From Paratrimastix pyriformis (lineage: Eukaryota; Preaxostyla; Paratrimastigidae), in NCBI GenBank assembly GCA_027972325.1, contig JAPMOS010000079.1, forward strand, positions 112,430 to 176,429: a stretch of DNA of 64,000 nucleotides, in the 5' to 3' direction. Of the stretch, positions 1-64,000 are shown piece after piece. Below the pieces are notes generated by a model that was given only the letters and a program-made list of their open reading frames with translations, searched no databases and had not been told where the DNA came from. The first letter of the stretch is position 1; each line of letters opens with the position of its first letter. Both the position numbers and the translations under genes were made by a program.

Positions 1-1
1 C

Positions 2-1096
2 AGGGCGGTCAAGTGCCACGCGGTCATCAACGAGGTTGCCGACTTCAAGGCCCTCTCGAAGACGCTGCATTACAAGCTCATCCACGCCGAGCAGGAGAAG
101 ATGGAGCTCATCACCAAGAACCTGGGCCTCGGTCCGCCCCCCGTCCCGCCATCGCCACCCGAACCCCGGAGGGCGCTGCTTCCACGATGCCATGTCGCCT
201 CATCGGTGGGCGGTCGGGGGCCGGGGCAGAGCACGAGCTGGCCGCCCTGCGGGACGAGCTGGAGACGCTCAAGGGCCAGGTGGACGGCCTCGGCAAGGGC
301 GCGGCCGGGGCCTCCCCACAACAAGGCGGCAGTGGTTCGCCGCCCTGCACCCCGGCCCGCCCTGCCAGCGCCCCCATCCAGAACACCCAGCTGGGCGCCG
401 GGGCCTTGGCCATCGCGGCGACCCCGGCGGCCCCACGGGGCCCGGCTCGGCCCGGCCGGGGCGGACCGGCTACACGGGCAGCATCCCGCCCCGCCCCGCC
501 CCGCCCCACTCGGCCCTAACGGAGGGGCTGCACCCACCTTTCATGTCCGGCTCGGCCTCCCTTCTCGGGGTCTCAGCCGCCAGGCGCGTTTTCGGTCCGC
601 GCCATGATCACCCACCGGGTGTGCGGTGATGCCCCCTCCCTCCCTCCCTCCCTCCATCTCTCACGCCATCACCCCTCCTGCCGTTGCCCCCCCCCCCCCC
701 CCCCCCCCCCGCTCCTTTCTTTCCTGGCCCAGACGAGGCCGAGTGGGCACGGCGGGAGAAGGAGCTGATGGACAAGTTCAGCGTGGTGGTGCACCACCTG
801 CAGATGGAGATCGCCCGCCAGGAGTTCCTCTTCGCCCGCCAGCGGGCCGAGCTGGAGGCCCAGATCGCCGCCCGGGGGGAGGGGGTCCTCGACCAGCTGG
901 CCGGGGCGCTGCTCTCGGTCGGTCACCCGCCCCCGCCTCCTTCCCCTCGGGGTGCTCACCGCTCTGCTCGATGGGTTCCTGCCGGGGGGGGGGGGGGGGG
1001 GGGGGGTTGCAGATGCCAGCAGTGCGCCAGAAGCTGGCTGAGAAGATGGAGGAGCTCCCAAGGGCCAAGGACGATGACGACGAGCCCGTCATATGA
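2..1096 (+). CDS. C-terminal part of a coiled-coil protein (5' end outside window)
   Basis: At least four exons can be read. The first, in frame from base 2, gives a helical stretch containing FKALSKTLHYKL and ends near 130. The second starts after an AG near 228 and reads EHELAALRDELETLKGQVDG, a clear heptad pattern. The third starts after cccag at about 732 and encodes a Glu/Lys/Arg-rich helix ending LDQLAGALLS. The last follows a G-tract intron and reads from MPAVRQKLAEKM to the stop at 1094-1096 with an acidic tail DDDDEPVI. The two introns around the third exon hold poly-C (about 687-710) and poly-G (about 984-1006) tracts. No catalytic motif is visible and I do not recognise the family. 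Joining of the exons is inferred from composition and splice-like borders. Confidence 0.5.
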
Positions 1097-1670
1097 GGAG
1101 GGGCGGCTCTCATTGGGGTGCCCAACGGCGGGTGATGGTGGCGCGGTTGGACTGCGCCCATTCCGTCGTGCGGCCCCCGTTGTATTTTTTTGGTCGGACC
1201 AGGGCAGGGCACTCGTTGTCCGCCTTTCATTGCTGTCTCCCTCCCTCCCGCTTCCTTACGAACCGGTTCTCTCATGACCACACGACAACCTTGCGAGCCA
1301 CAAACACGAAACCGCGGAGGTGTTTTGTGGCCACATTGGTTGCCGGAAAATAATGGATAATAGCCATAGTCGATAATGGATCCATCGAGTTGGGACAGAG
1401 GGTACAGATGTGCAATCCAATGTTGGCAAAGAAAGGGGCGCCAAGCCCGCGAGAAAAGCAACACCCGCAAGGCCGAACTCTGTTGGTGCAGTCTCGAAGG
1501 ACCTTCCCCAACCCCATCTCATCTTCAGAAATTTTGGGTGCGGAATATCGGAGGAATTCGTGGTGTGTGTGGTGCCCGTGGTGTTGGAGTCCCTTCCCGT
1601 CTCGGTCTGTGCTGCCTTTGTTCACGAAAATTCATTCGGGCGTCCCCAGGTCTCTCGGAGCCTCCTCAAG
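1097..1670. other. Intergenic/5' region, nothing convincing
   Basis: This stretch lies between the coiled-coil gene stop and the flavodoxin start. Open frames exist on both strands, but none shows a recognisable domain or a consistent splice pattern. It presumably holds the 3' UTR of the upstream gene and the promoter of the downstream one. I see no tRNA or repeat in it. Confidence 0.4.
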
Positions 1671-2987
1671 ATGGTCAAGATTTGCATGCTCACATTTTCG
1701 CTCACTGGCAATACGGCGCATGTGGCCCAAGTCATCGCCAGCAAGCTCGAACCCACACATCAGGTGACCCACGTCAACCTTGTTCACTGTTTGCAAGGTA
1801 AAGATGTCGAAATCCGTCAGATGCATGACAGTTTGGCTGCATGCGATGTCATCGGATTGGGTTCGCTTGTCTGGGCCGCTCTGCCGGCTCCCAAGATGGG
1901 CGACATGATTCGGAAATGTGACACGGCCTCGTTTCAGGGGAAGCCCGCCTTCATCTTCTCAACCGATGGTGGCCACGCGGGCGACACACGCAATGTGATG
2001 GCCGAGTGGTTGGCCGAGAAGGGCGCCATTCCCGTGGCCCAGTTCGGCTGCTATGCACCTTCCAATTGGAGCCCCGGCGTGCCCGCGAAGCCAAATGTCT
2101 GTTGATTCGCATTTTCGAGTCCTCGCTCACCACCGGGACCCACGACGATCTGTGCGTTGTTGCGCGGCGCAGGTTGACCGTTGGGGCACCGAGGATATCG
2201 AGAAGGCCGCCCATTTCGGGGAGGAGCTCCTCGCACTCTTGGCACGCTATCAATCGGGCGGCCGCTCGGCCTTGGTCCCGATCACCTTTCCGCGGGGGAA
2301 GGCCGCCAAAGAGGCCGCCCAGTCGCGGTCCATGACCAACCGTCCGTACGAGCGCACCCTCCTCGGGACCTTGCTGCGTGTCTTTGGGAACCCACCCAAC
2401 ACCCCTTCTCTTTGTGTCGCAGTGGCCGGCCAGATTGCGATCGACCGGACGCGGTGCGTGGGCTGCCGGGTGTGCGTCAGCCGGTGCCCGTACGGGGCCC
2501 TTGACATCGAGGACGGGGCCATCCACCCCCGCTGGTCCTCGGCCAAGTGCATGTCGTGCACCCTGTGCGTCAACCTCTGCCCCAAGGAGGCCATCTCCCT
2601 GCCCCGCTTCCGCACCAACGACCGGAGCAAGTACGTCTTCAAGCCCACCGAGATCGTCCAGGTCCGCGCCTCGGCCCCGCCCGGTCGGAACCGCTCGGAT
2701 GGACCTCGTCTCACTTTCTGCGCGCTTCTTATTGTGCTGCCTGTGGTCACGGTCAGGGTCCCAGCCAGCGGGCCCCCGGCAACGCCATCAGCCGCCTCCT
2801 TCGCATCAGCTCCATCTACTTCAAGGTCCGCAGGCTCCTCCAGCGCACATGAAGACGATCTCACCTCTCTTGTCTATCCTCGCAGGCCACCCTGGTGGCG
2901 ATCCTTGTCGCCGTGCTGGTGGTCTTCGTCCTCCTGGGCTGGGTCAGTGTCCGTGGGGTCAGCAAACTCGTCCGGCGCCACATCTAG
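1671..2987 (+). CDS. Flavodoxin-2[4Fe-4S] ferredoxin fusion with C-terminal membrane anchor
   Basis: Five exons (1671-2096, 2173-2379, 2434-2661, 2757-2825, 2886-2987) sum to 1,032 nt, 343 residues, all joined in phase 0. Residues 1-142 form a flavodoxin-like FMN domain. Its phosphate loop is FSLTGNT, close to the FSGTGNT of bacterial EFR1-type flavodoxin-ferredoxins. Exon 3 carries two CxxCxxCxxxCP clusters, CVGCRVCVSRCP and CMSCTLCVNLCP, each a [4Fe-4S] site. The last exon is a hydrophobic helix, ATLVAILVAVLVVFVLLGW, followed by a basic end KLVRRHI. That predicts a tail anchor with the redox domains in the cytosol. Likely role: low-potential electron transfer at a membrane. The start is the methionine next to the flavin loop; in-frame codons upstream look non-coding. 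The membrane tail is unusual for the family. Confidence 0.85.
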
Positions 2988-3375
2988 GAGCTCTTCGCGG
3001 TGTGACGGCGTCCTGTGGTTTTGTACAACAATAACTGGAAATGACTCGGCATCCTCATCGTATGACATCGGCGTGTGGTGCTGGGGAGGAGGAGGGGAGG
3101 AGGAGGGGATGCACCACTCACTCGGGGACACGATTGCGCGATGGTTTGAGGTTGCCCCGGGTGTGGACCAACTGGAATTCACGCGGTTTGCCGATCGGAT
3201 CAAGTCCGGTTGGGAGAACCGAAAATCGCGAACATACCCGAAGAGAGTTTTCGCCCTGCTCGGGTTGACAGCTATTCGACATGGCGAAGTGCGCAGAGGT
3301 CCGGCTTCGAAGCGTGCCCCACGCGGTGGTCCGCGATTCAGTCGGGGGAGCGAAGAGGGTTCCCTGTGTGAACCC

Positions 3376-4640
3376 TCATGTCACATTCTCCTCGTCCCAC
3401 CGCAAATCTTCGACGACGGGGGTATCTGCCCCCGAGGTCGGGGAGACTGGCCGAGACGGGGAAGTGCGCGAGGGCGAAGATCCCCGGTGTATCATTGGGA
3501 CGTCATCGAGGGCCGTGAAGTACGCTGCGATGCGGTTGGCCAGGGCCGGCCCAACTCTTCGCATTCCGCCCACCTATCGACCGGATTTTGGTGGGCGGGC
3601 TTTGACGGTCAAGATCGGCAGACCTTTGTGATGTAGGGCACCATCTCGAGGCTCTTTGGCCCCCTGCTCTCCAAAGCGGCCACCAGGGCTGGCATACTTG
3701 GAAAGACATCGGCAATGACCCTGAATCGTCGTGAGCACAAAGGGAAAGAAGTGCGAGGAGTCGATAGACTTGGCAACGGGCGATGAGACGCCCTCGAGTT
3801 GTTCGAGGGCCCGCTGCCAGAGCTCCTTTTCGGTCAATTCGCTCTTGGGGCCGCGCAAGACGACGGGCTTTTCGGCGTGGCAGTAGGGCCGATGGGCGAT
3901 GGCGCCCGTGATGTTTTGCACGTGCTCCACCAGCTCGCCATTCCCCGAATAATCGAAAAAGGTCCACCCGTGCATCTGTGGGGAGGGAGGCGTGAGCGTG
4001 GCCATGTTTTCGATACAGCCGACAAGGTGACCAACACCGCCGGTGGGGAGGGATGGAGGAGGAGGAGGAGAGAGAGAGGGGGGCTGCGGACCTCGAGCCA
4101 GGTAATCGCCTCGCCGACCGTAAAGGCGTCCAAGGCTTTTGTGACCTCAGGCCCTTTCCCAGACGCGGTCTTTTTACAAAGAGTGTGACATGCCGACGTC
4201 GTCAGGTAAGAGAAAATTGTTTGGACCGCGAGCGAAAAGCGCCCCTAACACACTCAAAAATGCAGTCGATGGATGAGAAGACCATGACAGACCGCGGGCT
4301 TCTGACGGATACATTCTTGGTGCCACTGACCCAACGTGTTCTGCTGGATGCGGGTGCAAAAGTCGCCAGGTGACATAGAAATGAGGACATCTCCCTCATC
4401 GGCGTAATGATCATCCTCACCCGAACCGGCAGAAATCTTCCGGCGCCATTCAACACTGCCTCCAATTGCACAAGGATGGACAATAGTGTCAATCTGCTGG
4501 AATCTGGGTTTTCCCGAGAATGGTGACAATACACAGACACCTAAATCGATCAGAGACTCAAAGATGGCCGTCCCGAGTGTCGACCCGGAAAAGTGCGGGT
4601 CGAAGAGTACCTGAATTTCAGGGAGGCAGTTTTCGCGGCT
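3376..4640 (-). CDS. EME1-like structure-specific endonuclease subunit (MUS81 partner)
   Basis: The gene is read on the minus strand from about 4640 down. The first visible exon has FDPHFSGSTLGTAIFESL then IVHPCAIGGSVEWRRK, matching the degenerate ERCC4-type fold of EME1, whose landmark is the Pro-x-Ser-x-Trp-Arg-Arg segment. A middle exon has ALDAFTVGEAITWLEV. The next has WTFFDYSGNGELVEHVQN, ITGAIAHRPY and LWQRALEQLEGVSSPVAKSI, like the EME1 linker and the VWRRQIQQLNRVS region. The C-terminal exon has RRVGPALANRIAAYF, the helix-hairpin-helix end RRIGPELSRRI of EME1. EME1 lacks nuclease residues itself and positions MUS81 on branched DNA. The 5' end is unresolved: no methionine precedes the first visible exon, and a first exon could lie opposite the Asterix gene. 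Internal splice sites are approximate. Confidence 0.7.
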
Positions 4641-4846
4641 CCGTGATTTTTTGGCTGCGTGTCACTATTTAAAATGACACACGGTAAAGTGGTTAACCAG
4701 ACACAGTGCCGTGGCAAGCTCGCGTTGCCGTTTCTTGGAGCTTTTTGTGTTCGCGGGTGGTGCCGCGTCTTCCGCTGTGGAGGAGCGCCGCCGCGGTGGG
4801 GTTGCCGGACGCTGTTCCATCACCGCGGCATTTCCCCGTCATCTCG

Positions 4847-5187
4847 ATGCAACCCGACCCGCGCCGGCCGGCCAAAGCGCGTCCGTACGTCCCCCAGCTT
4901 TCCGAGCCTGAAACCCTGTGGGCGATGCTCGCCATGATGACTGGTATCTTTGGGCTGATGCTCAAGCAGAAAATTTTCTCATGGTCCGATCCGACGACGT
5001 TTGCCTTCGTTTCGTTCACGTCTTGTTCAGGGTGGCCATTTATTGTTCCGTGATTTCCTTTGTGAACCGCCGGGCGAGCGATAATTCGAGCGGGCAGCAG
5101 TCTATGATGTCACTCCTCTTCTCTGGGATGAGTTTGGTTATGTCTTATTTCGGCCCCCAGCCCGTCAAACTTCCGCCCAAACTCTGA
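4847..5187 (+). CDS. Protein Asterix (WDR83OS/PAT complex subunit)
   Basis: Two exons, 4847-4983 and 5031-5187, sum to 294 nt (97 residues; animal Asterix is about 106). The intron is 47 nt with a GTCCG donor and splits a Trp codon. The N-terminus MQPDPRRPAKARPYVP matches the DPRRPNK...RY start of Asterix. Two membrane segments follow, around MLAMMTGIFGLMLKQK and VAIYCSVISFVNRR, then SLLFSGMSLVMSYF and the short tail PQPVKLPPKL. The VAxYCSxISFxN signature is diagnostic. Asterix pairs with CCDC47 in the ER as an intramembrane chaperone that shields polar transmembrane segments during multipass protein insertion. The gene is convergent with VPS28; the 237 bp between the two stops look like 3' UTR. 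Confidence 0.92.
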
Positions 5188-5424
5188 CCCCGGCTCTGCG
5201 ATCTCTGGTGTCCTTCCTTCCTCTCTTTCCTTCCTCCCCAACATCCCGTTTCGCCAGAGGAGAGCCTTGTTTTCTTGGGTGGCAGCCAACTGGGCGATGC
5301 ATCTCTCTCCCTTCCCCGCCCTGCGGCGGACCATTCCTTTCGCGATTTTTTCTTCCCAAAGCAGATCCACAAAAAATGAAAGGAGGGTGAGAAAGCGCAA
5401 AATGACAAAGTCGGTAGGGGGTGC

Positions 5425-6383
5425 TCAAGAGAGGGCATTGTGAAGGGCCTGGAAGGCCGTGTCCAGGTCGAAGTTCAGCTCGCGGGTCTGGTCGGGGTTG
5501 AGCTCGTCTTTGGCGTGCATCCCGTTGAGGATCTGCAACCTATGGGTGGCGGAGGATCATGACACCGGACGGCTGCTTGTGTGTGTGCTGGGAGACGGCG
5601 TGGTAGAATCAGTCACGGACCATTTGGCAACCCGGGCCTTGCCGTCGTATTCCGGGGGGAGGTCGACTTTGTTCAGAGCCGTCATCAGGTCGGCCAGCAG
5701 GGGGTGCAGCTGGTCGCAGGCCACCATACCCAGCCGAATCGAGTCCATGGCCGTGATGAAGAATTGCACCTGATGGAGACAAGCGGAAGAAGTGTGAGGA
5801 GGACGGAAGGCAGCCCCGAGAGCCCATCAGGGGGGAGAGGAAGTCGCAAACAGACAGTCTCAAAAATGTGCTTTTTGTCGCGGAGTTTGCTCCCATCGAC
5901 AGCTGCATGCTCCGTGGTGGCGGGAACGCCGGTCGTCAGAAGGCGGTTGGCGGCTGCGCGGCACTCGAGCTGTCATCATCGAAATCACAAGAAACCAGTG
6001 AGTTGACAAATGCTCGAGAAACCGCAGCGAACCTTGTACTCACGCATAAATCTGATGACATCCTCATTCGTGAAGTGGAGGATGCCCTGGAGCATCTTAT
6101 ATTGGCCGATGAACTTCGAGCAAAGAGGGGTATATCTGTGGTGGCCATCGAGCGTGAGAGAGTTATCTCGTAAAATGCAAACGCAGACTCTTCAGCAGGA
6201 ATTGCGTCGCTAACATAGGCTTTCTCGAGCTGATCGACCACAATAATTAGGGAATAAAGTTCCGAGAGATGGTCGAGTTTCTCCCGATCTGCCACGGACT
6301 CAACCAATGAGGACAGATCTACGGATGACAGAGATGCCTAAAAAGAGGTTGAGCCTCCAAAGAGGGCAGTTTCGCAAGACCAT
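5425..6383 (-). CDS. VPS28: VPS28, ESCRT-I subunit
   Basis: Six exons on the minus strand: 6383-6381 (ATG only), 6337-6189, 6135-6033, 5969-5856, 5769-5621, 5539-5425. They sum to 633 nt, 210 residues (human VPS28 is 221), with every junction in phase. The N-terminal core has VADREKLDHLSELYSLIIVV and LEKAYVSDAIPAEEYT; then SKFIGQYKMLQGILHFTNED. The C-terminal four-helix domain has QFFITAMDSIRLGMVACDQL, LPPEYDGKARVAKW and ends FDLDTAFQALHNALS. VPS28 binds VPS23/VPS37 through its N-terminus and ESCRT-II through the C-terminal domain, for multivesicular-body sorting. The proposed first coding exon holds only the start codon, followed directly by a 43-nt intron. That part is inferred from phase closure; the rest is firm. 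Confidence 0.93.
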
Positions 6384-6547
6384 CGTGCCGTGTTTTGCGA
6401 GAATGACGTTTGGGGTTTGAATGGCCTTTCCGGAATTCCCCCCCCCCCACCCACCCACCCACCCACCCACCCAGGCCCACCACCCTCTCGAGGACAAGAG
6501 TGAGATGCGCACTCCAACCACTTCCACCTGGCAACAAGAGAAAATGT

Positions 6548-7828
6548 CTATTGAACCGGGGTGGCCACCAAAACGGCTTCGTCCGCCATGCCAAGAGCGG
6601 AGGGCGTGTCCTTCACGGGGTCGATGGTACGCCCCTGGAAGTTGAACCGATAAGGGCGCCCGAGCTTCTTTCGGAAGAGGTCCGCCAGGGGGACCAGCGG
6701 CTGGGAGGCAAATGTCTTCACCCGGACAGGCGGAGCCCCCGGAATCGAGACGACAAGCCACACAGTGGGAGGGGCCTGTGGACGCGGTGGTGGTGGTGGT
6801 GGTGGTGGCGGCGGCGGCGGCGGCGGAGGTGGAGGTGGTGGCGACGGCGGTGGAGGTGGTGGTGGTGGTGGCGGCGGCAATTTGGCCATTGGTGGGGCAG
6901 GCGGAGGCTGCCCGGGCCCGTGGTGGCGGATGGGCAGAAGAACCTCACCCGAAACGACAGGCGGCGAGTGCGAGACGGGCGGCGGAGATGGCGGCGCAGA
7001 TACCCCCGGAGCGAGGCTCAGATCGATCTGCGTCTCACTGTCGCAGTCCATCTGGCGCGGCGTGCTGTCCACGCCCAGGGGCAGCCCGTCGAGCAGGAAC
7101 CGGTACTGGTCGACGGTACCCCCGTAATGTGCCGCGCACCGGGCAAAGGCGCGCGAAAAGGGGGCATCCAGCGACAGCCGCACCATGAAAGACGCCTCCG
7201 GATCTCGCCTCCCGGGGTGCGCCCAGGCCGGCTGGAACCGCAGCACAACACGACCCTCCTGCTCACTGCCGGTGGCGCCTGCGTCCGAGGCGGCGGGGCG
7301 GAGGATCGGGGCGGGGGCAGTAGATGACCCTCGGGCAAGAATCGGGAGCGAGATCGCTCGGTGTGGGGACGGCGGCCTCGGGGGGTGCAGCACGATGGGC
7401 TGCTCCTCGGCCGACCGGAGGATGAGGTCACGCTCGCGGGCGGCACGGCGCAACTTGTCGAGAAGTGTGTGCGCCTCCTTCAATTCGGGAATTTCTTTGG
7501 GCTTCACTTCTGTGGGGGAGAAAACCTCGGGGACCTCAGCTGGGGGAGGGGGAAGTGGCTCGTCTGGCACTTCAAGGAGATCGACCGCTTCCTCCGATTG
7601 CTCCACGGTAGAGCGCGCCTTCTTCGTCGTTGTGCTTTCTGGAGGAGGTGCAGTTTTTGGTGGTGGTTCGTGGAAGTCCTTCTTCGAGCGCTTCTTCCGT
7701 GCAGGCTTGGAAACTGGGAAAAAGGAGGGGGCCGCAGCTGCTTGGCCAGAATCATCAGAATGCAAAATTTTTGAAAGTAGATCATTATCACCAGTTGTTC
7801 CGAAATCAAAGATGTCATCCTCGGACAT
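6548..7828 (-). CDS. Rad60/Esc2/NIP45-like protein with tandem SUMO-like domains
   Basis: Single exon, 426 residues. The acidic N-terminus MSEDDIFDFG is followed by a Lys/Arg-rich stretch (KPARKKRSKKDF), a probable nuclear localisation signal. A coil with LLDKLRRAARERDLIL follows. The first ubiquitin-like fold (about residues 190-270) contains GRVVLRFQPAW, VRLSLDAPFSRAFARCA, YRFLLDGLPL and ends DSETQIDL. A poly-proline spacer encoded by GGT/GGC-type triplets (about 6783-6887) leads to a second ubiquitin-like fold (about 350-425) with VWLVVSIPG, LADLFRKKLG, YRFNFQGRTIDP and DEAVLVATPV. Two SUMO-like domains after a charged N-terminus is the Rad60-Esc2-NIP45 plan, which supports genome stability by SUMO mimicry with Ubc9 and the SMC5/6 pathway. 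The start is the first ATG. Confidence 0.78.
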   Translation of the reverse strand: MSEDDIFDFGTTGDNDLLSKILHSDDSGQAAAAPSFFPVSKPARKKRSKKDFHEPPPKTAPPPESTTTKKARSTVEQSEEAVDLLEVPDEPLPPPPAEVPEVFSPTEVKPKEIPELKEAHTLLDKLRRAARERDLILRSAEEQPIVLHPPRPPSPHRAISLPILARGSSTAPAPILRPAASDAGATGSEQEGRVVLRFQPAWAHPGRRDPEASFMVRLSLDAPFSRAFARCAAHYGGTVDQYRFLLDGLPLGVDSTPRQMDCDSETQIDLSLAPGVSAPPSPPPVSHSPPVVSGEVLLPIRHHGPGQPPPAPPMAKLPPPPPPPPPPPSPPPPPPPPPPPPPPPPPPPRPQAPPTVWLVVSIPGAPPVRVKTFASQPLVPLADLFRKKLGRPYRFNFQGRTIDPVKDTPSALGMADEAVLVATPVQ

Positions 7829-7914
7829 GGCCGCGCAAGGCGAGCGATCGCGTCTTTTCGATGTTTAGTTGAGCTCGCCTTTGGGGTTCCACTCACTCTA
7901 CAGGCAATTTGCCC

Positions 7915-10900
7915 ATGAAAGTTGTGGGACTTATTAGTGGAGGAAAAGATTCCCTTTACTCGCTTTACGTCGCTCAACAGCAAGGGCATGAAATTATTGC
8001 TGTGGCCCATTTACAGCCGCCACAAAACAGTCTGTTGAGGGCAAAACTCGTAATATTCAATACTCCGGTTGGGATGAGCAGCTGATGAAATGGACTCTTT
8101 TATGTTCCAAACTGTTGGTTCAAATATCGTCGATCTAATTGCGGAATGTCTTCAAATGCCCCTTATCAAGCGTATCATTCATGGGTCTGCATTTGCACGT
8201 CCTTCTTATCGGTCACCCGACGTTTCTGGTGTGCCTCTAGCTCTTCCGTCTGTAAGAGAATGATGTACGACCCCACGCCGAACGATGAAATCGAGGACCT
8301 TTTCGAGTTGCTGAAGGAAGTCAAGGTCGCCCCGGGGATGGTGCGCCGCCATGTCCCCGCTCATCGCCCAGTCCGATAGTGCCGCTTCCCCCAAGTGGAA
8401 GCTGTATGTACGGGTGCGATTGCGTCGGATTATCAGCGAATTCGCGTCGAGAACGTGTCTGCCCCCCCCCCCCCCCCCCCCCCCCTCGCTGCTCGCCCTT
8501 TCGTCGCCCTTTCGTTGCCCTTCGTCGCCCTTTCGTCGCCCTTTCGTCGCCCTTCGTCGCATTCTGATGGCCTGCTGGCGGCCTGCTGGTGGCCTGCTGG
8601 TGGCCTGCTGGTGGCCTGCTGGTGGGGTCGGGGCGCAGCTGTGAGCGTCTGGGGCTGGTTGCGCTGGCCCCCCTGTGGCGGCGGCTGCCCTTCGAGGAGC
8701 TGCTGGCCGACCTGCTCGACTCTGGCCTCAGCTGCGTTCTCATCAAGGTGGCAGCCATGGGTCCGCTGCGCCCCCCGCCCGACCCGCCCCCCGTCTCTGC
8801 CCCCGTGGGGATTCCTCTCATTCTCGTTCTCGTTCTCGTTCTCGTTCTCGTTCTCGTTCTCGTTCTCATCTTCGTCACCACGACGCTCCTCCCCGCCCCC
8901 CATCCCGCTCTGTGCCTCGTGTCCTGCAGGGCTCACTCCGGGCCGCTTCCTGGGGCGGACCCTGGACGAGATGTACGAACCGCTCCTCGACCTGGTCCAT
9001 CCCGCCCTGCCGTGGGCGGGGATCCTGCCTTCCACGCCTCCTGCCTCACCCGCCTCTTCATGCCTCCCCATGCCTCCCCATGCCTCCCCATGCCTCCCCA
9101 TGCCTCCCCATGCCTCCCCATGCCTCTCCGTGCCTCTCCGTGCCTCATCTACCTCACCCGACCTCGCGGCTGCTTCCCGGGCGGCGCTTGGGGGGGCCGC
9201 TACCCGTTTCGGCAGGGTGCCGAGTGCCAGGTGAACGTCTGCGGCGAGGGCGGCGAGTACGAGAGCCTGGTCCTCGACTGCCCACTCTACCCCGCCAACC
9301 GGATCGTCCTGTCCGTCGCCCGTGCCAGATCGTCGCCCCCCCCCCCCCCCCCCCCCCCGCCCAGCCCAGCCTTGTCAAATATCGCTGCGGGTTGCCGGGG
9401 CGCAGGGAGGAGGTGGAGCGGGTCGTGACGAGCGCGGACCCCTTCTCGCCGCTCGGCTACCTGCGCATCCTGCGGGCCCGGCTGGCCCCCAAGCCCCCCG
9501 TCGCCGCCCCTGCTGCCGGCCCCCGGCCGCGGCCATTCCACGACCGCTACCTGCGCCTGGTGCGCCCCGCCACGCTCCGGCCGGCTGAGCCCCTCGGCCC
9601 CGGGCTCCTCCCTCCCGCCGACGAGGAGGCCACATCGACTCCGGGGCAGCAGCCGCACACCGGGGGCCCAGACCCTCCCCAGGCCGCCTACCGAGGGGCC
9701 CAGGGGGCCTCGGTCGAGGAGGCCGTCCGCCAGCTGTTCGCCGTCTGCGGTGGACCTGTCGATGGGGCCGAGGTTTTGGTGGGGACCCACGCCGTCCTCC
9801 GCGACCTGGCCGACTTCGCCGCCCTCAACGCCGCCTACGCCGCATGCACCGTGGCACTGCCCTCCGCCCCCGCGGTCCCCGTTCGGTCTGCCCTGATGCC
9901 CGCCACGCCCACGCCCACGCCCACGCCCACGCCCACGCCCACGCCCACGCCCACGCCCTCGCCCTCGCCCACGCCCTCGCCCTCGCCCTCGCCATCGATG
10001 CATCCGAATTTGGGTCTGCTCATCTGAATTTGGGACTGGGTGTGGTGTGGGACGGCGGCGCAGGAGCGTCGTCCAGTGCGCTTTGCCCGCGGGGGTCCGG
10101 GTGGCCCTGGGAGCCGTGACCATCCCACGCCCCCTCGCCGGTCTGCTCGGACATCTTTCGTGGTGCCCCGGGGGGCCTGACAGGGGGTGCTCACCCGCTC
10201 CCCTGGCGATTTGGTTATGGGGCAGGCCGCCTGTTGGGCTCGGGGGTGCGAGTCAGCTCGCGCTCGGGCTGGGCCCCGTCCATGCTGGGCCCCTACGGGC
10301 AGGCCCTGGCCCTGGGGCCGGTGACCCTGCTCGCAGGCATGATCGGGCTGAGGCCCCACTCGATGCTGCTGGCCGCGGCCAACCCGCACCGGGCCGCCTC
10401 GTCACACCCGGCGGCACACGGAGAAGAGGAAGAAGGGCCGGCGGCCCGGGACCTCGAGGCCCAGGGGGCCCAGGCGGCCCACAGCTGCGCGGCCGTTCTG
10501 GAAGCGGCCCGCTCGTCGCTGGAGCGGGTTCTGTCCACCACGGCCTACCTCGCCCCGGGGGGCGCGCCGCTGACCCGGCTCCTGCCCGCAGTCGATCGGT
10601 GGGTGCGCTCTGCCCAGGCGGCCTCGGCCCGGCGGCGCGCCGTGGAGCGGACCCTGAGCCAGCGCCAGCCGCGCACGCGGGTGCTGACGGGGGGCCTCCC
10701 GGTCGACATGCCCCACGACGACGACGAGACGGAGGATGGCGCCGAGGAGGAGGCCATCGGTCAGGGAGTCGCCGAGGGCTGTTCGGGCCGGGCGAGCCTT
10801 GAGCCCGATGAGGGCGATGAGGGCGATGAGGGCGATGAGGGCAGCCTGGCGAGGGCTGCGGGGAGCTGGCTCCTCCTTGTGCGGGTCGGCTCGCTGCCCC

Positions 10901-11303
10901 GGCAGGCCTTGGTGGAACTGGAGCCGGTTGGGCTGGCGTGCCCCCCGACCGAGGCGGCGCCGCTCCCTCCCCTGCGGGAGCTGCGCATCTCACCCCAAGG
11001 GCGCCCCTGGGGCGGGCGCCTTTCAGCCAGTGGCCGGTGCCTCGATGGGCAAGCAGCTTGCGGGGCGGTCGAGTTCACCTGGGGCAAGGAGGATCACCAC
11101 CCCTCCGACGGCCGCGAGGCGGGCCGGGAGATGGCCGAGGCACTCGCGGTCCTTGTTGCCCGGTCTGGTGGTCTTCACGCCCACCCCTCATTCGTGAGTC
11201 ACTTCGTAGCTCCGGTCTGGGGCCGGACCACCTCTTTGCCCTGCGGCTCTTCCATCGGATGTCGTGCGCGGAACTCTGTGCCACGTGGTGCGAGGGTCTG
11301 TAG
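7915..11303 (+). CDS. DPH6: Diphthine-ammonia ligase DPH6 with two C-terminal RidA-like domains
   Basis: About a dozen exons. Exon 1 (7915-8029) opens MKVVGLISGGKDSLYSL, the PP-loop ATP pyrophosphatase motif SGGKDS. Then come DEMDSFMFQTVGSNIVDLIA, PNDEIEDLFELLKEVK, FPQVEAVCTGAIASDYQRIR, NVCERLGLVALAPLW, IKVAAMGLTPGRFLGRTLD and VCGEGGEYESLVLDCPL, all signature DPH6 segments in order. SADPFSPLGYLRI closes the ligase domain. Two RidA/YjgF-like domains follow, the first around VEEAVRQLFAVCGG to VVQCALPAGVRVALG, the second opening GWAPSMLGPYGQALALG. This is the same layout as yeast Dph6. DPH6 amidates diphthine on eEF2 in the last step of diphthamide synthesis. Introns range from about 52 nt to over 180 nt; several carry simple repeats. 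The last junction (GTCTG donor) gives the ending HLFALRLFHRMSCAELCATW and stop at 11303. A few middle splice sites are approximate. Confidence 0.9.
8457..8638 (+). repeat. Repeat-filled DPH6 intron (poly-C plus two tandem repeats)
   Basis: This 182-nt intron begins GTCTG and ends GCGCAG, splitting the codon between ENV and CERLG. It contains a C-tract of about 23, then near-repeats of cgccctttcgt (about 8495-8560), then about five copies of ggcctgctggt (about 8571-8625). The flanking exons are fixed by homology, so the repeats are intronic. Confidence 0.85.
8821..8867 (+). repeat. (TTCTCG)n hexanucleotide repeat in a DPH6 intron
   Basis: About eight copies of ttctcg lie inside the intron between KVAAMG and LTPGRF. 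This intron starts GTCCG and ends CTGCAG. Confidence 0.85.
9060..9150 (+). repeat. 10-bp tandem repeat (tgcctcccca) in a DPH6 intron
   Basis: Six exact copies of tgcctcccca are followed by degenerate copies. The intron separates the exon ending LLDL from the one starting GAECQVNVCG. Confidence 0.85.
9904..9995 (+). repeat. (CCCACG)n and (CCCTCG)n repeats in a DPH6 intron
   Basis: Hexanucleotide cgccca units run to about 9957 and shift to cgccct units. The intron follows PSAPAVPV (donor GTCTG) and ends GCGCAG before VVQCALPAG. Confidence 0.8.
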
Positions 11304-11656
11304 CTGCTGGCCCCGTCATGCTTTCATTCGCCACCAGGTTTTCGTCAAGCTTGTCCGGCCGCAAGCTGGTGTACCCCGCTGTGCATTCCGGTCGCAGGTC
11401 CGGGAGAGCCTTCCTGCATCAGGTCCGAAAAAAAACTCCCCTTTGTAGAGTTGGCCACAGTGCAGTGTCCCGAAGGGTTGGCACTGGCGCTCGAATTCAG
11501 AGCCATGAAACAGTAAAGTGTCAGAAGGGAACAATATTAAGATGAATTTCTTTGAGAAAAGGACCTTTAAAAAAAGGTCTTTTTTTGGAGGGGGTAGGGG
11601 AGGGAAAGAGAGGGCTCACGAGGTTGGAGGTGACCACCAGCCAGGATGCAGCTCCT
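11304..11656. other. Convergent intergenic region between DPH6 and histone H1
   Basis: This holds the 3' ends of two converging genes. Apart from the stem-loop candidate at about 11561-11586, I see no coding or RNA feature. Confidence 0.5.
11561..11586 (-). terminator. Candidate 3' stem-loop downstream of histone H1
   Basis: On the minus strand, about 75 nt past the H1 stop codon, GACCTTT and AAAGGTC can pair as a 7-bp stem around a four-T loop. Length, loop size and position resemble the 3' stem-loop of replication-dependent histone mRNAs. The base of the stem is not the usual GG/CC, so this may be a chance inverted repeat. Confidence 0.3.
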
Positions 11657-12439
11657 TTAGCACTTCTTCGTGCGGGCAGAGGTGCGCTTGGCAGCCGAAG
11701 CCTTCTTGTCAGCGGCGGCCTTCTTGCTGGCGCGAGTGGAAGTGGCGGCAGGAGTGGAGCGGGTCTTCTTGGTGGTGGGCGAAGCACGCTTCTTAGTCTC
11801 CGTCTTCTTTGCGGCCGGCTTCTTGGCTGCGGGCTTCTTGGTGGTGGTGGTCTTCTTGGCTGCGGGCTTCTTTGCGGCCGGCTTCTTGGTGGTGGTGGTC
11901 TTCTTTGCGGCCGGCTTCTTGGTGGTGGTCTTCTTGGCTGCGGGCTTCTTGGTGGTGGTCTTCTTGGCTGCGGGCTTCTTGGTGGTGGTCTTCTTCTTGG
12001 GCTTCTCCTCCTTCTCCTTGGCCTTTTCCTTCTTCTCTGCGGCCTTCTCTGCCTTCACCAGCTCGGCGCGAGTTTCGGGAGACAGACGATAGGAAGCCTT
12101 CACCTGAACGAGCTTCTCATCGGCAACCAGGCGAGACAGCTGAATGCGGAGCTGGACACGGAGAACATTGGGGTCCACATCAGGCCAGTTCTCAAGAATA
12201 TACTTCTTGATAGCAATAGAGGAGCTGCCCGTGCGATCCTTCAGCTCGCGAATGGCTTGGAAGATCATTTCAGCGTACTTGGGATGCTCAGTCTTCTTGC
12301 GAGGGGTCTTGCGGGTCGCCTTCTTGGGAGACTTCGCAGGGGACTTTTTGGGGGACTTCGCAGGGGACTTCTTTGGGGACTTGGCAGGGGACTTAGGGGT
12401 CTCGTCCTCAGAAGCAACGTTTTCCTCACGATCGGCCAT
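11657..12439 (-). CDS. Linker histone H1
   Basis: Intronless, 260 residues. The N-terminal tail repeats KSPAKSPKKSPAKSPKK, S/TPxK-type phosphorylation sites. The globular winged-helix domain (about residues 50-125) reads HPKYAEMIFQAIRELKDR, SSSIAIKKYILENWPD and LRIQLSRLVADEKLVQVKAS, the H15 fold. The C-terminal tail is dominated by tandem TTTKKPAAKK units and other Lys/Ala/Thr repeats. It compacts linker DNA at the nucleosome dyad. The lack of introns in an intron-rich neighbourhood is typical of histone genes. A TATA-like box lies about 55 nt upstream of the ATG. Confidence 0.97.
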   Translation of the reverse strand: MADREENVASEDETPKSPAKSPKKSPAKSPKKSPAKSPKKATRKTPRKKTEHPKYAEMIFQAIRELKDRTGSSSIAIKKYILENWPDVDPNVLRVQLRIQLSRLVADEKLVQVKASYRLSPETRAELVKAEKAAEKKEKAKEKEEKPKKKTTTKKPAAKKTTTKKPAAKKTTTKKPAAKKTTTTKKPAAKKPAAKKTTTTKKPAAKKPAAKKTETKKRASPTTKKTRSTPAATSTRASKKAAADKKASAAKRTSARTKKC

Positions 12440-12492
12440 GGTTTGGACTGAAGTTGGTGGTCAAGGATTAGTGCCGAGCAAATTCGCTGCCC

Positions 12493-12500
12493 TATTTATA
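12493..12500 (-). promoter_or_regulatory. TATA-like box of histone H1
   Basis: TATAAATA on the minus strand, about 55 nt upstream of the H1 start codon, in otherwise GC-rich sequence. Confidence 0.5.
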
Positions 12501-12822
12501 TCATCAGAAAGCGGCGGGCTTGTCGCTCATGCCAGGGTAACTGAGGCACTCTCTCTGATTCTCGCACCGACCCGACTTGTCAGCCGTATAGTTCGGTAAC
12601 TAGAAGGTCCCCACGAAAAATTCTTGAATTCCCTGGTAGCCAATGTCCCGGACCTCCGTCCTATCGGGATCCGGAGCTTCTCTGCGCAAGCAGGCCACGC
12701 CCATTTGTGACAGAACGCGAACGTAGAAGCACAGTGGGCCAGCAGGCCTGGGTTTGGGGACACGCACCTCGTTCCACGGATCGGCTGGGTCTCCACAACA
12801 CGAAATCATGACCCCTCGCGTC

Positions 12823-12847
12823 ATTGGTCAGGGGACCCCTGACCAAT
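12823..12847. promoter_or_regulatory. Perfect palindrome with opposed CCAAT boxes
   Basis: ATTGGTCAGGGG, one central A, then CCCCTGACCAAT: 12-nt arms match exactly. Each arm ends in a CCAAT pentamer. It lies about 385 bp upstream of the H1 ATG. A dimeric regulator site is plausible but inferred. Confidence 0.4.
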
Positions 12848-13119
12848 CGGATGTTTCGCGCACCCTCATCAGGTCTTCTTGCACGCATCTTCGAACATCA
12901 TCACCCACCCACCCACCACCCACCCCCGCGAAAAACGTTCGGTGCACACCTGAGCCATCTTTCACTTCTGAGTCACGAAAGAAGAATGCCGAACGAGAAT
13001 GCGATCAGAAATCACGCCGATCAACTGGAATCTGCACCAGTCGGCCCTCCGTTGGTTCGAGGGGGCTCTGAGGCGTCAAGCTTCTGCAGTAAAAGGGAAG
13101 CAACCAATAGTCGGTGCCA

Positions 13120-14949
13120 TCAAAGCAGTATTGTTGTTCCGGCGATCGAGTCGACACTACTCACACTCCCGACACTCGCGGCCATGTAACCAGGGCCGCC
13201 AAGGGTGCAGGACCGCTCGGAACGGGCCGCCGTGCCGCATTCCGACGAGGAGATCCGCACCAGGCCGCGGCAGGGGACGGGCACGGGTATCCCCCGGGGC
13301 ATCGTCTCCTCAGGAGGAGGCGCAAGAAAGCCCCGCGCTGCCGTGGTTTCGCCTAAGGAAGACGACGTGATCAGCCTGCGTGGTGCCGGCGAGAGCGCAG
13401 ACTTGGAGCGTTCGCACGGGGTGCCGCCTCGACACCGCGGGGGCCGCCAGTGGGCGCTTGCATGGCGGCCACCGTGAGCCGGTTATTGACGTTGCCCTGC
13501 CCGTCAGAGCAGGTCGGCAGCCAGTCCGCCAGGCACCACTGCACCACCACCGCCCAGCCGAGTGGAACGGAAGTGGGCGAGTGCGGGGAGGGGTGACGAG
13601 TGCGGGGAGGGGGTGGCGAGTGCGAGAAGCGGACCCGGTCGTCGACGACGAACTTGACCTGGTGGGCGCCGATGGGCAGGTACGACTGGAGCGTGAAGAC
13701 GCCTTGGTTGTTCTGTCCCGTGGTTGGGGGCGGCATCCGAGGGAGGGTGGAAGAGGAGGAGGGGGAGGGAGAGAGAGAAGGGGGACCATGAGAAACCGCC
13801 GAAGGAGAAAAGGCGGCGGCGGGGGATGGAAAGGCACGCAGACCCTGCGGAAGGGCAGCCTGGGGTGCCACCCGTTGAAGGACCCGGCCATCTCCACCTT
13901 GGAGACGCCCCAGTCGGGCCACACCAGGAAGATCTGCCCCCACGCCACACGGGGGGGAAGCCCTCAGAGAATGCGGCCGCGGGCGGGTGTGCGGGGGGGG
14001 CATGTGCGAGGTTGCGCTGGCCACCGAAAGGGGTGCGTGGGGAGCGGGGCGGACCCCCGTTTCGTTGGGAGCTTCTGGCCGCTCGCGGCAATCGCCCTGT
14101 GGCTCGGACGCAGCCGCCAGCAGGGGCAGTGAGCTCCGCGATGAGGCCAGCGGCACGCGCCATGTCAGCGGCTGCGGGTTGCGGGGGAACCCATACGGGG
14201 ACGGGGTGGTGGCGGGCAGGTACCCGGGGGGCACCACACCCAGCGGGGCCGCCAGGGGGGAGTCCCAGCAGAGGGCGGCCATGGGGGTGGCCACCCGGTC
14301 CTCGGCTGCCGCTTGGGGATGGTGGTGGTGATGATGATGATGATGATGCCGGTGGCGGTGTTTCCGGCGGGCGGGGGAGCGGCGGGACGGCGAGGCCGGC
14401 CCGGTGAAGAAGACCGCAAAGTCGGATGGTTGCAAGGGGCGCCCAGGGGCGGGCGTGTGCGCGGGGAAGGGAGCGTTGGTGGGGAAGATGGGAGCTGCCA
14501 GCGTGTCGCTGCCGGTTGGGGCCAGCCGTGCGCCACTGCGGCCCGAGTCGGTTGGCTCGTGGCCGCGGCGCCTGTGGCTGTGCAGGTGCCCGCCGCCTGT
14601 GGGTGAGGGGGGCACGTCACGGCTGCCCAGGGAGATGTCGCCCTTGTGGGGGCTGGGCAGGGGCGGAGAGACCCGCCCCGCGGCACCCGGCGGGTTGGAG
14701 CTCCGGGTGCCCAGGGGGACCAGCTCTCGGCCCCCTCGGCCGATGCTGCTGCTGTCTCTTCCTCGGCGCCGAGACGAGCGGCCCCGGGTCTGGGCGCGCA
14801 CCGGGCTGCGACCTGAGCGCAATGGGGGAGGGTTGGGGGTGGTGTTCGTCGGAGTGGCGTTCGCATTGGCGGGGGAGGCCGGGGCCGGGGATCCAGTCGG
14901 GCCCCCCGAGGTCGCGGCCTGGGCGGTGGCTGAGGGCATCCGCCGAGCC

Positions 14950-14985
<36 letters not shown>

Positions 14986-17532
14986 GCTCCGGCTCGAAGC
15001 GGAGACACCTCCGTGGGGGACCCGCAGGGGCTGTCGGGGCTGGTGGAGCGGGACTCCGACGAGGAAGAGGAGAAGGATGAGGTGGTGGTGGTGGTGGTGG
15101 TGGTGGCCGTCCCGGGGGTCTCCTCGGGGCTTGAGCTCGAAGGCCACCGGCCGCCCGTGCAGAGCAGCGAAGCGGTCAGGGCCGAGACGGGCACGGGGGC
15201 GGGAAGGGGGCCGGCCGGGGATGGTCGACTCAAGAAACTCGGGTCCCGAGCCCGAGCGGAGTTGCCTTCGCGCGGCGGCGAGGAGGGTCCAGGCCGTGAC
15301 GATGCCGAGGGGGAGCGGGAACGGTGGTGTCCGCGGTGGTGGTGGTGGTGGTGGTGGTGCCGATGGTGGCCGGAGGATGGCCGCGCCTCGGGCGTTTGGG
15401 GCAGGTGAGAGACCACCATCACATTGCACGGGTCGCCTGCGCCCAAGACAAGAGGCGTGATGACCGGTATCAACATCCGGGCTGGCTTTTCCTGGGTGAC
15501 GCCGCGCCTCTGGGGGGTGGGTGGGTGGGGAGAGGGAAGGCAGGCGGCGCGGGGACGGACCGGCGGCGTCGTTACAGACGGGCAGCTCGGGCCTGACGGT
15601 CAGGGTGGTGCCGTCGATGAGGTATCGGTACAGGTGGCGCCCGTGGGGCACCAGGAACTGGCCCCGGAAGGCGTGTGCGTACGAGTCCTGGCGAGGCGAA
15701 GGGGACGGTGAGGTGGTGGGAGAAGCCCAACAGCGCGCCCAATCAGAAGCAGCGACGTGCGGCGTTCGGCCCAAGGGCGCCCGTTCTCTCCTCGTCCCGT
15801 TCTCTCCTCATCCCGTTTCGGGGGCGGCCGGGGAGGAGCGGACCCACTGGAGCGGCATGGGCTTGGCCCACCCGTCGATGCTGCTCACCACGGCGCAGGT
15901 GCGGGCCCCGCGGGGCCACCGAAACTCGCGCAGGGCCAACGGGTGGACCTCCATGATCTACGGGCGTTGGGCGGGCAAGAGGGATGTGGAGCCTGGGACC
16001 GGGACCAGGGGCAGGCAGACGTTGTTCAGGTTGCCCGAGTCGTCGATCTCGTTGACCGTGTCGGGCCGAATGAGCCACTGCGAGGTGCTCCCCAAACGAT
16101 GCCCCAAATCAGAACGGCCCCCAGATGGAAGAGGGAAGGGGTACCAAGGGGATGGAGGAGGAGGCCCTGGGCCGAGGGCGACCGACCTGGCCGTCCACCA
16201 GGAACTTGTACCGGTACCGGCCGGGGGGCAGCGAGAGCCGGCAGATCCACTGGTCCCGGTTGACGTCCTGGGGTGGTGATGGTGCAGGGTGGTGCAAAGG
16301 GGAGACGAGTCAGCAGGCACAAGAGACCGGCCACGGACCCATGTCAAAGGCACCGGCTTGCTCCAGTTGCTCCATTCGCCACAAATCTGCACAGATTTGG
16401 CGGTTCGGCGACCCGCTACCCAAGAGAGGCCGGCGAGGATTGTCCCAGAAAGCTCGTCCTGAGGGAGCAGACCGAGCTTGACGGGCCATTCGAAGGTCAC
16501 GTCCACTGTGGGGGTGGCGCCTTGCTGGGCGCCCAGCGGGGGAGAGCGGCTGGGGGCAGGGGGCTGGGCCAGGAGGAGCCGAAAGCGCGCCCCCAAAAAT
16601 TCGTCCAGCCGGCGAATGGACTCCTGGGTGCGGGCCCAGTCCCACTGCCGCGGACCTTCCGCAAGAAGACCGGCAAGGTTGGAAGGGGCCTCACGCGGCG
16701 GCGCTGCAAGGGTCGCCCGAGGCGGGAGGGGAGGCGGTTGTGGGACGGTAGACGCTGGTGGGGGGATGGCGGCTGGGTCGTGCGTGACAGTGGTTTGAGG
16801 CGAGAGCGCCTCTGTAGCACGCGGGGGCTCCGGATGGGGACGCCCTGCTGTTCGACAAAAAATGTCGTCCACTCGAATGATTATGTACGAACCAAGAAGT
16901 GCTTCGCACACCTCAATTTCCGGATCACCTTCCTTTTCTTCCTCTTCATCGGCGGAAATGCAGCTGCTCGTAAACTCGGTCCCTTCATCTTCAGTGGTCT
17001 CGTCGAGACAAATGACATTGTTAGCATTTCCCTGTGGGTCCACTTCGACAGCGAAACAGGAGTGAGTGCACCACTAGACCCCAATAAAATTGATGTGATC
17101 ATTGCTCCAAAACAGACCTGCTCTCCGTTGATCACAAATTTGAAACTCTGGGGTCCTGTGGGAACGCGGGTATCAACGGCAAAAATCTTCAAGCGTGGAT
17201 CAAAATTCAACGGAATCCTTTTCCTCCAGTTATCAGTAAAGGTTCCTATACCCCGAGTCATGAGCGGGAACCAGAGAGGGAAAGGGAAGGGGACCCGTCA
17301 ACTCCACGGTGCGAACTGGAACACCATCTAAAAAACGTTCCGTCCACCAAAAGTGGAATGGAACCGATCGAGATGCCACTTCGACTTTGTGAGAAAACCG
17401 CTCTGCGTTCCTCTCAGTTGAAAATGTAGAAACTTGACGAGCTCCATGATCACCGGGGTCTTTTCCCCCGTTCATCGACTGCGACCGCAGCTGAAAACCA
17501 CTGAATCTCGGTTGTCCGAAAAAAATTAGCAT
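13120..17532 (-). CDS. Multidomain protein with four AMPK-beta-type glycogen-binding (CBM48-like) modules
   Basis: About a dozen exons, read 17532 downward. Module 1: FHFWWTERFLDG, VELTGTFTDNWRKRIPL, SFKFVINGEQW and DPQGNANNVICLDE. Module 2: VDVTFEWPVKLG, ICGEWSNWSKPVPLTW, GRYRYKFLVDGQWLIRPD and GNLNNVCLPL. Module 3: HPLALREFRWPRGARTC, SIDGWAKPMPLQW, GRHLYRYLIDG and a GDPCNVMVV-like end. A disordered linker rich in His, Gln, Ser, Thr and Pro follows. Module 4: IFLVWPDWG, VEMAGSFNGWHPRLPF, GAHQVKFVVDDRW and GQGNVNNRLTVAAM. Each has the family order: GSFxxW strand, YKFxVDG strand, then GNxNN. No catalytic domain is visible, so an alpha-glucan scaffold or starch/glycogen targeting role is inferred. 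The first ATG at 17532 is used. The stop is at 13371 if read through; a GTCTG...TTAG intron would extend it to 13120. Confidence 0.8.
14961..14994 (-). repeat. CAG/CTG triplet repeat encoding poly-Gln
   Basis: About eleven CAG triplets (minus strand) encode a Gln run in the disordered linker of the four-module protein. Nearby (CAC/CAT)n runs at about 14321-14349 and 15340-15362 encode poly-His, and ACC-type runs at about 15079-15103 encode poly-Thr. Confidence 0.8.
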
Positions 17533-18167
17533 TCACATGAGAAGTTCGGAAACCAGGTTAATTTTGGTGGGTTAACCTGCTTTAACCTGCTTTTTCAGCT
17601 GTTTTTGCTTTTTCGGGCAGCTGTTTCAGCAGGTGCACCATGGTTTTTTCGGTGAACACCTTGTGTTCAACCACTCGTTGCACCTGCTTCTCGCTTACTT
17701 TGAAATAATCATGCCCTTTTCGGGGCTGAACTTCTCACGGCATCGGCATGTCGACCCGTCCTCCGGTGGGGGAGACGTCCCCAAGGCGCCCCAATTTGCT
17801 GCTCTTTGGAGAAGCATTTTTGGCAGGATTTTGCTTGGTGAACCTGCTTCGCGGAGGAGCGGCCTCAATGAAGCTGCACCTGCTTTTTCGAGAAGCATGT
17901 TGTGCCCGCTCCCCATTTTCACGACAGGGGGTCAGAAGAAGGTGGCTGACTACAAGGGGCGCCCATCTGTGAAAGGGGCACTAGAAACCACGCACACAAC
18001 CGGGGCCCCGGGCGGGGTGCCAATGGGATTGGAGGGTCCCCTTCATGGCCGCCGTCACCCCGGCCGCTGCTCGTCCACGCCGTCCACATCTCGGTCCGCT
18101 CTTGGCCCCACCTGCCCCCGGTGCCGTTGTCCTCATCGCCTTGTTTCTTGTTTCTCTTCTTGCAGCA
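17533..18167. other. Intergenic sequence with degenerate AACCTGCTTTTTC repeats
   Basis: From about 17570 to 17900 the sequence repeats a loose motif, acctgctttttc...gaagca, and short cacctgct words. The same words reappear at 19240-19420 on the far side of the coiled-coil exon. I see no supported coding exon here. Confidence 0.45.
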
Positions 18168-18800
18168 ACGTGACGACCGGCGCCGAGGTCATTCCGACGG
18201 GCTGGGTCCAGTGTGGCGGCCACAGCCACCACCAGAGCCGGATGAGGCGGCCCAGGCGGCTGCGGCCCAGGCGGCTGCGGCCCAGGCGGCTGCGGCCCTA
18301 AGCGCGGCCAAGGCGCGACTGGCCGAGCTGGAGGGCGAGCCGGCCGCGGTGCGGGCGAGGAAGCCGCGACCGAGGCGCCCACGCGAGCCGGGTGGCTGCC
18401 CTGGCGGGCGAGCGGGGCCTGCGGGCCGAGGTGAGCACGGCCACGCGGCGCGGGGCGCAGGCCCGGCAGGCGGCCGGCGAGCTGGCCGCCTGCGCCAAGG
18501 TTGTGCAGGCCCAGAGCGAGCAGCTCGAGGGTGCCCTGGCGGCGGCCGAGGGTGAGTGCGCCCAGCTGCGGGCGGCCCTGGCCGAGGCCCAGTCCGAGGC
18601 GGCGCGTGCCCAGTCCGAGGCGCAGGCGCAGGCGGCGGCGCAGGCCAAGGCGGCGGCCGAGGGTGCCCAGGCAGCGGCGAGCCTGGCCCAGGCAGCGGCG
18701 AGCCTGGCCCAGGCGGAGCGTGCGCTGGCCTGGCTGCGGGAGGCCTGGCAGATGCAGGGCGAGGAGCTGGCCGGCGGCTTCAACGCTACCGATGTGTATC
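18168..18800 (+). CDS. Ala-rich coiled-coil exon(s), incomplete gene or relic
   Basis: After a ttgcag acceptor the sequence reads an Ala/Gln-rich stretch (EPDEAAQAAAAQAAAAQ, then AKARLAELEGEPAAVRA). From about 18392, in a neighbouring frame, it reads a long heptad region with QARQAAGELAACAKVVQ, LRAALAEAQSEAARAQSEAQ and RALAWLREAWQMQGEEL. Base composition and heptads argue for real coding sequence. The two parts are one frame apart with no obvious intron between, which suggests a frameshift or misplaced boundary. A candidate donor follows GGFNATD and opens into the satellite. I see no start codon or clear 3' end. It may be a decayed or duplicated fragment. Confidence 0.35.
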
Positions 18801-18920
18801 CAAGTGGGCTACCCTCTACGAAGCGCGCACCTGGCTGTGGGGTGATCAAGAGTGCTCACCCCTTTCGTCTTCTGGTATGGTTGTTCGTGGTGCCGGTGGG
18901 CGTGGCCAGCTACAATGTTT

Positions 18921-19245
18921 GCTGCACCTACTTGGGTGCACCTGCTGCACCTACTTGGGTGCACCTGCTGCACCTACTTGGGTGCACCTGCTGCACCTAC
19001 TTGGGTGCACCTGCTGCACCTACTTGGGTGCACCTGCTGCACCTACTTGCACCTGCTGCACCTGCTGCACCTGCTGCACTTGGGTGCACCTGCTGCACCT
19101 GCTGCACCTGCACCTGCTGCACCTACTTGGGTGCACCTGCTGCACCTGCTGCACCTGCTGCACCTGCTGCACCTACTTGCACCTGCTGCTGCACCTACAC
19201 TTGCTGCACCTGCTGCACCTACTGCACCTTTGCACCTACCCTTCG
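18921..19245 (+). repeat. CACCTGCTG satellite with CACCTACTTGGGTG variants
   Basis: About 325 bp of tandem, nested units: cacctgctg, alternating with cacctacttgggtg. The periodicity is visible throughout and it translates as Cys/Thr/Tyr or Leu/His strings in the three frames, so coding is unlikely. Degenerate copies flank it at 17570-17900 and 19240-19420. Confidence 0.9.
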
Positions 19246-19744
19246 AAAACCTGCTGCACCTGCTTCTCCAAAAACCTGTTTCACCTGCTCTTCCGAAAAG
19301 CAGGTTCACCTGGTCCTTTCCGTGGGCCCGCCCCACCTGGGGAGGAGCTTGCCCGCCCGAGGAGAAGGCGCACCTCAACATGTTGCACCTGGTGCAACCC
19401 TGCTTTTTGCAAAAACAAAACAGTTTCCGAACTTCTCAACAGTGCCATCCTAGTTGATGGGGAGAGTTGGAAGGTGGCCCCCCGGGGGACCACCTGGACG
19501 ATTCGGTCAAATAGGGTGGAAGACGTCTTAGCCCGGGGACGATGGATTACCGATGAAGAAGGAATGCGAAAGGTGAGGAGGACGATACGAGATCGTACGG
19601 TAAGAGGGTTCATTTCAAGAAAGGGGCATAGATCCCTCCCGACGGGTGGCTGGAGTTACTTGCTCTATTTGCGTACTTTATCATGCCGAAATTGATAACG
19701 CATGGCCCCCACACAAATCGTTATGATCTCAGGTCTTTTGTTGG

Positions 19745-22700
19745 ATGGGAGAATCCCGGGAAATCTTTGGGAAAAGGACCCACACACGTCCGTATGTGGC
19801 CCGAGTCCATCTCAGAGTCTTCGAGAATTCAAAGGGAAAAAAGCCGGCGAAGATCTTCATAACCGGGGCGAATTTCATTCAAGCTTCAGCCGCGTTCGGT
19901 GTCGACCGGAAGGTTTGTAGAAGAGTTTTTTTCGGGATTGCGGGGCAGATAGCAGGTTGTTTTGATTTCATTGCTGCCTCTCTGAGGGCGATATTTTCAA
20001 GGATGCAAACAGCACATTCTCACTTTTCTTTTCACTCTGCCTTTTCTCCAGCTTTTGGACACCCTGGCGGAGCGTTCACAAAAACTAGCTTCTGCCCTCA
20101 AGCCGAAAGATCCCCTTGAATCTGCGGTGGCTGATCTTGTGGAGGCGGAGAACAAATTGAAGAAAAAGAAGCGGAAAAAGAACCGCAAGAAGGGGCACCA
20201 AGACCAATCCGATGACGATCAGCCTTCTACCAAGGGCGATACCTCGGCGCCTCCATCACCATCACCACCACCACCACCTCCTCCTCCATCCCATCCTCCA
20301 CCCGCGACCCCCGCGGTCGCCAGCAAATCCACATCTGCAAAACCTTCCTCATCTTTGCTGTTGTCAACCACTGCCGCGTCGAAAACGAGCGTCTCGTTGG
20401 GCCCGGCTACCTCCTCTCCCCATCCTACCCCCCCATCGGGCAGCAATAGCGCAGGCCCCTCCGTACCCTCTTCATCGTCACCTCCACAGCCGCTGCCGCT
20501 GCCGCCTTCCTCTGTTGCAGCATCCAGCAGCGCGGTATCTGCGCCTTCCCATGCCACCACCTTTTCCGACTCGCAGTCTGATGACGATGGCGACTTCATC
20601 CCTGTCTCCCACCGCCGCCAACGTAAGAAGAAGGCCGCCCCTCCACCTCCATCCACCTCAAAGGGCGGGTCCAGCTCAAAGCAAGCCAAAGAACCGCCAC
20701 CAGATCACCCCTCCTCGACCCCTCCAGCCATCACGCGCGCCATCCCTCCGTCGTTCTTGAGCGCATCCCCCAACGCCCCCCTCCTCCCCGATCCTCCGGC
20801 TTACCTGTTGCAGCCATACTGGGTGCCCGGCATCTACTGGAACCCTGGGATGCCACTCGGGCCTCCGGGGGGAAAGAATGGCTCGGGCGGGCGGTCTCGC
20901 CGGGGCGAACGGGATCGCGGCAGCGAACGTGGCGAACGTGGCGAACGTGGCGAACGTGGCGAACGTGGCGGGCGAGATCGGGGCGAACGGGATCGTGAAC
21001 GGGGCGAACGGGATCGTGAACGGGGCGAGGGCGGCAGGCGAGGAGGCGGGCGTACTTCCTCCAGCACACCACCAAGCACAGCCCCTGCTGTCCCTCCCGA
21101 GGCCACCAAGGCCGCTTCCCCGGCTCTGTCGGCTGCCACATCGCCCGCCAGCACAGCTGCCCCACCCACCCCCGTCCCCACCACCGCCACCCATTCTGGC
21201 ACCCCTCCCCCTTCTCCTGCGGTCCAAGCAGCACCGGATTCCGCTCCCCGGCCACCATCAGCGACACCCTTGCCACCTCCGCCATCTCCCGGTCGGCCTG
21301 GTTGGGCAAGACCCTCCCGAGCACGTTCCATCCGCTCCCACCACCCGCCCCCCATCCGCTTCCCCATCTGCCTCCCCCCCCGCCTCCGCCTCCCCATCCC
21401 CATCAACAGCAACCTCGTACTCCCCCGTCACAACCGCCCCCCCGACAGCGTCGACCAAGAAGGCCCCCCCGGCCGCGCATCTTTCGAGCGCCTCTTCTTT
21501 CCCTCCTCTGGATGCCGCCGAGGCGCACAGGCACCAGCCTCTCGCGCACGCAGCCTCGGCCCCGGCCCCCATCGCCGCCGCGAGCACCACGGGCGCCGCC
21601 GCGGCCCCTCCCGAGCGACACCCTCCAAATGCAGGTGGCGCCCCCACGAGCCGCGGGCTTCTTCCCCTGCCTCCTTCCAAACCCCCGCCTCCTTCCAAAT
21701 CCCGCGCCCACCACCCCGCCCCAGCACCCCTTCTTCCCAGTCCAAGCAACCCCAGCCCCAAGTCCCCACACGCGGGCGGCGAGGGTCCAACCGGCACTTC
21801 AACCCCGGCCTCGAACACGGTCGGCCCGGCCCCGGCCCCGGCCCCACCTTCGACGGCGTCGCCCGCGAGCGTTGATCATCCGATCCCCGCGCCCGCCGCG
21901 CCCGCTGCCTCCCCAGTTCCCACCCCGGCCATTTCCATCACGGCTGCTCCCCTCATGGCCCCCCTTCCCGCCACGGCCGCTCCCGCCACGGCCGTCGTCA
22001 CAACACCTCCGGCACTCACCACGACCGCGATCGCCCCAATGACGCGAGCGGCATCGACACCCTCCCCATCGCCGCCTCTGCCCTCGCTCCCCTCTGCCTG
22101 TGCGGCCTCGAACACTGCCGGAGCTCCGCGCCCGCACGGCCCGGTGGCGCTGGCCCGGTCGGCCTCGGATTCGTCCTGCTTCTCCATCCCCGCCGCTCGG
22201 GCCGCTGCCGAGGCCGCTCTCGACGGTGCGGAGATGGCCCCCGTCCACCCAGCCGCCCATGTCGGCAGCCCCGCGCCGCTCCTACCCATTGCATCGGCGG
22301 CAGTTGCCCCCCCAACGGAGGACGATGACCTGCCCCCCGCCATCCTGGACGACCTGTCCTCCTCGCTGGGGGCCCTTGGTCTGGGCGGCTCGCGCTTCTC
22401 GACGCCTCTCGCCCTCGGTGGGGCCTCCTTCGGGGCTCCCGGGGCTGCCCGCCACCAGTCCGCCTCGGGCGGCCCAACGGCCGCCATCGCCTCGATCACG
22501 GCACCCACCTCGCTCCTCGGGTCGGCCTCGGGGCCTGGGGGCATCCTCTCGTGGTACTCGGCGGCCCCCGCCCCGCCCGCCGTCGAGTCCCCAACCGCCA
22601 CCCCGAGTCTCGCCGCTCCGCTGAACCTCTTCGGCAAAATTGGCCATCCGTCGACTCCCCCCCAGCGTGGGCCCCTGCACCTACAGCCCGGGTCGCTCTT

Positions 22701-24333
22701 CGCCCTGATGGGGGCATCGCCCGCCTCGCCCGGAATCGCGCAGCCGACCGGCTCGCCTGCCACCCCCGACCGCGGGGAGGCTCCGGGCGCATCGGCTTCC
22801 GTGGCCAAAGCCGAGCCCGGCCAGGGCACCCCCGCAGCCGCCACCATCCTCTCCGCTACCGAGAGCCCCCTCGCCGTCTCGGCTCGCTCCCTCCTCCCTA
22901 ACCCGTCTCCCACCGCCCCGGTGGCCGTGGGGAGTGGGGCCTCCGCCGCGTCTCCTGCCTCCTCGGGCACGAGCGCCGCCCAGCCGCTGTCGCTCTTCCT
23001 GGGGTCGCCCTTCTCGTTCGGCATCACCTTCATGGACCCGCCCCGCACCCCGCCCTCGCCGCTTCTGCCCTCGCCCCTTCCGCCGCTGCCTCTTTCCCCC
23101 CGGCCGCCCGTCCCGGCCGCCCCCATCCCCGCCGCTGCCCCGGCGTCGTCGTCGACAGCCTCGCCTGCCGCACCCACCGAGGCCGCAGCCAGCCCTGCGA
23201 CCACAGCAGCTCCGCTCCTCCCCAAGGGCGGCCCGGCCGCGGCTGCGGGTGGCCTCCCCTCCGCCCTCCCGCCCCCGACACTCTCGTCGCCCAAAGCGGC
23301 GGGCCCCCCATCCCCGAGTGCGAGCAACCCCGTCTCCTCCTCCCCCTCTTCGGCGCCCGCCTCACAGCAGGCGCCCCCACCGCACCAGCCGCCGCATCAG
23401 CCGGCCGCTCAGACCCGCCCTGCGGCCGGGGGTGTGGTCGTCACCCCACCCGCCATCGGCCACACGGCCCACACCGCGGCCAGCCGCCCCCCTTCCACTT
23501 TGTCTCCGGTCCCCTCTGCATCGCCAGCCACCCACGCACCGCCTTCCCCCGCGGTCGTCTCCCCCGTGGCCATAACCACCCCGGCCACGGTCACCGCGGC
23601 CGCTTCCACCGCGGCCACCAGCTCAACCTCAAGTACCCCGGCGACGGCCTCCAGCAGCACGTCTCCTTCTCTTTCCACCTCCAGCGGCAGCGGCTCCTCG
23701 CTGTCGCATCCTCCTCGGCGGTCGGCCCCCCAGGGCGGACGGGCCGGTCAGGGGCTCCCTCTCCCAGGTGGGCACCCCAATGCCCCCCATCTGCACATGG
23801 CCCCCGGCAACGGGCCGCCGCTCCTGATGCATATGGGCCCCCAGAATCCCATGCAGGCCATGCCCCCCACCATGCCCTACCTGGGCGCCACCCACATGAT
23901 GGTCTGCCCGCATGTCCTCGCTTTGGGGTCATCCGCTCACCCTTTCCCCCGTCAGCGCGCCTCGGGGTCCCTCCCACTCCCCTTCCTGGCCCCTGGGTCG
24001 GCCCCCCAGCTGGGCCCGTACCTGGAGATGCCCCTCAACATGGTCATGGGCCCGCCCCCCTACGGCGCCATGCCCGTGCCCTACATGGGCCGCGGCCCGA
24101 TGATGCCCCAGAAGCCGTACGGCTTCCGGCCCGGGTTTCCCCCCATGCCCACCGGCCCCGCGCCCATGCTCGCCATGCCGCCCTACGTCTTTGGCATGCA
24201 GCCCCACGGGCATCCGCTCATCCCCCAGGGGGCCGGCCCCGCTGCTTCGGGCGGCCCCGAGTACGGGCCGGCGCCAAGTCCCCCGGCGGCTGCCCAGCCC
24301 CACGGGCCCCACCGTGGTCCAGCGGCCATGTGA
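19745..24333 (+). CDS. Very long Pro/Ser/Ala-rich protein with RGE repeats, function unknown
   Basis: Three exons (19745-19912, 20052-21291, 21410-24333) sum to 4,332 nt, 1,443 residues, with closed phase. The N-terminal exon is the most protein-like: YVARVHLRVFENSKGKKPA then KIFITGANFIQASAAFGVD, followed by LLDTLAERSQKLASAL and a Lys-rich block KLKKKKRKKNRKKG. A conserved-looking core reads LLQPYWVPGIYWNPGMPLG. Next come RGE/RDR repeats encoded by ggcgaacgt units (about 20930-21030), as in RNA-binding disordered regions. The remainder is low complexity, with short motifs LSLFLGSPFSFG and SLFALMG that resemble the tail of the CCCH protein at 33158. A Met/Pro/Gly-rich end runs to the stop at 24333. 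I do not recognise the family; an RNA-granule-type protein is a guess. The 122-amino-acid frame change near 21300 is explained by a GTCGG...CAACAG intron. Confidence 0.6.
20930..21030 (+). repeat. 9-bp coding repeat ggcgaacgt (RGE units)
   Basis: About five exact copies of ggcgaacgt, then related units ggcgaacgggatcgtgaac, encode Arg-Gly-Glu-Arg strings within the long disordered protein. Confidence 0.85.
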
Positions 24334-24683
24334 TGAGCCCCCCGGGCATGCCTCGCCTCTCGCCTTTCCTTCCCACCACCACCCTCTTTCCTTCCTTCTT
24401 TAGCTTCTTTGCTTCCTTCCCAAAGGGGTTCGGTGGTGCGTACGGGCTGTCGTCTCGCTGTCGCTTCTCTCTCCGTCTCTCCGTCTCCGTCTGTCGTTTT
24501 GCGCGTCTCCCCTTCCCTCTCTCTCTCTCTTGTGTTGGGTCGGGTCGAACTTCGGGCCCTTCTTCCTGTAATGCTTCCCTTCCCTCCTTCGGGTGCGCGT
24601 TCGGGACTTGCTTGAGGGTCGTGCGGAGCCCCCAACATGCCCTCCGACAAACGCCTCCGACAAAACCAATTCGAGACGAGTAT
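24334..24683. other. Convergent 3' region, no gene seen
   Basis: Pyrimidine-rich sequence (ttccttctttagcttctttg and similar) between the stops of the Pro-rich gene and the cytochrome b5 gene. Probably 3' UTRs of both. Confidence 0.5.
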
Positions 24684-25239
24684 TTACAGATGAGAAGGCG
24701 GAGGCCCCACGGGGGGAACGAGGATCTCGTCCGTGGATCCTTGCTGCACAAGAGGCCGCGGCGGCAGCTGTGGCGGTGCAGGCGCCGCGGTGGGGGCAGG
24801 TGGCGAGAACTGCCTGGGCGCCGGAGGGGGCAGCAGCGGCCCAGAAGAGACTCCGCCTTCTTCGCGAAGAAGCTGCCGAATTTGCGGATTCTGCGATGCG
24901 ATGATGCTGGGGTCAATACGTCCCACAAGCCGGACACCAGGAACGCTACAACAAGAGAGCTCGAGCCCTTCTACAAAAAAAACGAGAAGCAGACTTTTGG
25001 GGCTTCACGTAACCATGAAACAAGGAAAACTTGGAGGTTCCGTCTTTCCCCAAGTAGGGCAATGCTGACTTTCCCCCCCTGTGGTGAGGGAGGAAAGCCG
25101 TCATATCCCAAACCAGCCCCTTAATAATCATCCAGCCATCTTCGGGGGTGTTGTGCTTTGCAATTTCCGCCATTGGTATGATAGGGAGCGATTCCCATCC
25201 CTCTGGCAATTGTGCTCTGAGCTGCGCCATCGAGTACAT
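24684..25239 (-). CDS. Cytochrome b5 heme-binding domain protein with Pro-rich tail
   Basis: Two exons (25239-24995 and 24945-24684) sum to 507 nt, 168 residues. The domain reads IPMAEIAKHNTPEDGWMIIK, GLVWDMTAFLPHHRGGKSAL and LGKDGTSKFSLFHGYV. The first axial histidine sits in HHRGG, where most b5 proteins have HPGG; the second is the FH before GYV. A second exon adds VPGVRLVGRIDPSIIASQNP and a Pro/Ala/Gln-rich disordered tail. The sequence is closest in feel to the b5 module of the NCB5OR family, but no reductase domain is present. No membrane anchor is seen, so it is likely soluble. The start is the first in-frame ATG and lies only 67 bp from the divergent BRCT gene, so the two probably share a promoter. 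Confidence 0.8.
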
Positions 25240-25306
25240 GCTGCTGAGATCACTGAAAGAAGAGCCTTTGGGGTTCTTTTGCGGGGTGTCTAATCGTGTC
25301 AAGCGG

Positions 25307-26594
25307 ATGCTGTTTGGCGGGCTCGATTTTTATTTCGACGAATCCGTCCAACCAAACCGCCGGGAAGACCTTACCAATCTCTTGCGATTTCGTGGAGGAG
25401 TCGTGACAGAGAATCCGGCGTCCCGCAGCATCACCCATTGCGTCACCACTTCCGCACCGAAGAGTTACCGCCCGACCTGGGAGTACATCACGCCCCATTG
25501 GATCGATGACTGTGAGCGTTCTTCGCGATTGCTCCATCCTGACGAGCATCCGCTCTACCAGCCAGCTCTTCTCAAGTCTGTTTTGAGCCTCATCCAAGTC
25601 GTCGATGTGGTGTGTTTGTGACAGACGGACCGATGAATATTCGAACAAAAAGCTTCGCAGTCGTAGTCGCAGTCGGAGTCGGAGTCGGAGTCGCAGCCGC
25701 AGCCGCAGCCGCAGCCGCAGCCGCAGCCCCAGTCGGCCCCGAAGCCCCCGGCGCTCCCGCCATTTCTCTCCCTCTTTCGCTGCTGCCCATCCACCATACT
25801 CCTCCCGCATCCGGACCCATTCCCCGTTCACATATCCCCCGCCAGAGCCATGCGCCAGGACCCACAGCCACAGTAACAGCCCCCCTGCCAAGCCCCCTCC
25901 TTCCTCGCGACTGCCCGACGCTCTCAATGTGCCGCCCCACCCTTCCATGCAGCCGCCCGCCCCACAGCCAGGGCAGGGGGTCTTGCCGGCCCCCATCGAT
26001 CCATCCATCACGCCGGAGGTCTGGTTTCAGCCCGTCGCTCCCCTCTGATGTGCGTGCCCGGCCCGATCCCACAGAAGGTCTCCGCGACGAAGACCCCAGT
26101 CTGGTGCCGACTCTGCAAGAACTGCATGACCTGCGGGGATAACTTCCTCTCCCACATCTCCGGCAGGAAGCACGCCAGCATGGTGCAGGTCGGCCTTCCC
26201 CCCTCCCGTCCCTTCCTCTCCCCCTCCCCCTCCCCCTCCCCCCCACTGACCCGTCACCCCCCCCCCCCCCCCCCCCCCCCGGATATAGTTGGCCCGCCTG
26301 CCCATCACCCCGGGCTCGGATGAAGACCTCCTGGCGCACTTTTCGCCATACGACCCTGCCGCCTCGCAGCAGCAAGCCCAGCAACAGCTGCAGCCCGTTG
26401 CCTTGCCGCCTCTCCCCACGACGCGGCCAGGGACCCCGCCGCCCAGCTACGCCCTGCCGGAGCTGCCCCTGACCCCCGACCAGCTGACCTTCGTCAGCGA
26501 GCACTACGACACCCTGGCCGAGCACAGGTACTTCCTGGTCGAGTGGCACCGGACCAGCCACACCGGATACCTGCCTTTTCCGATATATGACTAA
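25307..26594 (+). CDS. BRCT - SR-repeat - matrin/U1-type zinc-finger protein
   Basis: Four exons (25307-25575, 25625-26018, 26075-26188, 26289-26594) sum to 1,083 nt, 360 residues. The N-terminal BRCT domain begins MLFGGLDFYFDESVQ and carries LLRFRGGVVTENP, SITHCVTTSA and YITPHWIDDCERSSRLL, with the invariant Trp. Exon 2 encodes about ten Arg-Ser dipeptides from agtcgg/agccgc units, then a Pro/Ser-rich region. Exon 3 is a short zinc finger, WCRLCKNC...FLSHISGRKHASMVQ, of the C-x2-C...H-x5-H matrin/U1-C type. The last exon is Gln/Pro-rich and ends FPIYD. BRCT domains bind phosphopeptides in DNA-damage signalling, whereas SR repeats and U1-type fingers belong to splicing factors; I know no standard family with this order. 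The exon-2 donor could be GTCTG at 26019 or GTCGC slightly downstream, in the same phase. Confidence 0.72.
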
Positions 26595-26869
26595 ATGGGC
26601 GGCCTCCTGGTACGTCGAGCTCTGTCGGGCCATCTCGAAGAAGCCCCACCAGCAGCCCTGCCGTCCCAGTTTCGGCTCCCGGGTCCCCGTCCGAGATCTG
26701 CCTGGCCCTGTAACCCAAAGCGAGTTTTCCTCCCCCCAAACAAAAAAAAGGCTTTCCATACAAATCGCCACCCTTTTGTCCTTTTCTTGAGGGCTGACCC
26801 AACTATCCAAAAAATTCCAAACAAGGATGGGCATCGTTTCCCCGCGACGGGAAATGGTTCTATTGTCGC

Positions 26870-27700
26870 TTAGGCGCGGACAGCCTTCTTCTTAGTCATC
26901 TTCTTGGTGTAGAACTCGAGTTCGGCGCCCTCGAGAATGTAGCCGTCGCAGCGACCGCACTGGCCGGGACGAGAGGAAATGCGGGCAAGAAGACGGCCAG
27001 AGGCGAACTGGTCGAGGAGGGACTTGGCGAGCTCGTGGCCCTCCTTGCGGTGGGCGATGGTAGCAAGGAGATGCTTGCTCTTCTTCTCGGGCTTCTTCTC
27101 CTCCTTAGTCTCCTCCTTGGGGGCAGTCTCGTCATCCTGAGAAAAAGTGTAAGGAACCTGTCACTGATTTGTGATGATGAACCTTCTTCTTCTTGCCGAG
27201 GGCGACGCCGTAGTGCTGCTCGTACCAGGCAGCGTACGGGGCGGGATCAACCTCAACAATGCAGCCCTTCACCAGAGTCTGGGTGCGGACGAGCTCGTTG
27301 TTGGACGCGTTGTAAACGACATCGATGATGCGGGACTTGCGGGTGCAGACTAATCAAGTGATGAGTGAATCAGCAAGGGAGCATCAAGATCACAAACCTT
27401 CAGTGCCCCAGGAGAAGTTGCCGTGGTCCAGACGGAGAGCACGGAACTTAATGTTGCCACCACGGCAGCGGACAGTGTGGATACGCTTGCCACCAAGGTG
27501 AGTCATGGCTGCAGGCCGGCCAAGCTCGAACTTTCTCTTCTTGCGCCACTCACGACGCTTGCCACCAGTCAGACGGCGCTTGTGCACCGAGTCGCGGGTA
27601 ATGCCTGAATTAGTTTAATATGCCAAGGAGGGTTGGGAGGGAAAGCGAGAGCGAGAGTGTCAGTCATGATTTGGTGGGAAGGGAGGGCAAACGGGCCCAT
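26870..27700 (-). CDS. RPS8: Small ribosomal subunit protein eS8
   Basis: Four exons (27700-27697, 27604-27398, 27349-27183, 27136-26870) sum to 645 nt, 214 residues. The start joins ATG G to GC ATT, giving [18 protein letters not shown], the universal eS8 start. Further landmarks are [74 protein letters not shown] and ELEFYTKK. The lysine-rich insert in the middle is where eS8 varies between lineages. The first coding exon is only 4 nt. Its intron would start GCCCG, making it a GC-AG intron matching the local GTCCG donors with a C at +2. The other two introns start GTTTG and GTTCA. The protein sits in the 40S body and is needed for rRNA processing. Confidence 0.95.
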
Positions 27701-28014
27701 GATTGAAAAACGGCGCTAAAGGAGCTAAGAAGCCCGGGGTACTCATGACTGATCACTCTGTTTGCCCCTCTTCGCGCTCTCTTTTTGCTGCTGTTTTTGT
27801 GAGCTCCATTTCATCACATCCAATGCATCACCTCCCACGTCGTCAGGTTTTCCTACAAACATTTGCGCCTCAACCCGCCTCCCAGACGATCATCTATTGC
27901 ATCTGATTGTGTGGGAGCTTGGGCCACCTCCGCCAACAAACAATTACAAAGCCATAAGAGCAAGAGCATTCCACGATGTTCATTTTTTGTGGTTTCGTTC
28001 AGTCGTGTCGATGA
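27701..28014. other. Promoter-side gap between eS8 and zinc-finger gene
   Basis: Lower GC than its surroundings, with no open frame of note. It should contain the eS8 promoter and the 3' UTR of the downstream minus-strand zinc-finger gene. Confidence 0.5.
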
Positions 28015-30002
28015 TTAATTTAAGGCTTCTCCATCTTCTTCACCGCCGCCCTCTCCTTCGTCCTCACCTCCGTACGCATCATCATCCTTTTCATCGGCAG
28101 TTTCCTCCTCGGTGTCGTTTTCATTTTCGTCTCCGTCGCCCTGCACGGCCGCAGCGATAGCGGCAGCGGCAGCCGTGGCGGCGTGGCGTGGGGCGGGAGA
28201 CGTTGTTTGCGGAGGTGTTGAAGTGGCAGGTATCTCGAGCGCGCGCTTGCGAATGACGACGGCGGGGGGGAGCGGTGCCCCCGGCAAGGTCGGCAGGATG
28301 CTCGTCTCCTCCTCCTAGCGGGCGGGAAAAACGGTGTGGGCCTGAGTGGCGGCGGCGGGAGTGCGGGGGACAGACCAGCTCGTAGCCGTCCTGCTCGTCC
28401 TCGTTGGCGCACTCACGCAGCTGGGTCGGGTCCAGCCCGGGCACGGCGGCCAGGCGCCGCTTGGCCTGGGTGGCCGAGAGGAGGTGCCCCTGCACGTGGT
28501 GCGCGAACAGGAAGACTGGCCGGGGCAGCAGCCGGGAATGGGGGGTGGAGGTGAGACTAGGCCCGGGGGCAGGGAGGGAGCCGCCGCCGGGGTGGCCGAG
28601 ACGGACGGGTCTGGGTGAAGCGGCGGCCGCAGCCGACCATGGTGCACTGCAGGGGCCGGTAGGCCGTGTGGGTGCGCATGTGACGCACGCACTCGGCCCG
28701 CTCCCGGAACTGGCGCAACGAAGAAGGAAGGCGATGAGGGTGAGGCCGATGATACGGGGATGGCCCGGGCCGATGGGTGGCGGCCTCAGGGCACGCGGGT
28801 GGACGCGGGGGGGACGGCAAGAGGGGCAGGGGCGGCGCTGGAGACCCTCGCACATCCCGGGGTCGTGCACGGCCAGGTGTAGCCCTCGAGGTGTCGCGCG
28901 GCGTGGGCCCGCAGCTGATCCGCCTCGGCGAAGCACTTCTGGCAGCCCCTGCGCCCACCCGGAGCATCAGTCCGGGTCATGAGCCACGAGCCACGAGCCA
29001 TGAGCCGTGACGGGGGCCGGGGAATCGGCCGAGGGGAGTGTCCCGGGCAGGGCGGGGCGCAACAGACTCGTGGGAGCAGGCGAAGGGCTTCTCGCCCGTG
29101 TGGATGCGGCTGTGGGCCTTCAGCTGTGAGGCCATCACGAACCGCTGCGCCAAAGGAGGAGGAGGATGAAGAGGGGGGTTCAGCTCGTCCAGCTCTCCGC
29201 TCCCCTTCCCCCCCTGCCCTCCTCGCACCGAGTCCTCGCACCGAGGCGAATGGGGGGGGGGGGGGGGCGTGGCGCCGACCTTGCCGCAGCCCTCGTGGAG
29301 GCAGGCGAAGGGCCGGTCCCCGGTGTGACGCCTGATGTGGCGCTGCAGCTCGTAGGCCGAGACGAAGGCCTTCGTGCAGCCTGCATGCCCCGCCACAGCG
29401 ATCATCGCATGAGGAGGGCCGGTTGGCGGGATGGGGCGCGAGCGAGAGGGGGAGGGGAGCAGGAGATTGCCGACCGTCGACGTTGCACCGAAATGGGCGC
29501 TCCCCGGTGTGCGTCCGCGAGTGACGGAGCAAGCCGCTGTGTGGGGGAGATGATGACTCGATCATGCCCAGGGCCCGCGTCCCACCGACCTTGCGTTGGT
29601 GTACCTCTTGCCGCACCCCTCGACCTTGCAGAGGTAGGGCTTCTTCTTCGCCTCTTCTACGGCCCGGGCCATGACTTCCTCGGACATCTCCTGGGCGAGG
29701 ACAGGTGATGCCAGACCCTGGCTTGCCGGGGCCGGGGCCGGGGCCGGGGCCGGGGCCGGGGCCGGAGCTGGGGACGGGGCTGTGGTCGGGACCGAGGGGG
29801 TCGGGATCGAGGGGGTCGGGATTAGGGTTGGGGTCGGAGAGATCGAGTGTTGAATATTTTGACATCGCGACTGGCGAAATTGCTCCCCCACTGGAGAGGA
29901 CATCACGAGCTGGCTGATGATCGTGCCGATATCTTTCCCAGTTTTTTGCGATTCCAGAGTCAGTGCATCAACGGCATCCTTCCATAAGGTCAGTTCATTC
30001 AT
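28015..30002 (-). CDS. C2H2 zinc-finger protein with six TFIIIA-type fingers
   Basis: Read 30002 downward. The start exon gives MNELTLWKDAVDALTLESQK, a disordered Pro/Thr/Ala segment with an (AP)n run, then a helix EVMARAVEEAKKKP. Fingers follow in order, mostly one per exon: YLCKVEGCGKRYTNA, FRCNVDGCTKAFVSAYELQRH, FACLHEGCGK..FVMASQLKAH, then GCQKCFAEADQLRAHAARH, WPCTTPGC..FRERAECVRHMRTH and LQCTMVGCGRRFTQ. Linkers such as HTGERPF and HTGEKPF are canonical. The Y/F-x-C-x4-C-x-K-x-F style is that of TFIIIA, the 5S rRNA gene factor, but TFIIIA usually has nine fingers, so orthology is uncertain. The C-terminus is Lys-poor and very acidic (DEKDDDAYGGEDEGEGGGEE). Stop at 28015. Introns start GTCGG or GTCTG; exact borders of fingers 4-6 are approximate. 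Confidence 0.75.
29727..29766 (-). repeat. GGGGCC hexanucleotide repeat encoding (Ala-Pro)n
   Basis: About six to seven tandem gggg-cc units (plus strand) lie in the first coding exon of the zinc-finger gene. On the minus strand they read as alternating Pro and Ala. The unit is the same as in the human C9orf72 expansion. Confidence 0.85.
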
Positions 30003-30101
30003 TCGCTATCGGAGAGTCCCTGATTGCACCGTGCCGAAGAGCCGAAACAAATAAAAAAGATGGTTTCGAGAACCTCGGGGGGATTGGCACTTGGCCCGAA
30101 G

Positions 30102-31483
30102 ATGCGTTATTTTCTTTTCGCGACCACAGCCTGCAACCTTCGTCTGTTTTTGTTTTGGGGGGGATCCACATGTCCTTATTTTATCAGATTGCACGTACTG
30201 CGGGAACGATCCGGAGGAGATGGAGATGCCCATCCGCCCAAATCCCGAGGAGCTTCTTCCCAAGCTTCGGGCCTTCCTCGAGCGGGACCGTGAACAAACT
30301 CAGGAAAAGCCTATTTTGGTATTTTATGGCGGAGAACCCCTCACGAATTGGCCATTTGTGAAACTGGTCATGGACACATTCGACTGCAGATTCATCCTCC
30401 AGTCCAATTCAACCCTTCTTGATACTGTCCCCACCGATTACCTTGAGAAATTCGAATCTATCTTGGTTTCCATCGACGGCCGCCGGGACGTGGTCGATCG
30501 GAACCGGGGCGAGGGCACCTACGACCGGGTCGTCAAGAATTGCACCGCCGTCCGTCAAAGGGCCCGGTCTGTGTTTCCCCACCGCTCACTTTGGGTCTCC
30601 GCACTGCTTGTCACCGTTGCGCCTGTCATCTGACTCATCGCGCTCTTGCCGTGCGTTGGTTGGGATCCCTGGGGGCAGCGTCAAGAACATGGTTGCCCGT
30701 GGGTGCTGCATGGAAGGCGCCGCCGTGGACGAGGAGGTGCGCCACCTGATGTCGCTGCAGCAGGCCGGTGCCGACGCCGCGCACCCGAAGCCGCTCTTTG
30801 ACAACGTCTACTGGCAGCTCAACACCGGGTTCGACTTCCCCATGCGGGAGTCCTTCCCGATCTGGGTGCGGGACAGCTACAACCCGGGCATTAGCCGCCT
30901 CGTGGACGAGTGGGTTGCTGCGATGCGGGACCACGGCCGGGTGGCGGGGATCGTGCCCTTCGTGGCCCTGATGAAGACCCTTCTCGAACAGGCCGCCGAG
31001 GACCGGGCCCGCCCCGCTGACGCTGCCCCCGCCCCCAGGCCCATCATCCCCATCCGGTGCGGCATCGGGCACGACACGTTTTCCATCACCACCGATGGGC
31101 GGCTGGGCGGCTGCCCATGTGGCATCGGGGAGGCGTGGAACACCCTCGGCTACACGCACCCCAAAAACCGCTATCTGGGCCGGCACCCCGACCTGGAGGA
31201 GATCGTCACCCCGGCCGCTTCTCTGCCCAACTGTCTCACGGTCCGGGAGCCGTGCCCCAGCTGCGACATTCGGGACGTCTGCGGGGGTCGGTGCGTCTAT
31301 GCCTCCAAGACCAAGTACTGGGGTGACGAGGGCTTCGACGCCGTTTGCGCCACGGTTCGCCATTTGGTGGCCGAGCTGCGTCGGGTGCGGCCGGAGGTGG
31401 AGCAGCTCATTGTTGAAGGTCGCGTGCCCCGGGCGCCCTTCGAATATCCGGCCCAAGAATTCAGTCTCGAAATTATTCCCTGA
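30102..31483 (+). CDS. Radical SAM/SPASM enzyme of the archaeal AF1420/MJ0619-like type
   Basis: Three exons (30102-30141, 30188-30566, 30679-31483) sum to 1,224 nt, 407 residues. The start MRYFLFATTACNL joins across a 46-nt intron to give CNLHCTYC, the CxxxCxxC motif that binds the catalytic [4Fe-4S] cluster and SAM. ILVFYGGEPLTN is the GGE motif. SILVSIDG and YDRVVKNC are usual radical SAM strands. The middle has FDNVYWQLNTGFDFP. The C-terminal SPASM-type domain has CGIGHDTFSITTDGRLGGCP and CPSCDIRDVCGGRC for auxiliary clusters. From memory, this architecture matches a peptide-modifying radical SAM family best known from methanogenic archaea; the substrate is unknown. No precursor peptide is evident next to it. 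The enzyme needs anoxia and reduced ferredoxin or flavodoxin, and both kinds of protein are encoded in this window. Cytosolic by lack of targeting signals. Confidence 0.85.
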
Positions 31484-31664
31484 GCAACGAGCACCCGTCA
31501 TTTCAGCTTAACTGATTTATTCTTCTCCCCAAAACCCGCATGCATTCTCCTCTCCCTCTGGGTTCTCTCTACTGCTCTACCCGTTTTCGTATTTTCTCCT
31601 CTTGGATGACGGCAAGACCAGAAGAAGGTGCTCGGAGTGGTTTCTGCTTTTCTCCTCTATCTTA

Positions 31665-32645
31665 ATGTTTTCGGTAGTGCCCGCGTCGACGCAGACCAGT
31701 ACCTATTTTTCCCCAAATGAGGTGGCTCAACACAACCATCCGAGTGATTGCTGGCTTTCTTGGCTGGGTAAAGTTTATGACCTCACACCGTTGATCCGAG
31801 ATAATGCCTCCCAGTGTCTGCGAAAGAACTCTGGAAATCTTCCATTGTTAACGTTGTACAGCTCTGGCCATCCAGCCAATTTTGGACAACGCAGGCCGAG
31901 ATATTTCGCATTGGTTCAACCCTAAGACGGGCATGGTTCGTCCCCCCACCACCTACATCCGATCACCACTCCCGTTCCCGCCCCACCCACCACCCACCCA
32001 CCACCCAAACACGCCCGAACCCTCCGCACCCATTTGATTGCAGCTTCGGACCTGTGTTGATGAGGCCTCCGGTATGCTCGTTCCGTTTTTGCCCATGGGT
32101 AAACTTCTCCATGCTCTCCCACGGTCCGTCGGCCGGAAATCTCCTCCCACTATCCCCGCCCTCCCCATCCTCGCCCTCCCCTCTCCTGGACCCCCCTCAC
32201 GTTGTCTCTTTTGGATGCAGAGACCCTCGCACCGACTGCCCGAATGACTTTGCCATCCCTTGGTGGGCCGACACCCGGTTTTGTATCGGGACCCTCACCC
32301 GAAAGCCCCGAAAGATCCGGCTGGTCAATATGCTCACGCGCGACGAGCATGTCATTGAGGTATGTCGTTGCTTCCCGTGTCCGGTCTTGCCCCCCTCATA
32401 CCATCTTCCGTCAGGTTTGCACCGAGGAAACCCTCGAACAGATCCGCTCCCGGTATCTTTCGCACAACGCACACGCCCACAGCTACACGTGGAAATTCCT
32501 GGGGCAAACACTGGATATGACCAAGACTCTCCCTGAAAATAATATTCCAGACGAGGACGATGATCTTCACCGGCTTCGGATGGACCCTGATGCCCATATT
32601 CCCACCTTGCATCTGTATTATAACGATGATCTGACGGTTGCGTAG
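31665..32645 (+). CDS. CYB5D1-like ciliary cytochrome b5 domain protein
   Basis: About five exons. The first has YFSPNEVAQHNHPSDCWLSW and LGKVYDLTPLIRDN, matching the FTPAEVAQHN...YLGRVYDLT start of CYB5D1. Then RDISHWFNPKTG (with the HW heme histidine), LRTCVDEASGMLVPFLP, CPNDFAIPWWADTRFCIGTL, KIRLVNMLTRDEHVIEV, CTEETLEQIRSRYL, HSYTWKFLGQTLDMTKTL and the end TLHLYYNDDLTVA. The order matches animal and algal CYB5D1 throughout, including its ubiquitin-like C-terminal half. CYB5D1 is associated with the axoneme and ciliary beating, so this supports a flagellated cell. Introns start GTTCG, GTAAA and GTATG, including one of the few GTATG donors here. The junction before RDISHW is uncertain; a 28-nt GC-AG intron would fit best. 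Confidence 0.85.
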
Positions 32646-32723
32646 AACCAACGCTTTTATTTCATTTCATTTCATTTTTTTTTTTTTTTGGAACCTTCTT
32701 TTGGCGAAAGAAGGCCGATGACT

Positions 32724-33023
32724 TTACTTCTTTTCGACATTGATCGCATTCACAGGACAGATTCTGCAGAGTGTGATGACGACGGGCGAGAAGAAAACAA
32801 CAAATCGGACGTGGCTGCCTTCTCGGCCAGTTCGAGCTCCTCTGGGCTTAGCTCAGCAGGGCCGATATAGCGGCTCTTGGTGGTTTCCGCAGAAATCTCT
32901 GTAGGTCGATGAGAGGTGGGCCGGGAGGTCGGCAATCAGACCGAAAAGTGTCGGCGCCTCATTCACACATGCTTGGCAGCTGATGCAATCTTCATTCACG
33001 GTCACATTGACTGGAGTGCTCAT
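32724..33023 (-). CDS. Small single-cluster [4Fe-4S] ferredoxin
   Basis: Three exons (33023-32942, 32898-32811, 32763-32724) sum to 210 nt, 69 residues. The N-terminus reads VNVTVNEDCISCQACVNEAP, with Cys at CxxCxxC, then TLFEISAETTKSRYIG, a helix SPEELELAEKAAT, and the fourth ligand in ICPVNAINVEKK. This is a monocluster ferredoxin of the CIGCxxC...CPVxAI type. It carries one low-potential electron and could serve the radical SAM enzyme, the nitroreductase or pyruvate-type oxidoreductases. There is no presequence, so it should be cytosolic. Introns start GTCTG and GTCCG. It lies between CYB5D1 and the CCCH gene, with 134 bp to the divergent CCCH start. Confidence 0.9.
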
Positions 33024-33157
33024 CTCGACCTAAGGCGCAATTTTTAATTAGAAACGAGGATCCTGCGGGGGCTTTGAAGGAAGACTTTGGATGACTGCTA
33101 CTCTTCACTGAGAAGTTGTGTTTCCGGCCGTGGGAAGGAGACCTGGTTTCCTCCTCT

Positions 33158-36121
33158 ATGTCGCGTGTCAACCCTATCGCCTTTACAGCCTGTCCAGAAA
33201 GAGTGACGAGGGCAAGGATTGAGTGGGAAGACGTCGCGCCCTCCTTCACAAATACGGCGCATCCGTTCGCAGCGACCAAGCGGGCGGTCCCACCCCGAGC
33301 AGCAGTGCCACTTTTTTCAGGAATGGTTTAGCGTCCCTCGTTTTGATCCGCGTGGCGAAGAGGTTCCTGTCAAAGAGATAGGAGGTTTTCCGTTGGATGA
33401 CAGCCACAAGATTGTTGCCGTTGAAAAGCCCATCGTCTCAACCCTGTCGATTGAAGAGCAACTCGCCAAACAGGACTTATATAAGGCCTCTGCGTTTTTG
33501 TTTGAAGTTGAAAATCACGTCATTCTTTGGTGCCTTTTAGACGGAACTATGTCGTCTCTGGCAGGAAACGAACACATGCCGGTCTGCTGCTGCCGCAAAC
33601 CGCCCTTTTCACCTTCGTCCACTGCTTCCAAGATATGGCGATAATTGCCGTTTCGCGCATGGTCTCGAGGAACTTCGACCGCGTCTGCAGCATCCGAAGG
33701 TCCGCTCTCGTCACCCGGATCTTTTCTTGAATTCGTATCTGTTTTTTCTCCTGCCCTCAGTACAAGGTCTGCCTCTGTTCCGATTCAGAAGGGACAAACC
33801 GCGTTCCACCAGACCGTGGTGTGCCGGAGTTATGCCCTCACCGGACACTGCAAGTACGGGCAAAGGTGTCGCTTTATTCACGAAACCAGCACCCCCTTGA
33901 TCGTATCCCGCCCCAACGATGTCATCGAGCAGGTCTATTCGTGAACCCACACCGCGGTGCGATCCTTCTGGTCCAGCTTCCCGTCCCACAGTCCATTCTG
34001 GAAGCCGAAGCCCAACCTCCACCGCCCACCGTCTCACAGTGCCGCTTGGTGGACCCCGATGCCCCGTCGCCTGAGGGTCACTGGGCCCAGCCGCTGCCTG
34101 CATCCCCGGCCTCTCGGGAGATGCCCTCACTGGATCTCTCGCCCCCGGAGCTTGATCACATCCCCCTCCGGGCCTCTCCGTCTCGCATCACCAAGGCGTC
34201 CCGCACTTTTGCGGCCTCGCAAAGGGCCGTGACCCCTGGGGAGGATGCCAAACAATCTCGCAGCGGGAAGGGAAAGGGGCGGCCCGCACAGGCCCCCCGA
34301 GCCTCCCCGGATCCGTCTCCGCTACCCCCCAACGGGCGCCCCGGCGCAACGGCCCTTTCGCAAGTTTTTCCCCGTGCCACGACGGCTTCGGGTAGCCCAG
34401 CCAGCCGGGCAGTCCCAGTCCTTGGCAAGGCGGCTCCTCCGCCCTGGTGCGCCCGCAGCGACCAGACCACGGGCCGCTCAGGGCCCGCTTCTTCTCCCGC
34501 TCCCGCGACGACCCGGGATCCCGCACTGCCTCCCATCGGTTGCGCCCCAGTCGATCAATCCCTGGCGAGGCCCCCCGTGGCCAGGGGGCAGCCGTCCTCG
34601 GCATCGACGCTCCAGCTGGGCGTCCCCTCGTCGCCCCAGCCCCCGACATGGCAGCCCCAAAGGGCGCCGGACGGAGGCAATCGCCCCGGGGACCGGCCCC
34701 CGGATCACTGCGCCGGGTCTCCTCCTCCGCAGGCGCAGCCGCAGTCGCAATCCCGGATGGACGTGTTCGATATGATGGTGGGCCTCTCGTGCGGCCTGGA
34801 TCTCCTCCAGCTGCAGCAACAGCCCGGCTCGCCCGCCCCTCCCGGGGCCTCGAGCCCCTTGGTCGCAGCCCCGGTTTTCATGGCCCTTCCGCTTCCCGGG
34901 CCGGGGGGGTCCCCGCCACCCTCGGGCATCAGCTTCGAGTCGCTCTTCGCGGGGTCGCTGGGCCTCACGCTGGGCCGGCAGCCACAGCAACAGAGCCCTA
35001 CCCTGCCCTTGCTGGGGTCGCCCTTCGCCACTGGCCCCGAGGCTGCCGCCCCGGCTGCTGTGGCTCCCTCGCCGACCTCTTCCCAATGTTCCCACGGTTC
35101 CCTGTACCAGTCGACTCCCCCATCACCCACCCGGCCCCCTTCGGGCGTCGCGGCCGATCCGTTCCCGGGCTTCTCGGCGGGCCTGGCCACGGCCTCCGAG
35201 CCCTGCCGGCCCCCTCCTGCGCAGCAGCAACAGCAGCCGATCGCCCCGACGGCCCTCAGGCCGTGCGCCCCGCCCAGCGGCGCCCCCATCCGGTTGAACC
35301 CACGCGCGACGGCCTTCCTGCCCCACCGCCGGGGGCCCTGCACCACCGCGTCCCCTGGCCTCTCCTCGCCGTCGCCCGCGCTGACGAGTTCCATCCCGCG
35401 CCCCCCGCCGCCCCCGCCCTTCCTCGCCACCGCGTCGACACCGACCCCGCCATTGGCCCCGGAGGACCCGATCCACCCTGCGGCCCTGGCTACGGCTACG
35501 GCTGTCGGCGCCACCCCAGGGCCGCCCCCGATGAGCGGTGGTGACTCAGCCCCCCGATCCGAATCTCGCCCGACGCCGGGTCTCCAACCCACGGTCGGGG
35601 GCGGGCTTCTCCCGCTGCCCTTCGGCGAGCCCAGTCCCCTTCAGGCCCCAGTCAGCTCGCCCGGCCTGCTGGCCGACCCCTGGTGCCCCGGAGATGTCGA
35701 CGATGCCCTCGCCTGGACCGACGAGGCCGCGCCCGCCGAGGAGCCGCTCCCCCCGGGGGACGTCTGCATGGACGAGGACGAGCGCCCGCCCGGGACCGTG
35801 TCCCCGGCCGAGGCCCACGGGGGCGGGAGGCCCACGGCGGCCTCCTCCTCAGCCATGTCGACCTCGTCCCTCCGCCCCACGACCGTCTCCTCGCCCTGGC
35901 TGCAGCAGCTGCACCGGTCCCACTCCTGGAGCGGCTTCACCCTGGAGGCTCCGGCCTGCCCGCCCCCGGCCTCGTCCCCCTTCGGGCCGGCGGCGGCCCC
36001 CTTCGCGCTGATGGCCGCCATGCCGCCCATCGACGAGCTCATGGCAACGGCCCCCTCGCCCGCACCCCCGCGCCCTGCCATTCTTGTCCCCGCCGCCCCG
36101 CCCGTGCCCCCGACCGGCTGA
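33158..36121 (+). CDS. TTP/ZFP36-type tandem CCCH zinc-finger protein
   Basis: Seven exons (33158-33286, 33321-33485, 33541-33581, 33633-33699, 33761-33766, 33813-33932, 33992-36121) sum to 2,658 nt, 885 residues. Spliced, the finger region gives YKTELCRLWQETNTC then RYGDNCRFAHGLEELR, followed by HPKYKTVVCRSYALTGHC and KYGQRCRFIHE. Both fingers are C-x8-C-x5-C-x3-H with the family lead-ins YKTELC and HPKYKT and a normal linker. Such proteins bind UAUU-type AU-rich elements in mRNA 3' UTRs and recruit CCR4-NOT. The long C-terminal exon is Pro/Ser/Gln-rich with short hydrophobic motifs (FESLFAGSLGLTLG, WLQQLHRSHSWSGFTLE) that may bind deadenylase. Exon 5 would be a 6-nt microexon, and intron 2 appears to be GC-AG. 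The start ATG is the first that keeps phase; upstream exons cannot be excluded. Confidence 0.85.
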
Positions 36122-36364
36122 CAATGAGGGCGACCTGCTTCGCCTTTCTTGATCCTGATCCTGCTGCTGCTGCCGTTTTTTTTTTGATGGTTGACAACCG
36201 CCCTTACGCCCTCACCCTCCCCCCACCCCCCTTCCCGCCTTCTGCTTGTCTGCGAAAAAACCGCAGAAGAGAGAGCGCGCCAGAGAGAGGGAAGGGCGAG
36301 GAGAGACCAGAGGGAAGGGACGGGGCGAAGAAGCGGCTGCGGCAGTCACCGGGGATGAAGCGGC

Positions 36365-37076
36365 CTATTCGATCCACTGGACGTGGGCGGCCGTGTCGAT
36401 GGGGTGCGCCGGGTTGACCCCGGCCGGGACGGGGTAGCCCACCGTGATGGCCAGCACGAACTCCTCGTCGGCCCGCAGGGGCACGTACTGCGGCACCAGC
36501 TCCTTGCCGTACATCCGGGCAAGGCCCACCGGGCAGGTGCCCAGGCCCAGCGAGTGGGCCGTCAGAAGCTGTCCGAAGTGAGGAGGGGCAGGCGACGGTC
36601 AGAGACACCGAGGGTGGGCACTCCTCTCTCCAGTCCCCAAGCCACAGCTTGGCAGCTTGGCAGCCCGACGGACCAGGTTTTGGACAGCCAGGCCGCAATC
36701 AAGCTCAGCAAAGACGGAGGCCTCCTTGGGGCGGGTCACAAAGAGCACAGTAGGGGCGTCGTAGAAGATAACATTCTCGACATGCAGATTCTCCTTGCGC
36801 TGGGCCAGGTTCGGGTTGATCGCGCTGAGAAGAACGAAAATATTTTTGGTGATGCTGCGCAACTCAAGTGAGAACCGACAGTTTTTCGATCGCGGTGCCA
36901 AGCTGGGCGATTTTTTGCGCATCAGAAAGCACATAAAATTTCCAGGGTTGCTGGTTCCGAGCGGAGGGTGCCATCAGGGCAGCATTCAGGAGCTGCTCGA
37001 TCAGATGGCGAGGAACGGGGGTGGTCTGGTACTTGCGGACGGTATGCCGCGTCTCGACTGCTTGGCTGACTTGCAT
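36365..37076 (-). CDS. Nitroreductase-family FMN oxidoreductase
   Basis: Three exons (37076-36880, 36824-36674, 36568-36365) sum to 552 nt, 183 residues, the normal size for a compact nitroreductase. The start MQVSQAVETRHTVRKYQ has the RxSxRxY FMN-phosphate region. LLNAALMAPSARNQQPW is the A-P-S-x-x-N-x-Q-P-W signature. Later come VIFYDAPTVLFVTR, FAELDCGLAVQNLLLTAHSL and LGTCPVGL, then VLAITVGYPV near the C-terminus. These dimeric flavoenzymes reduce nitro compounds, quinones or other acceptors with NAD(P)H and are common in anaerobic protists, often by transfer from bacteria. The introns (GTCGG and GTCCG donors) show it is now a normal nuclear gene. Its start is 87 bp from the left copy of the 44-bp inverted repeat. 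Confidence 0.92.
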
Positions 37077-37162
37077 TTTCTTCCCGGGGCACTGTGTTCA
37101 GTTGCAGATGCCAGAATAGCCTGCCGAACCCAACGTTGATGATCATCGGCCGGCCTCGGAAG

Positions 37163-37206
37163 TAACGTGGGTGCCCCAAACCCGGAAATAGGCCCCAAAC
37201 CCGTTA
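37163..37206 (+). repeat. Left 44-bp inverted repeat
   Basis: Begins TAACGTGGGTGCCCCAAACC and ends CCCCAAACCCGTTA. It is the exact reverse complement of 38385-38428 (44 of 44 bases). It contains two direct copies of CCCCAAACCCG. The ends TAACG/CGTTA are themselves inverted. Confidence 0.95.
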
Positions 37207-37211
37207 TGCTT

Positions 37212-38143
37212 TGAGGGAGCCGCCGCGAACGCCCGAGGCGGCCCCGGAGGATCCCCATCCACCCGCCAACCGGACGGGTCCCCAAGTTTTACCCACTGTT
37301 GCGGCGGCGGCAGCAGCCCAACCAGGCGATCAGGCGATCGACCTCAACCACTTGCTGAATTTCCGCGACCAAGAAGAACATTTCACACCCCAAACCCCCG
37401 TGGAGTTTCCACAACTTGACGGTGTGTCTTTTTCAAGAGGAACCTTTCCCAACTGAACATCTGACCCGGCATTAAATGTCGACTGATGATCTTCGACGAC
37501 CCCGTCTGTCTTCCTTCCGTCACAAATCCTCTTAATCCCAAATGTCCACGCACAGTATCTCCACGAGCCGGGGTTGACGCTGGCGCAGCCATGCATCCTG
37601 CGAGCGCACAACGGTTTTCCTGGTCCCGTGGGTCCCTCACCCGGCTCGGCGAGGTGTGGCAGAGGAGGAGGTCCGCACAAGTTGGGTGGGTGGCTTCAAT
37701 TGATGGTCCCCAACAGTTCCCTGGACATTGTGGGCGCCCCGGAGGAGAACCCAGTGCACACTGGGCAGAATTTCTGCGGCCCCCGGATCGGGGACCCCGT
37801 CCCCGCCCCGGACAAGGCGACGAGTTCTGCGGGCGGGATGCCAGTCCTTGCCCCCACCTCGGACTCTGGTGCTCCTGTCGATTCATGGTGGGAGGAATCC
37901 CCCTGGGGGCGCCTGCCCCTCCGCGGCGCTTTCACTTCGCGTTTTGCTGCCCCGACATGCCCCCACTGCCCACCCCGCTCCGCTGACAGTGTCCCGCCCC
38001 CACCTCGCCATGGGGCGTCACACAATGCCTCCCCTTGGTTGCGGGCCACCTGTTGCCCTGTTCCAGGCGCCATGCCCGCCTCCATGCCGCGGGGGTTGCC
38101 TTTCTCCGACCCTGCTTCCCTGCCGTTTCCTCCCCGACCTTGA
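37212..38143 (+). CDS. Gene fragment inside the inverted-repeat segment, unknown product
   Basis: Two exons can be read. The first, open from within the left repeat, has PRTPEAAPEDPHPPANRTGP, then QAIDLNHLLNFRDQEEHFTP and QTPVEFPQLDG. The second, after a cacag acceptor near 37557, reads YLHEPGLTLAQPCILRAHNG, GGWLQLMVPNSSLDIVGAPE and PTCPHCPPRS and ends at 38143. LNHLLNF resembles the LNHLLNFTF segment of RNF10-type proteins, but the RING that should follow is missing. There is no ATG before the first exon in frame. I regard it as a truncated or captured fragment. Confidence 0.35.
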
Positions 38144-38384
38144 CGTCGCGTCGTGATTTTTGGATGTTTCGACTGAACTCGTCGAGTTACAAGAGATCCG
38201 CCTGCCAATTGTTGCGTTCCGCTGTCACTTGGGCAAGTTGGGTCCGACATGATCTGATCGATGTCTCGGGTCCAACCATTCCTTTCCGGGCTGTTTTGCC
38301 CCTCTGTTGGTCTTCTTGGGGGTTGGGGTTTTCCGTATTTCCTGACGCCGGCAGGACTGCGCCCCTGGAACCATCCCAAACATG

Positions 38385-38428
38385 TAACGGGTTTGGGGCC
38401 TATTTCCGGGTTTGGGGCACCCACGTTA
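38385..38428 (-). repeat. Right 44-bp inverted repeat
   Basis: Exact reverse complement of 37163-37206. About 35 bp beyond it lies CCCTTTATAAGGG, a TATA-containing inverted repeat of unknown relevance. Confidence 0.95.
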
Positions 38429-38731
38429 AATCTCCTTTTTCCGTCTCCTATTTCTCCGCCCCCCCTTTATAAGGGCCCACGTTTGTTTCCCTTGAACAGA
38501 GAGCCTTTATGTCTTCTCCTGTCTTTGACACCGGATCAAGACAACAACTGGGCCCTGGCCGGACCTGCCAGCGCAGCGCTCACGAAACCAGGCCAATGCT
38601 TCCTGTGCCCAGCCTTTGGACCATTTCGGGACAACGCACCGTGTTGGAGCGCCAAGATATGAACAAGGAGAGAGAAAAAAAGAGAACGCCAATCATCGAC
38701 CGCTCACGGCGGCGAACAACTCCCAAGCGAA

Positions 38732-44662
<5,931 letters not shown>

Positions 44663-44738
44663 GCCCAGTAAATGAGTCCGAACCGTTCCACTGGGGCACC
44701 CAAGGGATGTCCGTTATTTTTTGACACGCTGGAGCAAT

Positions 44739-45539
44739 TTATTGTTTCCCCGCGATCAAAAATTTGAGCAGTTCCAGTTCGTGCGAGTCGGTTTGGCGCA
44801 TACGGTGCGCTAAAAGGCAACATTCATTTTCGCAGATTCCCATCCGTCCAATGGCCCTAATCTGCATTCCGCGTTCCGGGATGAGCTTGACCTGTTGCGC
44901 CTGGTGGTGTTTTTGGGTTAGTTGAAACCTCCTTAAACAGACCCATATTTCCACGCGGACTCCAAACCGAGCTCGAAGATTATCACAGACTGTCACCTGC
45001 CTCCGACCGGGTGGATCCTGACATTCTAGGACAGCAGTGACGACGCCAACAAGCTCCACAAATACCACTGGTCGTTGATGCCAAATCCATTGGTTCATCC
45101 CTTCTTCGAAATGAATTTCTTCTCTGACTTGGCTCGGACTCATGGTGAGGAGAGGAGCCCCGAGACTCGAAGCAGCATTGTTTCCCAACCCTGTATCATT
45201 GGGGCAACGATTTGTTGGGGGATGAAGTGGCTGCGGCGGCGGCGGAGGTGGTGGTGGCGGCGGAGGTGGTGGCGGTGGTGGTGGCGGAGGGGGCTGTGGC
45301 CGTCGGGTTTCGGCAGATTTCGACTGGACGGGACGATATCGGGCCACAACGGATTGTTGTGGGTGTTCAATATCATCACGGTAACCTTCAGGGATCATAA
45401 ACTGGTAACGTTGAGACTCATTGGATGGGGGTTGGGCGACTCGGGGGAGATCGGACTTGATTTGCTTCAATCGAATTTGCTTTGGGGAACTTGGGTGCAA
45501 GATCCGCTTGGTTCCACTCGGTGTGGATGCGGAGTTCAT
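44739..45539 (-). CDS. OB-fold nucleic-acid-binding protein (RPA2/Stn1-like)
   Basis: Two exons separated by an intron that starts GTCTG after EIW and ends caacag. The N-terminus MNSASTPSGTKRILHPSSPK is basic; a long poly-proline tract follows, encoded by GGT/GGC-type triplets at about 45228-45293. The folded part has MNQWIWHQRPVVFVELVGVV, VLECQDPPGRRQVTV, then FGVRVEIW, VKLIPERGMQIRAIGRMG and HRMRQTDSHELELLKFLI. A strand pattern of VxxVGxVxxV followed by a V-D-x-RxxVRVE strand and a GxxIRxxGxxG strand is that of RPA32 and Stn1 OB-folds. The usual C-terminal winged helix is absent, so the protein is shorter than either. A role with single-stranded DNA at telomeres or replication forks is likely but unproven. 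Confidence 0.6.
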   Translation of the reverse strand: MNSASTPSGTKRILHPSSPKQIRLKQIKSDLPRVAQPPSNESQRYQFMIPEGYRDDIEHPQQSVVARYRPVQSKSAETRRPQPPPPPPPPPPPPPPPPPPPPQPLHPPTNRCPNDTGLGNNAASSLGAPLLTMSPSQVREEIHFEEGMNQWIWHQRPVVFVELVGVVTAVLECQDPPGRRQVTVCDNLRARFGVRVEIWVCLRRFQLTQKHHQAQQVKLIPERGMQIRAIGRMGICENECCLLAHRMRQTDSHELELLKFLIAGKQ

Positions 45540-45607
45540 CGAGGTGGGCGTGCCGGCACGGGGGCTGGTGCGTTTGGAGAAGTTCGCATTACTCTGCGCG
45601 GTCGAGG

Positions 45608-46071
45608 ATGAGCTGCCTCTTTTGCCGAATTATTCGCGGTGAAGTCCCATGTTACAAGGTGTTCGAAAATGAGCATGCCTTGGCATTCCTGGATGTGGGA
45701 CCACTGAGCGTGGGTCATACCCTTGTCATCCCCAAGTCACATGCGGCCACTATGGACGAAGTCCCCGATGAATGCTTGGCCGATATGATGGTGGCGATCA
45801 AAAAGGTGGCCAAAGCCATCCGCGCCGAGTTTGGCGAGGGAATGAATTACAACGTTCTGGTCCGCACCAGACCAACCTGTCTGCAGTCTGTGACCCTGTT
45901 TAGCAAAACAACGGTCGGATGGCGCATCAATTCGTGCCGCATGTCCACTACCACGTCATCCCGAAGCCCAACGCCGAGCAGGGTCTGGGCGTCCACTGGC
46001 CCATCCGGGAGACCCCCAAGCCGGCCGCCTTGACCACTCTGGCGGCTTCGCTCGCCTCGCACTGCCAGTAG
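45608..46071 (+). CDS. HIT-family (HINT-like) nucleotide hydrolase
   Basis: Two exons (45608-45859 and 45904-46071) sum to 420 nt, 139 residues. The start MSCLFCRIIRGEVPCYKVFE contains the CxxC zinc site of HINT proteins. FLDVGPLSVGHTLVIPKSH and NVLQNNGRMAHQFVPHVHYH lead into the histidine triad HVHYHVIP, whose middle His is the nucleophile. The tail is PKPAALTTLAASLASHCQ. HINT enzymes hydrolyse AMP-lysine and other adenosine phosphoramidates. The 44-nt intron starts GTCCG and ends TTTAG. Divergent from the OB-fold gene by 68 bp, suggesting a shared promoter. Confidence 0.95.
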
Positions 46072-46231
46072 CCGACAGGAACGGTCGAGTTATTGGATGG
46101 GCGAGAGGGAGGGGAAAATAACACACCACGGGACATTCCATGGATGGAGATGCCGGGCAAAGCCCTGTGAAGAAGTAATGTGAAGACAAGAGAAGAGAAG
46201 ATAAGAGAAGAGGCAGGGAAGGGGGACGCCA

Positions 46232-49200
46232 TTAGGAGGCGGGACGGGGGCTGGCGGTTGGGGGGTCGGCTGCCCCGCCGGGGGCGAAGGCGACGTGGCT
46301 GATGGGGTCGTGGTCGGCCGGCCGGTGCAGGTGGCGCAGGGTGGTGGCTAACCCCCGGGGTGATGACGCCTGCTGCTGCTCCTGGGGTGGGGGCCCCCGG
46401 CGGGCGGGCGGGGTCGACTGGGCGCGGGGGTGAGGGGGGTGCCCGTCGGTTGGGAGGGAGTCGGGCCGTGTGGGGAAGTGGCGCCGCTGGGTGGGGGCCG
46501 TCTGGAGGCCCCGGGGCGAGGGCGAGAGGATGGTGAGGTAGGGGGAGGTGGCTGTGTCTGGGGTTGGACCCGCGGAGACCGAGCCGCCATCGGTGTCGCT
46601 GTGCCCCCAGGGGCTGTGGGCGGGCGCCTGTGGGGTGCTGGTGGCGGGGACCGGGCCGGTGGGGCCGGGGGATGGCGGGCTGCCGTGGGGCGAGAGGCCC
46701 CGGCGGGGCGAGGGGGGCGAGGTCGGGCTGCGGCTCATGGTGGGCGGCATCGTGCGCCCGCCCGACCGCCTGCCCGGGGAAGGCAGAGCAGGGTGGTGTG
46801 TGGGTGAGGCATGAGGAGACGCCCGAGGAGGGGGCTCGGGGGAGGATGAGGACGGGGTGGATGGGCGCGCCGGAGGGGCCGGGGGATGGGGGAGACGGGG
46901 GATGGCCGGGGGGATGCAGACAGGTCGTCGAGGAGGAGGGCCTTGGTCAGGTCGCCCGCCTGGATGAGGCCCTCCCGGTCCTGCAGCCGCTATCGGCCCA
47001 CAGTCGGGGCGCCAAGGGGAAGGGACAGGGGGCAGGGGCGGGGCAGTGAGCGATGATGGACCATCCCGGGCAGGGCACCCCACCTCCCCCTGTGTGCGGG
47101 CGGGATGGCGGGCGGGATGGCGGGCGGGAGGATGGCGGGCGGGATGGGCGGCGGACGCTGGTGAGCCTGTCCATGTCGGTGGGGCCCAGCCGGACGTGGG
47201 CCTCGGCCAGGGCGTCCCGGAGGCCGCGGGGCGAGAGGCGCCCCATGGCGTCGCTGTGCCGCGACAGCACGTGGGCCAGGGCCGGCAGGTGGCTGCAGGG
47301 ACGAGCACAGCAAGGACGGGCAGGGGCAGCCGGGGGCGAGGGGAGGGGAGTTGCACATTGGAGGTGGGCTCCGCAGGGACAGCCCACGCCGGAGGCAGAA
47401 GGGGCTTGGGCGGGCTAGGGCGGGCTTGGGCGGGCTTGGGCGAGGGTGTGGGTGTGTGGGTGTGTGGGTGTGGGGCGGACCCCTTGACGGCCCGCATGAT
47501 GGTGGCCGCGATTCGCTTGTCGGTGCGCTGGCTGGGGCCCAGCGGCTCGGGGGGAGGCACCCGGTCGCGGAGGGGCGCCTGGGTGGGGCGGCGCTTCATG
47601 GTGCGGACGGGGCTGCCCCCCCCGGGACGGCAGGCCCCGGGGCCGAACACGCGCATGGCCGTGGCGGCGGCGGCGAGGTCCTCGGGGCTGAGGCCGGGGG
47701 CCCCCGGGGGCAGGGCGAAGGGGCGGAAGGTGGTGCTGTCCTGCACGGCCCCGTTCCAGCCCACGGGGGCCACCAGGTAGAAGGGGCTCTGCCCACCACG
47801 GGGCCAGCCGCCACACCCCGGTCAGCCATCATGCTGGGGCGGGCGGGCGGGCGAGGCGGGGCGGGGCGGGGCGGGGCGGGGCGGGGCGGGGCGGGGCGGG
47901 GCGGGGCGGGGCGGGGCGGGGCGGGGCGGGCGGGGCGGGGCGGGGCGGGGCGGGGCGGGGCGGGGCGGGGCGGGGCGGGGCGGGGCGGCAAAGACGGACA
48001 TCAGGCAGGGGGAGCGAGAGGGGGCCCGAGGTCGAAGCCTGGATGGGGCGCCTGGGGGTGTGGGCCGGGGCGGGGGGGCTGGCCGGGTCGGGGAGCAGGG
48101 TCTCCCCCATGGGCAGCACCCGGGGCGGTGGCTGCCGCAGGTGGCCGCGGGGCGAGGCGGGCACGGGGCTGCGGGGCGACGGGGCCCCGGCCACCGGGAC
48201 GGCCCCCCACAGGGAGCACGCCGCTGCCGGGCTGACGACCGGCATCCGGCCACGGGGCGTCCGCGGGGAGGCGGTCGGGGTGGCCGGGCCGGGCGGACTG
48301 GCGGGGCGGCCTCGGCCGGGTCGGGCTGGGGCTGGGGGCCGGTGGCGGCGAGCCCCATGTGGACCAGGAAGCGGCCGTAGTCGATGGCCTCGGGCGACCC
48401 GCTCACGGCCGCAGCCTCGCGGACGAGTGCACCCTGGGCCGAGGAGGACAGGTCTACGAGACGAGGAGGGGAGGCGGGAAGGCGGGAAGGCGGGAAGGCA
48501 GGAAGGCAGGAAACGTGGTGAGCGAGACGGAAGCAGAAGAATGGCGAGATCACGATCAAGACGGGAGGAGCGCAGGTGATACGCTCGGCCACGAGCAAGG
48601 GCCGGGGCGCGGGGGGACATATGGGAGGGCGGGAGCGGACCCTTGCAGAGGGACCCGATGGCCCGGGCGAAGTCGGGCGGGGCGAGGAGGCCGCCCCGCT
48701 GGGGGTCCAGCCGCCGGAAGGCCGCCAGCACCTGGCCCCGCCCCGGCCCGCCATCAGGGCCCCGAAGACCTGCCGCAGGGCCGCCCGGGCCCGGGGGGTG
48801 GCCGGGGCGGGGGTGGGCTGGCCCATGTGGGGGCTGCAGATGGCCGGCGGGGAGGCCTGGGCGCGACTCGAGGCGGGCGGCTCCGAGGCGGCCCGCAGGT
48901 GGAGCGTCTCGTTGAGCTGCGCCAGCCGCCGGGTGAAGTCCACGTACTGCACCGCGGCCTCTCCCGCCTGGCCCTCGGTGGGGGCAGGGGGAGTGCCGCC
49001 GAGTGGCGGGGCATTGGCGGCCGGGGCGGGCGGGCAGAGATGGGCCTGCAGAGCCGCAAAGTCGCGGTCCGTCAGCTGCACCCCCCACAGAACATGACGA
49101 ACATGAGCAATCGTCGTCATGCCATGCCATGCCATCCCATCCCAGGCCATGCCATGCCATGCCATCCCAGGCCATGCCATGCCATCCCATCCCAGGCCAT

Positions 49201-51982
49201 GCCATGCCATGCCATGCCATCCCATCCCAGGCCATCTTCTCAGGGGCCCCTGTGGGATGGAGAGACGGGCGGCAGACCTCGAGGCCCAGGCGGAGGAGGC
49301 CCTGGCGGAACTGGGGGGCCGTCACCCGGTACGTGCCCTCCGGGTCGAAGGGCTTGAAGGCCGCCAGGGCCACCCGGTGCAGGTGGTGCAGGTGCAGGGC
49401 CACCTGGCGGGGCCCCCCCAACCCAACACCACAGGCGCACGGGCGGCGAGGGGAGGCGGTCAGACGGCAAGGCCATCCCGCCATCCCGCCATCCTCCCCC
49501 TCCCCCCCCCCCCCCCCCCCCCCTCCCCCCACGGGACCCGAAGGCGGGTGGGCGGGGGGGCGGACCTTATCCAGGACGGCCTCCCCGTGGCGGGGCAGCT
49601 CCTGGGGGGCGACGCCCTCGGGGACCACGCTCGGCAGCCGCGTCCTGCGGGTGGAGGCGTTCACCAATCAGGGGCGAGCCGATGGGCGGGCGGCCACGGG
49701 AGGCGGCGGGGCTGAGGCCGGGGCGACCTGTCCTTGGCCTGGAAGCACCGCTGGAAGGCCCCGAAGGAGATGCGGCCCGTGTGGGCCCCGTCGACCCGGC
49801 GCAGGATGCTCTCCAGCGAGCGGGGCGGCAGGTCCATCCCCAGCCGGGTCAGCCCCTGCGCCCACCACCCCACCCCAGCCCGCCGCCACAGCGGCCGCCG
49901 CGGACCCGACCCGGCGGTGAGGTGGGAGGGGAAGAGGCACAGCCCGAGCCGGTGACCCTCAACAGCCTGGACCGGACCGGACCATGGGGTGTGCAAAGGA
50001 GGGCGAGGGCGTGGCGGCGTGGCGGCGGGGGCGTGTGCGCGCCTGGGGGGGGGGGGGGGGGGACCTGTGAGCTCCTCGGGGGTTACGGTCCCGTCGCCGT
50101 CGCGGTCCATCAGCCCGAAGATCCGCCGCAGCTCCGCCTGCCGCTGCCCAGCCGGCCGGCCGGCCAAGCCCCAGCCCCCCCCAAACGCAGCCCGCCACAC
50201 ACCCGAGTCGAGTCTGGGGTGAGGTTGCCGCTCCAGACGACGGGCACGCGCGCACACAGACACAGACACAGCCAAACACAGCCAGACGACACAGGCACAC
50301 AGACACAGACACAGACACAGACACAGACACAGACACAGACACAGACACAGACACAGCCAAACACAGCCAGACGACACAGGCACACAGGGTGCAGGGCCCT
50401 GGCGGACCTTGGCCGCTGCCATCTGGGGCTGCTGGGGCCCCGGGGATGCCGGCTGTGGGTGCGGACCGCCGGAGGGCGAGGAGGAGGGCGGCCGGGGGGC
50501 GGGGCGAGGGGACCCGATGCTTGCCGTGGGTGCGGGGGCGGCCGGGGAAGAACCGCCAGCAAGGGCCGGCGGCTCAGAGGGGGCGCTGCCTGGGGCCGCC
50601 TCGGGGGTGGTCGGTGCGACAGGCCCGGCCGGTGGCCGTGTGGATGGCAATGACGGGGCCGGCGGGGAGGGCCGGAGGGGGGAGGGGTGCGAGGGAAGGG
50701 CCCGGCTCGGGCTCGGGGGCGGCCCCGACGGGGGCGGGCGGCAGCGGGCTGGGCTCGGGGGCGGGCGAGGGCTCCGGCGGGGTCGCCCCCCCGGGTCGCA
50801 GGGCCTGCGGGGTGGGGCCGCCAGACCCGGGGGTGGCGCCGGCCGCTGGTGGAGGGGCCTGTCCGGGCGGGGCGCCCGAGGACCCCGGGGCGGGCGGGTG
50901 GGGGGAAGGCCTCGGGGAGGAGGCGAGCGGGGGGCTCCCGTGGGCGGGTCCCTGCGCGGGTGCCGGGCTGCCCTCGGGGGAGCTCCTGCGCCGACGGCCG
51001 TCAAAACCCGGCCCGATGATGTGAGGAAGGGAAGAGTGAGGAGGAGCGGCCCGTGGAGAGTGGAGAGGAGGGGACGGAGAAGGAGGGTTGGGGGACGGGG
51101 CGGAAGGGACGGACGGGTCGGAGAGGGCCGGGCTGATGGTCACCAAGGGCAGAGACGACTCCTCGATCGGCCCCCGTGTGTCTGCCGGGGATGGCGGCTT
51201 CGAAGGCAGCGAGGGCGGGATGACGGCCGCACGCTGACCAGGCGGCCGCGGAGGGGAGGGTTGCTGGGTGGGGGCTGAGTGGGATGGCGGGGAGCGCGGG
51301 GAGCGCCGCTGGGTGCCGTGCAGGACTGAGGGGACCGAAGGTGTCACGGGGGTTGCGGGGCTGTGCATGGGCGGGACCATAACTGCTCTGGGGGAGAGCG
51401 GCACATCCCGGGGGGAGAGCGCCTGGCGCGGGCTGAACAGGGGTCGATCCGAGGCCGACGAGCGCGGCGTCGCGGGCAGGACGGCCCGCAGGGGGTACCG
51501 TTGTTGACCAGGCCGAGGTGATACAGGTGACTGGGGCGGGCCTACGGGAGTTCGTGGGGAACTGAGCGGGGCAGAGAGAGCAGCTGGAGACGGGGCGGGG
51601 GCGACCCCCATCCGCGCCTGCAGGCCGCGGAGGAAGGAGGGGTAATGAATCGTTCCATGCGACGTTAAATCAGCCTTACGAATAAAGCTGGCGATGTGCT
51701 GATCGCTCAACCCGAGTCTGGCGTTTTTCAACCCTGGCAGAAGAAAAAGCGATCAGCAGGAAATCGGAAAATCGGGCGAACCGCAGAGAAGTTGATAGGG
51801 AGTGACAAATCCAGTATGAGCAGGGTCAAATTGAAGAAGAGCCCCGAGAGCCTGCGCAAAGCGCGGAGAAAGTGCTTGCTCCGTCTGGGGAAAACATAAA
51901 GAGGCTAGTTCAAAGACATTGCAAAACGGACATAGAGGTGTGAAAAATGGGCTTCCGAGAAATGGTCGTGCATCCCGATCAT
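46232..51982 (-). CDS. Long multi-EF-hand protein (EFCAB6-like), copy B
   Basis: Read 51982 downward. The first exon MIGMHDHFSEAHFSHLY joins (GTCCG donor) to TEQALSPRFAQALGALLQFD and PAHTGFVTPYQLL, then GLKNARLGLSDQHIASFIRK and DLTSHGTIHYPSFLRGLQ, an EF-hand pair. After a long Pro-rich stretch there is a canonical loop LMDRDGDGTVTPEEL, then LTRLGMDLPPRSLESILRRV and GRISFGAFQRCF. Further degenerate hands include FKPFDPEGTYRVTAPQFRQG, LAAFRRLDPQRGGLLAPPDF, AVSGSPEAIDYGRFLVHMGL and AMGRLSPRGLRDALAEAHVR. The last exons have DREGLIQAGDLTKALLLDDL and end PPTASPRPAS. The architecture and intron style are those of gene A, so the two are probably paralogues, with the OB-fold and HIT genes between them. 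Exact exon borders were set for only part of the gene. Confidence 0.65.
47855..47988 (-). repeat. (GGGGC)n pentanucleotide, about 27 copies, intronic
   Basis: Almost perfect gcggg units in EF-hand gene B; the reverse strand reads poly Pro/Ala/Arg in all frames. G-quadruplex formation is expected from the G-runs. Confidence 0.9.
49119..49236 (-). repeat. CCATGCCATCCCATCCCAGG minisatellite, intronic
   Basis: Higher-order array of gccat and cccat pentamers with ccaggc spacers, between exons of EF-hand gene B. Confidence 0.85.
50262..50360 (-). repeat. (ACACAG)n hexanucleotide, intronic
   Basis: About ten cacaga units flanked by two copies of agccaaacacagccagacgac. In an intron of EF-hand gene B. 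Confidence 0.85.
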
Positions 51983-52703
51983 GCCATTATCTCGGCTACA
52001 ATCCAGCTCGGCAGCCCCAACTCCAAAAATCGAGCGAGTAGCAAGGACCTCAGGAGAAACCGACTCGCTTTTATTTGAAATGGAAGCGTTGTGCCTAAAC
52101 GGCTGGGACACTGAATCGGTGTGATGATGGCAGCAGTGGAGGGAAGAGGAAGAAGCGAGGACTTTCAGTTTCGAGCTCTTACCACAAAGTTCAATTGAGA
52201 ATCTAATCCCATAGCCACGTGGCTCCAGCGGAGGTTGATCGGCTGATCGGACGCTGATTAAGCGGAAACAAGTCCCCCCCCCCCCCCCCCCCCGCCACCC
52301 CCTGCCCGGGTGGGGTGGGTGGGTGGGTAGGGATGGGTATGGGTGGGCAGGCATTCTTCCACACATACATGACGGTGAGGATGCATTGCCAGCAGCCGAC
52401 GCACGGTTGGAGGGCCCGAATCGCCACTTCTTGGAGTGCCGGACGGGCACTTGCCACCAGCCCGCTACCAGGTTCCCTCGGTTGGGTGCGTGTGCGACTG
52501 CTTCTCCTCCGTGGACTGCACGCTGGCATATATGCCGGGACCGGCGCGCGAGAGAGTGGAAATGCCATCCGAATGCGCTTTTTACCGAAGTATGATGGCC
52601 CGGAGCTCCCCTGGTAAAAAATGGAGGGGCAAAAATATACATGCGTATTGTACGGTCCCTTTCGCCGTTGCAACGAAGACGGTCCGTCTGTCACGACCGA
52701 TGA
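51983..52703. other. Divergent gap between EF-hand gene B and COP1-like gene
   Basis: Contains a C-tract of about 27 at 52267-52293 and a ggtgggt run just after it. Several open frames on both strands lack recognisable domains. In particular I looked for a RING finger upstream of the COP1-like WD40 gene and did not find a CxxC...CxH...CxxC pattern that splices in. Confidence 0.4.
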
Positions 52704-53825
52704 ATGGCGGCGGTTACCGCATTCAACCCCCAAGTTATTCTCACTCTCACCATTTTGTGCGGTCCACCAACTCCCGCACCGCCTGTCCCGCTGCCTTCCA
52801 GACCTGGCTTCCAGCACCCCATCACCTTCTCTGATTTCCAAATGCCACTCACTCGAAAAGGCATTTACCAGTCTGCTTTCGCCGCACATTAGTTGTTACA
52901 TTCCGTCATTTTTCCGACTCTGTAGATGACGACATTCTTCCGTCGCTACCGACAGCTATCGATTTCTGCGATCCTTCTCTCTTCCACAACAACTCCCCCA
53001 ATGACGACATGGCTGAGATTATGTCATCCCTGACCAGACTCTTTGACATTGGTGCAGAAAGATTCCTCTGGATCCAACAGACACACATCCACAATCTACC
53101 TCTTCTCTCGCTCTTTGCCGCCTTCTTTATCCAATTTTTTGTCATGGCCCAACAACTGCAAGAGGAACAGCCAGTTTTCTCAGAGGGAATCTTGGCTTCC
53201 TTTGATAATTTCATTGCTCGGGTTGACCGAGTGCTTTACGAGCGTTTTTTTGCCCCTTTTCTGCGCAAGCCTCCATCCCCACCGCCCGACACTGCCCCGG
53301 TTCCTGCCGCTCCCCCCGAGCAGCCCCCTCCGGTGTCTCCCTTGGGCCAGGCGTCGTCCTTCTCTTTGGGGAAGCACACCAGATGCGAGGCCCTTGCCTC
53401 AGCCCTGCGCCGCACGCGGTCTCGGGTGGAGCGGGCGACCGTCCTCAGCTCCTCTTTTGGCCCCACCACCACCACCACCACCGCCGCCCACTCCCCAGAG
53501 CCCCTCCGCTCTGCTGCCGTCAAGCAGACCAGCTTGACACCCGCAAGGCCAGCTCTCTGTCCCTCCGTTCGGTCTGGGCTTCCTTCATCCTCATCCTCGG
53601 GCTGATCCCCGCTTCGGCGGCTCCCCACCCAGCCTGCAGCACCACGCCGCCGTGACGTTTGGCGATCGTCTGCACGGCGATTGCCTGATCACCTCGGTGG
53701 AGTTCAATGCCAGCGGTGACCTCCTTGCGGCTACGGGGGTCTGTGCCTCGCCTGCCCCCCAGCCAGCCGAGCCGCCAGAGCCGCCACGATGGCGCTTGTC
53801 CCAACCCGACCCAATCCAATCCGAC

Positions 53826-53863
<38 letters not shown>

Positions 53864-55321
53864 ACCCTCAGGTGACCAAGCAAATTGCCGTCTACGACGC
53901 CCAGGTCATTTTGGCTGCCCCGCACGCGCCCCACGTGCCCATCCTCAAGCTGCCCTGCTCGGCCAAGCCCACGTCTGCTCGGGGCTTCTGCTCATTTGGG
54001 TTGGGGGGTGAGCCTGCCCGCTCGCGACCGCCGGCTGATGCTCACATTTTCGGGGGGATGGCGCCGCGTTGTTGCAGCTGCTTGTCGTGGGATCGGACGG
54101 GGGCGCACACCCTGGCCAGCTCGGACGCCGAGGGGACCGTCTCTGTCTGGGACGTGGCCCGGGCCGCCACGGGGTGCCCGCCCGCCCGGACCCTGAAGGC
54201 CCACCCGTCCCGGGTGTGGAGCCTGCAGTACAGCCCGCTCTGCCCGGGCCGGCTGGTCACGGGCTCCGACGAGGCCCGCGCCCGCGTCTGGGAGGCCAAT
54301 GCCCCCGAGGCCGTGTGCACCATCAAGGCCCCTGCCAACGTGTGCTGCGTGGCCTGGGACCCCGTCTCGGCCTTCCATCTGGCCCTGGGGCTTGCCGGTC
54401 CGCCGCCCAGCCAGACCCTCGGGGGCATCGAGCTCACCCGTCCTTGTCGCGCATCGGTGTGTGCGTGTGCGTGTGCGTGTGCGTGTGCGTGGCGGCGGCA
54501 ATCCATGGGGGCCCACAGACCACCGCGCCCTCTACTTCGACCTGCGCCGGCCCGACGTGGCCCTCTTTGCCATGACCGGCCACCGCCGGGCCGTCTCCTT
54601 CCTGCGCTTCCTGCCCCACAGCAGCGACTTCATCACCGCGTCCGTCCGAACCTCCGCGCCCCCCGCTCCTCTTCCCCCTCGCCCCCCGCTTGCTTGTATT
54701 GACGTTCCATTCCGTTTGTGGCTCTGCGTGGCGGCAGGTCGATCGACAGCTCCCTCCGCCTCTGGTCCACCTCGACGGGCGCCTGCCAGCAAGTCTTCAC
54801 TGGGTCTGCGCCTGCGCCCTGCCGGCACTCGCCTCTCCTTGGGGGAGAAGGGGGCCTCGACAACCCTGCGGGCGGATCCTGTTTTCCCTCGTGGCGCTCA
54901 CGGTCCGTTTGGGTCGGGGTTGCGGGTTGCCGGGTCCTCAGACACACCAACACGAAGAATTTCACCGGGCTCGCCGTCGCCGAGGGTCGCATCGCCGTGG
55001 GCTCGGAGACCAACCGCGTGGTGGTCTACGACCCCCACAAGCCCACCCCCGTCCAGGAGTGCCCGATGGAGCGGGCAGTCAACCAGGTCCGCGGCGTTTC
55101 TTCTTCTCTCCCGACATCGCTCATCCTCGTCGCCCCTTCCGCTCCCGATGCAGCCCGTGTGCGACATCATGTCCGAGTGGGACTCTCTGACTCCGCCCAA
55201 AAGCGCCTTCGTCTCATCGCTGTGTTGGCATCCGTTCAAGCCCCTCCTCGCCGCGGCCAACAACCAATCACTCATTAACTTCTACGTTGCGCCGTGCCCC
55301 GAAGAGATTGCACGTTCTTAA
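52704..55321 (+). CDS. COP1-type WD40 protein (RING not found)
   Basis: The C-terminal two thirds are seven WD repeats in the COP1/SPA style: ITSVEFNASGDLLAATGV, TKQIAVYDAQVIL, CLSWDRTGAHTLASSDAEGT then VSVWDVAR, SRVWSLQYSP, LVTGSDEARARVWE, ANVCCVAWDP, ALYFDLRRPDVALFAMTGHR then AVSFLRFLP, VDSSLRLWSTSTG, HTNTKNFTGLAV and GSETNRVVVYDP. The phrases ASSDxEGxVxVWDV, GHTNxKNFxGL and GSETNxVxVY are COP1 signatures. The gene ends at 55321. Upstream exons, joined by GTCCA, GTCTG and GTTCG donors, give NDDILPSLPTAIDFCDPS, a hydrophobic stretch LLSLFAAFFIQFFVMAQQ and a disordered region. COP1 is a CUL4-DDB1-linked ubiquitin ligase subunit; without a visible RING this may act as a substrate adaptor. The start at 52704 is inferred from phase. 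Confidence 0.75.
53826..53862 (+). repeat. Poly-C tract of about 37 in a COP1-like intron
   Basis: The longest homopolymer in the window; it sits just before the acceptor CTCAG of an intron that starts GTCTG, in the pyrimidine-tract position. Similar C-tracts precede acceptors near 710, 8485, 9359 and 26281 on this strand. Confidence 0.9.
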
Positions 55322-55411
55322 ACACTTTGGCCCCTCCGGGGATCGTTCTCCGGCGCCGGGAGGCCTCCACACCGCGGGTTCTAGTTGCCCTTTCAAATAG
55401 GCCACACCGCG

Positions 55412-57428
55412 ATGAATTTCAAAACCCAAACGACGCTCTTCTCGTTTATGAAGCCCATCGAGAAGAAACATGCCCGCGGAGAGGCGGTGTCAGAAGAAAA
55501 GGAGGAAAAGAAGCCGCGACCATCAACCCCTGCTTCTCCATCAAAACCCCATCTCCCGCCCACGAAATGCAACCGGCTCGGATGTTTTGGGCAATCAACA
55601 GGTTCGATTTCAGCGGGTTGAGTAAGGACAGTCGATTTTTTTTTTGGTAGACAAGGCAGGCGATTTGGAGAATCTAAAGGAACGCTGCAGAAAGAACCTG
55701 CGCTGCCCGCTCAAGGAAACTGCCAAGAATCTCGTCTTCGGGGACGGCAATCCCAACGCACAGGTTCTTTTCATCGGGGAGGCACCCGGGGAGCAGGAGG
55801 ACCGGACTGGGGTCCCCTTCGTGGGGCCTGCGGGCAAGTACCTCGACAGGCTGCTGGCCTCGTGCGGCCTGCGCCGGGGCGATATCTACATTGCCAACAT
55901 TCTGAAGGTCCGTGATCACCTCCCCCCCAGTTGCTGTTCCCCCGGCCGCACGCGTGATGTCATCGCCCTGAACCGAGTCGCTGGTGGTGGGATGGATGGG
56001 CGGCCTGTGGCCGGGGCTGCTGACGCGGTGGGGCGTGCAGTACCGGCCTCCAAACAACCGCGACCCGAAGCCCCAAGAGGTCAAGGACCACACGCCCTTC
56101 CTGCTCGATCAAATCCGGTCCGCACCCCGTCCGAAGCCACACCTTGGCATGCACACACGCGGCGACCCGCACACGACGCACACGACCGCTGCTGACGGGC
56201 CGATGGGACGATCCGGGGCGGGTGGGGCGCGACCCGGGCCGAGCAGGATCCTCCGGCCCAAGTTGGTCGTCTGCCTGGGCAACTTCGCCGCCAAGTTCGT
56301 CCTGGCCGGATTCACGTCCACCGGCATGTCCAAGGCCCGCATCCCCCTCCCGTGGCACGAATAAAGTGTTCCTCGGGACGACACGGTGTGCGCGTTCGTG
56401 TTTGCGGCGGCACGTGCGTGCGCTTTACTCGGCCCTGACCGGGGGGTGTGCGTGCGGCCTGCAGGTGGCCGGGATCACGAGCCTGCACGGGACCTTCCAG
56501 CAGGTGGCTCTGGATGGCGGCTCCCTCCGGGCCACCGTCTTCCCGGTCTACCATCCCGCCGCCGTCTTGCACAACCCCGACTACAAGTCTGCCCCGCCCC
56601 GCCGATCACCACCCTCGCTCTCCCGCTGGCCCTCCCCCTCCACCCCGCGCCCGGGTGATCATGATGACGGGTCGGGGGGGGCTGCCCCGCGCCGCCTGGC
56701 AGGACGGGCCTCGAGACCGACTTCCAGCACCTCCACCAGTGGGTCCAGGTCCGCTGCTCCACCCTACACACCCACCACCCGATCGGGGGGGCCGGCGAGG
56801 CATGGCTCACCACTCTCGGCTCCCTGCACGGCAGCGACACATCCTCGGTGCCGCGGCGGCCGGCACGACGGGGCCCACATCGCCCCAAGCAGCGGCCCCA
56901 ACCACATCCGCCGCCTCCGCCACGTCCACGTGCACGTCCACGGCCGGCCAGACGGCCGCTGGGCCCACCGAGGAAGCGGAGCACGAGGACCCCGAGGACG
57001 AGGACGAGCGGGCGCTCCTCGAGGCCGAGCGGGCCGCCTCCGCGCCCCATGCTGCCCCTGGAGCCACCCCGGACTCCACCACACCCCCGCCACCCGCTGG
57101 GGCTGCCCCGCCACCCGCTGGGGCTGCCCCGCCACCCGCTGGGGCTGCCCCGCCACCCGCTGGGGCTGCCCCGCCACCCGCTGGGGCTGCCCCGCCACCC
57201 GCTGGGGCTGCCCCGCCACCCGCTGGGGCTGCCCCGCCACCCGCTGGGGCTGCCCCGCCACCCACGGCCCTTCAGCCTCCAGAGGGCTCGGATGGGGGCC
57301 CTGACTCGGACGCCACGCAGGATCTCGAGGAGGCACCCCAGCCCCAGTCCCCGCCGGCCCCGGACCAGCCCACGGAGACGGAGGCCCCAGCCACGACCGA
57401 GCGGCTCCCCTCCACCCCCGGGCAATAG
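55412..57428 (+). CDS. Family 4-like uracil-DNA glycosylase with N-terminal PIP box
   Basis: Seven exons (55412-55601, 55651-55907, 56041-56117, 56247-56334, 56465-56586, 56703-56748, 56952-57428) close in phase. The N-terminus [15 protein letters not shown] carries QTTLFSFM, a PCNA-binding-box-like motif. The glycosylase reads [71 protein letters not shown] and [14 protein letters not shown]. GEAPGxxEDxxGxPFVGxAG and xYHPAA are the uracil-pocket motifs of the family 4 group. Upstream cysteines (CRKNLRCPL) fit part of its [4Fe-4S] site, though with C-x5-C rather than C-x2-C spacing. The C-terminus is acidic, with about eight 7-residue repeats of the AGAAPPP type. It excises uracil from DNA. 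Family 4 enzymes are mainly prokaryotic, so transfer is likely. Intron 4 is GC-AG (GCCCG). Confidence 0.87.
57090..57258 (+). repeat. 21-bp coding minisatellite (ccacccgctggggctgccccg)
   Basis: About eight perfect copies in the last exon of the uracil-DNA glycosylase gene, encoding PPAGAAP-type heptapeptides. Confidence 0.92.
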
Positions 57429-57825
57429 CGCGGAGGGCCCTGACTGATTTCCATTTGGATTTGTGTCAGAGAGGCGGGGCGCGGGGGGCGGGGCGAATCA
57501 ACAACGGCTTTCTTCTCTTGCGGCAACCGGCCGCGTGGAACGACCGGCGGACTCCCTCGCACGCCCCACGCAGCAAAGCGGGGGGATGAGGGAGGAGCGA
57601 GCGAGAGGGGGGGGGATGGAGATGGCGCAGGGAGGAACGACTCGCCGAGGGCCCGAACGTGCGAGCAGCGGCCGAGTGATAAATGAGGGGAAGTGGAACC
57701 CAACGGGCGGGCGGGGCGACAACGGGGGAGAGAGGAGGGGGAAGCGAGAGTCTTCGGGCGCGCGGGTGGGGGAGAAGCGCGGCCCCGGCTCTCGAGGAAG
57801 GTGATGCGCACGGGCGGGCGGCCGA
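57429..57825. other. Convergent 3' region between UDG and CCT4
   Basis: Purine-rich on the plus strand (gagggggggggatggaga and similar). No open frame with a domain; presumably two 3' UTRs. Confidence 0.5.
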
Positions 57826-59906
57826 TCACCGGGTGGGGACGATGTCGTCGATTTTGAGGATCTGGCGGACCGTCTCGGTGGCCAGGGTGATGGCGCTCAG
57901 CGAGACCAGCAGCGGCTGCACAACGTTGGCCTCGATCATGTCCGAGATGCCCATCTGCGGCCCGGGAAAGACGTCCATGAGCCACAGGGGGCGGGGACAG
58001 GGAGCCATGAGCAGACCTTCTTGATGTTAATGCCGGCCCGGTGGTCGCCCTGGACGTGGCGGTTGCGGAGCTCGGTGACGATGGCGATGGGGTTCAGGCC
58101 GGCGTTCTCGGCCAGAGTGATGGGGATGATCTCCAGGGCCTCGGCGAAGGCGCGCACCCCGAACTGGTCCATGCCCTCGAGCGAGCGGGCCAGGGCGGCC
58201 AGCTGGAGGGACATTTCGATCTCGGGGCAGCCGCCCCCGGGCAGCAGGAACCTCCTCTTGACCAGCGACCGGACGACGCAGAGGGCGTCATGGATGGAGC
58301 GGTCGGTCTCGTCGAGGATGAGCTTGTTGGGGCCCCGCACCAGGACGGTGACCGTCTTGCCGGGGTGCTGGATGCCCGTGACCTTGACGTACTTGCCCGA
58401 GGCCGTGGAAATCTCCTCCACCAGGGAGGCCGTGGCCAGCTTGGAGGGGTCCAGCCCGTCCACAGAGGCCATGGGCAGGCAGCCCAGGGTGCGACAGATA
58501 AAGTCGACTTCGTCCCGCTCGACATCCTGCAGTGGGAGGAAGGAGGGAGGGAGGGGTGAGCAAGGCCGGGCGACCACGGGGGCGGGGGGGCGGACCTTGA
58601 TGACCATGATCTTCATCTTGGCCAGGAAGTGCAGGGCCAGGTCGTTGGTGGCGTCGCGGAGGATGCTCTTCTGGATGAGCAGCACGTTGCACCCCGTGCG
58701 GGCGATCTGCTTGCAGATGTCCAGGATGTACTGGCGCTCTTCCTTCAGGGCACGATCCACTTGTTGGTAATCCTGTCACATGAGGGAAGGGGAAGAAGGT
58801 GTGAAGATGGATGGTGGGAGGGAAGGAAGGAGGGACACCGGACGGCAGTCGCCAGGCAGGAACAGACCCGGACAACGACGGAGCACTCCATGTCGGTCTT
58901 CGGGGGGCTGATGCAAAACTGGATCAGGCCAATCTTGGCGTTTTCGATGCGAGAAGGGCCCTGGGCGGTGTGAGAGGCCTTCTGGTTGAAAACAAGCCCG
59001 TCAATCAGCTCGGTGTCTTCCATGGCCCCACCGAGACGCTTCACCACACGGATGTTGTTCAGATCAACCGAGTTGGCGATAGCGGGGTCAACAACGCGGA
59101 GCACGGCATCAACAGCCAACTGGGCAAGAACAGGCGAGTTGGAGCTCACCATCTGGAGAATTGGTGATCACAGTTTTCAAGCGTGTTCGCAGAGGAAAAA
59201 ACACAAACCTTCGAGCTAAGGGAAGTGATTGCGTTCTGAATAAGAAGCTCACGGTTGGAAAGGTCCAGAGGAATAGCGATGCTGGTGAGAATCTGGGGTG
59301 GTGGAAAGACGGAAATCGTGCTGTGTCTTCTCGACAAATACAAACCCGCTCGGCCTCTTCCACAGCACGCCCAAAAGCGCGGCTGATCTGGCCAGGGTGG
59401 AGGCCTGACGAATGTGATGGGGTTGAGACGATGGAAGAAAAAACTGCAAACCCCGCCCAATCAGGCGCTCAGCAGCACCAAGAAGTGCTCCCGCAATAAT
59501 AACAACAGAAGTCGTGCCGTCACCAGCCTCCACATCCTGAGCCTTGCTGAGATCTTGGAGCTATTCGGGGACAGTGGAGAAAGTCAGAAGACGAATCGCA
59601 CAAACCATCTTAGCGCAAGGGTGGGCAACGTTCATGCTCTCCAGAATGGTTGCACCGTCGTTTGTGATGGTAACATCACCACCCTTCCCAGTGATCTGAA
59701 AAAAGGAACATCCCGTGACTTTACCATCATGCAGGACACAAACCATCTTATCCATCCCACGAGGGCCCAGCGAGGTGCGCACCGCATCAGCAACAGCTAA
59801 CGGGAGGAGGCGTGAGGAACAACCAAACGATCAAATGTGCATACCGCGTGCGGCCATAACATTGCTGAGCATAACAGCCTGGCTCTTGCTGGTCTTTTCG
59901 GCCATT
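57826..59906 (-). CDS. CCT4: T-complex protein 1 subunit delta (CCT4)
   Basis: Multi-exon group II chaperonin. The start [20 protein letters not shown] joins (GTATG donor) to [18 protein letters not shown], then [17 protein letters not shown] and [15 protein letters not shown], the ATP-site motifs GDGTT and NDGAT. Further landmarks are [94 protein letters not shown] and the end [18 protein letters not shown] then [12 protein letters not shown]. IQFCxSxPKTDM and [13 protein letters not shown] point to the delta subunit among the eight CCT paralogues. It is part of the ring complex that folds actin and tubulin. Several introns here start GTATG or GTTTG rather than GTCCG, one of the more conventional sets in the window. 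Confidence 0.95.
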
Positions 59907-60062
59907 TTCTTCTCAAAAGGGTCTCGTGTTCTCCCTGGTAACAGAGGCTCTTTGTTGTTTCAATTCAAATCTTTAACGTTCTTTCTCAGCGGCGCTGTTG
60001 TGCTCTTCTACGGTTGAAAAAATCGTGTCCCTGTACAGAATAAATAAAGAAAAGAATCCTTG

Positions 60063-61386
60063 TCAGTTCTGCGACGAGGGAAGAGCTCCGCCGCCGCTCG
60101 TGCTCGGTGGCGTCTCTGGGGGTAACGATCCGCCCAAGCTATCGTGAGGCATCTCCATCACTCGGAACAGCCGTTTCGTTGTGCTCAAGATCGACGGGCT
60201 GTTTGGTTCAATGCTGGACATTGAGTCGGGCCGGGGCATGGGTCCAGGAGGGGGCGGTATTGGCGTGTCGTCATTGATGGCGGCCGCCAGGTCTTGACCT
60301 GGATGGTATATGAAAGGTTGGTGGAATGGACCCTGGGGAGCGGCAGGGGGTTCAGATGGTCTGGGAGGTGCGGAGGATGGGCTGGGCTGGCTGGGCGCTT
60401 GCTCTGGTTGTGTGGTTTTCATGGTTTCCAGCCCGTCGTACTTGAAGTGGGCAGGAGGTGGGGCCCCGGGAATCTCCTCCAGTTCGTCGTAAGCGCGGGC
60501 GACCTCCTCGGGGCTGCAGTGGCACTCCTCGTCTGGGTCAGGGATGGGGTGATCAAGAGTTGGAACGTGGAACCGGTAGCGGTTCCAGTCGTCAGGCGGC
60601 TCGGTTTTGTCTGAGTGGTGGTGGGATGGCCGGTAGACCCCGTGTGACGATCCGCTGCCCAGGTTTCCGGACGGATCGCCGGAGATAGTCGTCGTCGCGG
60701 ACGTCGGGGGGGAGGAAGGGCGTTGCGGTGGTGCCGGGTGGGCGGCACCCTTCGACGGATGGTGTCCCAGTGGTGGGGCACGTGCAGGGAGGGGCGAATC
60801 CGCGTGCTCACTTGATGTGGGAGGGGTCGCAGGAATTGCTGAACCGGCAGAAGAAGGTGTGCTGTGGTGGGACGAAGGCTGGATCAAAGGAGGAGGCGGC
60901 GGTCCGCCGGCCTGGGCACTGTAAGAAGGGTTAACATGGGCCACCCTCTGGAAAACATTCGTCAAACCTTCCTCTTGAAGTTCGCGCTGCGATCTTATTG
61001 TGAAGGAGAAAGATTTGCTCAAGGAAGCGGTCAAGAAAGACGCACTTTTTCACCGCCGTCTCGAATGACCGGTCAGACTCGAAATCCGCGGCACCGAGTG
61101 GTGGGGTCAAATTGAGTTCCAAAAGGCTGATTTTGTAAACAGTTTCCAATTCCGCTTGCAAGAAGTCTTTCTTGGAATTTTCGGAGAATTGTCGTGGGAT
61201 GGCAATGGGTGGGTATTTCTCGATAAAATGATGATATAGAGTTCTGGTCATTCGATAAATAGCCCAGTTAAAGATCGGACAAAATGCCGCTGCCCGGCCA
61301 GTAACAAGCGATGAAAACGACACAATGTTGCGTGGTACCTTCATATCGATAAATCGCCTTCTAAGCGAAGCGAATACTCGGTCCAT
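60063..61386 (-). CDS. CEP44-like centriolar protein with Pro-rich tail
   Basis: The first exon, from ATG at 61386, reads MDRVFASLRRRFIDMKVPR, then IVSFSSLVTGRAAAFCPIFN and WAIYRMTRTLYHHFIEKYPP, and a helical part LQAELETVYKISLLELNL. The pattern (short helix, VPxxV, L-x-x-G-RAAAF-x-PIF) resembles the N-terminal domain of CEP44, which has YPxxVD, GLIKGDPAAALPIL and a following helix. A GTGCG donor after ETAVK joins to SQRELQEEGLTNVFQRVAHV and a Pro/Ser/His-rich disordered tail with YRFHVPTLDHPIPDPDEE and DELEEIPGAPPPAHFKYDGL. Stop at 60063. CEP44 localises to centrioles and microtubules. Similarity is partial, so treat the name as a lead. An earlier in-frame ATG at about 61461 is possible. Confidence 0.45.
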
Positions 61387-62379
61387 TTCGAGAGAGCCAG
61401 TTGGAGCCGGCTCTGATATGAGGGATTCGCGGCTCCCCCCTGGAGCATTTTGAATCATTGAACTGCCTTGGCGTAGCCGCAAAGGCCCCGGACATTTCAG
61501 ATTTGCAGGACCTTTCACTTTTTTTCCCAGCCTGACGCACATTTCAAAACATTTCAAGCCATTACAAAACTTTTGCTATGTGAGGGGGGTCAGATCTCGG
61601 CAATGATCACCAAAAACAAACACAAAAAAGAATTCGAATTATCAACAGATATCCAACTGCAGGAGTTACCGCCTCAAGTGGCTCAAGTGACCGGTTCTAA
61701 GCGATCAAGGCATCTTCGAAAGTCGGTCAGTCCTGATCAGTGAAGTCATCGCGGTCCCTCTCCCTTGCAGTGGACGGCGGCAGCGTCAGATCGCCGGTGG
61801 GCGCCCACCCAGAAGGCCGTATGGCTGACGGGGAGGAGAAGGAGAAGGAGAAACAAGGCTCACGGCACTTTTAGTTTGCCTCCGAGGTGCACGAACAAGG
61901 AGGGAAAATGGGGAGAGATTAAATGGGGCGATCAGAGAATAGATGAGAAGAAAGGTTCTGTAGAGCCATCATGAGAAGAAAAAGTGCCCCTCATCGAGCC
62001 ATGCGTTTTTATTGAGCAGAGGCGGATCTGCATATCAGGGAGTGGCCGATTTCGGCTCCGCCGCCGTGCGCCCAGCAAAAGGATTTCCGGGAGAAGTGGC
62101 TCACTCGGGGTTCGCGCGACCCTATTTTTTTGCTCGTCGCACACAACGCCATCCAGTTTTTTGCGTGAGAATTAGCTTTGTTGTATGACAGACTCTTCCA
62201 AGGTTTCTTTTTTCTTTTTCTCCGCTGCGAATTCTCTTCCGTAGGATCAGCACGCACCCCCATCTCAATCGTCTGGGTCTGGGCGTCCGTGACGATCACA
62301 CCCGCCTATTTATGATATTTCCTTCGTTCCTGCTTGTTTTTTGCTCTTTTTTTTCTGCCTCCTGTCTTTTCTCCCACCA
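61387..62379. other. Long intergenic region, nothing firmly supported
   Basis: Lower GC than the genes. A possible short exon-like stretch lies after ttgcag at 61770. Near 62105-62130, ggttcgcgcgacccta followed by a T-run looks superficially like the end of a Pol III gene, but no cloverleaf forms. The first exon of the downstream UIM gene presumably lies somewhere here. Confidence 0.35.
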
Positions 62380-63344
62380 ACAGACCCCTGGATAATCCAG
62401 AGGCGGCTTTCCCCGATGAGACCTACGAGGCTCCGGCAGCGACCCGCTCTCAGGCACGCCCGGCACCACTCCAACCGGTTGTCGTCGACCCCCTTGCGGA
62501 CCAGGATGATGCCGCCTTCGAGGCGGATCTTGCCCTGGCCCTGGAACGCTCCAGGCAGGAGGAGGCCTCCCGCCAGGAGCGCGAGCACGGTGCCCTCCCC
62601 ACCACGGCCCCCCTCTCGGGGAGGGCCCAATCACCCGCGGATGAGACGGTGGACGATTTTTCCCGGACCGAGTTTCCCACCCCGGGGCCCAGCCACATCC
62701 GCTTCGATGCCGTGGGCAACCCGCTCCCGGCCGCCGAGGCCCGGCGCATCCAGGGCGACCCCTCCGTCGCCCCCGTCAAGTACCAGCCCCAGAAGCCGGC
62801 AACCTCGAAGGCCGCCCAGAGCACCTTCAAGGCAGGCGGGTACGGCGACGAGGACGACGAGGGCGTGGACGATGTCGCCGGCATCCCGCCCGTGGTCGTG
62901 GCGGCCCCCGTGCCGCCCCACCCGGTGCGGGGCTACTCGGTGCAGCGCCAGAAGGGCGGCGCGCCGGCGGGAGGGATCCCCGGGTACCGGTTCGAGCACG
63001 GCCACTCGGTCACGGTCGGCGAGGCTGCCCCCGGGGGCGGGAGCGGCCCCTTCGAGAGCGACGACCGGGAGATGCTCTTCGAGGGCGAGCCCGGCGCCAC
63101 CGAGCTGCAGGACCTCAGCACGGGCATCAAGGGCAAGGCCCTGCTGCCCCCGCGGGGGGCCCGCCCCACGGGCCGGGCGGCCGATTCGCTGCGGCGCCAG
63201 GTGGCGGCCGCCTCGTCGCAGGGTGCAGCCCCCCGGCGGGCCCTGGCCAGCCAGGAGGACGACGAGGGCGACGAGGACGACGAGGACGACGAAGGCGACT
63301 TGGGCGACCGGGTGGAGCCCTTCGCGGCCGGCAACCTCATTTGA
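62380..63344 (+). CDS. Acidic disordered protein with a ubiquitin-interacting motif
   Basis: After a pyrimidine-rich acceptor (ccaccaacag, about 62384) a single long exon reads PLDNPEAAFPDETYEAP. The segment DDAAFEADLALALERSRQEE matches the UIM helix: acidic lead, L-x-x-A-L-x-x-S-x-x-E. Then come FSRTEFPTPGPSHIRFDAVG, GDPSVAPVKYQPQKP, GYSVQRQKGGAPAGGIPGYR and FESDDREMLFEGEPGATELQ, and an acidic block DDEGDEDDEDDEGDLGD, ending FAAGNLI. UIMs bind mono- or polyubiquitin in endocytic and DNA-repair adaptors. No second domain is recognised. The start exon is missing from this reading, so the N-terminus is unknown. Confidence 0.5.
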
Positions 63345-63564
63345 CAGCCACCATTTCCCATTCCGGTCCTCCTCCTCCTCCTCCCCCTCCCTCCACTGCC
63401 CCTCATTCCATACCTATTCATTGTGTTTCCATTCCTTCCGCCGCCAGGCTTCCAGCCATCCTGTCCGCCACCCCCTCCACCCTCACCGCCGCCCACTGCC
63501 TAGCCTGCCGTCGGCCCGCCCGCCCCTCACCCTGGCTCGTCACCCAACACACGGACAGGGGCGG

Positions 63565-64000
63565 GCGAGGGAGACGGGATCCTGGAGGTTGTCGATGTGG
63601 AGGAGGAGGAGGACGACCACTGCAGCGGGGACGATGTCGCCCCCCACCGGCCCGCAGCCACCACGGGCAGCGCCGCCAGCCGGGCGGCCGCTGAGGCCAC
63701 CATGGGCAGCGATTCCGGTCGGGGGCCGCCCAGGGGTGCAGTTCGTCAAGGCAAGCGGGTCCTCAGCCGCGTCACCGGCAGGCCACCGTCGTCCTCGCCG
63801 GTCCGCCCCTATCCGCCTATCCGCCCTATCCGCCCGCCCCTCTCCGCCCCTCTCCCGCGCTCCTGGTCTGTTGTTGGCACGCCTCCTGCGAGAGCCCCCG
63901 TCGCTCACCCGCATTGCCCCTCCCCGTGCCCTGTGCTCTGCTCTGCCCCATCCCGTCGCGGCCGCAGACTCGGTCGAAGACGACGACGGCGAGGAGGACG
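63565..64000 (+). CDS. Partial acidic ORF running off the window
   Basis: After cggacag (about 63557-63563) the frame reads EGDGILEVVDVEEEEDDHCS, then AATTGSAASRAAAEATMGSD and RGPPRGAVRQGKRVLSRV. A GTCCG donor at about 63810 and a ccgcag acceptor at 63966 would lead to a stretch with SVEDDDGEED at the window edge. It could be the next gene or a continuation of the UIM protein if the stop at 63342-63344 is spliced out. Phase across the last intron is not resolved. Confidence 0.3.

Follow-up and report, generated by a model that had tools for sequence, protein, structure and literature searches.

Probable compensatory co-evolution of U1 snRNA and a rewritten 5' splice site code in Paratrimastix pyriformis

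The window analyzed here (64,000 nucleotides from Paratrimastix pyriformis, a free-living metamonad; contig JAPMOS010000079.1) raises the question of how introns are recognized when they begin with GTCCG or GTCTG, as the initial annotation described for about two thirds of those it placed. To our knowledge, the U1 snRNA reading sequence is nearly invariant in other organisms. The best explanation, to which we give a probability of about 0.9 on sequence evidence, is that the 5' splice site code of this species was rewritten by compensatory co-evolution of U1 and donors. This suggests that a near-universal splicing code can be rewritten in nature.

Features of the window are collected in Table 1. 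All ten sites listed in the initial annotation as GTCCG or GTCTG carried those letters at their coordinate and strand (10/10). The junction at 2097 was matched by the EST-derived protein P0121 (168/169 residues identical across the splice), and was the sole GT-AG solution within 30 nt. A gene finder called the donor at 2662 already when its GT donor model was flat, whereas it called that at 8457 in the last round, once the motif had been learned, and not in the flat-donor round. For CCT4, residues 59-518 were identical to the transcript protein P0001 (460/460). All eight transcript-backed donors, whose junctions were matched to transcript-derived proteins, were GTYYGY.

Table 1. Positions of genes, introns and donors in the window (exon/intron boundary marked by a slash).
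Feature	Position	Strand	Evidence
EFR1-type flavodoxin/ferredoxin gene, five-exon model	1671..2987	+	NCBIfam NF038196, 88 bits vs cut-off 75; spliced translation open to TAG; later junctions inferred
Intron 1 of EFR1-type gene, donor aaat/GTCTGT	2097..2172	+	EST EC837527.1 protein P0121
Intron, donor ccag/GTCCGC	2662..2756	+	Gene finder with flat donor (acceptor 2768) and learned motif (acceptor 2756); frame kept by both
Intron, donor caag/GTCCGC	2826..2885	+	Gene finder once motif learned; frame closes
Predicted intron, donor acgt/GTCTGC	8457..8638	+	Gene finder with learned motif; uncalled with flat donor
Putative donor gaag/GTCCGT (initial annotation)	55908..55919	+	Letters match at coordinate
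CCT4 (T-complex protein 1 delta) gene, ten exons, nine introns	57826..59905	-	Transcript protein
CCT4 intron 1, GTATGC	59797..59844	-	Hand-read, homology
CCT4 intron 2, GTTTGT	59696..59743	-	Hand-read, homology
CCT4 intron 3, GTTTGT	59561..59605	-	Transcript protein; sole GT-AG solution
CCT4 intron 4, GTTTGC	59405..59451	-	Transcript protein; sole GT-AG solution
CCT4 intron 5, GTTTGT	59293..59345	-	Transcript protein; sole GT-AG solution
CCT4 intron 6, GTTTGT	59153..59208	-	Transcript protein; sole GT-AG solution
CCT4 intron 7, GTCTGT	58773..58867	-	Transcript protein; sole GT-AG solution
CCT4 intron 8, GTCCGC	58527..58595	-	Transcript protein; sole GT-AG solution
CCT4 intron 9, GTCTGC	57955..58016	-	Transcript protein; sole GT-AG solution

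As a sample independent of the sites in the initial annotation, 46 GT-AG introns from eight CCT chaperonin genes were used. Thirty-seven were placed in seven genes by an aligner whose sole donor preference was the dinucleotide, and nine (CCT4) were read by hand. GT-AG ends were found in 37 of the 44 aligner gaps and in 9/9 hand-read introns; the seven other gaps, three of them within X-filled stretches of the reference, were excluded from the counts. GTYYG started 40/46 introns (GTCTG 21, GTCCG 13, GTTTG 6), compared with 155/1336 GT dinucleotides in the CCT regions (binomial P ~2e-31), and GTRAG started 0/46. Position +3 was C in 37 donors, T in 7, A in 2 and G in 0, and position +4 was T in 30, C in 13, G in 2 and A in 1; the +3 purine and +4 A of a GTRAGT-type donor therefore occurred in 2/46 and 1/46. 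G was found at +5 in 43/46 and at exon position -1 in 39/46, the latter fitting C9 of U1. The proportions in the initial annotation were borne out in this sample: GTCCG or GTCTG in 34/46, a pyrimidine at +3 in 44/46, G retained at +5, and GTAAGT-like donors almost absent. GTTTG was present among the remaining donors, as it had said, but had been under-weighted (6/46, five of them in less GC-rich CCT4 introns).

When the chosen donor was barred, the alignment score fell by at least 5 in 34/37 and by at least 10 in 31/37 aligner-placed introns. The weakest of the 37 were two with drops of 2 and 3 and one tied (drop 0), and the next-best start was GTRAG in 0/37. In round 0 of the gene finder, the only donor-blind round (flat GT donor), GTYYG started 23/45 introns vs. 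1343/15720 background GT, and GTRAG 0/45. GTCCG started 76/212 introns in the last round; rounds after round 0 strengthen the motif already learned and include false introns. It is plausible, as had been proposed, that finders trained on GTRAGT would mis-annotate this genome. In the available text of the genome paper, Augustus was retrained by the authors (PMC10703272); the same text gave 0 matches to 'snrna' and one to 'splic', within the references.

Mean intron GC was 0.57 with C at +4 and 0.53 with T at +4 (P = 0.38), and GC bias was rejected as the source of +4 C because this difference was not significant. By +3 base the gap was numerically wider, with a mean GC of 0.56 for C (n = 37) and 0.47 for T (n = 7). 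AG at -2 and -1 was found in 7/13 introns with +4 C vs. 8/30 with +4 T, which is no more than suggestive of a tighter exon match offsetting +4 C.

Rfam RF00003 marked candidate U1 genes at eight loci on eight contigs, all full length (1-166, E = 3.7e-13 to 2e-10), in a genome search in which 41/992 first-look candidates were scored. Their scores (50.8-60.2 bits) were below the Rfam gathering score of 69.5, perhaps partly because the model expects UUAC. All eight loci contain ATACAGACCTTG, and the changed U1 5' end that the initial annotation had offered as one of three options was present in every one: AUACAGACCUUG in 8/8 genes, vs. the canonical AUACUUACCUG, found in 0/8 by the Rfam search and a pattern scan. 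Nucleotides 5 and 6, which face donor +4 and +3, are AG where the canonical U1 has UU, and G11 is also altered to U. The first 58 nt were invariant in 8/8 copies though their flanks differ, and CCCATAA lay upstream of all eight. The four-way cloverleaf, the GAUCA loop of stem-loop I and the 3' stem-loop were present (Rfam alignment; one copy folded, z = -3.4), and nt 4-8 pair with the Sm region in the predicted minimum-energy fold. The independent pattern scan, which left positions 5 and 6 open and fixed GATCA of stem-loop I, gave 24 matches: the eight U1 loci and 16 with letters unlike the U1 stem. Two of these 16, for which sequence was fetched, were tandem repeats. A candidate for a second U1 type serving GTCCG, ATACGGACC, occurred twice on contig C14 and was rejected as a tandem repeat (700 bases inspected).

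By computed pairing, the altered U1 5' end is complementary to the 5' splice sites of its own genome. It is the perfect complement of CAAG/GUCUGUAU, and its duplex with CAAGGUCUGUAU was calculated at -17.2 kcal/mol. Across the 46 donors, mean duplex energy was -10.1 kcal/mol for the own U1 vs. -4.9 kcal/mol for the canonical 12-letter end; the own U1 was stronger at 44/46 and the canonical better at 2/46. With an 11-letter canonical end, the canonical mean was -4.4 kcal/mol and the own U1 was stronger at 45/46. At least 5 of the 7 positions from -1 to +6 were paired by the own U1 at 45/46 donors, and at most 5 by the canonical. GTCCG donors (13/46) place C opposite A at +4 in U1 as well as in U6 (A·C), and count against the U1-pairing account.

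The U6 ACAGAGA box was standard in 4/4 copies, the U5 loop in 7/7, and the branch-site sequence in the one U2 copy read; with their GT...AG ends, the introns are of the U2 type. A SNRNP27 fragment was present in the genome. U1-C and U1-70K were not found, in a search that could have missed both if their exons are split and whose U1-70K control gave no signal; a single zinc-finger match tried as U1-C was WBP4-like (48 vs. 31 bits). A METTL16-like gene was present (NPPFF exon), on which ground METTL16 loss was rejected as the cause of +4 U. The AUACAGA of U6 complements GTYTGY across +2 to +8 and is identical to the first seven letters of the altered U1, in the same donor register; in that register, canonical U1 and U6 differ at precisely the two altered nucleotides. 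Since U6 already complements GUYUGU, improved U6 pairing accompanies the donor change, and since AUACAGA is common to the new U1 end and the U6 box, a single donor suits both.

In the co-evolutionary reading, the donor consensus would have moved from a GTRAGT-like form to AG/GTYYGY (best form CAAG/GTCTGT), with nucleotides U5, U6 and G11 of U1 co-changing to A, G and U. Donors would be chosen by ordinary U1 base pairing, in which C or U at +3 is recognized by G6 and U at +4 by A5. After hand-over, the unaltered U6 box AUACAGAGA would read the identical letters from +2 to +8. An abundant capped U1 RNA would start AUACAGACC. We infer that the eight changed genes encode a working U1, that U1 pairing is what selects donors, and the order in which donors and U1 changed. 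Besides the GTCCG donors, the points against this reading are the Rfam scores below gathering, the small share of candidates scored, the non-detection of U1-C and U1-70K, the METTL16-like gene (METTL16 accompanies +4 A in yeasts), the three weakest donors and the predicted pairing of U1 nt 4-8 with the Sm region. A further step, tentative and at somewhat longer than even odds, is that U1 took over the U6 reading sequence, removing a conflict between U1 and U6 preferences and making UYUGUAU (+2 to +8) optimal for both recognition steps. AUACAGA in U1 may have been copied from U6 or have arisen by convergence. If this take-over occurred, m6A at A43 of U6 would be lost or tolerated, METTL16 would possibly methylate U1 itself, and A5 would read +4 loosely (U and C).

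It is improbable that donors are chosen mainly by U6 (with U5), with U1 pairing minor and the U1 end drifted toward the U6 need. The complementarity of U6 to GTYTGY and the non-detection of U1-C and U1-70K are in its favor, as is Entamoeba, which has the donor GUUUGUU and is said, in the available parts of two reports, to be without U1 RNA (PMC13292270, PMC6085484). U6 leaves the exon unpaired, yet G at -1 fits C9 of U1, and drift is unlikely to leave 8/8 U1 ends identical and donor-complementary. Weak U1 dependence, one option of the initial annotation, may hold but is not needed; stronger U5/U6 recognition, another, has no counterpart in the unaltered U6 box and U5 loop, though U6 pairs better with the new donor. 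Still less credible is a canonical U1 (start AUACUUACC) doing most of the work, with the eight genes as variant U1s or pseudogenes. In its favor, the genome searched comprised 56.06 Mb vs. 56.63 Mb published, few candidates were scored, and a variant U1 is known elsewhere from the available part of one paper (PMC12621601). Against it, a gene combining this U1 body with the canonical end should outscore the eight loci and match the pattern, yet neither search gave one, and the canonical end pairs better at just two donors. Misplaced introns, or a motif produced by high GC and search bias, can practically be dismissed: the genome is GC-rich and the introns of the initial annotation were placed by eye, yet the motif-free aligner and gene finder round 0 concur, eight junctions match transcript-derived proteins, and GTTTG prevails where CCT4 is less GC-rich. 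U12-type introns, whose donor consensus is RTATCC, have nothing but the unusual donors in their favor and are equally negligible, with RTATCC in 0/46 CCT donors and U1, U2, U5 and U6 genes present in a genome-wide search that covered snRNAs of the major type.

A compensatory rewriting would open to test how a code used at thousands of sites changes, the mutual constraint between U1 and U6 preferences, and which U1 proteins read the letters of the helix. Its practical bearing is on the annotation of Preaxostyla genomes. No published report of these donors or this U1 was found, in a search with subscription journals mostly outside it and with sources available in part.

The following comparisons draw on the available parts of the cited papers. 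Across 227 yeasts and 9 outgroups, U1 ACUUACC was invariant and the switch from +4A to +4U was tied to METTL16 loss (PMC10581693). Like Saccharomycotina (GUAUGU), P. pyriformis favors U at +4 and has an unaltered U6 ACAGA; unlike them, it has U1 altered at 5 and 6 and +3 altered, and the yeast METTL16 link does not transfer simply because the METTL16-like exon is retained (PMC10581693). A U1 position-5 change to A was proposed as possible compensation for +4U in Saccharomycotina (PMC10581693); sought in yeasts and not found there, such compensation is, in the best reading, present in P. pyriformis. The oxymonad Streblomastix strix, from a related group, shares +4 U, +5 G and short introns but has A at +3, and its authors inferred conserved U1 pairing (PMC1501061). 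Fritillaria borealis, with non-canonical introns, likewise departs genome-wide from the usual splice sites; its U1 5' end is strictly preserved, in contrast to P. pyriformis, and adaptation was ascribed to U2AF duplicates and m6A (PMC13326754). The diplonemid S. specki also has a U1 gene with an altered 5' end, but as a second copy beside the canonical one; this copy carries a C-stretch and pairs about as well with the usual donor, but no better (PMC12621601). Entamoeba histolytica GUUUGUU likewise has a pyrimidine at both +3 and +4, followed by G at +5, and is complementary to U6 (PMC6085484, PMC13292270). Its U1 RNA was reported absent for want of homology, whereas that of P. pyriformis is present and altered to match. 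It can now be tested whether Entamoeba, said to be without U1, has merely been missed as carrying a changed-end U1. In laboratory U1 suppressors, compensatory 5'-end mutations rescue a changed donor. The logic of a matching U1 is the same, but these were engineered for single introns, and in P. pyriformis nature appears to have run the classic compensatory U1/donor experiment genome-wide.

Introns were analyzed in the eight CCT genes of Paratrimastix pyriformis, a free-living anaerobic metamonad; the genes were chosen so that introns were not placed by eye, and all were located exon by exon in the genome via PF00118 (47 matches). The assembly searched comprised 56,060,509 bases in 495 contigs (published assembly: 56,627,582 bp, GC 60.94%; PMC10703272), and window GC was 58-75% per 4 kb. 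CCT4 introns (n = 9) were hand-read, then compared with the transcript protein. The other seven genes were placed by spliced alignment to PDB CCT chains; introns could start with GT, GC or AT and end with AG or AC, and the aligner was otherwise donor-neutral. Of the 44 gaps it opened, 37 were GT-AG and 7 were excluded (3 within X-filled reference stretches); the 37 were joined with those of CCT4 into a set of 46 GT-AG introns.

Across this set, donor position +3 was C in 37, T in 7, A in 2 and G in 0; +4 was T (30), C (13), G (2) or A (1); +5 was G (43), A (2) or T (1); +6 was T (24), C (16), G (4) or A (2); and the exon ended in G in 39/46. Pentamers were GTCTG (21), GTCCG (13), GTTTG (6) and six others once each. 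GTRAG was used in 0/46, against a background of 155 GTYYG and 37 GTRAG among 1336 GT in the same regions. When the chosen donor was forbidden, the alignment score fell by at least 5 in 34/37 aligner-placed introns and at least 10 in 31/37 (range 0 to 28), and the next-best start was GTRAG in 0/37. GTCCG/GTCTG donors had been proposed in the initial annotation, and the letters of ten donors listed there were confirmed at their coordinates (10/10). Along CCT4, GC climbed from 0.52 to 0.65; GTATG or GTTTG donors occurred in introns 1-6 (GC 0.43-0.50), GTCTG or GTCCG donors in introns 7-9 (GC 0.60-0.77).

Transcript support was at the amino-acid level, from proteins predicted from cDNA. Spliced window CCT4 was identical over 460/460 residues to the transcript-derived protein P0001 (GAFH01001239.1, EukProt), which covered introns 3 to 9; the window protein shared 72% identity with CCT4 of Paratrimastix eleionoma. 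The first EFR1 intron in the table was covered by EST EC837527.1 (protein P0121), with 168/169 residues identical. In all eight transcript-backed introns (8/8), the chosen GT-AG pair was the sole one within 30 nt yielding the same protein; their donors were GTTTGT (3), GTTTGC (1), GTCTGT (2), GTCCGC (1) and GTCTGC (1). After 169 residues the EST protein diverged from the EFR1 model, for which a frameshift, an allele or alternative splicing are candidates. The model also requires a predicted intron with the odd donor GTGTCT.

A hidden Markov gene finder, its coding statistics taken from 3251 CCT codons and its GT donor model initially flat, was run on 166,945 bases (window plus other loci, CCT4 removed). 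Round 0 gave 44 full-context introns, with C at +3 in 75% and G at +5 in 61% (GTCCG 16, GTCTG 5, GTTTG 1). In a repeat that demanded donor context alone, and so counted 45 introns, GTYYG was found in 23/45 and GTRAG in 0/45; the background on both strands was 1343 GTYYG and 385 GTRAG of 15,720 GT. By round 4 there were 212 introns (GTCCG 76, GTCTG 29), although rounds after 0 are self-reinforcing and include false introns. Two annotated sites fared differently: 2662 was recovered in round 0, 8457 in later rounds only. Long poly-C/poly-G runs lay within or adjoining predicted introns.

Coordinates of features (window positions unless a contig is named)
Feature	Position	Strand	Remark
Window	G000:C473:112430-176429	
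EFR1 gene model	1671-2987	+	flavodoxin/ferredoxin-type
EFR1 intron, EST-covered	2097	+	donor
EFR1 intron, model-predicted	2381-2422	+	GTGTCT
Poly-C/poly-G runs	about 690-710, 985-1006, 8461-8485, 9333-9357		
CCT4 introns	57955-59844	-	
U1 genes	L005-L012		CCCATAA upstream
U6 genes	L001-L003		CCCATAA upstream
U5 genes	L013-L017, L019		CCCATAA upstream
Dispersed repeat	L025-L028, L034, L035, L044, L045, L048, L049		
METTL16-like exon	L085 (G000:C332:38824-39153)	-	NPPFF motif

A changed U1 5' end had been raised from the donors, and inspection bore this out. An RF00003 search (41/992 first-look candidates scored) gave 8 loci on 8 contigs (threshold E up to 1), and 8/8 predicted genes began ATACAGACCTTGCTTGGCCAGAAGCGCGATCA, which departs from the Rfam consensus AUACUUACCUGG by U5->A, U6->G and G11->U. 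The copies had different flanks, an invariant first 58 nt and scattered differences farther 3'. A scan with AWACNNACCTN{14,20}GATCA, positions 5 and 6 being open, matched these 8 genes and 16 other sites (control 1); in the 16, one of them AAACTTACCT, the matched letters were unlike the U1 stem. U6 contained GAUACAGAGAAGAUU (4 genes), the U5 loop was standard (GCCUUUUACU, 7 matches), and U2 had GUAGUA in the gene read (one of 10 matches). The element CCCATAA(TTTTTCC) lay ~53 nt upstream of U1 in 8/8, and CCCATAA also preceded 3/4 U6 and 6/7 U5, those with the upstream side shown. CCCATAA followed 45-65 nt on by ACNNACC occurred 214 times vs 57 in the reversed control, with repeats accounting for part; the element may be a general promoter motif. 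A dispersed repeat (CCCATAAAAACACACTGGCAAAG...), perhaps a mobile element, formed inverted pairs at 2-5 kb spacing on several contigs.

The species' own U1 end formed 12 pairs with CAAGGUCUGUAU (-17.2 kcal/mol; canonical U1 -7.3). Over the 46 donors, duplexes with own U1 had a mean energy of -10.05, against -4.94 with a canonical end of equal length, own U1 being the stronger partner for 44/46; with an 11-letter canonical end the mean was -4.38 (own stronger in 45/46), and own U1 averaged -4.5 on 300 GT sites drawn at random from the CCT gene regions. Own U1 paired +3 in 44/46 donors (37 Watson-Crick, 7 wobble) and +4 in 30; canonical U1 paired them in 2 and 3. On the exon side, the expectation from own U1 is A at -3 with C at -4; -3 was A in 18 vs C in 10, and -4 was C in 21/46, which for a C-rich genome is a weak fit.

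Most probably, U1 pairs with donors as in other eukaryotes, in an alphabet new at two positions, and unchanged U6 subsequently reads the same bases. Aligned opposite donor positions +2 to +8, canonical U1 (AUACUUA) and U6 (AUACAGA) differ solely at the two letters changed here, so that the same heptamer now stands on both; this would relieve conflict between the U1 and U6 steps. Since the oxymonad Streblomastix has A-U-G at +3 to +5 (PMC1501061), +4 U may predate the U1 change, and the +3 pyrimidine would then have come after, or preceded, U1 nucleotide 6 becoming G.

Some points are at odds with this reading. In GTCCG donors, which are frequent in both intron sets, the C at +4 faces A in U1 and in U6 alike, an A·C mismatch. 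Intron GC was not a clear explanation; speculative options are recognition chiefly via GTC-G, inosine at position A5 of U1, or an A·C wobble. The METTL16-like gene is kept here although METTL16 loss is said to accompany +4 U, and the Excavata surveyed there had no METTL16 orthologue (PMC10581693). U1-C was not found in the genome, the sole zf-U1 match being WBP4-like; nor was U1-70K, for which a control search was likewise silent. U1 proteins were nearly absent from other metamonads as well in one survey (PMC6679479). Absent U1-C would make change easier in the helix that it contacts.

Within the open-access full text available, no earlier report of this donor/U1 case was found. Compensation at U1 position 5 has been named as possible and sought, unsuccessfully, in 227 yeasts and 9 outgroups (PMC10581693). 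Giardia is described as retaining ACUUAC in U1; Fritillaria and the B. natans nucleomorph are described as keeping the U1 end although their donor motifs are aberrant or absent, and one diplonemid as having an extra variant U1.
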